DNA of 25,858 nucleotides, taken from IMG/VR virus record IMGVR_UViG_3300005841_000079, positions 1 through 25,858 of that record; one strand, given 5' to 3'. The position numbers and the translations under genes are program-made. Numbering within the stretch: position 1 is the stretch's first letter; every line of letters begins with the position of its first letter. This stretch comes from a virus. Of this stretch, positions 1-25,858 are shown in pieces. The notes under the pieces were generated by a model. That model did no database searches. It was not told the DNA's origin and saw only the letters and a program-made list of their open reading frames with translations.

Positions 1-30
1 TAGGCAAGAGGCACCAGGCGATGGGGAGCA

Positions 31-94
31 TCCGTGCTAATCCGTGAAATCCGTGTCTCGCTCGATACGGTGCTAATCTGTGAGATCCGTGTTT
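31..94 (-). repeat. Two tandem CACGGAT-type elements
   Basis: Two copies (31-57 and 68-94) in the minus orientation. The second begins directly at the TGA stop of the 205-residue structural gene. Confidence 0.85.
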
Positions 95-711
95 CATGAT
101 TCGCCTGGGATAACGATGTTGATCTGCTCGAACTCGGGCGGGCCGGCTACGTTCAATGTGTGATAGAGCCCGGTGTCGGTGTTCTTGAACTGCAGGTTGC
201 CATTTTTGAGCCGGTAATTGTTGCCATAGATCGGGACCAGGCCGACCACAGCGATCGCCAGATCACCGGGTTGATCGAGTTGGAGCTGCTCCTGGCCGAC
301 TGCGCCGACCACCCACAGCGTATGATACAAACCGGTATCGATGTTTTTGAGCTGCAGTTTGCCGGCGTTGTATTGGTAATTGGTCCCGCTCACCGGCAGA
401 AACGTGGCCGGGACGTACACTGGCGACGTCGGCGCGGAGATGATCATCAGATCCCGGATATCGGCCGTGCCATCGCTTTCGGGGACCTGGATCCTGAATT
501 TGTCGCGATTGTTGGTGCCGACTTGCACCAGATAAATCCCATGATCGAGCACCTGGCTGATCGCGCCATCCTCGTCAGCGACCACAGTGATGATCGGCGC
601 GGTGAGAACGCCGAGCCCATCAATAGCCGGGTTGGTTTCGCACAAGAACTTGACGGCTGTGCTCGCACGCGGCTGGTCCGCAGCGTCAATGAATGTGCCG
701 GTTACGGTCAT
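94..711 (-). CDS. Phage structural protein with duplicated C-terminal module
   Basis: This 205-residue protein is the last leftward gene visible and lies downstream of the capsid genes, so a neck, tail or fibre-type structural role is likely but not proven. Residues 1-92 look like a beta-sandwich of the kind often found at the start of phage tail or adhesion proteins: a VTGTFxD opening, an ADEDGAIS turn and a YLVQVG strand. The rest holds two copies of one module, at about 109-145 and 163-198. Each has a G(T/N)NY opening, a KLQLKN or NLQFKN strand and the shared string DTGLYHTL. The stop codon TGA (94-96) is followed directly by a CACGGAT-type repeat. No enzyme motif is seen. Confidence 0.75.
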   Translation of the reverse strand: MTVTGTFIDAADQPRASTAVKFLCETNPAIDGLGVLTAPIITVVADEDGAISQVLDHGIYLVQVGTNNRDKFRIQVPESDGTADIRDLMIISAPTSPVYVPATFLPVSGTNYQYNAGKLQLKNIDTGLYHTLWVVGAVGQEQLQLDQPGDLAIAVVGLVPIYGNNYRLKNGNLQFKNTDTGLYHTLNVAGPPEFEQINIVIPGES

Positions 712-712
712 T

Positions 713-742
713 TAGACACTGATTTCACGGATTAACACTGAT
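713..742. repeat. CACGGAT-type element encoding a protein end
   Basis: One plus-oriented copy. Read on the minus strand, it supplies the C-terminal ISVNP residues and TGA stop of the 85-residue gene and reaches to the start of the structural gene at 711. Confidence 0.85.
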
Positions 743-982
743 GGGTTTGTCGTACTTGGATCCACCGCCTTCGTAGTGTTGAATTACTTTGCCGAGCCGC
801 ATGCGGGCGTCTTCCAGATGGCGGTAGGCCAGCGTGACATTGGCAAACAACTCACTCCTCGTTTCCCCGTTCAGAGCTGAACCGTTCAGGACAGAATGTT
901 GCTTCAGCGCGTGAACACGCTTGGCAGTGCTGTCGATGTCCGAGCGCAACAGATCGCAGACTTCCTTTAGGTCATGCTCCAT
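725..982 (-). CDS. Small hypothetical protein downstream of gp36-like gene
   Basis: The frame is open from 1021, but the ATG at 982 is preferred. It has a good ribosome site (AGGAG, about 8 bases upstream) and overlaps the end of the gp36-like gene by only 11 bases. The 85-residue product is mostly helical (EHDLKEVCDLLRSDID, then an HALKQH segment) and ends in a KYDKPISVNP tail. That tail and its TGA stop are encoded by a CACGGAT-type repeat, so the true ancestral C-terminus may have differed. I do not recognise the family. Its place among head-tail joining genes suggests a virion or assembly role. Confidence 0.65.
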   Translation of the reverse strand: MEHDLKEVCDLLRSDIDSTAKRVHALKQHSVLNGSALNGETRSELFANVTLAYRHLEDARMRLGKVIQHYEGGGSKYDKPISVNP

Positions 983-1394
983 CCTGGTCTCCTGGTTGGA
1001 ACGTATTGTTCGGTTCTTCAACTGACGGCTTTTGCGGGGTCACGATATCGCCGGTGGATGGGCTTACGGCCGTGTCGCCTTTGGCCACGCCTTTTAGGAA
1101 TTCCTCGGCATCGTCGGCGGCTGGTTTGCGTTGTTCGGCGCTGCTGGTCTGGACGCGTTTGCACAGCCGATAGATCGCGATGTCCACCGCCGGATTAAGC
1201 ACTTCAGGCGGAAGCCCGGCGGCATCGAGCGGGACTTGTTTGCCCACAAACCCGCGCACGTAATCGGTCGTGCGAGCGAGAATGTCCGGGAGCGGATCGC
1301 TCTGCCCATCAGCAATGATCTCGCGATACTTCTCGACCTCAGCATTATTGAGGTCGTTCAGCACCTGCGCGGCGGTGAGAGCGGTCCAAGCCAT
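972..1394 (-). CDS. Mu gp36-like protein (DUF1320-type)
   Basis: The 140-residue product matches the plan of Mu gp36/DUF1320 proteins, which lie just after the capsid gene and are thought to act at the head-tail junction. It opens with WTALTAAQVLNDLNNAEVE, continues with a segment on LARTTDYVRGFVG, and has the helix LNPAVDIAIYRLCKR typical of the family. A Pro/Asp/Ser-rich C-terminal tail (about 105-140) is probably disordered. The start ATG at 1394 has no clear ribosome site; the base-paired repeat at 1405-1474 lies immediately upstream. The assignment rests on pattern and position, not on a search. Confidence 0.75.
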   Translation of the reverse strand: MAWTALTAAQVLNDLNNAEVEKYREIIADGQSDPLPDILARTTDYVRGFVGKQVPLDAAGLPPEVLNPAVDIAIYRLCKRVQTSSAEQRKPAADDAEEFLKGVAKGDTAVSPSTGDIVTPQKPSVEEPNNTFQPGDQDGA

Positions 1395-1404
1395 CAGATT
1401 TTCG

Positions 1405-1474
1405 AGACACGGATTTCACGGATTCTCACGGAGCGATGAAGCCTCTCCGTGAAAATCCGAGTTAATCGGTGTCT
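1405..1474. repeat. Inverted pair of CACGGAT repeats forming a long hairpin
   Basis: Two copies of the CACGGAT-type element face each other (1405-1433 and 1446-1474) around a short loop. The outer arms AGACAC and GTGTCT and the inner arms CACGGAG and CTCCGTG pair, with a few mismatches, over nearly 29 bases. The left-facing copy supplies the TAG stop of the secreted-protein gene (1473-1475). Such a structure between two genes of one operon could act as an mRNA processing or attenuation site. There is no T-run typical of a Rho-independent terminator. Confidence 0.8.
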
Positions 1475-1961
1475 AGTTATTCACCGACCATGAGATGGAA
1501 TTCGTGATCGCATTGGTGAGCGCGGTAGTGATCGTTCCCAATCGCCAGTAAGCGACGTTGTTGAACGTCGAAGCCGGGAAATTGGTGAACGCGATGTAAT
1601 TGGTCGTCGCTGCGGTCAGGTTCACCGTCAGGGTATAGGGCGTTGCAGCGGCCCAATTGGTGCCATCGTTCGAGACCTGGAAGTTCAGCGTGACGGCATT
1701 GGTTGTGGTGGCCGGGGTGAATGACGCGAGAATGCCCAGCCCGCGATCCTTGCGCGCCGCTACAGCGGTGGAGTTCACCGTATAGGTGGTGTTCGAGGAG
1801 AGCGGACTGGTTGTCGTGATCGTGCCGCCGCTCGTGGGTGTGACTTGGGCGTGGACGTCCAGCGGTGGGATGAATAGGGGCGCAAATAGCCCAATGGTCA
1901 GCAATAGACAGACAATGCCGGCCATGAGCAGGGCGAACTGATTTTTCAGGATTCGTTTCAT
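1473..1961 (-). CDS. Secreted Thr/Asn-rich protein next to capsid gene
   Basis: The 162-residue product starts with a clear export signal: KRILKNQ, then a long hydrophobic stretch at about 8-33, with a probable cleavage near VHAQ at 36-39. The mature part is rich in Thr, Asn and Ser. It contains a VSNDGTNW string, which is common in phage beta-sandwich structural proteins, followed by alternating strands to the end (SISWSVNN). A signal peptide is unusual for a gene inside a head-morphogenesis cluster. It may be a surface-exposed or excluded-superinfection factor, or a structural protein with an N-terminal membrane anchor. The family is unknown to me. Confidence 0.7.
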   Translation of the reverse strand: MKRILKNQFALLMAGIVCLLLTIGLFAPLFIPPLDVHAQVTPTSGGTITTTSPLSSNTTYTVNSTAVAARKDRGLGILASFTPATTTNAVTLNFQVSNDGTNWAAATPYTLTVNLTAATTNYIAFTNFPASTFNNVAYWRLGTITTALTNAITNSISWSVNN

Positions 1962-2000
1962 AGTCTTCAGTTTTGTTTTGGGTTCGGCGCGCGCGACGAG

Positions 2001-2047
2001 CTCATTGGCGAGTCGCCAATGAGAGCGGGCGAGTCGCCCGCGCCACC
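2001..2047. repeat. Bipartite palindromic REP-like element
   Basis: Two adjacent near-perfect palindromes lie between the capsid gene and the secreted-protein gene. The first (2001-2023) has 11-base arms around a single G. The second (2025-2041) reads GCGGGCGAGTCGCCCGC. Both share the core GGCGAGTCGCC or its variant GGCGAGTCGCCC, and the element ends in GCGCCACCCA. The same two-hairpin plan with the same ending occurs at 17856-17901. Resembles REP elements; could stabilise or attenuate mRNA downstream of the capsid gene. Confidence 0.85.
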
Positions 2048-2055
2048 CAGTTGAG

Positions 2056-2997
2056 TTAGCTCAGATCGATGCGTTTGGCGGCGATGGTGCTGGTTTGTGC
2101 GATGTGCTCGCTCCAATCGATCACGTGCGCGTCGTAAAACCCGCTCGGCGCCATCCACGATCGCACTGATTGCACTCCACCAGGGCCGACGGTGAAGTTC
2201 TTGAATGCGCTCGGGTCATACTGCGTGGGGGTGGGCATGCTGTAGGTGACCAGCACCTGGCCGGCGAGCAACCGCGCCTTGACCTTGGCCTGGCCGAGCT
2301 GCGCGGAGTTGTACGTGATCGCGTAAGCGGCCACATCCACCGGGATCGCGAGCACGCTGTTGAGCTGCTCGAGCGTGATGCCGCCCACTTGCACGCCGAC
2401 TGCGCGGGCCTTGGCCTTGGGATGATTGCGCAGGGTACGCCAGGCGGTGAGGCTCATGGTGACCTTGATGCCTTCCGTGCTGCCACAGGCGGTGGCGAGG
2501 TCATCGATGATCTTATCCAGTTGATCGATCGGATCCACATCAGGATTGCTCCAGACTCCGATCGGCGCGGCTTCGGCTACTAGCGCGGCCAGAACGATGT
2601 CGCATACGTTGCGGACGTGACTGAGCGCGGTGACGTTGAGGAGGGCGCGGATCTTACCTTCATCCAGGAGTTGCTGGCTTACGGAATTGTCCGGGCCGGC
2701 CATGTTCCGTTCTTCCTTGTCCACGGTCACCTCGAGCGCCTGCGGTTTGCAGTTGTAGAAGGCGTCGGTGGCCTCGAACATAATGCGTTTGGCTTCGCCG
2801 CCCAAGGGGCGTGCGGTGCTGTACGTCTGGAACGCATTGAGGTCGTCGAACTTTTTGTATTGGCCGGTGGATCCGCCCACGACAACTGTCGGGGCGAGCC
2901 GCTCGGCTAGTTCCATCGCTCGGCGCAGGTCGTTCATGTGCCCCTGCGCAAACGTGGTGAGCTGCTGGTTCATTACTGCGGTAGCTTCTCGTGCCAT
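2056..2997 (-). CDS. Major capsid protein (HK97-fold, inferred)
   Basis: The 313-residue product sits where Mu-like phages carry the major head protein, just after protease/scaffold and decoration genes. It is acidic to neutral and has no enzyme motif. It has an N-terminal helical arm (about 1-40, including LRRAMELAERLAP). A long helix-rich middle has DEGKIRALLNVTALSHVRNVCDIVLAALVAE. The C-terminal part has typical capsid strings such as MSLTAWRTLRNHP, LAGQVLVTYSMPTPTQYDPSAF and a closing strand with SWSEH-like residues (DVIDWSEH region near 290). The HK97 fold is inferred from position and general character, not from a clear signature. The gene is followed by a REP-like double hairpin. Confidence 0.8.
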   Translation of the reverse strand: MAREATAVMNQQLTTFAQGHMNDLRRAMELAERLAPTVVVGGSTGQYKKFDDLNAFQTYSTARPLGGEAKRIMFEATDAFYNCKPQALEVTVDKEERNMAGPDNSVSQQLLDEGKIRALLNVTALSHVRNVCDIVLAALVAEAAPIGVWSNPDVDPIDQLDKIIDDLATACGSTEGIKVTMSLTAWRTLRNHPKAKARAVGVQVGGITLEQLNSVLAIPVDVAAYAITYNSAQLGQAKVKARLLAGQVLVTYSMPTPTQYDPSAFKNFTVGPGGVQSVRSWMAPSGFYDAHVIDWSEHIAQTSTIAAKRIDLS

Positions 2998-3006
2998 AAT
3001 GATTTG

Positions 3007-3030
3007 TTAGTTGCTGGTTGCTGGTTGCTG
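3007..3030. repeat. Triple TTGCTGG microrepeat
   Basis: Three near-perfect copies of TTGCTGG lie in the short gap between the decoration-protein gene and the capsid start. The element belongs to the class of roughly three-unit short repeats that occupy gene junctions across the window. It occupies the place where the capsid gene's ribosome site would be expected. Confidence 0.75.
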
Positions 3031-3036
3031 ATGAGG

Positions 3037-3429
3037 TTACGGCAGGATGACCGGGGCCAATGTGGCGGCCTCGAACAAGTCGCCCGCGGCGGCATCTTCC
3101 AAAGCCACGCCTACCACAACGCGCGCGGTGCCGGCGGCTTCGTCGGTCACGACTGTGCCGTCGTTTTTCTGTTCGAGCCGATCGAACTGCTTGATCGCTC
3201 CGCCGGCTTTGAGCCGGACCGAGCCGGATAACGCGCCGAGGACCCCGACGCTTGAGTTTTTCGCCGCCACTTCGCCATCCAGGATGACGCCGAAGGCGGG
3301 CACGGTTTTGGAATCGTTCAGCGCGTCCACGCCGGCGGCGGCTTTAACGAGGTAACCTTCCTTGCCCGAGTAATCGACGCCGGTAACAAGGATGACGTTG
3401 TTTTCTCTGCTGAATAATGCTGAGCCCAT
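3037..3429 (-). CDS. Head decoration / capsid-associated protein (DUF2190-like)
   Basis: The open frame runs upstream to 3636, but that part overlaps the protease gene and reads as low-complexity nonsense. The ATG at 3429 gives a 130-residue product that starts MGSALFSRENN. It is small, Gly/Ala/Val rich and all-beta in character. Strings such as GYLVKAAAGVDAL, AFGVILDGEVA and GTARVVVGVALEDAAAGD resemble small capsid-decoration proteins of the DUF2190 type. Position between protease/scaffold and capsid supports this. The ribosome site is weak (GCGGAAC), and GTTGGTTG-type repeats lie just upstream. Confidence 0.7.
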   Translation of the reverse strand: MGSALFSRENNVILVTGVDYSGKEGYLVKAAAGVDALNDSKTVPAFGVILDGEVAAKNSSVGVLGALSGSVRLKAGGAIKQFDRLEQKNDGTVVTDEAAGTARVVVGVALEDAAAGDLFEAATLAPVILP

Positions 3430-3496
3430 AAGTTGGTTGATGGTTGTTCCGCGTAAAAGTCTGGCGCTCCTGGCGCCAGCCTCACGCGGCTTTGGG

Positions 3497-4015
3497 TTAA
3501 TCTGTGATACCGAACAGTTCGGGTTTGTCGTTGCGCACGGCGTTCCAGGCTTCGCCGTAGGTGCAACGATTGCGCAATTGATATTCGCGCACGGTGCTTT
3601 CGCGTTCCTTGGCGGTCTTCGCTTCGTCGCCGGCACCCGCCTCTCCTGGCGGGGTGCTGTCCTTGCGGTTCAGCAACGGCTTATCTTTCCCGGCCTTGTC
3701 GTTTGCCATTGTGGGTTTGGCGACGATGTCTTTGAGGAACTCGATGCGATCAGCGCGGTTCTTCATGTTGCTCAACACGGGCTTGAGCTTGGCGCGTTTG
3801 CCGTCGTCTTTGATTCCGTGCGAGTCCAGGTCGGCATCGATCTGTTCGGTGAGAAGTTCGCCGTTGGTCTTCTCCAGATCGGTGACGCGGTTTTTGAGCT
3901 GGGGCAGTTCGGCTTTGATGCCGTCCCGCTCGGTGATGATGCTGGTCACGGCCGCGAGGATCGCGTCTTCGCTCGCCTCGGCGGACAGACCAAGCTTTGC
4001 GGCTACACTGTTCAT
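3497..4015 (-). CDS. Possible nested scaffold product from internal start of protease gene
   Basis: At codon 205 of the protease gene an ATG is preceded by GAAAGGACCC, a purine-rich ribosome-site-like sequence, although its spacing (3 bases after AGGA) is shorter than ideal. Translation from here would give a 172-residue protein consisting only of the helical scaffold half (MNSVAAKLGL onward). In phage Mu the scaffold Z is made from an internal start in gene I. The arrangement here looks equivalent. The existence of a separate product is inferred. Confidence 0.5.
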   Translation of the reverse strand: MNSVAAKLGLSAEASEDAILAAVTSIITERDGIKAELPQLKNRVTDLEKTNGELLTEQIDADLDSHGIKDDGKRAKLKPVLSNMKNRADRIEFLKDIVAKPTMANDKAGKDKPLLNRKDSTPPGEAGAGDEAKTAKERESTVREYQLRNRCTYGEAWNAVRNDKPELFGITD

Positions 4016-4627
4016 GGGTCCTTTCGTTGTTTGTTTGCTGCCCGCCTGGTGGCCCGTCCGGCCAGGACCCAGGCGATTACTGAGAGGGACCATCCCTCTC
4101 AAATTGGGTTTGTTCGTAAGCCCCGCGCCGCTCAATAGCAGCGGGCGGATTTTCATCTCGATCGTTTTGCGTTTCGCGTTCTTCAGCGGTGGCTCGATGA
4201 ATTCCCAGCCTTCTGGCGGGAATACGCCGGACAGGAACCGGAATCGGCCGTTGCGGACCGCGGCCTCGCCTGTGTCGCTCCAGCGGATCTGCCACCAGGC
4301 GCCGGCAGACCGATTCTCCCAAGCTGTGATCCAGCCGGCGGCTTCGCTGGATTTGTTCAGGTCATCTGAGAAATGATCGAAATCAATGAGCAGCCCGGTG
4401 AAGTTCGGCTTGGCGACCAGGGCGTCGAAACTGTTCTTCATCGCGGTCAACGCTTTGTCATCGAGGATCTGCAGGGCCTTGCGGACCGTGCCGTCCGGCA
4501 GTTTCTCGATGTTCGGGAATTGGCCAATGGGCAGCCCGTGATACCAGCCATCGGCCGGGAGCGTGAACTTGCCGTCGGCGCCGCGGTTGGTGAGCGGCAG
4601 TAGTAAACTTGAATAGTCCTGGTTCAT
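3497..4627 (-). CDS. Mu I-like prohead protease with C-terminal scaffold domain
   Basis: The 376-residue product fits Mu-like I proteins, which combine a capsid maturation protease with a scaffold. Residues 1-190 form the protease: LPADGWYHGLPIGQFPN, the LLIDFDHFS segment, and the downstream LLSGAGLTNKPNL string where the catalytic Ser is expected (LSGAGLTNKPN is a hallmark of this family). Residues 205-376 are a helical scaffold with a coiled-coil stretch (about 235-265) and a Lys/Asp-rich tail. The start overlaps the portal stop by ATGA. An in-frame internal ATG (listed separately) could give the scaffold alone. Mu itself makes such a nested product (Z within I). Confidence 0.9.
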   Translation of the reverse strand: MNQDYSSLLLPLTNRGADGKFTLPADGWYHGLPIGQFPNIEKLPDGTVRKALQILDDKALTAMKNSFDALVAKPNFTGLLIDFDHFSDDLNKSSEAAGWITAWENRSAGAWWQIRWSDTGEAAVRNGRFRFLSGVFPPEGWEFIEPPLKNAKRKTIEMKIRPLLLSGAGLTNKPNLRGMVPLSNRLGPGRTGHQAGSKQTTKGPMNSVAAKLGLSAEASEDAILAAVTSIITERDGIKAELPQLKNRVTDLEKTNGELLTEQIDADLDSHGIKDDGKRAKLKPVLSNMKNRADRIEFLKDIVAKPTMANDKAGKDKPLLNRKDSTPPGEAGAGDEAKTAKERESTVREYQLRNRCTYGEAWNAVRNDKPELFGITD

Positions 4628-6228
4628 ATCAGGGTGGTTTTTTTGCGCAGGTCGTCCACGACGGCGTTGGTCATCGATTCGGCTAACACTTCCTGGAGCG
4701 CGGCCGCGTACTCCGGCCGGGCGCGAACCTGGTCCGCCAGGTCGGGCACGTCTTTGAGGAGTTGCTCGAGTTCGCGTTGGAATTGGTCCTGATCAGTCGT
4801 TTGCAGGAGGGCTTCCAGCCGTTGGAAGATGGGTTGCAGACTGGTTGCACGGGCGCGGATGACGCGCTGCATGCCGGTGGACTGCTGGGCCGTTGATCGG
4901 TTGCGGAGTCCCAAGCCTGAAGGCGGGGCGCCTTCAGGAGCACCCGAGGCGGGCGCGCTCCCCGGAGCAGGCTGCGGCTTCAGTTCCAGCGTATAACCGG
5001 TCTTTTCTTTCAGCTCTTCGATGTCGCGCTGATATCCGGCCTGGGCGAGTTTGAATGTATTTTCAACTTCTTCTTTGATGTCCGCTTCGTCGCGTGGACA
5101 GAGTTCCCAATAAGCCAGGGCCGGTTCGCCTGCGTGCTCGCGCGAGAGAACGTCGGCATCGAATTGCTTCTGGAAAACTTCGTTCAGCTCGGCGGCTTCG
5201 CCTTCGGCGATCTCGTCGAACGTATCTTCGTGCGCGCCGCCGGCCAGTGTGCCGCTGCCGCTCTCGGTGAGCATGGTGAGCTTGCCGCCTGTGCCGGCCA
5301 AGACCAGCTCCTCATCCTGATACCGGATATGATCGCGGAACGGGTTCACGCCGCGGGGTTGATCGTTCGGTTTGTAATCGCTCCCGGCCGGTAACGCGCC
5401 GCTGCCGCCGGCAGCGATCCGCGTGGCGGCGTCTTCGTAGTCCTTTTCTTTGCCTTGCTGGATGTTGCCGGGCATCAGGACGACGCCGCTGGGGATGCCG
5501 TAGATCTCGATGAAACCGTCCCAATCTTTTTGGGAGAGGTTCTTGCGCAGGTAACAGAGCAGGCCAACCTCATCGATGGCCATGTCGCACTCGCGAATGA
5601 TGAATCCAGCCGGGTCAATGACGTTGGTTTTGAGCGCATCGAAGGTGCTGGCGCGGCTTTCTTTGTTGTACGCCCATGGGCCGTACAACCCGTCGCGCAC
5701 CCAGGTCCATTGATCGAGTGGTTCGAGATGGATAATGTCGCCGTCGGGGCTGCGGTGCTTTTGCAAATGGCTGAACCCGCGGAACTCGGCCAGGGCCAGG
5801 AACGCGATCGCGCCGCTGAGGTTGTCAATGGCGTCATAGGCGGCGCGCAGGGTTTGTTTCTGGGCGTCGGCCTGGGCCTGGGTGGATCCGAGGGGCAGCT
5901 CGGCCACGGTCTTGATGTCCCAATCCAGCTTTTGCAAGGCGGCCCGGCGCCGGATGATGAGCGCCCGATGTGTGGCGTTGCGTTTCTCGACCAGGCGGTA
6001 CAGCCATTGCAGATCCGCGAATTCACCGCGTTGCCCGGCTTCCATGAGCGTGACGGATCTGGCAACGGTCAGGCCACGAAGTGGGTTGTACCATTCGCGC
6101 CAGCGATTTGTGCCACGGACTAGGCGCTCCATATCCAGCGCCGAGCCGGGGATCGCGGCCTGGACGCGGTTCAGGAGCGGCCAGGCGGCACTGACCAGGG
6201 CGGATTTGAGGTTGCGGAAAAAGGTCAT
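4624..6228 (-). CDS. Portal protein (Mu gp29-like, DUF935-type)
   Basis: The start is the ATG at 6228, which overlaps the TGA of the zinc-ribbon gene by ATGA; the longer open frame upstream is a shadow of that gene. The 534-residue product has the expected features of Mu-type portals. These include an N-terminal segment with NPLRGLTVARSVTLMEAGQRGEFADLQWLYRLVEKRN, then HRALIIRRRAALQKLDWDI, then a core with FIEIYGIPSGVVLMPG (typical YG.P string). The acidic helix QDEELVLAGTGGKLTMLTESGSG follows, with a C-terminal helical region. It forms the ring through which DNA enters the capsid. The Pro/Gly/Ala-rich stretch near 415-440 is probably a flexible linker before a helical C-terminal tail. No MuF gene follows. 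Confidence 0.9.
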   Translation of the reverse strand: MTFFRNLKSALVSAAWPLLNRVQAAIPGSALDMERLVRGTNRWREWYNPLRGLTVARSVTLMEAGQRGEFADLQWLYRLVEKRNATHRALIIRRRAALQKLDWDIKTVAELPLGSTQAQADAQKQTLRAAYDAIDNLSGAIAFLALAEFRGFSHLQKHRSPDGDIIHLEPLDQWTWVRDGLYGPWAYNKESRASTFDALKTNVIDPAGFIIRECDMAIDEVGLLCYLRKNLSQKDWDGFIEIYGIPSGVVLMPGNIQQGKEKDYEDAATRIAAGGSGALPAGSDYKPNDQPRGVNPFRDHIRYQDEELVLAGTGGKLTMLTESGSGTLAGGAHEDTFDEIAEGEAAELNEVFQKQFDADVLSREHAGEPALAYWELCPRDEADIKEEVENTFKLAQAGYQRDIEELKEKTGYTLELKPQPAPGSAPASGAPEGAPPSGLGLRNRSTAQQSTGMQRVIRARATSLQPIFQRLEALLQTTDQDQFQRELEQLLKDVPDLADQVRARPEYAAALQEVLAESMTNAVVDDLRKKTTLI

Positions 6229-6611
6229 GGCTGAGCGTGAAGCATCTGGAGCATGGCGCGTGGAGCGTGGGAGGGGGTATGGACATCCATCCTTATCGTT
6301 CCAATGTCCGTAACTGCCTGTTCCGTGCGAAATTTTGATGGTTTTATCGATGGCGGCGGTGGGGATGAAATCCGGGGATGATCCTTCTCCCATCGGCGTG
6401 TGCGGCAAAGGTCCGAACAAAAGGCGGCGCCAGGGGTTTTGGGCGTGAAGAGGCCGGTGCATTCGCAACAGTGCCGTGGCTGAGGCCGGAAGATCCGCGG
6501 GCGCTCCGCTTTCCACCCATGGATCCGGCAGAGGTCCGAGCAAACCTTCTTCGTCGCGCGTTTCGGCGTGAACGGCTTCCCGCAGACCGGGCATGGGATC
6601 GGGGTCTTCAT
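6225..6611 (-). CDS. Small protein with two tandem zinc ribbons
   Basis: The 128-residue product lies between the large terminase and portal genes. It shows two copies of one metal-binding pattern. The first is CPVCGKPFTP (C7, C10) with CSDLC (C24, C28). The second is CCECTGLFTP (C48, C51) with CSDLCRTRRW (C65, C69). The eight Cys fit two zinc sites of the short ribbon type. The C-terminus (about 108-128) is encoded by a GCTCCACGC-type microrepeat and reads as low-complexity Met/His/Pro. Phage Mu has a small zinc protein, Com, but that gene sits elsewhere and homology is not implied. The start codon has no clear ribosome site; two CACGGAT elements lie upstream. Confidence 0.65.
   Translation of the reverse strand: MKTPIPCPVCGKPFTPKRATKKVCSDLCRIHGWKAERPRIFRPQPRHCCECTGLFTPKTPGAAFCSDLCRTRRWEKDHPRISSPPPPSIKPSKFRTEQAVTDIGTIRMDVHTPSHAPRAMLQMLHAQP
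6241..6271. repeat. GGAGCATGG / GGAGCGTGG microrepeat
   Basis: About three copies of a TGGAGC(A/G)TGG unit, overlapping the 3' end of the zinc-ribbon gene on the minus strand and so encoding its last residues (PSHAPRAMLQMLHA). It is another of the short three-unit junction repeats. Related CCATGCTCC strings occur near 21230. Confidence 0.65.
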
Positions 6612-6616
6612 GGGTG

Positions 6617-6673
6617 GACACTGTGAAATCCGTGTCTCATCCGGCTCAGTGTTAATTCGTGAAATCCGTGTCT
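6617..6673 (-). repeat. Two tandem CACGGAT-type elements after terminase gene
   Basis: Two copies in the minus orientation (6617-6637 and 6647-6673). The upstream one begins directly at the TGA stop of the large terminase gene (TGA followed by GACACGG). They fill the whole gap between terminase and zinc-ribbon genes and so occupy the latter's ribosome-binding region. Confidence 0.85.
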
Positions 6674-8139
6674 CATCCAGCCAGGCTCCTTTCGCGGCGA
6701 TCGGCGATCACCCGGCTGTGCCTGGTGTTCTCCGGGACAATGATTCGGCCGACGACGCTGGGCATCGAGCCGGCCCGGTTGCATAGCGCCAGGCCAGTGC
6801 AGCGATCGGCGTGGCCGTCTTCAGTGTGCGGCGCGCGATAGGTGACTGTGCCGGCGGCCGTCACGACTCGGTTCATCGAGTGCAGGTCCTCGCGAATGAT
6901 GCGGTTGATCGGGATCAACCATTTGCGCCCTTCGAATTTCATCTTGAGTTTGCTGAACAGGTCAACCTTGATGGGGTTGCTGATCGTCACTAATTCGATC
7001 TTGCCGAACCTGTCCGCTTCCAGTTTCCATTCGCCGAACTCTGCGACCAGGTAATCGCCCAGGCCAACGCCAGGCCCCGTGTAATCCAAACAGACCCGGC
7101 GCGCTTTCTTGATGCGCGGCCTTAAGTGCTCGACCTGGTCCGGCGTGCTCATATTTTCCAGGCAAAGAACTTCTTTGGTGATCTGCATGTCCGCGACGGC
7201 TTCGGCTGACCAGGCGACGGTCAGATTTTTTTTACGGCCGAAATCGATGCCGATGTCCACCGGGAAGGGCGATGTGCTCAGCCAATATTCGAAATCGATT
7301 GCCTCAGTGGCTTCGGCGCTTTCGCAGAGGCCAATGAGTTCGTAGGGCAAGAGGACGGTGGCTTTGTCGAGGAATTCCAGCGGGTCATATTCAATTGCCC
7401 AACCTTCAGGATCATCGAGTGCGGCGCGGAGTTCCTCGATGTCGATGGGCAGGCCCTGGGCGACGGCATCGGTAATAGTGATCTTGTGGCAGCTCCATTT
7501 GGCGTCCGGCCCGCCAAAGTTTTTCGACCATAGATCGTGAAATTTGTTGCCTTTGCCGTTCGGCGTGGAGATGAGGCGGCACTTCTTCTGCCCGCCCCGC
7601 AGCGGATTGGTAATGCTGGGCAGGATGGCGCGCCAGGTGGCATCCGGATTTTCAAAGAAGGCAAACTCGGTGAGCAGGATATTCGCGGAGAAACCACGGA
7701 CAGTGTCGGGTTTGCCAGGGACGGCGATGACGCGTGAGCCGTTCGGGAAAACGATGGTGCTGGATTTGAGGAGTGTTTCGGACCCGCCTTCGCGTTCTTC
7801 GATGACGTCCTCGATGGCGAGCTTGTAGGCCTCCGTCCATTCGCGCCATTTGAGAAACGATTCAACGGCCTGGCGTTCGGATGGCGCGGCAATGAGCCAT
7901 GAGGTTTTGTCACCGTTCAACTCGCGTTGGTAACAGTCACGGATGCCTTCCTCAGCGCTGGTGAAGTCTTTGCCGACCTGGCGCGCCATGAGCCCGATCT
8001 TAAAACGCGAATCGTCATCCGCCCATTTGCGTTGATAAGGCAGGAGCAAATCGCGCGGGGAAGGATCGGGACCGGCATTGGGGCTTTGCGCATTGGCCTT
8101 TCTGCCAGTCCCGCCCTCGTTCTGGTTTGGTGAAATCAT
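6673..8139 (-). CDS. Terminase large subunit (Mu gp28-like)
   Basis: The frame is open to 8748, but the ATG at 8139 begins the real protein (488 residues), just downstream of a CACGGAT element. It is the packaging motor ATPase and nuclease. An ATP-binding string ARQVGKD lies at 52-58 and a motif III-like LISTPNGKGNKF at 189-200. The Walker B position reads ILLTEFAFFENP (154-165), with Thr where Asp is usual before Glu. The nuclease half shows DIGIDFGRKKN (D295, D299), VCLDYTGPGVGLGDYL (D352) and a C-terminal TEDGHADR (D441, D445). Length and order fit the Mu-type large terminase. Confidence 0.92.
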   Translation of the reverse strand: MISPNQNEGGTGRKANAQSPNAGPDPSPRDLLLPYQRKWADDDSRFKIGLMARQVGKDFTSAEEGIRDCYQRELNGDKTSWLIAAPSERQAVESFLKWREWTEAYKLAIEDVIEEREGGSETLLKSSTIVFPNGSRVIAVPGKPDTVRGFSANILLTEFAFFENPDATWRAILPSITNPLRGGQKKCRLISTPNGKGNKFHDLWSKNFGGPDAKWSCHKITITDAVAQGLPIDIEELRAALDDPEGWAIEYDPLEFLDKATVLLPYELIGLCESAEATEAIDFEYWLSTSPFPVDIGIDFGRKKNLTVAWSAEAVADMQITKEVLCLENMSTPDQVEHLRPRIKKARRVCLDYTGPGVGLGDYLVAEFGEWKLEADRFGKIELVTISNPIKVDLFSKLKMKFEGRKWLIPINRIIREDLHSMNRVVTAAGTVTYRAPHTEDGHADRCTGLALCNRAGSMPSVVGRIIVPENTRHSRVIADRRERSLAG

Positions 8140-8149
8140 CAGCTCAATT

Positions 8150-8176
8150 CCGTGATAATCCGTGTAATCCGTGTCT
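8150..8176 (-). repeat. CACGGAT-type element between terminase genes
   Basis: One copy in the minus orientation. Its first bases (TAGACACGG) supply the TAG stop of the small terminase gene, and its end lies about ten bases before the large terminase ATG, replacing the usual ribosome-site region. Confidence 0.85.
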
Positions 8177-8720
8177 AGCTCATGCCGAAGATGGCGCGCA
8201 GGCGCGTCTGCTTTTCTTCGGGTGAAAGCTTCTTGTCGCTGGTGACCACCTCCGCTTCCTCTGCTTGCTTGGCTTTCTGCTCGAGGATGGCCAGGCGGCG
8301 TTCTTCCAGGCCCCGATCGGCGCGTTGTTCCTGCACTTTCAAATAGGCCATCACCGGTTTCATGCAGTCGCTGGCGGTCTTGAGCAGCTCGGGGTTGGCT
8401 GTCGCCTGCAGGCTGAGTTGCATGATCAGGACCCGATGCAGTTTGATCAGGGTCTCGACTTCCGGCGGGGCGTCCTTGGCGAATTGTTTCTCCACCTGTT
8501 TCACCGCTGCAGCGCCGGAGCTGATCCGGTCCAGGACTCGGTCCTGCAATCGTTGTTGCTGGCGTTTCTCCCACCAGTCCGAGAGTAAGGATGGCGAGAC
8601 TGAAAGTTTGTAGCGCTCGAGCAAACGGCCGCAGGCTTCCTGCAGGGTGACCTTGTCGTCGAACCATGCCTCCAGCTCCGCGCTGTGCGGATCCAATTTC
8701 GATTTTTTCTCTTTGGGCAT
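8175..8720 (-). CDS. Terminase small subunit-like (Mu gp27-like, DUF3486-type)
   Basis: The 181-residue product precedes the large terminase, where Mu has gp27 (DUF3486). It starts PKEKKSKLD and reads as a DNA-binding N-terminal part: LEAWFDDKVTLQEACGRLLERYKLSVSPSLLSDWWEKR looks like a helix-turn-helix (about 15-52). A long helical region follows (55-165) with VETLIKLHRVLIMQLSLQA. This layout is typical of the family, which recognises phage DNA for packaging. The ATG directly follows a TGA encoded by the neighbouring repeat. Confidence 0.85.
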   Translation of the reverse strand: MPKEKKSKLDPHSAELEAWFDDKVTLQEACGRLLERYKLSVSPSLLSDWWEKRQQQRLQDRVLDRISSGAAAVKQVEKQFAKDAPPEVETLIKLHRVLIMQLSLQATANPELLKTASDCMKPVMAYLKVQEQRADRGLEERRLAILEQKAKQAEEAEVVTSDKKLSPEEKQTRLRAIFGMS

Positions 8721-8888
8721 TCAAGACACGGATTTCACGGATGAACACGGATGCCGCCCAGCGCCAGCCCGCCCAGATCGGGCTGGTCGCTGTCTTTGCA
8801 ATTCGCCGCGCAGACCCAACAACCTGGGACGATTGTCTCGCAGCACGTGAACTGCGTAACGGCCGCTCCGCAGTTCAATCGGTTTCAT
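8721..8888 (-). CDS. Possible small basic protein with repeat-encoded C-terminus
   Basis: An ATG at 8888 opens a 55-residue frame that reads MKPIELRSGRYAVHVLRD and continues with a very Arg-rich stretch (RPRLLGLRGELQRQRPARSGR). The last ten residues (HPCSSVKSVS) and the TGA stop come from a CACGGAT element, and the stop abuts the ATG of the small terminase gene. A TTG at 8909 would extend it by seven residues. It fills the only otherwise empty gap in the cassette. Real expression is uncertain. Confidence 0.35.
   Translation of the reverse strand: MKPIELRSGRYAVHVLRDNRPRLLGLRGELQRQRPARSGRAGAGRHPCSSVKSVS
8724..8752. repeat. CACGGAT-type element upstream of small terminase
   Basis: One plus-oriented copy (GACACGG at its left end, three CACGGAT-like units), just before the small terminase start as read on the minus strand. 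Confidence 0.85.
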
Positions 8889-8905
8889 TTTTTTTAAGAA
8901 TGCGT

Positions 8906-9169
8906 TCAAATTTGCATCACTTTGTGTTTGCCCTTCGGCGTCAGGGTCCAGCTCATGGTGTGATCCATCTCGTCTTCAGTGCCATGGATGTAACCGTTGT
9001 GCTCGAGCTCGCGTTTTGCTTCATTGATGTCGCCCACGCTCGGCTCGCGGCCGGCGGCGCTTTTGAACGCCTGGCGCCCGCTCTCGATCAACACAGCGTC
9101 GGGCATCGGCGCGCCGTCCATCCGCTTGAGGGCTTGCAAGAGAAACTTTTTCAGGTCGGCCTTTGTCAT
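8906..9169 (-). CDS. Small winged-helix-like hypothetical protein
   Basis: The 87-residue product is compact and mixed helical. An opening helix (TKADLKKFLLQALKRM) is followed by AVLIESGRQAF, then a segment VGDINEAKRELEHNGYIHG that resembles the recognition helix and start of a wing, and a closing strand MSWTLTPKGKHKVMQI. The closing strand resembles the wing of a winged-helix domain. I do not recognise the family. It follows the 170-residue gene at a short distance, with an ATTTACG-type repeat in between. Confidence 0.6.
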   Translation of the reverse strand: MTKADLKKFLLQALKRMDGAPMPDAVLIESGRQAFKSAAGREPSVGDINEAKRELEHNGYIHGTEDEMDHTMSWTLTPKGKHKVMQI

Positions 9170-9186
9170 TTACGATTTGCGATTTA
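9168..9186. repeat. ATTTACGATTTGCGATTTA junction repeat
   Basis: Units of CGATTTA/CGATTTG lie between the TAA stop of one minus-strand gene and the ATG of the next, contributing bases to both codons. The same unit occurs at 10549-10569 in an equivalent junction. Confidence 0.75.
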
Positions 9187-9696
9187 TGAGTCCGTGGCTG
9201 GCGCCGGGATCGTCTCGCGGAATTTGTGATAGGCGGCTGCCGTATCCGAAATCGGTTCCCTTGCTTCCTTGAGTTTAGCCCTGCGATAGGTCGCGTCGCT
9301 GCCGGCGCCGGTCCGGTGCAGCTCGCCGCGGTTGCTCATATCGAGTAGATTGACAGAGACGCTATTGAGCCGGTCTTCGAGCTGTGGGGCCGCTTTTCTG
9401 ATCTCCACGCGAACGGCCGCTGCATTCATTGCTCCGACTGATTTGCGAAAGACTTCGCGAATGGCGTCCACGACTTTGAAACGCCGCTGCGGTCGGGGAC
9501 CGACCGCGGTCCGTTCGGCTTTCGGCTTGCGGCCGGAGTTCGGTTTGCGATGGGTGCCGTTGCGGGCTATTGGCATCAGCGCCGGCAAAGCCTGCCCGTC
9601 GTCGCGGAAGAGCTCACGCAGTTGCTGGCTCATCCGTTGCAGTTCCGCGATGCGCGATTCGATGGCCGCGATTGTTCCCTGGATATGTTCGTTCAT
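9184..9696 (-). CDS. Hypothetical protein with coiled coil and winged-helix-like domain
   Basis: This 170-residue product has three parts. Residues 1-30 form a coiled coil (GTIAAIESRIAELQRMSQQLRELF). A basic Arg/Lys-rich linker (about 45-68, with SGRKPKAERTAVGPRPQRR) follows. Residues 70-135 look like a winged helix (VVDAIREVFRKSVGAMNAAAVRVEIRKAAPQL, then LLDMSNRGELHRTGAGSDATYRRA). This points to nucleic-acid binding. The start overlaps the receiver-domain stop by ATGA, so translation is probably coupled. The family is not recognised. Being next to packaging genes could mean a role in DNA recognition. Confidence 0.65.
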   Translation of the reverse strand: MNEHIQGTIAAIESRIAELQRMSQQLRELFRDDGQALPALMPIARNGTHRKPNSGRKPKAERTAVGPRPQRRFKVVDAIREVFRKSVGAMNAAAVRVEIRKAAPQLEDRLNSVSVNLLDMSNRGELHRTGAGSDATYRRAKLKEAREPISDTAAAYHKFRETIPAPATDS

Positions 9697-10157
9697 AATC
9701 TCTCTGTCGATCCGTTCGCTGCGGTTCGGTTGATGCGCTGTGTGTCATGGGCGATGCGGGCGGCATGCTCCAAACCCAGCAGGCTCTCTTTGTGCAAGAC
9801 GGCGCGGCAGATCGCGCCGAAGATCTGTTCGCCATCCAGGTCGTCACGCCCTTTCACGATGTAACCGGCCGCGCCGGCCCGGATGGTCTCGGCCACGAAT
9901 TCCGCACTGTCCTGGCCGCTCACGATCACAATGGAGGCGGAGCGTGTGATCTGGGAAAAGGTGTTGAATGTGTCCGGCCAGCGTGAGTCGGGCAGGGTCA
10001 GGTCCAGGAGAATGCACCAGTAGTCCGTAGCCAGCGCCTGATGTATGCCCGAGGTGAGTGTGGAGGCGACGTCCACCTCGGCAAATGGGGCGAGGCGCTC
10101 GCGCAACGCGGCGGCGTAGCCGGCGTTGTCTTCGATTAATAGGAGCCGTTCTTTCAT
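9693..10157 (-). CDS. Stand-alone response-regulator receiver (CheY-like) protein
   Basis: The start at 10157 gives 154 residues; the longer frame upstream overlaps the preceding gene. All receiver-domain landmarks are present: acidic pair E9-D10 in LLLIEDN, phospho-acceptor D52 in CILLDLTLPD, S80 in IVIVSGQDS and K102 in YIVKGRDD. Residues after about 115 form helices without a DNA-binding domain. Such domains are phosphorylated by histidine kinases in two-component signalling. A receiver inside a phage late operon is unusual; it could sense or divert a host kinase. Start has a CAGGG ribosome-site-like string; the stop overlaps the next start. Confidence 0.9.
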   Translation of the reverse strand: MKERLLLIEDNAGYAAALRERLAPFAEVDVASTLTSGIHQALATDYWCILLDLTLPDSRWPDTFNTFSQITRSASIVIVSGQDSAEFVAETIRAGAAGYIVKGRDDLDGEQIFGAICRAVLHKESLLGLEHAARIAHDTQRINRTAANGSTERL

Positions 10158-10171
10158 TGGTGGCCCTGCAC

Positions 10172-10543
10172 TCACTTTGGCCGAAGGGCTTTGCTGACAA
10201 ACCCACGCAGCTCGCTCACGGCGGCCAGGACTTCGTCCACGCGTTTGTGGATGTTCTGCGCGCGGGCTTCGGCAGCGGCCTGGTTCACTTCTTTGTCGTG
10301 CGCCATTTCGCGGCGGACTTCGGTGATCGATTCGCGCAGTTCCCCAGCCAGCGCATCCACGTCTTCGCGGACGTCTTTCAGTTCGCGTTGGGTGACGTAA
10401 TCGCCTTTGACCTGGTAGGTGTCGCGCGGGGTGGGCGTTTCCTTGAACCGGTCCAGGAGGCGCATGACCTGGTTGATGCCCATCACCACGGCGACCAGGC
10501 AGCCAAGCCAGCCAGCAAGTTCCAGTGGTGTGGGGGTGGGCAT
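10172..10543 (-). CDS. Membrane-anchored coiled-coil protein (Mu gp25/DUF2730-like)
   Basis: The 123-residue product has one membrane segment near the N-terminus (about 7-27, LELAGWLGCLVAVVMGINQV) followed by a long charged coiled coil (about 50-115), with VKGDYVTQRELKDVREDVDALAGELRESITEV. DUF2730/Mu gp25 proteins have the same plan and position upstream of the packaging genes. Their role is unclear, possibly in lysis. The assignment rests on topology and place. The gene starts just after a CGATTTA-type junction repeat. Confidence 0.65.
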   Translation of the reverse strand: MPTPTPLELAGWLGCLVAVVMGINQVMRLLDRFKETPTPRDTYQVKGDYVTQRELKDVREDVDALAGELRESITEVRREMAHDKEVNQAAAEARAQNIHKRVDEVLAAVSELRGFVSKALRPK

Positions 10544-10548
10544 TTCCC

Positions 10549-10569
10549 ATTTGCGATTTACGATTTACA
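10549..10569. repeat. TTTGCGATTTACGATTTAC junction repeat
   Basis: Three related units fill the gap between the 59-residue gene's stop and the next ATG on the minus strand. Same family as 9168-9186. Confidence 0.75.
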
Positions 10570-10574
10570 AAGCC

Positions 10575-10754
10575 TCAGCGCTCCACTTTCCATTCGGGGC
10601 CGTCGAAGTCCCCATCGCGCAACAGATCGATCTTTTTGAGCTGCGCTTTTTGGGTTTCCACGGAGATTTCACCGGCTGCAACGCCGGATGCGATGGCGGC
10701 CAACGCTTCCTTCAGGATCGCGATGGCACCGCTGGCGATGATGATTGGATCCAT
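10575..10754 (-). CDS. Small hypothetical protein (59 residues)
   Basis: An ATG at 10754 opens a clean 59-residue frame ending at TGA (10575-10577). It starts MDPIIIASGAIAILKEALAAIASG, an amphipathic to hydrophobic helix. A charged half follows, including GEISVETQKAQLKKIDLLRDGDFDGPEW. Coding character and fit between neighbours support it as real. A helical peptide of this kind in a lysis-region operon could be membrane-active, but no family is recognised. Confidence 0.6.
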   Translation of the reverse strand: MDPIIIASGAIAILKEALAAIASGVAAGEISVETQKAQLKKIDLLRDGDFDGPEWKVER

Positions 10755-10755
10755 A

Positions 10756-10800
10756 GGTCAGTAATCAGTAATCAGTAATCAATGGTCAGTGGTCAGTTGG
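10756..10800. repeat. CAGTAAT / GGTCAGT triple repeat
   Basis: Three copies of CAGTAAT in a row are followed by two GGTCAGT units. The element lies just past the end of the lipoprotein gene on the minus strand and encodes that protein's last residues (QLTTDH) and its TGA. Confidence 0.8.
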
Positions 10801-11222
10801 GCGGTCCGGTAACGATTGGCTTCGGCGATTGCGGCCTGGAGTGTGTCGAGCGCTTTCTGCAGCGCTGATCGGGTTTCGGTGGTCGGGTTGCCGGCGTAGC
10901 TATCGCGCACGGCTATGGCTGACTTGAACCAGTCCGATGCGCCGGCGCGGATTTTATCGGCCGCCTGCTTGATTTCAGGCGTGCCGCTGAGTGCCTGCCG
11001 ATTGTCATACTCCCATTTTACGAAGGCATGCAGGCCGTCGTAAGCGGTGGCGATGGCGAAGTCCGCGTCATACAGAACGCGATCGGGTGTTTTGAGTTCG
11101 CCGGTGGCAGTTACGCCGCCGTAAGGGCTGGGATTGTCCGGGGTGCCTTTACTCAGCGTACCGCAGCCGGCCGCGAGGAGCAGAGCGAGATAGGGGATAG
11201 GCGATAGGAGTTTCATTTTCAT
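10779..11222 (-). CDS. Lipoprotein in putative lysis region
   Basis: The 147-residue product starts with a lipoprotein signal: KMKLL, hydrophobic PYLALLLAAG, then C20 in the lipobox LAAGC. The mature part is helical (YDADFAIATAYDGLHAFVKWEYDN, then DKIRAGASDWFKSAIAVRD and TRSALQKALDTLQAAIAEANRYR). It may be an outer-membrane component of lysis (spanin-like) or an unrelated surface protein; no family is recognised. The SPIPYL part of the signal is encoded by a GATAGG-unit repeat (11187-11210). The last residues (QLTTDH) come from another repeat. Overlaps the preceding stop by ATGA. Confidence 0.7.
   Translation of the reverse strand: MKMKLLSPIPYLALLLAAGCGTLSKGTPDNPSPYGGVTATGELKTPDRVLYDADFAIATAYDGLHAFVKWEYDNRQALSGTPEIKQAADKIRAGASDWFKSAIAVRDSYAGNPTTETRSALQKALDTLQAAIAEANRYRTAQLTTDH
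11187..11210. repeat. GATAGG triple repeat in lipoprotein signal region
   Basis: Three GATAGG-type units on the plus strand, that is CTATCGCC/CTATCCCC on the coding strand. Two further copies of the family lie at 14531-14560 and 16238-16270. Here the repeat is inside the signal peptide coding sequence. Confidence 0.75.
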
Positions 11223-11467
11223 TCAGCCTTTGGTTGCTCGGGCAGTGAATCCTGGATGGCTTCGATGTGTTGGTGAACGTGTTCGAGGGCTTGGTTGGTT
11301 TTGCTAACGCCCATCCGGAGGAAGGTCAGGCCCAGGAAACCGAACATGCCCATGATCTCTTCGCTGGGGGCTTTGCCGGTGAACTGGCAGACGGCCAGAT
11401 ATGCGATCGCCGCCGCGGCCACCAGGTAGGTCTTTTTGCCGGAGATGAATTCAATGAGCTGGTTCAT
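11219..11467 (-). CDS. Holin-like small membrane protein
   Basis: The 82-residue product starts at the ATG at 11467; the frame upstream is repeat sequence. It has two hydrophobic segments (about 13-31, TYLVAAAAIAYLAVCQF, and 38-53, IMGMFGFLGLTFLRMG) and a polar helical tail. Size and topology fit a phage holin, which makes the membrane hole that releases a lysis enzyme. No endolysin partner is visible nearby. The stop overlaps the lipoprotein start by ATGA. Holin function is inferred. Confidence 0.55.
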   Translation of the reverse strand: MNQLIEFISGKKTYLVAAAAIAYLAVCQFTGKAPSEEIMGMFGFLGLTFLRMGVSKTNQALEHVHQHIEAIQDSLPEQPKAE

Positions 11468-11484
11468 GGTCTGTTTGGGGTAAC

Positions 11485-11512
11485 CGCAGATGAACGCTGA
11501 TGAACGCAGATC
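11485..11512. repeat. GCAGATGAACGC triple-unit repeat
   Basis: Three units of about 11 bases (GCAGATGAAC, GCTGATGAAC, GCAGATC), related in style but not in sequence to the CACGGAT family. Located just upstream of the holin-like gene as read on the minus strand. Confidence 0.75.
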
Positions 11513-11517
11513 GGGAC

Positions 11518-11626
11518 TGACACTGATTTCACGGATGGGCACGGATGGGGGCGGGAGCGGGTTCCGTGATAATCCGTGGAATTCGTGTCTGCGAGGCTTC
11601 CGTGATAATCCGTGGAATCCGTGTCT
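11518..11626. repeat. Cluster of one forward and two inverted CACGGAT elements
   Basis: A forward copy (11518-11547) is followed by two reverse copies (11563-11590 and 11599-11626) that are nearly identical to each other over about 28 bases. A forward and a reverse copy could pair in RNA. Confidence 0.85.
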
Positions 11627-11751
11627 GAAATCGACGGCTCGGATGTTGGTGGATGATCTGTTGGCTCCTGGACCGAGCCGCGAGCTGCAGGCAGCAGCGC
11701 CTCCTGTGAAGCTCTGCAAAACCGTTTGGGATGTTCAGCCAACATGCGAGA

Positions 11752-11779
11752 CAAGTCTCGCATGGGGCGCCACCCCACG
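11752..11779. repeat. Short palindrome GCGAGAC-AA-GTCTCGC with GGCGCCACCCC tail
   Basis: A perfect 7-base-arm hairpin with a two-base loop, then a GGCGCCACCCCA string. Its GCGAGAC arm and CCACCC tail resemble the REP-like elements at 2001-2047 and 17856-17901, so it is probably a diverged relative. Confidence 0.6.
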
Positions 11780-11794
11780 GTGGGAATTAGGAGA

Positions 11795-11819
11795 AGGGCT
11801 GAGGGCTAAAGGCTGAAGG
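11795..11819. repeat. GGGCTGA triple repeat
   Basis: Three imperfect units (GGGCTGA, GGGCTAAA, GGCTGAAGG) immediately after the dTMP kinase stop as read on the minus strand. Confidence 0.7.
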
Positions 11820-11821
11820 AA

Positions 11822-12520
11822 TCAAATCGGGTCGCCGCCCAACATGACCAGGGTGGAATTCAGCTTTTCCTTGATCTGTTCGTCAGAGGCGGTGGCAAGC
11901 CCGGCAGCGATGCGCTCAGTGTAACGGCGGGTAAACTCAGCGACAATGCGACCGCATAACACCAAGGGGAACTCCGTCCCATCCAGCAAAAAAAGATACG
12001 GCTTGTTGATCTTCCTGAAAATCGCACGGGCTTTAGTCAACGTTCCAGTGTTCTCAAAATGGTTGGCCCGATCGCCACGAGTTCGAATTCGCTCCAGAGA
12101 GGTTTCAGGACTGATATCCAGGACGACCAGCAAATCCGGCTCGGGCGCGAAGGCTTCGTTGAGTCTTTGAATTTCCTCGGGGGCCATCCCGCGCGCGCCC
12201 TGATAGGCCATGCTGGAAAAATAATATCGGTCCACGATGACAATGCGCCCGGCTTCCAACTCTGGCTTGATGAGTCGAGAGACATGCTCCTGGCGATCCT
12301 TTACGAAGCCCTCTATTTCTTCCTGGAGAGACAAGCGGCCAGTGACAGCCGAGTCGCGTAATATCTGGCCCCAATAACCCGTGGTCGGCTCTTTGGTCCT
12401 GATGACGGCTAATTTTCTGGCCTGAAGTTTTTCCTGAACCCAATGGGCCTGCGTAGTCTTGCCGGCACCGTCTATGCCCTCAATCGCGATAAGAAACCCT
12501 GGGAATTGGTGTGCGCTCAT
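11822..12520 (-). CDS. tmk: Thymidylate kinase (dTMP kinase)
   Basis: This enzyme phosphorylates dTMP to dTDP in thymidine nucleotide synthesis. From the ATG at 12520 the product is 232 residues; a TTG at 12556 would add twelve. The P-loop GIDGAGKTT is at 15-23. The family's DRYYFSSMAYQGARG string is present, with the hallmark DRY and AYQG. A LID-like region RTRGDRANHFENTGTLTKA follows the VVLDISPETSLERI strand. Length is slightly above the usual ~210 owing to a C-terminal helix. It sits between small membrane-protein genes of the late unit. It would boost dTTP supply, or could act on a modified nucleotide. Confidence 0.93.
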   Translation of the reverse strand: MSAHQFPGFLIAIEGIDGAGKTTQAHWVQEKLQARKLAVIRTKEPTTGYWGQILRDSAVTGRLSLQEEIEGFVKDRQEHVSRLIKPELEAGRIVIVDRYYFSSMAYQGARGMAPEEIQRLNEAFAPEPDLLVVLDISPETSLERIRTRGDRANHFENTGTLTKARAIFRKINKPYLFLLDGTEFPLVLCGRIVAEFTRRYTERIAAGLATASDEQIKEKLNSTLVMLGGDPI

Positions 12521-12765
12521 GAGTGCAGTCTGCGAGTGCTGAGTAGGCCCGAGCAAGAATCTCTTATTGATCTTGTCCTCAAAAGCGATGACCGAATTTC
12601 AAGCAAAAGTTATCAACACCGTTATTCACCGCCTTACTAACAGGCTGGCGAACAGGTTGCCAACAGGTTTTGCACCGGATTCTAAAGAACTGAATTCAAC
12701 AGGAGTAACGAAGATCAAGAAGGCCGAGTTTCATTTGCGACGGCGGAAACCGCGATGGGTAGCCC
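12521..12765. other. Intergenic gap with AACAGG repeats and DnaA-box-like strings
   Basis: No gene seen. Three AACAGG units lie at about 12639-12670 (AACAGGCTGG, AACAGGTTGCC, AACAGGTTTT). Two strings near 12610-12626, TTATCAACA and TTATTCACC, each differ from the DnaA box TTATCCACA by one or two bases. A promoter for the dTMP kinase gene may lie here, but no strong -35/-10 pair was found. Confidence 0.4.
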
Positions 12766-13038
12766 TCAGATCACAGGGAACTGGAACGGAATTTTGCGAT
12801 TACTTTCCCCTTCACCATAAGCCATCGCCACATATTTGTGAGGAATTCTCAGCTCCAGCCCTTTCAAGTCTTCCGGTGTCTCAAGCGTCACTCTTAAATA
12901 CTGCCCATCAAAGTTGGCGCTGGTGGCGCTTATCTCCAGAACCGACAGATCACCGAATTTGATGGCTCTGGAAAATACCGCAAGTGCTCGATACCAGACA
13001 TCATTCTCCGGCACGTCCAACAGGATCACATATTTCAT
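12766..13038 (-). CDS. Hypothetical protein (90 residues)
   Basis: The product starts MKYVILLDVPENDVWYRALAVFSRAIKFGD and appears to alternate strands and helices, with a mid-section EISATSANFDGQYLRVTLETPEDLKGLELRIP. No signal peptide or membrane segment is seen. Its ATG follows the stop of the 38-residue membrane gene by three bases (TGAATTATG), so the two are probably co-translated. I do not recognise the family. Confidence 0.65.
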   Translation of the reverse strand: MKYVILLDVPENDVWYRALAVFSRAIKFGDLSVLEISATSANFDGQYLRVTLETPEDLKGLELRIPHKYVAMAYGEGESNRKIPFQFPVI

Positions 13039-13041
13039 AAT

Positions 13042-13158
13042 TCATTTCCGGGCACGGGGCTTTGGGGAGGAGCGGAAGCCGCGATAGATGGCCTGCATCA
13101 GGATGCTGCCCAGGATCACGCCCAATACCACCAGCGGAATGGTTAGCCAAATGGGCAT
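13042..13158 (-). CDS. Very small membrane protein (38 residues)
   Basis: The ATG at 13158 opens MPIWLTIPLVVLGVILGSIL, a single membrane helix (about 3-22), followed by a basic tail (YRGFRSSPKPRARK) and TGA at 13042-13044. It starts 11 bases after the preceding stop and ends three bases before the next ATG. Such positive-tailed mini-proteins occur in phage lysis and superinfection-exclusion regions. No family is recognised. Confidence 0.6.
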   Translation of the reverse strand: MPIWLTIPLVVLGVILGSILMQAIYRGFRSSPKPRARK

Positions 13159-13169
13159 CAGCGTGCGAG

Positions 13170-13757
13170 CTACAATTCCGGAGTGCGCTCGGTCATCATC
13201 CTTAAAAATCTGTTACTCTCCTCCTGAGCCAGGACCAGCCGCTTGAGATACTGATAGACGAAGACGGGAAAGAGGATCCAAAGGACGACTAAAATCAACC
13301 CCAGGACTCCAATCGCTATGCAGATCACCATTCCGAATACGGTCGATGTCCAGTCCGGTTCCTGCACCGAAACCCGCTCGGAGGTTCGCTCACTGTTTAC
13401 GCTGGAAATCTTTGGCGTGGGCAGCGTGGTTTTGATTTTTCGCAGTGCAGCTACTCTATCCATCTCGATTTTGCGCGCAGCTTGTTGCTCTGCCTCCACT
13501 TTTTGAGCGGCGGCAGCTTCGGCTTCGACCTGGAGCCGAATCTGCGCATAGATACGGCTCCATTCCTCAGGTGTGTGAGTCTCAACGGCCGCAGCTCTGG
13601 CGGCCTCTTCACGCATCTTTTGCTCACGCTCCTTTTGGGGATCGTTATTCGCGCCGGTGAGATACAGCCCCTTCCGCGAGAATCTGTCGCCAGAATATTG
13701 AGCTTGGATTTGGGGCATGGCAGTGCAGAGCAGGGCCAATAACAGAATTGATTTCAT
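13170..13757 (-). CDS. Exported coiled-coil protein with C-terminal membrane segment
   Basis: The 195-residue product has a signal peptide (1-19, ending in IQA). A helical, coiled-coil-prone region (about 40-105) is Glu/Ala/Lys rich (EREQKMREEAARAAAV through AAAAQKVEAEQQAARK). A linker follows, then a strong membrane segment (about 138-165, VFGMVICIAIGVLGLILVVLWILFP) and a short basic end. This topology could span the envelope, as inner-membrane spanins do, but the order of signal, coil and anchor is reversed. The function is unknown. It begins two bases after the RHH gene stop, so the two are probably co-transcribed. Confidence 0.65.
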   Translation of the reverse strand: MKSILLLALLCTAMPQIQAQYSGDRFSRKGLYLTGANNDPQKEREQKMREEAARAAAVETHTPEEWSRIYAQIRLQVEAEAAAAQKVEAEQQAARKIEMDRVAALRKIKTTLPTPKISSVNSERTSERVSVQEPDWTSTVFGMVICIAIGVLGLILVVLWILFPVFVYQYLKRLVLAQEESNRFLRMMTERTPEL

Positions 13758-13759
13758 TC

Positions 13760-14053
13760 TCAGTGTTTGTAGCTAGCAGATTTTGTTCTCTTCTCAGACT
13801 CGTTCCAAATTTGGGTCCCTGATGCACCTGGGTATTTTCGCTGCTTAGGCTTCGGTCCACCTTTGCCTTTGCGATCAGGGGCATTTACTTCAGCCGCACT
13901 CACATCAATTCCCAACGCTCGCAGCTTGTCCAAAAGGGCATCGCGAACGAACTGGGATCGGTTTAGAGGTCCGCGTGCCTTGTCAATTTTGCTTACCAGT
14001 GAACGGCTGCAACGGCAGCCGATCAGTTTGTGGCCTTCGGGGTGGTCAGACAC
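13760..14053 (-). CDS. Ribbon-helix-helix DNA-binding protein, head of leftward unit
   Basis: The 97-residue product starts at GTG (14053). Residues 9-51 fit a ribbon-helix-helix (CopG/Arc-type) domain: strand KLIGCRCS, helix RSLVSKIDKARG, turn PLN, then helix RSQFVRDALLDKLRALGI. The C-terminal part (55-97) is Lys/Pro/Gly rich and probably flexible. It is divergent from the other RHH gene at 14132 with only 78 bases between, the typical place of phage switch regulators. It is co-directional with the late genes and probably the first gene of that unit. It could repress the early unit or regulate late genes. Confidence 0.8.
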   Translation of the reverse strand: MSDHPEGHKLIGCRCSRSLVSKIDKARGPLNRSQFVRDALLDKLRALGIDVSAAEVNAPDRKGKGGPKPKQRKYPGASGTQIWNESEKRTKSASYKH

Positions 14054-14079
14054 AGCCTATCTGTAGCATCCCTGAAAAT

Positions 14080-14119
14080 TTCTTCAAGAATATTATTGCA
14101 ACTGAGTTAAACTTAGTTT
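14080..14119. promoter_or_regulatory. Putative operators of the divergent switch
   Basis: Three small palindromes lie between the two RHH genes. Proximal to the leftward gene is TTCTTCAAGAA (14080-14090). Proximal to the rightward gene are AACTGAGTT (14100-14108) and AAACTTAGTTT (14109-14119), which share AACTNAGTT. Their centres (14104 and 14114) are ten bases apart, one helical turn. RHH proteins commonly bind tandem short half-sites at such spacing. The identity of the protein on each site is inferred. Confidence 0.6.
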
Positions 14120-14122
14120 AAT
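14096..14122 (+). promoter_or_regulatory. Candidate early promoter overlapping the operators
   Basis: A TTGCAA (-35-like, 14096-14101) and TTTAAT (-10-like, 14117-14122) frame the AACTNAGTT pair, with a 15-base spacer, shorter than usual. Transcription would begin only a few bases before the ATG at 14132, which has no ribosome site, so a nearly leaderless early mRNA is possible. A minus-strand TAATAT (14095-14090) might serve the divergent gene. All inferred from motifs. Confidence 0.35.
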
Positions 14123-14131
14123 TGTGTTCGC

Positions 14132-14335
14132 ATGAGTAAGGACCGGAAACTTCGACGGGGCATCGTGCGGGCTGAGGATTCCACATTCGTCGGCGCACGC
14201 GTGCCGTTGTTCGTCGTCGAGGCCCTAGATAGGGCTGTGGCTGTCCTGGACACGGATCGCTCAAAGTTTCTGCGCATGGCGCTGCAGGAGAAGATCGCGC
14301 GGACGTCGCAGTCGGCCGGGAAGGGGGCGCGATGA
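14132..14335 (+). CDS. Ribbon-helix-helix DNA-binding protein, head of early unit
   Basis: The 67-residue product is nearly all a ribbon-helix-helix domain: strand TFVGARVP (18-25), helix LFVVEALDRAVAVLD, then RSKFLRMALQEKI. The N-terminal KDRKLRRGIVRAED is basic. Together with the divergent RHH gene at 13760-14053 it frames a 78-base switch region. In Mu-like phages this place is held by Ner, a small HTH protein that tunes early transcription; this protein may have the same job with a different fold. No ribosome site precedes the ATG. Confidence 0.8.
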   Translation: MSKDRKLRRGIVRAEDSTFVGARVPLFVVEALDRAVAVLDTDRSKFLRMALQEKIARTSQSAGKGAR

Positions 14336-14499
14336 GTGGCGGCCTGGCTGCTCGCGGGTTGGCGCGCGCATACGCGCGCGGGCGGGAACAGGTCCGCCGG
14401 CTTAATCAGGCGCGTGTGGATGAGATGAAGGCAAACGTGCTGAACGAGCTGCGCAAGCATCGCGCTGAGACGCGAAAGAATTGGAAGGGCTCACGATGA
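14332..14499 (+). CDS. Small basic protein (55 residues)
   Basis: An ATG at 14332 overlaps the RHH stop by ATGA and opens a 55-residue frame to TGA (14497-14499). The product is very Arg/Lys rich and helical (GLARAYARGREQVRRLNQARVDEMKANVLNELRKHRAETRKNWKG). It is probably real because of the coupling and clean ending. A nucleic-acid or membrane-surface role is possible; no family is recognised. The stop is immediately followed by a CACGGAT element. Confidence 0.55.
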   Translation: MSGGLAARGLARAYARGREQVRRLNQARVDEMKANVLNELRKHRAETRKNWKGSR

Positions 14500-14560
14500 G
14501 ACACGGATTTCACCGATCAACACGGATGGGCCTATCACCTATCGCCCATCGCCTATTGCC
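14500..14560. repeat. CACGGAT element followed by CTATCGCC repeat
   Basis: The CACGGAT copy (14500-14527) begins directly at the TGA of the 55-residue gene. It is followed three bases later by about three CTATCGCC-type units (14531-14560), so two different junction-repeat families stand side by side. Confidence 0.8.
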
Positions 14561-14803
14561 TGATGTTGATTTTGGCTGGGGTAAGGAGTCGGCGATCAAT
14601 CAGGCCCGGTTGACTCAGCCGGGCCAGTACGACTTTCGCTGGATTTTCTCTCAGCCAAGACCTTGCTGGTCGGGCATTCCCTCACCGCGAAGCGCGACAA
14701 CCACCCGCACCCCAGCCCACCACGGCCCGCGCAGCGCCTGGCTGCGCGCGGCCAGGGCGGGAAATATGAGTCACCGGCGAGACGCCGGTGCCGCCCTGTC
14801 CAA
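14500..14803. other. Repeat and hairpin-rich gap without a clear gene
   Basis: No convincing gene. The stretch holds a CACGGAT element (14500-14527), a CTATCGCC-unit repeat (14531-14560), a hairpin with 7-base arms GGCCCGG and CCGGGCC (14603-14625), and a GC-rich tract with GCGCAGC/GCTGCGC arms. A palindrome with arms CACCGGCG and CGCCGGTG (14772-14790) may be a diverged relative of the REP-like elements. The frame through it reads as low-complexity Arg/Pro. Confidence 0.7.
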
Positions 14804-15022
14804 ATGACTTTTCCAATCCCATGCACGGCCCCGGTTGATTGGGTGAAGGATGGCCGGACGCTGTTCTTCATCAGCAAGCAGCAGGGCGATGTGGTGGCGG
14901 TGCCGGCGGATCTGGTCTGTGTTCAGATTGCGATTCCGCCGTCGCGCGGGATAGGGGTGGCGTTCGTCAATGGCGCAGATAAACGGCTCCTGTGTGCTAT
15001 CAGATTTTTTGGGTTCAACTGA
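14804..15022 (+). CDS. Hypothetical protein (72 residues)
   Basis: The ATG at 14804 gives a product that reads MTFPIPCTAPVDWVKDGRTLF, followed by alternating strands (FISKQQGDVVAVPADLVCVQIAIPP, then GVAFVNGADKRLLCAIRFFGFN). The frame upstream is GC-rich repeat and is not included. The small beta-rich protein has no recognised family. It precedes a run of tightly coupled small genes. Confidence 0.5.
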   Translation: MTFPIPCTAPVDWVKDGRTLFFISKQQGDVVAVPADLVCVQIAIPPSRGIGVAFVNGADKRLLCAIRFFGFN

Positions 15023-15024
15023 GC

Positions 15025-15186
15025 ATGACTTTGGAAATGGCTTTTGGGTTGTTGTTGTCGGCCGGGTTGTTGACCTGGGGGTTGCTGCGCTGGATCCGGT
15101 TGATCGAGGCGGTGGCTAAATCATGGTTGCCCAGGCGCCGGCACTCGCGCCTGGTCGAAAAGTTGTTTTCCAGGATGCTCAAATGA
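15025..15186 (+). CDS. Small membrane protein (53 residues)
   Basis: The ATG at 15025 opens MTLEMAFGLLLSAGLLTWGLLRWIRLIEAV, a single membrane helix, followed by a strongly basic tail (RRRHSRLVEKLFSRMLK). It starts two bases after the preceding stop and its TGA overlaps the next ATG. No family is recognised; it could be a regulator of membrane or early host takeover. Confidence 0.5.
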   Translation: MTLEMAFGLLLSAGLLTWGLLRWIRLIEAVAKSWLPRRRHSRLVEKLFSRMLK

Positions 15187-15347
15187 AGACACTGATTTCA
15201 CGGATGGTGAGCTTCAATTTCGTGCTGATCGGCGCTTGGGTGCAGGGCTCGATTTTGCCGTGGAATGTGTTCGGTCTGGTCTTGTTCATGGTCGTCTTTT
15301 TTCTCGGGTATTTGGCGGTTCTTTACATGGAGCGAATCAAGCGATGA
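15183..15347 (+). CDS. Small membrane protein with repeat-encoded N-terminus
   Basis: The ATG overlaps the previous stop (ATGA). The first eight residues, MKTLISRM, are encoded by a CACGGAT element. The rest has two hydrophobic segments (about 11-24, FNFVLIGAWVQGSILP, and 28-46, FGLVLFMVVFFLGYLAVLYM). The 54-residue product ends ERIKR and its TGA overlaps the next start. The function is unknown. If the repeat is truly inserted, it provided the new N-terminus. Confidence 0.5.
   Translation: MKTLISRMVSFNFVLIGAWVQGSILPWNVFGLVLFMVVFFLGYLAVLYMERIKR
15188..15206 (+). repeat. Partial CACGGAT element inside coding start
   Basis: A shorter copy (GACACTGATTTCACGGATG), positioned two bases after the stop codon of the 53-residue gene and within the first codons of the next gene. 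Confidence 0.75.
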
Positions 15348-15850
15348 ATCGGATGCAGGAAAAGTTAACCGATGCGGTCACCGCCGAGACGCCTCCCATG
15401 CCGCCCACGGCTGAGCAGCCAACTTTGGTGGCGCGATATCTGCAGGTCGCGTCGATCGTGCGCCGGGATATGTGGCGGTTCGACCTGAACAAGCAGCATC
15501 GGATCGTTGGGGGCATAATCCTGGAGCTGAGTTTCGGAATGGGGCGCGAGTCGGTGAAGATCAATCGCCTGCGGGTCTTCTGCGATTTAACCGGGCTGGA
15601 TCGCAGCGAGATCAGCAAAGCGCTGGATCAATTGCAGCGGATGCGGATCGTAAACGCGCGCAGAATCGCTGAGGTGATGGAATACCAGGTGGAGCCCGAT
15701 AGCGATCATTGGCGCTGTCAGCCGTTGTTAACGGATAAGAAATCTCTGGAGACTTTGGAATGGGTCGAAGCGCTCAATCGCCATGTGCTGGATGATGTCC
15801 AACGTGTGCCTGTGGAAGCGCCTGAGCCGCCCGCGAATTGGAACGAATAA
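15344..15850 (+). CDS. Winged-helix protein, phage replication O-like
   Basis: The 168-residue product has a helical domain at about 28-105: RYLQVASIVRRDMWRFDLNKQHRIVGGIILELSFGMGRES, then INRLRVFCDLTGLDRSEISKALDQLQRMRIV. The last part reads as a winged helix with recognition helix SEISKALDQLQ, as in the N-terminal domain of phage replication protein O. The C-terminal part is short and lacks any helicase-loader domain. It could recruit host replication to phage DNA or be a regulator. Its start overlaps the previous stop by ATGA. The N-terminal 20 residues are probably disordered. Confidence 0.65.
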   Translation: MNRMQEKLTDAVTAETPPMPPTAEQPTLVARYLQVASIVRRDMWRFDLNKQHRIVGGIILELSFGMGRESVKINRLRVFCDLTGLDRSEISKALDQLQRMRIVNARRIAEVMEYQVEPDSDHWRCQPLLTDKKSLETLEWVEALNRHVLDDVQRVPVEAPEPPANWNE

Positions 15851-15949
15851 ATGAACCCAACCACTTTCGCAGCGCTGGTCGGCGCGATTGAGAAAAGCTC
15901 AAGGCGGCCGGGCTCTGATTTGCGTTCAGCGGGTGAGGTTTTCTCATGA
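15851..15949 (+). CDS. Possible micro-protein (32 residues)
   Basis: The ATG directly follows a TAA stop and the TGA overlaps the next ATG, so the reading frame fills the gap exactly. It reads MNPTTFAALVGAIEKSSRRPGSDL and ends SAGEVFS. The perfect fit between neighbours suggests a translated or coupling peptide. The length alone gives little evidence. Confidence 0.35.
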   Translation: MNPTTFAALVGAIEKSSRRPGSDLRSAGEVFS

Positions 15950-16449
15950 CTACTCCAGTTCAACGGCGGCTGGATCTGCGCGCGCGCGATGGGTCGCGTT
16001 TGCTCTTCATCAGGCCGATGCTCGGGATGGAGTCGGTGAAGGCCATCCTCGATGTGAGTGAGGATGATGTCCTGGATCTGATCGCGGATGGGCAGTTGCG
16101 TTGGGCGTGGAATTTGCGCGCCACAGGTGACAAGGCGTTCGTGCGGGTGTGGGCCAGGTCGGTGACGTGTCACCTGGTGCCAGGGTCGCAGCCGAGTGAA
16201 CCGGAATCGATGGATGAGGTGATCGGGGAGTTGCTGCCCCTATCGCCTATCGCCCAGCGCCTATCGCCTCCGATCCGTGCAACGGAGTTACAGCGCCTTT
16301 TCAATGTGTCTTCCGGGCATGTGCTCAACCTTTTGTCCGCTGGTGAATTGAAGCTGGCGCCGCGGAGTGTGTGCCGGGTGGGGCCGGGTGGCTCGCCGGA
16401 GATCACGCGGGAGAGTGTGGTGGAGTTGCTGAAGGGGAGGACGCTATGA
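15946..16449 (+). CDS. Protein with two helix-turn-helix-like halves
   Basis: The 167-residue product has two related halves. The first, around 28-70, has SVKAILDVSEDDVLDLIADGQLRWAWNLR. The second, around 110-165, has TELQRLFNVSSGHVLNLLSAGELKLAPRS and a closing RESVVELLKGRTL. Both resemble excisionase/MerR-type helix-turn-helix modules (V/LS..DVL.LI..G.L pattern). The linker (about 97-109, LPLSPIAQRLSPPI) is encoded by a CTATCGCC repeat. Likely a DNA-binding regulator or accessory transposition factor. The TGA is directly followed by a CACGGAT element. Confidence 0.65.
   Translation: MTTPVQRRLDLRARDGSRLLFIRPMLGMESVKAILDVSEDDVLDLIADGQLRWAWNLRATGDKAFVRVWARSVTCHLVPGSQPSEPESMDEVIGELLPLSPIAQRLSPPIRATELQRLFNVSSGHVLNLLSAGELKLAPRSVCRVGPGGSPEITRESVVELLKGRTL
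16238..16270 (+). repeat. CTATCGCC triple repeat encoding a linker
   Basis: Units CTATCGCC, CTATCGCCCAGCGC and CTATCGCC lie in frame in the two-HTH gene and translate to LSPIAQRLSP. Same family as 11187-11210 and 14531-14560. Confidence 0.8.
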
Positions 16450-16450
16450 A

Positions 16451-16478
16451 GACACGGATTTCACGGATTAACACGGAT
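16451..16478 (+). repeat. CACGGAT element after the two-HTH gene
   Basis: The canonical form, with three CACGGAT units, starts one base after the TGA stop and ends 11 bases before the next ATG. Confidence 0.85.
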
Positions 16479-16489
16479 CCATTGAGCCC

Positions 16490-16903
16490 ATGAAGTCTGA
16501 AGAAAATTCAGATGGCCTGGCTGAATCGCGCGTGTCGATGTTGCGATCGATTAAGGAGCGGTCTGCGGATGAGATCCAAGAGCTGGCTATGCTGGAGGAT
16601 TATTTGATCTGGAAATCGCATGCCGCAGATCGGACTGCAGCGGTTGAAGCCGAACGGCGCGATCGGATGCGCAAGATGCTCGAGCGTGAGGAGAAAAACC
16701 CGAATGCGGATCATTGGGCGGAGGGGAGCAGTGCAGACTCAGTCCCGGCAAGTATCCGGAAACAGTTCGCAGAGGAGAGGCCTGCGCCACCACGCGCTGC
16801 CCGGCGCAGATCATCGAAGTCGGCAGCGGCAACAGCATCATCTTCGACGGCCGTACAACCTGGGCCCGACAACCCACAACCCACGGAGGATAATGGTTCT
16901 TGA
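16490..16903 (+). CDS. Hypothetical acidic/helical protein (137 residues)
   Basis: The product has a helical first half (about 1-70, charged, including SVSMLRSIKERSADEIQELAMLEDYLIWK-like segments and a basic EAERRDRMRKMLEREEK). The second half is low-complexity and Ala/Ser/Pro rich (SSKSAAATASSS). Its last residues are encoded by an ACAACCC repeat (16869-16886). It overlaps the start of the next gene by 11 bases. No family is recognised. Confidence 0.6.
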   Translation: MKSEENSDGLAESRVSMLRSIKERSADEIQELAMLEDYLIWKSHAADRTAAVEAERRDRMRKMLEREEKNPNADHWAEGSSADSVPASIRKQFAEERPAPPRAARRRSSKSAAATASSSTAVQPGPDNPQPTEDNGS

Positions 16904-17819
16904 TCGACGCAAAGGAGAGGCCACCGGTTTCTCAGGAAAACGTCCGCCAGACGAGACCGAGACCAAGCAGCTCCCCCCTCAACACCGCGAATCTAACGGG
17001 TTTTTGCCTGTTTGCAAGGAGGGCGATGACCAGGTCGCCAGGCGTTTGACGGAGATGTTTCGCGATGCGCAGGCGGCCCTCTGCCGGTTCGTCGCCTTCG
17101 GATTGTACGCGTTCGAGGTCAAGGAGGGTCTCAAACACGGCGAGTTTGGCCCCTGGATAAAGGAGCATTGCCCGGATATCCCATGGCGGACGGCGCAGCA
17201 CTATATGGCTATCACCAAGGGACTTCTGTATGCTTGCGGGTCTCTGGTCGAGGATTACATTCAAATGCGCAAGCGTTGCGCATTTGCCCAGGGCGGGGAA
17301 TTGATCCTCAAAGACCCCGCGGATCTTCCTGAGTTAGTCCGGCCGCTGGCGGCCAAGATGCGATCGCTGATCGAGGGCAAAACGGCGCGCCAACTTTTCC
17401 TGGAATTCAAGACGGCTGATGAGCATGACGGCGAGCCGATCGTCCGGCGGCCTGGCATCGGCGATAAGCAGTGGGAGAAGTGGATGTGGGAGTTCCACGT
17501 GGAATTGATCACGGATGGCATTGTGCCTGGACGGCGTGAGGTGCCATCGAAGTTGCTGACCGAATTCGCCAAATACCAAATCTCCGGCCGCGTCGCGAAG
17601 ATGTTGTCGCCTGAAGAAGCGGCCATGATCCGGCGGGAGGAAGTGGGCTTGAAGATCGATGCGCTGATGCGCGCGATGGAGGAGTTGATCGGTGAGGATG
17701 GCAATCCGCCGCGGTTGCCGTTGCTCGATGCGGATCGCGCGCAGCTCGCGCAGCTTGAGGGCCGCAGAATCAAATTGGGTGAGGCGATCAAACTCGCGAA
17801 TAAGGGGAGGAGAGGATGA
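16893..17819 (+). CDS. DUF3102-like DNA-binding protein
   Basis: The ATG at 16893 is chosen because a strong ribosome site, GGAGG, lies just upstream (GGAGGATAATG). The longer open frame before it is a shadow of the preceding gene. The 308-residue product has a segment at about 60-112 (AALCRFVAFGLYAFEVKEGLKHGEFGPWIKEHCPDIPWRTAQHYMAI) that resembles DUF3102, with its HGE...W...AQ.YM pattern and a likely helix-turn-helix. The remainder is helical, ending in LGEAIKLANKGRRG. Its TGA overlaps the transposase start (ATGA), so it may be an accessory factor of transposition. Confidence 0.65.
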   Translation: MVLDRRKGEATGFSGKRPPDETETKQLPPQHRESNGFLPVCKEGDDQVARRLTEMFRDAQAALCRFVAFGLYAFEVKEGLKHGEFGPWIKEHCPDIPWRTAQHYMAITKGLLYACGSLVEDYIQMRKRCAFAQGGELILKDPADLPELVRPLAAKMRSLIEGKTARQLFLEFKTADEHDGEPIVRRPGIGDKQWEKWMWEFHVELITDGIVPGRREVPSKLLTEFAKYQISGRVAKMLSPEEAAMIRREEVGLKIDALMRAMEELIGEDGNPPRLPLLDADRAQLAQLEGRRIKLGEAIKLANKGRRG

Positions 17820-19945
17820 ACGATAAGCCCGAATCTTTCTCGCGCGCAACGATTCCGCTCGGCGAGTCGCCGAGCGGGGCGGGCGAGTCGCCCGCGCTAC
17901 CCATCCGAAATGATCCAGAGTTGCTCTCGAAGTTGCGCCCGCGTGTGCGCGAGAAGGTGCTGGCTTTGCTGGAAGCGTTTGACGTCATCGATGCCGCGGC
18001 GCCTAAACTGAAAATGGAGACTTGTCGCGCTCTGGCGGAGAAGCTCGGCCATCAGCGCGGGCTCACGGCGCATGTGCTGTATGGCAAATATTGGTTGTTG
18101 AAACGGGGTAACTCGCAATTTCCCGCCGGTGATTGGCGGTTGCTGGTGGATCGGACGCAGGCGGGCAAGCTCTGGCAGCAGGATAGGGTGCGTGTGCCGG
18201 TGGCGACGATCGAATATTTTCAGTCGCTCTGCGCGCGCAAGCAACGCGGCAAAGCGCTCGAGGCGCATGTGGAGCTGGTGGATCAGTGGCGGCGCTGGCG
18301 CGCTGGGGATGAGTCGGCGGCGATCCCTGGTTATCTGTCTTGTCCTCCGGCGGATCCAAAGACTGATCTTCCGAAGGGTTGGACTTTTTCCAATCTCGTG
18401 AGGTTACGGCCCACGCACTACCAACAGAAGCTCATTAACATCGGGCCGAAAGCGGCGGCGGAGTTTCGGCCTCAAATCCCGCGCACGCGCGCGGGGCTGG
18501 AGGTGGGCCAGTATTATCTGTTCGATGATAAATGGCTGGATTTCAAAGTGAACACGCCGGGGGCGCGCGAGGGGTCGCGATTGCTGTCGTTCTTCGTTCT
18601 GGATCTTTTCAGTGCGTGCAATTTCGCGAGGGGGTTCAAGCCGGCGCTCGAGAATGAAATCACGGGTATACAGGAGCGGTTGAAGGAGCAGGAGATGCTT
18701 TGGCTCACGACGCACGTGCTCTGCACGGAAGGGTATCGGCGCGCGGGCACGACGCTCATTTGCGAGGGTGGCACGGCGCGGATCCGGGAGCGTGAGGCGG
18801 AGATTTTTGCGCGGTATTCGGGCGGGGCGATCGTCGTGCAGGTGGGGGCGACGAGTAAGGCGCCGGCGTTTGCCGGGTTTTTCGATTCGGCGGCGCGTGG
18901 GAATTTCCGGTTCAAGGCGCAGCTCGAGTCTTTCTTCAATCTGCTCGGGAATCGGACGGATGATCAGGTGTTGTTCCGCGGCCAGGTGGGCAGTAATGCG
19001 CGGCTCAATTGCCCGGAGGAATTGGCCGGGCGGGAGCGGCATAATAATGATTTGATCGTGGCGTTTCAGGGGTTGCCCGCGGACGTGGCGCGCCGGTTGG
19101 TGTTGGATTTTTTACCGTTGGCTGAGGCGATCGATCTGGTGAATTCGGTCTGTCATCGGATCAATGGCCGGACTGAGCATGACCTGGAGGGGTGGCGCGG
19201 GGCGGGGTTGATCACGCAGGAATGGCGGCCGTCGCCGCATGTGGATTTTCTGCCGGCGTCGGCACTGGAGGCGCTGCCGATGGAGGATCAGAGGCGGATC
19301 GCTGATTATATCGGGCTGGTTCCGAATCTGACGCGGGAGCGCAAGCTTTCGCCGTTCGAGGTGTGGCAGGGGGGACGGCGTGATTTTGTGCGGCTCCCAT
19401 TGGCGGCCGCGGCGGAGGTGCTCGGGGCACTCGACGGCCATGAGCGGCCGGTGCGCAATAGTCTGTTGGCCTGGGCTGAGCCGTTGATCGATCCGGATGA
19501 GGAGGTGGTTTATGAAGCGATTGTCCGGGATGGGAACGGGTCGGAGCGGTTGTTGCGAGATGGGGAGAAGTTCTTGGTGCGGGTGAATCCGCTCATGGCG
19601 GATCGGGCGTTCGTTTATGACGCAAGAAACGGGTTTCTCGGTGTGTGCCGGCGTTACGGCCGGACGCGGCCGGATGATGTGGCGGGGTTGGAGCGGGCGT
19701 TCGGGCGCCAGGCGCATATCGAGGCGCTTGCATTGAAGGAGGCGAAACGGATCGGCGCGCCGATCGTGCGGGCGGAGTTGGCCAGGCGCCGGCAGAACGC
19801 CACCTTGTTAGGTGGAGAACACCCCTCGCCAGCGCCGGCGCTGACATCGAGCGCGACGTTGGATGATTTGCCTGAAGCGGTGAGTTCGCACAGCGAGGAG
19901 GTTTCGCTGGCGGAGGATCAGTTGCGGGCTTTGGAGGAGTTGTAA
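17816..19945 (+). CDS. MuA-like DDE/rve transposase (terminal DEE-type triad)
   Basis: This 709-residue protein catalyses DNA cleavage and strand transfer for integration and replicative transposition. A strong ribosome site (GGAGGAGAGG) precedes the start. The order fits MuA: N-terminal DNA-binding part, core with retroviral-integrase fold, C-terminal beta domain (about 555-630) and a helical tail that may contact the MuB-like ATPase. Candidate acidic residues are D237/D238 in LFDDKWLDFKV, E317 in ICEGGTARI and E371 in KAQLESFF. Spacing (about 79 and 53) is like MuA's 66 and 55, but the second acid is Glu where Asp is usual. Residues 14-30 (PLGESPSGAGESPALPI) come from an in-frame REP-like element. 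Confidence 0.93.
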   Translation: MNDKPESFSRATIPLGESPSGAGESPALPIRNDPELLSKLRPRVREKVLALLEAFDVIDAAAPKLKMETCRALAEKLGHQRGLTAHVLYGKYWLLKRGNSQFPAGDWRLLVDRTQAGKLWQQDRVRVPVATIEYFQSLCARKQRGKALEAHVELVDQWRRWRAGDESAAIPGYLSCPPADPKTDLPKGWTFSNLVRLRPTHYQQKLINIGPKAAAEFRPQIPRTRAGLEVGQYYLFDDKWLDFKVNTPGAREGSRLLSFFVLDLFSACNFARGFKPALENEITGIQERLKEQEMLWLTTHVLCTEGYRRAGTTLICEGGTARIREREAEIFARYSGGAIVVQVGATSKAPAFAGFFDSAARGNFRFKAQLESFFNLLGNRTDDQVLFRGQVGSNARLNCPEELAGRERHNNDLIVAFQGLPADVARRLVLDFLPLAEAIDLVNSVCHRINGRTEHDLEGWRGAGLITQEWRPSPHVDFLPASALEALPMEDQRRIADYIGLVPNLTRERKLSPFEVWQGGRRDFVRLPLAAAAEVLGALDGHERPVRNSLLAWAEPLIDPDEEVVYEAIVRDGNGSERLLRDGEKFLVRVNPLMADRAFVYDARNGFLGVCRRYGRTRPDDVAGLERAFGRQAHIEALALKEAKRIGAPIVRAELARRRQNATLLGGEHPSPAPALTSSATLDDLPEAVSSHSEEVSLAEDQLRALEEL
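17856..17901. repeat. Bipartite REP-like element inside transposase gene
   Basis: Two palindromes are present. The first (17856-17876) has 10-base arms with core GGCGAGTCGCC. The second (17879-17895) reads GCGGGCGAGTCGCCCGC. They are followed by GCTACCC. Same architecture and end as 2001-2047, here in frame at codons 14-29 without a stop codon. The mRNA can fold two hairpins close to the translation start. Confidence 0.85.
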
Positions 19946-19950
19946 CATTT

Positions 19951-21087
19951 ATGAGTTTAGAACGTAATGCGGTGTTGGAGTTGGAGGATGTCGAGGTGCC
20001 GGCGCGGCGGGGGCATTCACCGCCGGCTGAGCGGGATCAGGATCGGCCGCGTGAGATCAATTTGAGCGGTGATACTGTCACGATCAAGACGGCTGATTAT
20101 CCGGAGGAGCAGCGGAGCTTGGTGCGTTGGCTTTTCGCCTGGGCCAAGGAGCAGGGTTGGAGTTGGAAGGATCTGGAGGGGAATTCCAAGCTGAGTGTCA
20201 CGACGCTTTATCGGGTATGGACGGGTAAGTACCGGTACCCGGCCAATCACGCGAAGGCGGGGGATTTGATCCCGCTGGATGGCATCTGCGAGCGGATCGC
20301 GCATTTCAAGGCGCTGGCTGAGGAGCGGGCGACGTTGCGGCGGTTGCCTTTCGTGGAAACAAGTGTGTTCAAGCGGATCGATAGGTTGTGCCGCGAGACG
20401 TTGGTGATGCAGTCGATCTCGATGATTTATGGGGAGTCGCAGATCGGCAAGTCTTGGGCGCTCAAAGAGGTTGCCCGGCGGAATAATCATGGGAATACGC
20501 CATATGTGCTTACGCCGGCCAGCGCGGGTGTGCAGGGGTTGATCCAGGCGATCGGCGATGCATGTCATATCACGGGGCGGACCAGCTTCGCTGTGTTGCG
20601 TGAGCGGGTGACGAATTTCCTGGATGATTCGAAGTTGCTGATCATCGATGAGGTGCATGAGATTTTCATTTCCTATTATCGCGATTCGCGGCTGCGGTGC
20701 CTCAGCGTTCTCCGCCAGATGCAGGAAATCTCCGGCTGTGGGCTGGTGCTCTGCGGCACGAATGTATTCCGGCATGAGCTGGAGCAGGGTGAGTTTGCAC
20801 AGTCTCTGAAACAGCTCCGTAAACGGGGTATTTTGGAGTTGCAGCTTGAGCCTGTGCCCAGCGCGAAGGATCTGGAGTTGATCGCGGGGCATTACCGGCT
20901 GGGGGCGCCCGCGGGTGAGGCGGCGGAGTTGGTGGGCTGGATCGGCAAGGAGTTTGGCTTGGGCAAATATACCAGGTTCCTGGCGCGGGCGTCGCAGCTC
21001 GCCGCCAAACGCGGGGAGCGGTTTGCCTGGCGGCATTTCTGTGATGTGGTCGCGATCGCGAATCGAATGAAGCAGGAGGCGAAGTGA
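19951..21087 (+). CDS. MuB-like AAA+ ATPase, target-capture protein
   Basis: The 378-residue product begins five bases after the transposase stop. An N-terminal region includes a helix-turn-helix-like part (about 50-90, EEQRSLVRWLFAWAKEQGWSW, then SKLSVTTLYRVWTGKYR). The ATPase domain has Walker A GESQIGKS at 161-168 and Walker B LLIIDEVHEI at about 229-238, followed by sensor-type strand LVLCGTNVF. MuB activates the transposase and selects target DNA, preventing insertion into phage-covered DNA. Gene order A then B is the same as in Mu. The C-terminal segment is helical, as in MuB. Confidence 0.92.
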   Translation: MSLERNAVLELEDVEVPARRGHSPPAERDQDRPREINLSGDTVTIKTADYPEEQRSLVRWLFAWAKEQGWSWKDLEGNSKLSVTTLYRVWTGKYRYPANHAKAGDLIPLDGICERIAHFKALAEERATLRRLPFVETSVFKRIDRLCRETLVMQSISMIYGESQIGKSWALKEVARRNNHGNTPYVLTPASAGVQGLIQAIGDACHITGRTSFAVLRERVTNFLDDSKLLIIDEVHEIFISYYRDSRLRCLSVLRQMQEISGCGLVLCGTNVFRHELEQGEFAQSLKQLRKRGILELQLEPVPSAKDLELIAGHYRLGAPAGEAAELVGWIGKEFGLGKYTRFLARASQLAAKRGERFAWRHFCDVVAIANRMKQEAK

Positions 21088-21095
21088 ATAATCGT

Positions 21096-21127
21096 AAGTT
21101 GTCAGTTGTGGGTTGTGGGTTGTCGAT
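21096..21127. repeat. GTTGTGGGTTGTGGGTTGT repeat
   Basis: About four GTTGTGG/GTTGTC units directly after the MuB-like gene. Related GACAACCC/ACAACCC units occur at 16869-16886 and, degenerate, at 22682-22697, where they touch the Gam start. Confidence 0.7.
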
Positions 21128-21296
21128 TTTGTGCGGCACAAACCGCGAGAAGGTAGTCGGTAGTCTCGGCAGGAAAGGAACAGCCTGCGGGCCGGGGCGC
21201 CCACAAGCCCCAGGCGCGCTCATGGCCGCAAGTCCATGCTCCATGACTGCGCGCTGCCCCCGAAGCTGGGTCGGAAACCAGTTTTGTGCCGCACAG
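21128..21296. mobile_element. Possible MITE-like element with TTGTGC/GCACAA ends
   Basis: Two palindromic copies of TTGTGCNGCACA(A/G) (21128-21142 and 21284-21296), inverted to each other with AAACC and GGAAACC next to them, bound about 170 bases of GC-rich, non-coding sequence. The inner part has short arms GGGGC/GCCCC. It lies between the MuB-like gene and the MazG-like gene and could instead be a regulatory site pair. Not recognised as a known element. Confidence 0.35.
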
Positions 21297-21316
21297 GTTT
21301 TTATTGGAGGTGGTCG

Positions 21317-21622
21317 ATGACTCCTGAGATTGCGGCTTGGATCGAATCTGACGTTCTGAGGCGGCAAGCGATCATGGAGGATATTCTTGATGAACGTGGC
21401 CGGCAGGAGGCGTTGGTGCGTGATGGGGAGCTGCCGTTCACTTGCGCTGATCCGAAAGTGCCAGAGTTGCGCAAATTGCCGGTGCTCATGGAGGAGGTGG
21501 GCGAGGTCGCCGCCGAGCTCCAAGGCGATGCGACGGAGCGCGAGCGGCTTTACAATGAGTTGATCCAAGTGGCAGCCGTCGCCGTGGCCTGGGCGGAGTC
21601 GCTCAAGGAGGGCGGGCAATGA
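21317..21622 (+). CDS. MazG-like nucleotide pyrophosphohydrolase
   Basis: A good ribosome site, GGAGGT, lies six bases before the ATG. The 101-residue product resembles phage MazG-like proteins: ILDERGRQEAL, then LRKLPVLMEEVGEVAAEL (EEVGE at 59-63), then NELIQVAAVAVAWAES. The family hydrolyses (d)NTPs using an EExxE...ExxD metal site. Here the second half reads E81-L-I-Q84, with Gln in place of the Asp, so activity may be altered. It could change nucleotide pools or signalling alarmones during infection. The stop overlaps the next start by ATGA. Confidence 0.75.
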   Translation: MTPEIAAWIESDVLRRQAIMEDILDERGRQEALVRDGELPFTCADPKVPELRKLPVLMEEVGEVAAELQGDATERERLYNELIQVAAVAVAWAESLKEGGQ

Positions 21623-22065
21623 ACCTGAAGATCCAAAAGGATCAGTGGAACAATGAAACGCATTCGGGGCCGTTGTTTCCGGGCGCTGAGGATCGCCAAT
21701 TTGCCTACCAGGGCGAGAGCGTCCGCGGCGGCATGACCATTGAGCTTCACATTAGCGGCTTGCCCCCGCACAGAGCCGAAGGAAAGCTGAACCATGAATT
21801 GGAGGAGTCGGTTTATTCCGCGTACAGACTGACGATTGAGCGCAGCACCGGGAAGGCGCTCTATTTCAAACTCTCGGGTATCAGGAAAGATATCGTTGAA
21901 CAGCGCAAGGCGAATGGGTTCGCCGTTACCGAGGATGTCCTGGCCAAGACTCTGACGTTTGGTGAGCTGGCAAATATGATCTTCTCCTCAGGCGCGCAGG
22001 TGTTTTATGAGCGCGAGTCGTTTCCAAAGTCTGTGGAGGAGGAACTGCGGAAATGCTATCGATGA
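21619..22065 (+). CDS. Hypothetical protein (148 residues)
   Basis: Coupled to the preceding gene by ATGA. The product is mixed alpha-beta: MTIELHISGLPPHRAEGKLN, then YSAYRLTIERSTGKALYFKLSGIRKDIVEQR, then a helix LAKTLTFGELANMIFSSG, with a basic end. No motif is recognised. It is placed among nucleotide, antirestriction and end-protection genes, so an accessory infection function is likely but unknown. Confidence 0.65.
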   Translation: MNLKIQKDQWNNETHSGPLFPGAEDRQFAYQGESVRGGMTIELHISGLPPHRAEGKLNHELEESVYSAYRLTIERSTGKALYFKLSGIRKDIVEQRKANGFAVTEDVLAKTLTFGELANMIFSSGAQVFYERESFPKSVEEELRKCYR

Positions 22066-22292
22066 AAGTTTCCACGATCAAACCAGCCCTCAAGTTGAAG
22101 GGGGAAGCGTCGCGGTTCAAAACGCTGGCTGAACAGGCGGCGCTGCGGGCGCTGGTCGGCCCGGTGGATAAACGGCCAGAGGAGGAAAAACTCGCGCGCG
22201 AGCATGCGCTGCGCTCGGAAACTTTTGCCACGGCGGCAAAGCTGGTCGAGGCGAACGCTCCGGATCAACAATGCCACGACAAAGGCCACTGA
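22062..22292 (+). CDS. Hypothetical basic helical protein (76 residues)
   Basis: The ATG at 22062 overlaps the previous stop by ATGA; an earlier ATG at 22053 in the same frame is an alternative. The product is helical and charged (KVSTIKPALKLKGEASRFKTLAEQAALRAL, then KRPEEEKLAREHALRSETFATAAKLVEANA). A 13-base direct repeat (ACGCTCCGGATCA) straddles its end. No family is recognised. Confidence 0.55.
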   Translation: MKVSTIKPALKLKGEASRFKTLAEQAALRALVGPVDKRPEEEKLAREHALRSETFATAAKLVEANAPDQQCHDKGH

Positions 22293-22326
22293 ACGCTCCG
22301 GATCAGCGACCCGGCGCAACAAAAGT

Positions 22327-22686
22327 ATGAATACGACCAAACCGGCTCCGCCGGGTTCGCTGCATCCGGTGGTTAGCCCGCTTCCGTGCCCGTTCTGTGG
22401 CTCGACCCGAATAACCGTGGAGTGGGAACCGTGCCCGCCACTCGACGCGACCGACACCAACCGCCGATGGTTCGCAGAGTGCATGGACTGCTCTTGCCAA
22501 GGGCCGTTCTGCCAGAAGGAACCGCAGGTCATATCGGCTTGGAATAAAGTCTCCGGCGAAGTCGCCTGGCTGGATCTCCGCTCGGTGCGTGATGCCGCCC
22601 GCCGGCTGGGCGTCGTCTTGAAGTTCTATCAACCAGGGCGAGCTCCTCAGAGTCGCCGTTTTCCACAGATTTGCCCAAACCTCTAA
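22327..22686 (+). CDS. Lar-like restriction alleviation protein
   Basis: The ATG at 22327 is used; upstream reading is in shadow. The 119-residue product matches the Lar-type pattern: LPCPFCGS (C21, C24), then RWFAECMDCSCQGP (C52, C55) and ISAWNK (A71, W72, N73). These form a zinc ribbon. Lar proteins reduce cleavage by host type I restriction systems by stimulating modification. The C-terminal 40 residues (about 80-119) are additional. The position between two accessory genes fits an early anti-host role. Activity is inferred from the pattern. Confidence 0.85.
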   Translation: MNTTKPAPPGSLHPVVSPLPCPFCGSTRITVEWEPCPPLDATDTNRRWFAECMDCSCQGPFCQKEPQVISAWNKVSGEVAWLDLRSVRDAARRLGVVLKFYQPGRAPQSRRFPQICPNL

Positions 22687-22697
22687 CCCACAAACCC
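22682..22697. repeat. ACCCACAAACCCA junction repeat
   Basis: A short two-to-three-unit AACCCA string fills the gap between the Lar-like stop and the Gam start, occupying the ribosome-site position of the latter. Confidence 0.5.
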
Positions 22698-22698
22698 A

Positions 22699-23226
22699 AT
22701 GACCATTGTAGAAATCGAATCTCTCACCAAAGCGTTCGCTGATGTGCGCAACGAGTTGGCCGACGTTGTCGGTGTCTTAAATCTCCAGATCGAGAACGCC
22801 AAGCGCAAGCACTTGGCCGATATCAAACGCCTGGTCGCTCGCTGCGCGGATAAACATGGCGCGCTCAAGGCCGCGATCGAATCGGCGCCGGGCTTGTTCG
22901 ATAAGCCGCGCACGGCTGTCTTCCATGGGATCAAGGTCGGGTTCCGCAAGAGCTCTGGTTCGGTGGATTGGGAGGATGATGAGCAGGTGGCCAAGCTGGT
23001 CGAGAAGCATTTCCCCGAGCAGCTCGATTTGTTGGTGAAGACGTCGCGTAAGCCGATCGCCAAGGCGTTGTTGCAATTGAGCGTGGCTGAGCTGAAGAAG
23101 ATCGGCTGCACGGCCGAGGAAACGGGTGATGTGGTCGTGATCAAGCCCACCGACTCGGAGGTAGATAAAATCGTCAATGCGCTGCTCAATGATGCGACGG
23201 AGGAGGCGGCTGAGGAGGCGGCATGA
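22699..23226 (+). CDS. gam: Host-nuclease inhibitor Gam
   Basis: The 175-residue product clearly fits the Mu Gam family. It has a long coiled-coil start (about 15-60) with VRNELADVVGVLNLQIENAKRK, then the hallmark VFHGIKVGFRKSSGSVDWEDDE (about 73-95) and KTSRKPIAKALLQLSVAELKKIG. Gam binds double-stranded DNA ends and blocks exonuclease attack; it is regarded as a relative of eukaryotic and bacterial Ku. It ends in an acidic helical tail (EEAAEEAA). The stop overlaps the next start by ATGA. A polymerase X-like gene lies two genes downstream. Confidence 0.93.
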   Translation: MTIVEIESLTKAFADVRNELADVVGVLNLQIENAKRKHLADIKRLVARCADKHGALKAAIESAPGLFDKPRTAVFHGIKVGFRKSSGSVDWEDDEQVAKLVEKHFPEQLDLLVKTSRKPIAKALLQLSVAELKKIGCTAEETGDVVVIKPTDSEVDKIVNALLNDATEEAAEEAA

Positions 23227-23462
23227 GTTTGTTCCTTGGATATGTGAATCGCTGGGGCCGGGTCGTTGTGAAGCCGTTCAACATGGCGGATCAAATCGAT
23301 GCAATGGGTTCTCCGTCTGTTGTGGCGGTAATGCCCGGCATTGAAGCTCTCACCTACGACGAAGCGTTGAGCGAGGCCAATCGAAGAGTGAAGGCCGGTG
23401 AGGTGGTGAAAACTTTCGCGGCATCAGGCAATCCGCAACCCATAACTGACCAAACTCAATGA
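23223..23462 (+). CDS. Hypothetical protein (79 residues)
   Basis: Coupled to Gam by ATGA. The product opens SLFLGYVNRWGRVVVKPFNMADQ, then ALTYDEALSEANRRVKAGEVVKTF. The last ten residues (NPQPITDQTQ) are encoded by a repeat-like AACCC/AACTGACC tract. No family is recognised. Its conserved coupling between Gam and a further unknown suggests a small accessory of DNA-end functions. Confidence 0.6.
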   Translation: MSLFLGYVNRWGRVVVKPFNMADQIDAMGSPSVVAVMPGIEALTYDEALSEANRRVKAGEVVKTFAASGNPQPITDQTQ

Positions 23463-23806
23463 ACATTGAAGCTCAAACTCTGGCTGATCCCGGTGCGGAA
23501 AATATCGATTGCTGGGCGCTGGTTGAAATCTTCGGCCATACCAAAGTGGCTGGGAGGGTCACTACTCGCAAAGTCGGCGTCAACGTAATGATCCAGGTCG
23601 ATGTGCCGAAGAACCAGGCTGAGTTCAGTCATTCACAATTGTTCAGTCCCTCCGCGATTTTCTCGATCAATCCGACGACGGAGGATTGGTGCAGGCGATG
23701 GGCGAAGGCCGCCGCGTCTTACGATCGGAATCCTTTGCCGTATATCCCCGCCGAACCGAAGGCGATCGAGGGTGGGTTGGAGCCGGAGCTCCATGATCAA
23801 AGTTGA
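23459..23806 (+). CDS. Hypothetical phage protein (115 residues)
   Basis: Overlaps the previous stop by ATGA. The fold appears mostly beta: IDCWALVEIFGHTKVAGRVTTRKVGVNVMIQVDVPKN, then SQLFSPSAIFSINPTTEDWCRRWAKAA. The WALVEIFGH.K.AGRV opening and SAIFSI.PT string are of a kind common in small phage and prophage proteins of unknown role. The product ends HDQS. It directly precedes the polymerase X-like gene. Confidence 0.65.
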   Translation: MNIEAQTLADPGAENIDCWALVEIFGHTKVAGRVTTRKVGVNVMIQVDVPKNQAEFSHSQLFSPSAIFSINPTTEDWCRRWAKAAASYDRNPLPYIPAEPKAIEGGLEPELHDQS

Positions 23807-23812
23807 GGGCTT

Positions 23813-24322
23813 ATGTCTCTGTCTCTCAGCCAGGCCGAAAAGCTCGCCAAAAAAATCCTGGCGGAGCTTTCGCCGTTCTGTGAGCGGATCGAGATCGCCG
23901 GAAGCATCCGACGCCGGCGGCCGGCGGTGAATGACATCGATATCGTGGCGCTGCCGGCCTTCGACCAGGTGAATGCGTTGCGTGAACGGGTGCTCCGCAA
24001 TACTTCGCCGATCTCGGATGGCAAGGAGATCATTCTCACGCGCCTTTCCAATGGTGTGCAGCTCGATTTGTGGATTGCTGATCGGCCTCATAGGGATTTG
24101 TTCAGTAAGCGGCCGACGAATTTCGGGGTGTTGTTGCTGAGCCGGACAGGATCTAAGGAGCATAATATCTGGCTTTGTCAGCGGGCGGAATCACTCGGGC
24201 GCCGGCTGAATCCGCATCACGGGGTCTTCGAGCAGCGCCGGTGCCTGGCCAGCGCGTCTGAAGAGGATGTGTTCGCGGCGTTGAATCTGGATTTTATCCC
24301 GCCAGAACGGAGGGAGCGATGA
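23813..24322 (+). CDS. Minimal family X DNA polymerase-like nucleotidyltransferase
   Basis: The 169-residue product has the palm and thumb parts of family X DNA polymerases. GS motif G30-S31 is in EIAGSIRRRRPAVNDIDIVALP; metal ligands are D41 and D43, and the third Asp is D85 in VQLDLWIA. The thumb has LLSRTGSKEHNIWLCQRAESLGRRLN and DVFAALNLDFIPPERRE, as in PolX. The 8-kDa, fingers and PHP parts of full-length PolX are missing, so the enzyme is about half or less of usual size. It might fill short gaps, for example after transposition. All catalytic residues appear intact. Confidence 0.88.
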   Translation: MSLSLSQAEKLAKKILAELSPFCERIEIAGSIRRRRPAVNDIDIVALPAFDQVNALRERVLRNTSPISDGKEIILTRLSNGVQLDLWIADRPHRDLFSKRPTNFGVLLLSRTGSKEHNIWLCQRAESLGRRLNPHHGVFEQRRCLASASEEDVFAALNLDFIPPERRER

Positions 24323-24355
24323 TGTCGAATGCCGGTATCGTGGAGTGAATGTGCC

Positions 24356-24907
24356 ATGACGGAAAAGCAGGAGAAGTTGTATTGGCGTGAGTGGGCTGCA
24401 GTGCGCGCGGCCTGGCCGGAGGCGGATCGGCATGAGTTGCACGCGCGCGCGCTCGGGACGGATAAGTCGCATCGGATTTTTTCGAATGCGGATTTTGATC
24501 GTGTGCTCGCCCAGTTTCGCGCTGTATCGCGCCCGACTGATGTTGATGCGCAGCTTCGCCAGCTCCGCCAGGTGCGCATGCGGTTGATCTGGAAGATCAC
24601 GGTGGAGCAGGTGGCGTTGCTCTCGGTATTCATGGATGGGACCCATGAGACTGAGCGACAGGCCTCGGCGGAGAATTATGTTTTGAGCGTGATGCGGGAT
24701 CGGTTTCACACCGATCGCATCGAGAGCCTGACCAACGGCCACGGCGATGAACTTGGTCAACTCGAAATGCTCCGCGATACCCTCGCCGCGCGGATCAATG
24801 AGCTGCGAAAAAAACGCGGGTTGACTGGCCATGAATTGGCCAAAGTTGCCGGCCAGAAATGCGCCTGCAAAGAGTGCTCGCGCCAACGCCTGGATGAAGC
24901 CGCTTGA
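24356..24907 (+). CDS. GemA/Mu gp16-like protein with C-terminal Cys cluster
   Basis: The start at 24356 gives 183 residues. Residues 4-62 (KQEKLYWREWAAVRAAWPEADRHELHARALGTDKSHRIFSNADFDRVLAQFRAVS) recall DUF1018/GemA of Mu, a regulator of host gene expression and DNA relaxation. The rest is helical, with a segment MRDRFHTDRIESLTNGHG and a coiled region. The end, GQKCACKECSRQR, may bind zinc. The assignment is tentative. Its end overlaps the next gene by 14 bases. Confidence 0.55.
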   Translation: MTEKQEKLYWREWAAVRAAWPEADRHELHARALGTDKSHRIFSNADFDRVLAQFRAVSRPTDVDAQLRQLRQVRMRLIWKITVEQVALLSVFMDGTHETERQASAENYVLSVMRDRFHTDRIESLTNGHGDELGQLEMLRDTLAARINELRKKRGLTGHELAKVAGQKCACKECSRQRLDEAA

Positions 24908-25232
24908 GCAGCCCGAATTGTTCCCGCCAAAGGGGCCAAAAATAAGCGAAACAGACGTGGGGAAATTGCTTCAATTTTTGGCTGGAAACGGCTGGCTGGC
25001 GGGCAGGCAAATCCAGGCTGTTTTGGGGTGGCAGGAACGCTATCTCCGGGGGGTCGCCAACGCCAGCCGCGGGAGGGTCCTTTCTTACCCCGGATCGCCA
25101 GGCTACAAGCTCACCAAAGAGGCCACCAAAGAAGAGGTCGATGCGGCCGATATTTTGGGGCATCAGGCGAATGAAATGCGGCGACGCCTGATCGAGATCC
25201 GTAACGTTTTCTATGGACGCCGTCAGGCTTGA
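24894..25232 (+). CDS. Winged-helix-like protein, last rightward gene
   Basis: The start at 24894 lies inside the end of the preceding gene. The 112-residue product has a segment KLLQFLAGNGWLAGRQIQAVLGWQERYLRGVANASRGRVLSYPGSPGYKLT (about 25-75) that reads as a winged helix: helix, helix, recognition helix, then a wing with SPGYKLT. The C-terminal EEVDAADILGHQANEMRRRLIEIRNVF is helical. It could regulate the end of the early unit or middle/late expression, the role of Mor in Mu. No family is recognised. Confidence 0.6.
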   Translation: MKPLEQPELFPPKGPKISETDVGKLLQFLAGNGWLAGRQIQAVLGWQERYLRGVANASRGRVLSYPGSPGYKLTKEATKEEVDAADILGHQANEMRRRLIEIRNVFYGRRQA

Positions 25233-25645
25233 AAAGCGTCGGAGGGGTTTACAGTCTGCACACGCGTTGCAGTCTCGTTTCACACACTTTGCGGCTGGCT
25301 GCAGAAATGCACCTCGAACGCCGTTTGAGAGCCTCCAACGATATCAAACCTATTGTTTTCCGCCCATTTTGCCTCGCTGTGTGTGGAACCTCACTAAGGC
25401 CGCGTTTTCGTCCTAAAGCCTTGATTTCCGCTGATCTTCGGCCAACTCTGCCGATGTAGTGAACCTCGTTCGAACTTGACTCGGATTTTGAGAAATGCTC
25501 ACCCTCTCCCCGGTCCTCTCCCATCGGACGCGAGAGGGAGAATCGAGCTTTGTCGGTCGGCGTATCCAGTCGGTTGAGGGGTCATTGAGGGGTCATTGAG
25601 GGGTCAGTCCCAAATATTGACACACATCTATTTGCTTTCATCATC
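25233..25645. other. Non-coding right flank with candidate prophage end
   Basis: No gene seen. Near 25284 and 25375 the strings GTTTCACACAC and, inverted, GTGTGTGGAAC could be part of transposase-binding sites at the prophage right end; the exact end (expected to terminate in CA) cannot be fixed. A GAGAGG/CCTCTC hairpin-like segment (about 25506-25545) and three GAGGGGTCATT units (25574-25607) follow; the latter border a transposase remnant. Confidence 0.4.
25574..25607. repeat. GAGGGGTCATT triple repeat
   Basis: Three near-identical 12-base units TGAGGGGTCATT, the last ending TGAGGGGTCAGTCCC. GGGGTCAGTCCC-like strings are typical of the surroundings of REP-associated tyrosine transposase genes, and such a remnant starts 40 bases to the right. 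Confidence 0.8.
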
Positions 25646-25858
25646 TCACCTCGGTTTCCGCCGCTGGCTGGACAACAAATTCGACACGTGCGTCCAAGCA
25701 CCCCTCTGCAACTCCCTTGCAATCCTCTTCACGCCGGCCACCAGGTTGGCCCTGGGCGATTGCACCACCAAATGAAAGTGATCGGGCATCAGTCACAAGG
25801 CATACACCTGCCAGTCCGTTTTGCCACAGCACCCAAGGTGCCCAGAAACAGTTTCTGA
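25646..25858 (-). pseudogene. Broken REP-associated tyrosine transposase (Y1/RAYT) fragment
   Basis: Read on the minus strand, the sequence gives KTDWQVYAL, an in-frame TGA (25793-25795), then LMPDHFHLVVQSPRANLVAGVKRI. The MPDHFHLVV string is the HxH (HUH) hallmark of the Y1 transposase family; the preceding W.V.A.(stop)LMP alignment shows a stop codon where a residue such as Val is usual. After about 45 further residues it ends early at TGA. It is probably a decayed host element. The upstream part is cut off by the window. Confidence 0.75.

Follow-up and report, generated by a model that had tools for sequence, protein, structure and literature searches.

Short tandem arrays at the gene junctions of a Mu-like phage resemble pieces of small dispersing repeat families of Verrucomicrobiota

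The short repeats of three to four units that lie at the gene gaps of a Mu-like phage are real, and they resemble pieces of small dispersing repeat families of Verrucomicrobiota and their Mu-like viruses. The window, by which we mean the whole stretch of DNA analysed, is 25,858 nt long and consists of part of the phage and ~380 bp of differing flanking DNA. Our preferred reading, to which we assign a probability of roughly 0.6, is that these micro-repeats are singlets and inverted doublets of many such families, kept at junctions. We directly observed dispersed copies, genome-specific words, filled and empty sites, hairpin pairs and the period spectrum. The arrays are not peculiar to the window and are common in Mu-like loci titled as Verrucomicrobiota.

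Results

The arrays of the window are mapped in Table 1. All ten words on which the earlier note built its proposal are present where it placed them, the GTTGTGGG site included. Ungapped arrays with a period of 6-13 and a score of at least 11 numbered 19 in the window, compared to a mean of 1.0 (maximum 3) in 20 dinucleotide shuffles, and the same 6-mer occurred three times at 6-13-nt spacing in 11 places, compared to a mean of 0.3 (maximum 3) in 30 shuffles. The earlier note would have given up its idea had shuffled or unrelated genomes produced as many arrays; neither did, since Mu-like loci of other phyla also held about tenfold fewer per intergenic kb. No Rfam family matched the window at gathering scores. 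The right edge of the phage lies at ~25480: two other records of this phage hold pieces 100% identical to the window where they overlap it, and because the one that reaches the window's right end diverges at ~25480, the GAGGGGTCATT array (25574-25606) falls outside the phage.

Table 1. Repeat arrays and dispersed blocks along the window
Position	Strand	Feature	Support
29-93	-	Two CACGGAT-block copies, same orientation	28/29 and 21/29 to block consensus
715-743	+	CACGGAT block directly upstream of minus-strand ATG at 711	27/29
1403-1475	.	Inverted pair of CACGGAT-type blocks with short loop, junction 972-1394 / 1473-1961	Fold -35.2 kcal/mol, z -5.73
3004-3030	+	GTTGCTG heptamer array in the gap from capsid gene 2056-2997 to 3037-3429	
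6247-6270	+	TGGAGCG array in last codons of ORF 6225-6611, adjoining likely portal start 6228 (chosen by eye)	
6623-6676	-	CACGGAT-block copies between ORF 6611 and TerL	6644-6672, 25/29
8147-8175	-	CACGGAT block filling 35-bp gap from stop of 8175-8720 to TerL start 8139	25/29
8725-8753	+	CACGGAT block ~4 bp upstream of start of 8175-8720	28/29
9168-9186	+	ATTTACG heptamer array; spans start 9169, supplies stop 9184-9186	
10541-10568	+	ATTTACG-type heptamer array at gene start 10543	
10758-10797	+	TCAGTAA plus GGTCAGT heptamer array; provides stop codon 10779-10781	
11189-11208	+	GATAGGC array within first codons of gene 10779-11222	
11485-11511	+	CGCAGATGAA 10-mer array	
11517-11627	.	CACGGAT block followed by two inverted copies; hairpin between the first two	11517-11592, -38 kcal/mol, z -5.61
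11795-11819	+	GGGCTGA array, 3 bp from stop of thymidylate kinase gene	
14498-14561	+	CACGGAT block, then CCTATCG heptamer array	
16239-16269	+	CCTATCG array in coding sequence; variant unit CCCANCG common to 14531-14561 (by eye)	
16451-16479	+	CACGGAT block immediately 3' of stop of 15946-16449	28/29
21094-21128	+	GTTGTGG heptamer array 7 bp past stop of TniB/MuB-like gene	
25481-25858	.	Flank outside phage: three TTGAGGGGTCA units (25574-25606) ending in GGGGTCAG	

We listed 28 sites by hand, weaker copies included, one of which (25574) lies outside 1-25480. Non-coding DNA, 12.1% of bases 1-25480, holds 23 of them, and the junction zone, which adds to this DNA all positions no further than 20 bp from the end of a hand-curated gene and makes up 19.4% of the same bases, holds 24 of the 28. 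Five sites are mostly coding (714-743, GGAGCGTGG at 6247-6270, GATAGG at 11189-11208, CCTATCG at 16239-16269 and CAACCCA at 16860-16886); all except 16239 lie within 20 bp of a gene end, and 714-743 is at a junction.

Array periods peak at 7, followed by 8-10, with period 9 about as common between genes as 8 or 10, and tandem units of 7 nt exceed chance, as is expected of heptanucleotide simple sequence repeats. Unrelated words share one period spectrum (7 far above 8, 9 and 10) and one kind of place, which bears out the suggestion that they are not one mobile repeat. "About three units" was a loose description, as heptamer arrays in related loci peak near four units and range from 2.5 to 12. 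Among 40 Mu-like loci titled as Verrucomicrobiota, we counted 113 intergenic arrays in 62,929 bp (1.80 per intergenic kb), versus 4 in 21,091 bp (0.19 per intergenic kb) among 19 more distant loci of other phyla, taken from L094-L116 (L097 and L105, numbered within that range, are titled Verrucomicrobiota). Five loci that are titled as other phyla and have close terminases carried 11 heptamer arrays in 65,794 bp, so the contrast follows phage clade, or misbinning, as much as title. Prophage loci held 43 heptamer arrays in 363,438 bp versus 18 in 309,129 bp of the same genomes, a roughly twofold difference to which we attach no weight. Gene predictions are those of a rough caller of ours, which places 64 of 140 heptamer arrays in "coding" sequence.

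Words are reused within genomes. Heptamer arrays were alike in 37.6% of 479 within-genome pairs and in 1.2% of 3000 pairs between genomes. In one genome (G010), AGTGANC gave 65 pattern hits, spread over 26 places and 12 contigs; it gave none in three other genomes and one with the reversed control. GGANGNTT gave 314, 121, 79, 40, 17, 3 and 2 hits in seven congeners, none in two other genomes and one in all with the reversed control. In these, a prophage word is also widespread in its genome: one clear case, plus one genus. Most prophage/host pairs, with up to 20 kb of host compared for each, had no obvious word in common, and a word inserted in prophage L072 had only 2 hits in its genome.

Copying as fixed blocks is seen in some families. 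CACGGAT, one of them, is a single dispersed 29-bp block whose linkers of 2 and 3 nt are fixed; the window holds 12 copies matching at least 21/29 (0 in 10 shuffles), and its sites are therefore not independent of one another. The 16-mer core occurs in 75 of 384 genomes of one class, and its reversed control in none. The 37-bp CTTCAAC block of genome G225 recurs at ~50 further listed places with 85-100% identity, either singly or in inverted pairs around REPIN-like cores; 400 kb of this genome held 19 single block hits versus one inverted pair. Adjacent array pairs are inverted rather than direct at 9:1. Three single-array stretches of the window fold scarcely better than shuffles (z -0.27, -0.44 and -1.44). 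In the heptamer families, the word is retained and the units are reshuffled: of 77 pairs, only 8 had kept the unit order, where about 4 would be expected. Most heptamers therefore cannot be claimed as block copies, and we dropped the idea of strict block copying for them. A larger figure for order conservation, 783/1090, stems mainly from the octamers of G225 and carries no general weight.

Comparison of homologous prophages revealed arrays of 22-60 bp, or inverted pairs of ~98-130 bp, in one prophage that are absent from its sister. For example, L078 has an array pair of ~105-130 bp in its open gene 11263-13518 that both L081 and L086 lack, L086 has arrays of 45 and 60 bp in its open TerL that are missing in L078 and L081, and a 98-bp inverted pair of L072 is absent in L073; L065, L072 and L353 have array insertions of 22, 33 and 25 bp, respectively. 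The variation is not confined to unit number at fixed loci: whole blocks differ, some of them with a non-repeat interior plus both arms. These filled and empty sites suggest that arrays arrive as blocks. The contrast with mobility that the earlier note drew is not supported: the families are dispersed, and sister prophages differ in the blocks that they carry. By eye, no target-site duplication was recognised at 80-95% identity, where divergence blurs the edges. A strict screen of 17 pairs found one array among 22 clean indels, looser screens flagged 9/19 and 5/15, and in the group L089/L091/L097 none of 5 insertions held an array. On the host side, one orthologous junction was compared. On reading, the flagged cases G412C63, G424C5 and G407C27 are not array insertions, and the unflagged L065 4043 and L072 6843 are.

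Discussion

No single repeat explains the arrays, as the earlier note rightly saw; the particular functions then suggested found no support. In our preferred reading, each micro-repeat would belong to one of many small non-autonomous families, either as a singlet of about 20-40 bp or as an inverted doublet of about 75-250 bp. Such families would disperse in Verrucomicrobiota genomes, presumably moved by an enzyme acting in trans, with copies also landing in resident Mu-like prophages, so that the filled sites would be gains rather than losses. Copies that break genes would be lost, and selection would thereby leave the survivors at junctions, beside stop or start codons, or in frame. Slippage may later alter the number and order of units in 7-nt arrays, while some 8-10-nt families would remain fixed blocks.

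A bolder version, which we regard as a doubtful possibility, is an undescribed non-RAYT dispersal system in Verrucomicrobiota that recognises or makes blocks of three to four units at 7-10-nt spacing. Its word would be free to drift, so every lineage would evolve its own dialect, written into host and prophage alike.

It is also possible, if unlikely, that the arrays were born in place by replication slippage as ordinary heptanucleotide repeats, like words reflecting biased composition. The sharp 7-nt peak, seen likewise in the parts of published surveys available to us, the variable unit number, the weak conservation of unit order and, in G010, two arrays exceeding 15 units would all fit. Against slippage stand words that recur at many sites within a genome but seldom in a second one, fixed 29- and 37-bp blocks with common linker variants, and blocks that one prophage carries complete with non-repeat interior and both arms while its sister lacks them.

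We consider it improbable that the arrays are selected cis-acting signals, such as sites for translational or mRNA-processing factors in a genome-specific code. Such a role has been proposed for TAACTGA (MacGregor 2015, PMC4679880, in the portions accessible to us), and placement is tight: among 66 co-directional intergenic heptamer arrays, the upstream stop is no more than 10 nt away in 35, and the downstream start in 26. Yet CACGGAT copies occur six per orientation, which speaks against one strand-specific RNA signal, some arrays lie inside open genes, three-frame closure is equally frequent on both strands, and none of the listed arrays coincides with a terminator-like hit in 1-17000. In 23 of 31 relatives at most 2 nt precede TerL, and our scan found no array in this gap, a zero that rests on gene calls because in L013 an array lies 34 nt inside the called TerL start. 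The window, by contrast, has a 35-bp gap that an array fills. The spacing of coupled genes suggested by the earlier note is not supported.

Equally improbable in our view are REP/REPIN-type elements moved by RAYT (Y1) transposases, or the TIR families of TIRtrons. In the accessible parts of Di Nocera 2013 (PMC3733652), the TIRtron motif is GGGGWSAS and these elements, like our arrays, are intergenic, high-copy units of 20-40 bp found as singlets or inverted dimers. CTTCAAC copies nest with REPIN-like cores, TGACCC x4 lies near a Y1 gene in L235, and in the window flank the GGGGTCA array, through GGGGTCAG at the GAGGGGTCATT array end, fits GGGGWSAS beside an interrupted frame (internal stop) reminiscent, by eye, of a Y1 (HUH) transposase fragment. 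Pfam, however, gave no family match for a 48-residue piece of this frame. Unlike REP/REPINs, the arrays are tandem, and single window arrays neither fold nor form a self-complementary 20-40-bp unit. None of 39 Y1 loci had the same array on both sides, and the only Y1 match of G225 adjoins an inverted pair of a different palindrome, with ~1.5 kb free of arrays, so Y1 transposases are not supported as general movers. Y1 was present in 5/5 genomes with the CACGGAT 16-mer and 26/34 without (39 genomes), which offers no useful contrast. We also rejected an autonomous element between the distant inverted copies of a dispersed segment in L366/L367, where only further repeats and unrelated frames were found.

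Finally, that the arrays are three-frame stop signals, built of three units that hold a stop codon and whose length is not a multiple of 3, is hardly credible and, as a general function, refuted: several window words contain TAA, TAG or TGA, some arrays supply the preceding gene's stop (9184, 10779) and at least one frame is closed in 54/101 arrays in sense and 42/101 in antisense, but complete closure, at 19/101 on each strand, shows no strand bias and is close to that of column-shuffled controls (123/595), and period 9 is not avoided.

Among known systems, MITEs, short non-autonomous inverted-repeat elements that insert between genes, also come close. Our arrays differ in their tandem-unit tips and in the excess of singles over inverted pairs in G225; no target duplication was found, nor a parent transposon sharing array ends among the Y1 loci and the few intervals examined. 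Cyanobacterial STRR heptamers and small dispersed repeats are further examples of tandem heptamers and tiny mobile repeats between genes.

Earlier descriptions of intergenic heptamer arrays, in other groups, each treat a single word type and leave the mechanism unsettled, as far as the parts of these reports available to us extend (PMC4692102, PMC4679880). The Xanthomonas/Nostoc heptamers GGGAATC / GGGGAYT (Rehm 2015, PMC4692102) are, like ours, mostly intergenic, mostly of four units, near gene ends, and solitary or in inverted pairs, of which two Xanthomonas have 70 and 75. Their single G-rich word type is mostly retained from one of these Xanthomonas to the other, whereas here several words occur per genome and differ between sister prophages. 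TAACTGA of Beggiatoaceae (PMC4679880) likewise lies between genes in runs of 2-6 heptamer units, usually immediately upstream of starts, and its forward repeats close all three frames. It is one word, for which a translational role is proposed; our arrays show no strand bias in three-frame closure. In open-licence literature, mostly titles and the starts of abstracts, we found no description of such arrays in Verrucomicrobiota phages.

To conclude, an array at a junction is not necessarily a regulatory signal. Since words are reused within a genome, each lineage bears a signature, and shared words may help to link Mu-like phages to hosts. Together, the probable arrival as blocks and lineage-specific words make the question of what writes these arrays directly testable.

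Architecture of the phage and its right flank

Positions 1-25480 of the 25,858-bp record are part of a Mu-like transposable phage, whose cysteine-rich ORF we take, by eye, to recall Com of Mu. Pieces of two other virus records are 100% identical to the window at all positions compared, which are 1-18139 for both and, beyond that, 18500-23806 for one record and 18500-25480 for the second. The last ~380 bp of the window, which hold the GAGGGGTCATT array outside the phage part, are most likely host flank, since the record that reaches the right end diverges from the window at about 25480, beyond which its sequence is different. The phage is found with two different right flanks, window 25481-25858 and that in genome G001 (locus L120), which points to insertion at more than one site. 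Of 270 terminase relatives found, 80 from named genomes were kept; by our own count, the titles of 48 of these name Verrucomicrobiota, taken broadly to include Kiritimatiellae and Lentisphaerae.

Annotated genes of the phage part of the window
Feature	Coordinates	Strand	Remarks
Major capsid, Mu-like protease, Mu-type portal, large terminase (TerL)		minus	
Transposase, TniB/MuB-like gene		plus	
Cysteine-rich ORF	6225-6611		Overlaps likely portal start; last codons built by TGGAGCG array
Response-regulator receiver domain gene	9693-10550		Within Mu-like phage
Gene with apparently lipoprotein-type signal peptide (by eye)	10779-11222		First codons encoded by GATAGGC array
Thymidylate kinase gene	11822-12556		Within Mu-like phage

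Arrays are in excess and concentrated at gene junctions

The earlier note had described many roughly three-unit micro-repeats of unrelated sequence at gene junctions, and both their abundance and their placement are borne out. The window holds 19 ungapped arrays, where 20 shuffles gave a mean of 1.0 and a maximum of 3; triple 6-mers number 11, with a mean of 0.3 over 30 shuffles. Sequence in the junction zone makes up 19.4% of the phage portion and includes 24 of 28 hand-listed sites; 23 of the 28 are non-coding. Distant Mu-like loci carry fewer arrays per kb of intergenic DNA, and shuffled intergenic DNA gave 0 arrays in either of two locus groups compared. Five loci with other-phylum titles (L041, L045, L056, L057 and L085) have close terminases and a Verrucomicrobiota-like array density; these are either misbinned contigs or a sign of wider hosts. 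The sequences are mostly MAGs and virus contigs, and genes, arrays and insertions were called with home-made, approximate tools; the rough gene caller puts 64 of 140 heptamer arrays in called coding sequence.

Arrays by record title (intergenic counts: period 7-11, loci over 8 kb)
Title group	Intergenic arrays	Loci with arrays	Whole-locus heptamer arrays
Verrucomicrobiota	113 in 62,929 bp (40 loci; 1.80 per kb)	33/40	133 in 753,833 bp (48 loci)
'bacterium' only	5 in 5,161 bp (4 loci)		3 in 75,152 bp (6 loci)
Other titles, closer relatives	7 in 4,452 bp (3 loci; 1.57 per kb)		11 in 65,794 bp (5 loci)
Other phyla, among L094-L116	4 in 21,091 bp (19 loci; 0.19 per kb)	2/19	2 in 383,469 bp (21 loci)

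Summed over six sets, intergenic arrays with periods of 5, 6, 7, 8, 9, 10, 11, 12, 13 and 14 nt numbered 2, 3, 119, 39, 32, 25, 3, 7, 3 and 16, the 14-nt count perhaps including some harmonics of the 7-nt period. Because arrays of period 9 are roughly as frequent as those of 8 and of 10, the spectrum is not shaped by reading frame.

Arrays belong to several dispersed families

We read the arrays as singlets and inverted doublets of many dispersing Verrucomicrobiota repeat families, with a probability of roughly 0.6, set slightly lower because close-terminase loci with other titles are also array-rich. As previously proposed, they are not one repeat; there are several dispersed families, such as CACGGAT in the window and CTTCAAC in genome G225. 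CACGGAT arrays consist of a 29-bp block whose linkers are fixed, present in 12 window copies (six per orientation, 21-28 of 29 matches) and in none of 10 shuffles. Among 384 genomes of one class, 75 contain its 16-mer core, at up to 42 copies per genome, the reversed core giving 0 matches in the same 384. A more stringent pattern of 26 bases matched only 2 of 21 genomes that carry related prophages, along with 17 virus-contig stretches. For CTTCAAC, a first look at G225 gave 437 candidates, of which 40 were scored, and about 50 further places stand among the matches listed (85-100% identity); 400 kb of this genome contain 19 singles, some adjoining a core, and 1 inverted pair. Deliberately fetched pairs enclose REPIN-like cores, one differing from the rest. 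Across L193-L205 of G225, REPIN-like elements (GGAGTCCCG..CTTCAGACGG / CCGCGTAAACGCGGTACTCC) are nested within inverted CTTCAAC arrays, and other dispersed repeats there are nested mosaics with arrays at their tips. The commonest dispersed families of genome G309 are palindromes without tandem units, and tandem architecture is therefore not universal. In a genus of small genomes (loci L366 and L367; G421 and G407), the DNA between genes is a patchwork of numerous repeat modules, with words GGCTGATT, CACAGAG, GTCCTATTG and GCAGATTTC.

Adjacent like arrays were inverted in 9 of 10 cases. Two inverted pairs of the window are predicted to form strong hairpins (z -5.73 and -5.61) and that of L072 a weaker one (z -2.36); three single-array window stretches formed no such hairpins (z -0.27, -0.44 and -1.44).

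Filled and empty sites were found among sister prophages. L078, L081 and L086 are 80-95% identical in kilobase-sized blocks, and an open gene of L078 (11263-13518) has ~105-130 extra bp, consisting of an array, a non-repeat interior and an inverted array, that are missing from L081 and L086. The open terminase of L086 carries arrays of 45 and 60 bp, both multiples of three, which L078 and L081 lack. In L072 a 98-bp inverted pair lies shortly before the position at which the homologous gene of L073 begins; L073 lacks the pair. Sisters also lack a 22-bp array at a gene end in L065, a 33-bp array in a called gene of L072 and a 25-bp array of L353, and a single longer word is inserted three times in L063, L065 having none of these insertions. 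Arrays accounted for 0 of 5 insertions in the L089/L091/L097 group. At one host junction G225 has three stacked arrays (~230 bp), the equivalent in G403 being ~50 bp with no obvious array by eye. The older state at these sites is not proven; absence from two sisters favours gain.

Function and mobilisation

That the arrays are selected functional cis-signals seems unlikely, though we put this slightly higher because of L013, where an array lies 34 nt within the called TerL start. Spacing of coupled genes, as the earlier note suggested, is not supported at TerL: the preceding gap is ≤2 nt in 23 of 31 relatives (a 32nd was skipped; the preceding gene was assumed to be TerS), and the scan, on rough gene calls, found no array in this gap in any of the 31, whereas in the window an array occupies a 35-bp gap. 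The comparison speaks against a spacing requirement and in favour of insertions being tolerated. Terminator-like matches in 1-17000 did not overlap the listed arrays. All three frames were stop-closed in 19/101 arrays in sense, 19/101 in antisense and 123/595 column-shuffled controls; a three-frame stop as a general function was therefore rejected, closure being no commoner than in the controls.

It is equally doubtful that the arrays are REP/REPIN or TIRtron TIR families moved by Y1 transposases. The flank array GAGGGGTCATT terminates in GGGGTCAG, consistent with GGGGWSAS, described as the TIR motif of TIRtrons in PMC3733652; an interrupted frame beside it is HUH-like to the eye, and L235 has a similar array close to a Y1 gene. 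However, Pfam recognised no family in that frame, for which we placed this explanation lower, and none of 39 loci had the same array on both sides of a Y1 transposase gene. The single Y1 match of G225 adjoins another palindrome, present there as an inverted pair.

Genome-specific words

Among 170 heptamer arrays of at least 24 nt from 41 genomes or phages (leaving out G225, CACGGAT-selected loci and L094-L116), 37.6% of 479 within-genome pairs were alike versus 1.2% of 3000 random between-genome pairs. AGTGANC, the word of prophage L047, has 65 pattern matches at 26 places on 12 contigs of its genome G010, with 0 in three other genomes and 1 for the reversed control. Two AGTGAGC arrays of G010 exceed 15 units (G010:C4:6-142 and G010:C36:15142-15257), and one of them lies where a contig begins; assemblies may tend to break at such long arrays. 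The octamer GGANGNTT, seen in the terminase of L086 and the insertions of L353, gave 314, 121, 79, 40, 17, 3 and 2 matches (overlapping counted) in seven genomes of their genus, none in two other genomes and 1 overall for the reversed control. A prophage word is the host word for some pairs; this is not shown for all, because a smaller comparison of prophages with up to 20 kb of host each found few words in common and a word inserted in L072 was matched just twice in its genome. As heptamer unit order was kept in only 8 of 77 pairs (5% level; mean score 18.9 vs 16.4 shuffled), words disperse but the heptamer arrays seem afterwards to be reshuffled or re-expanded.
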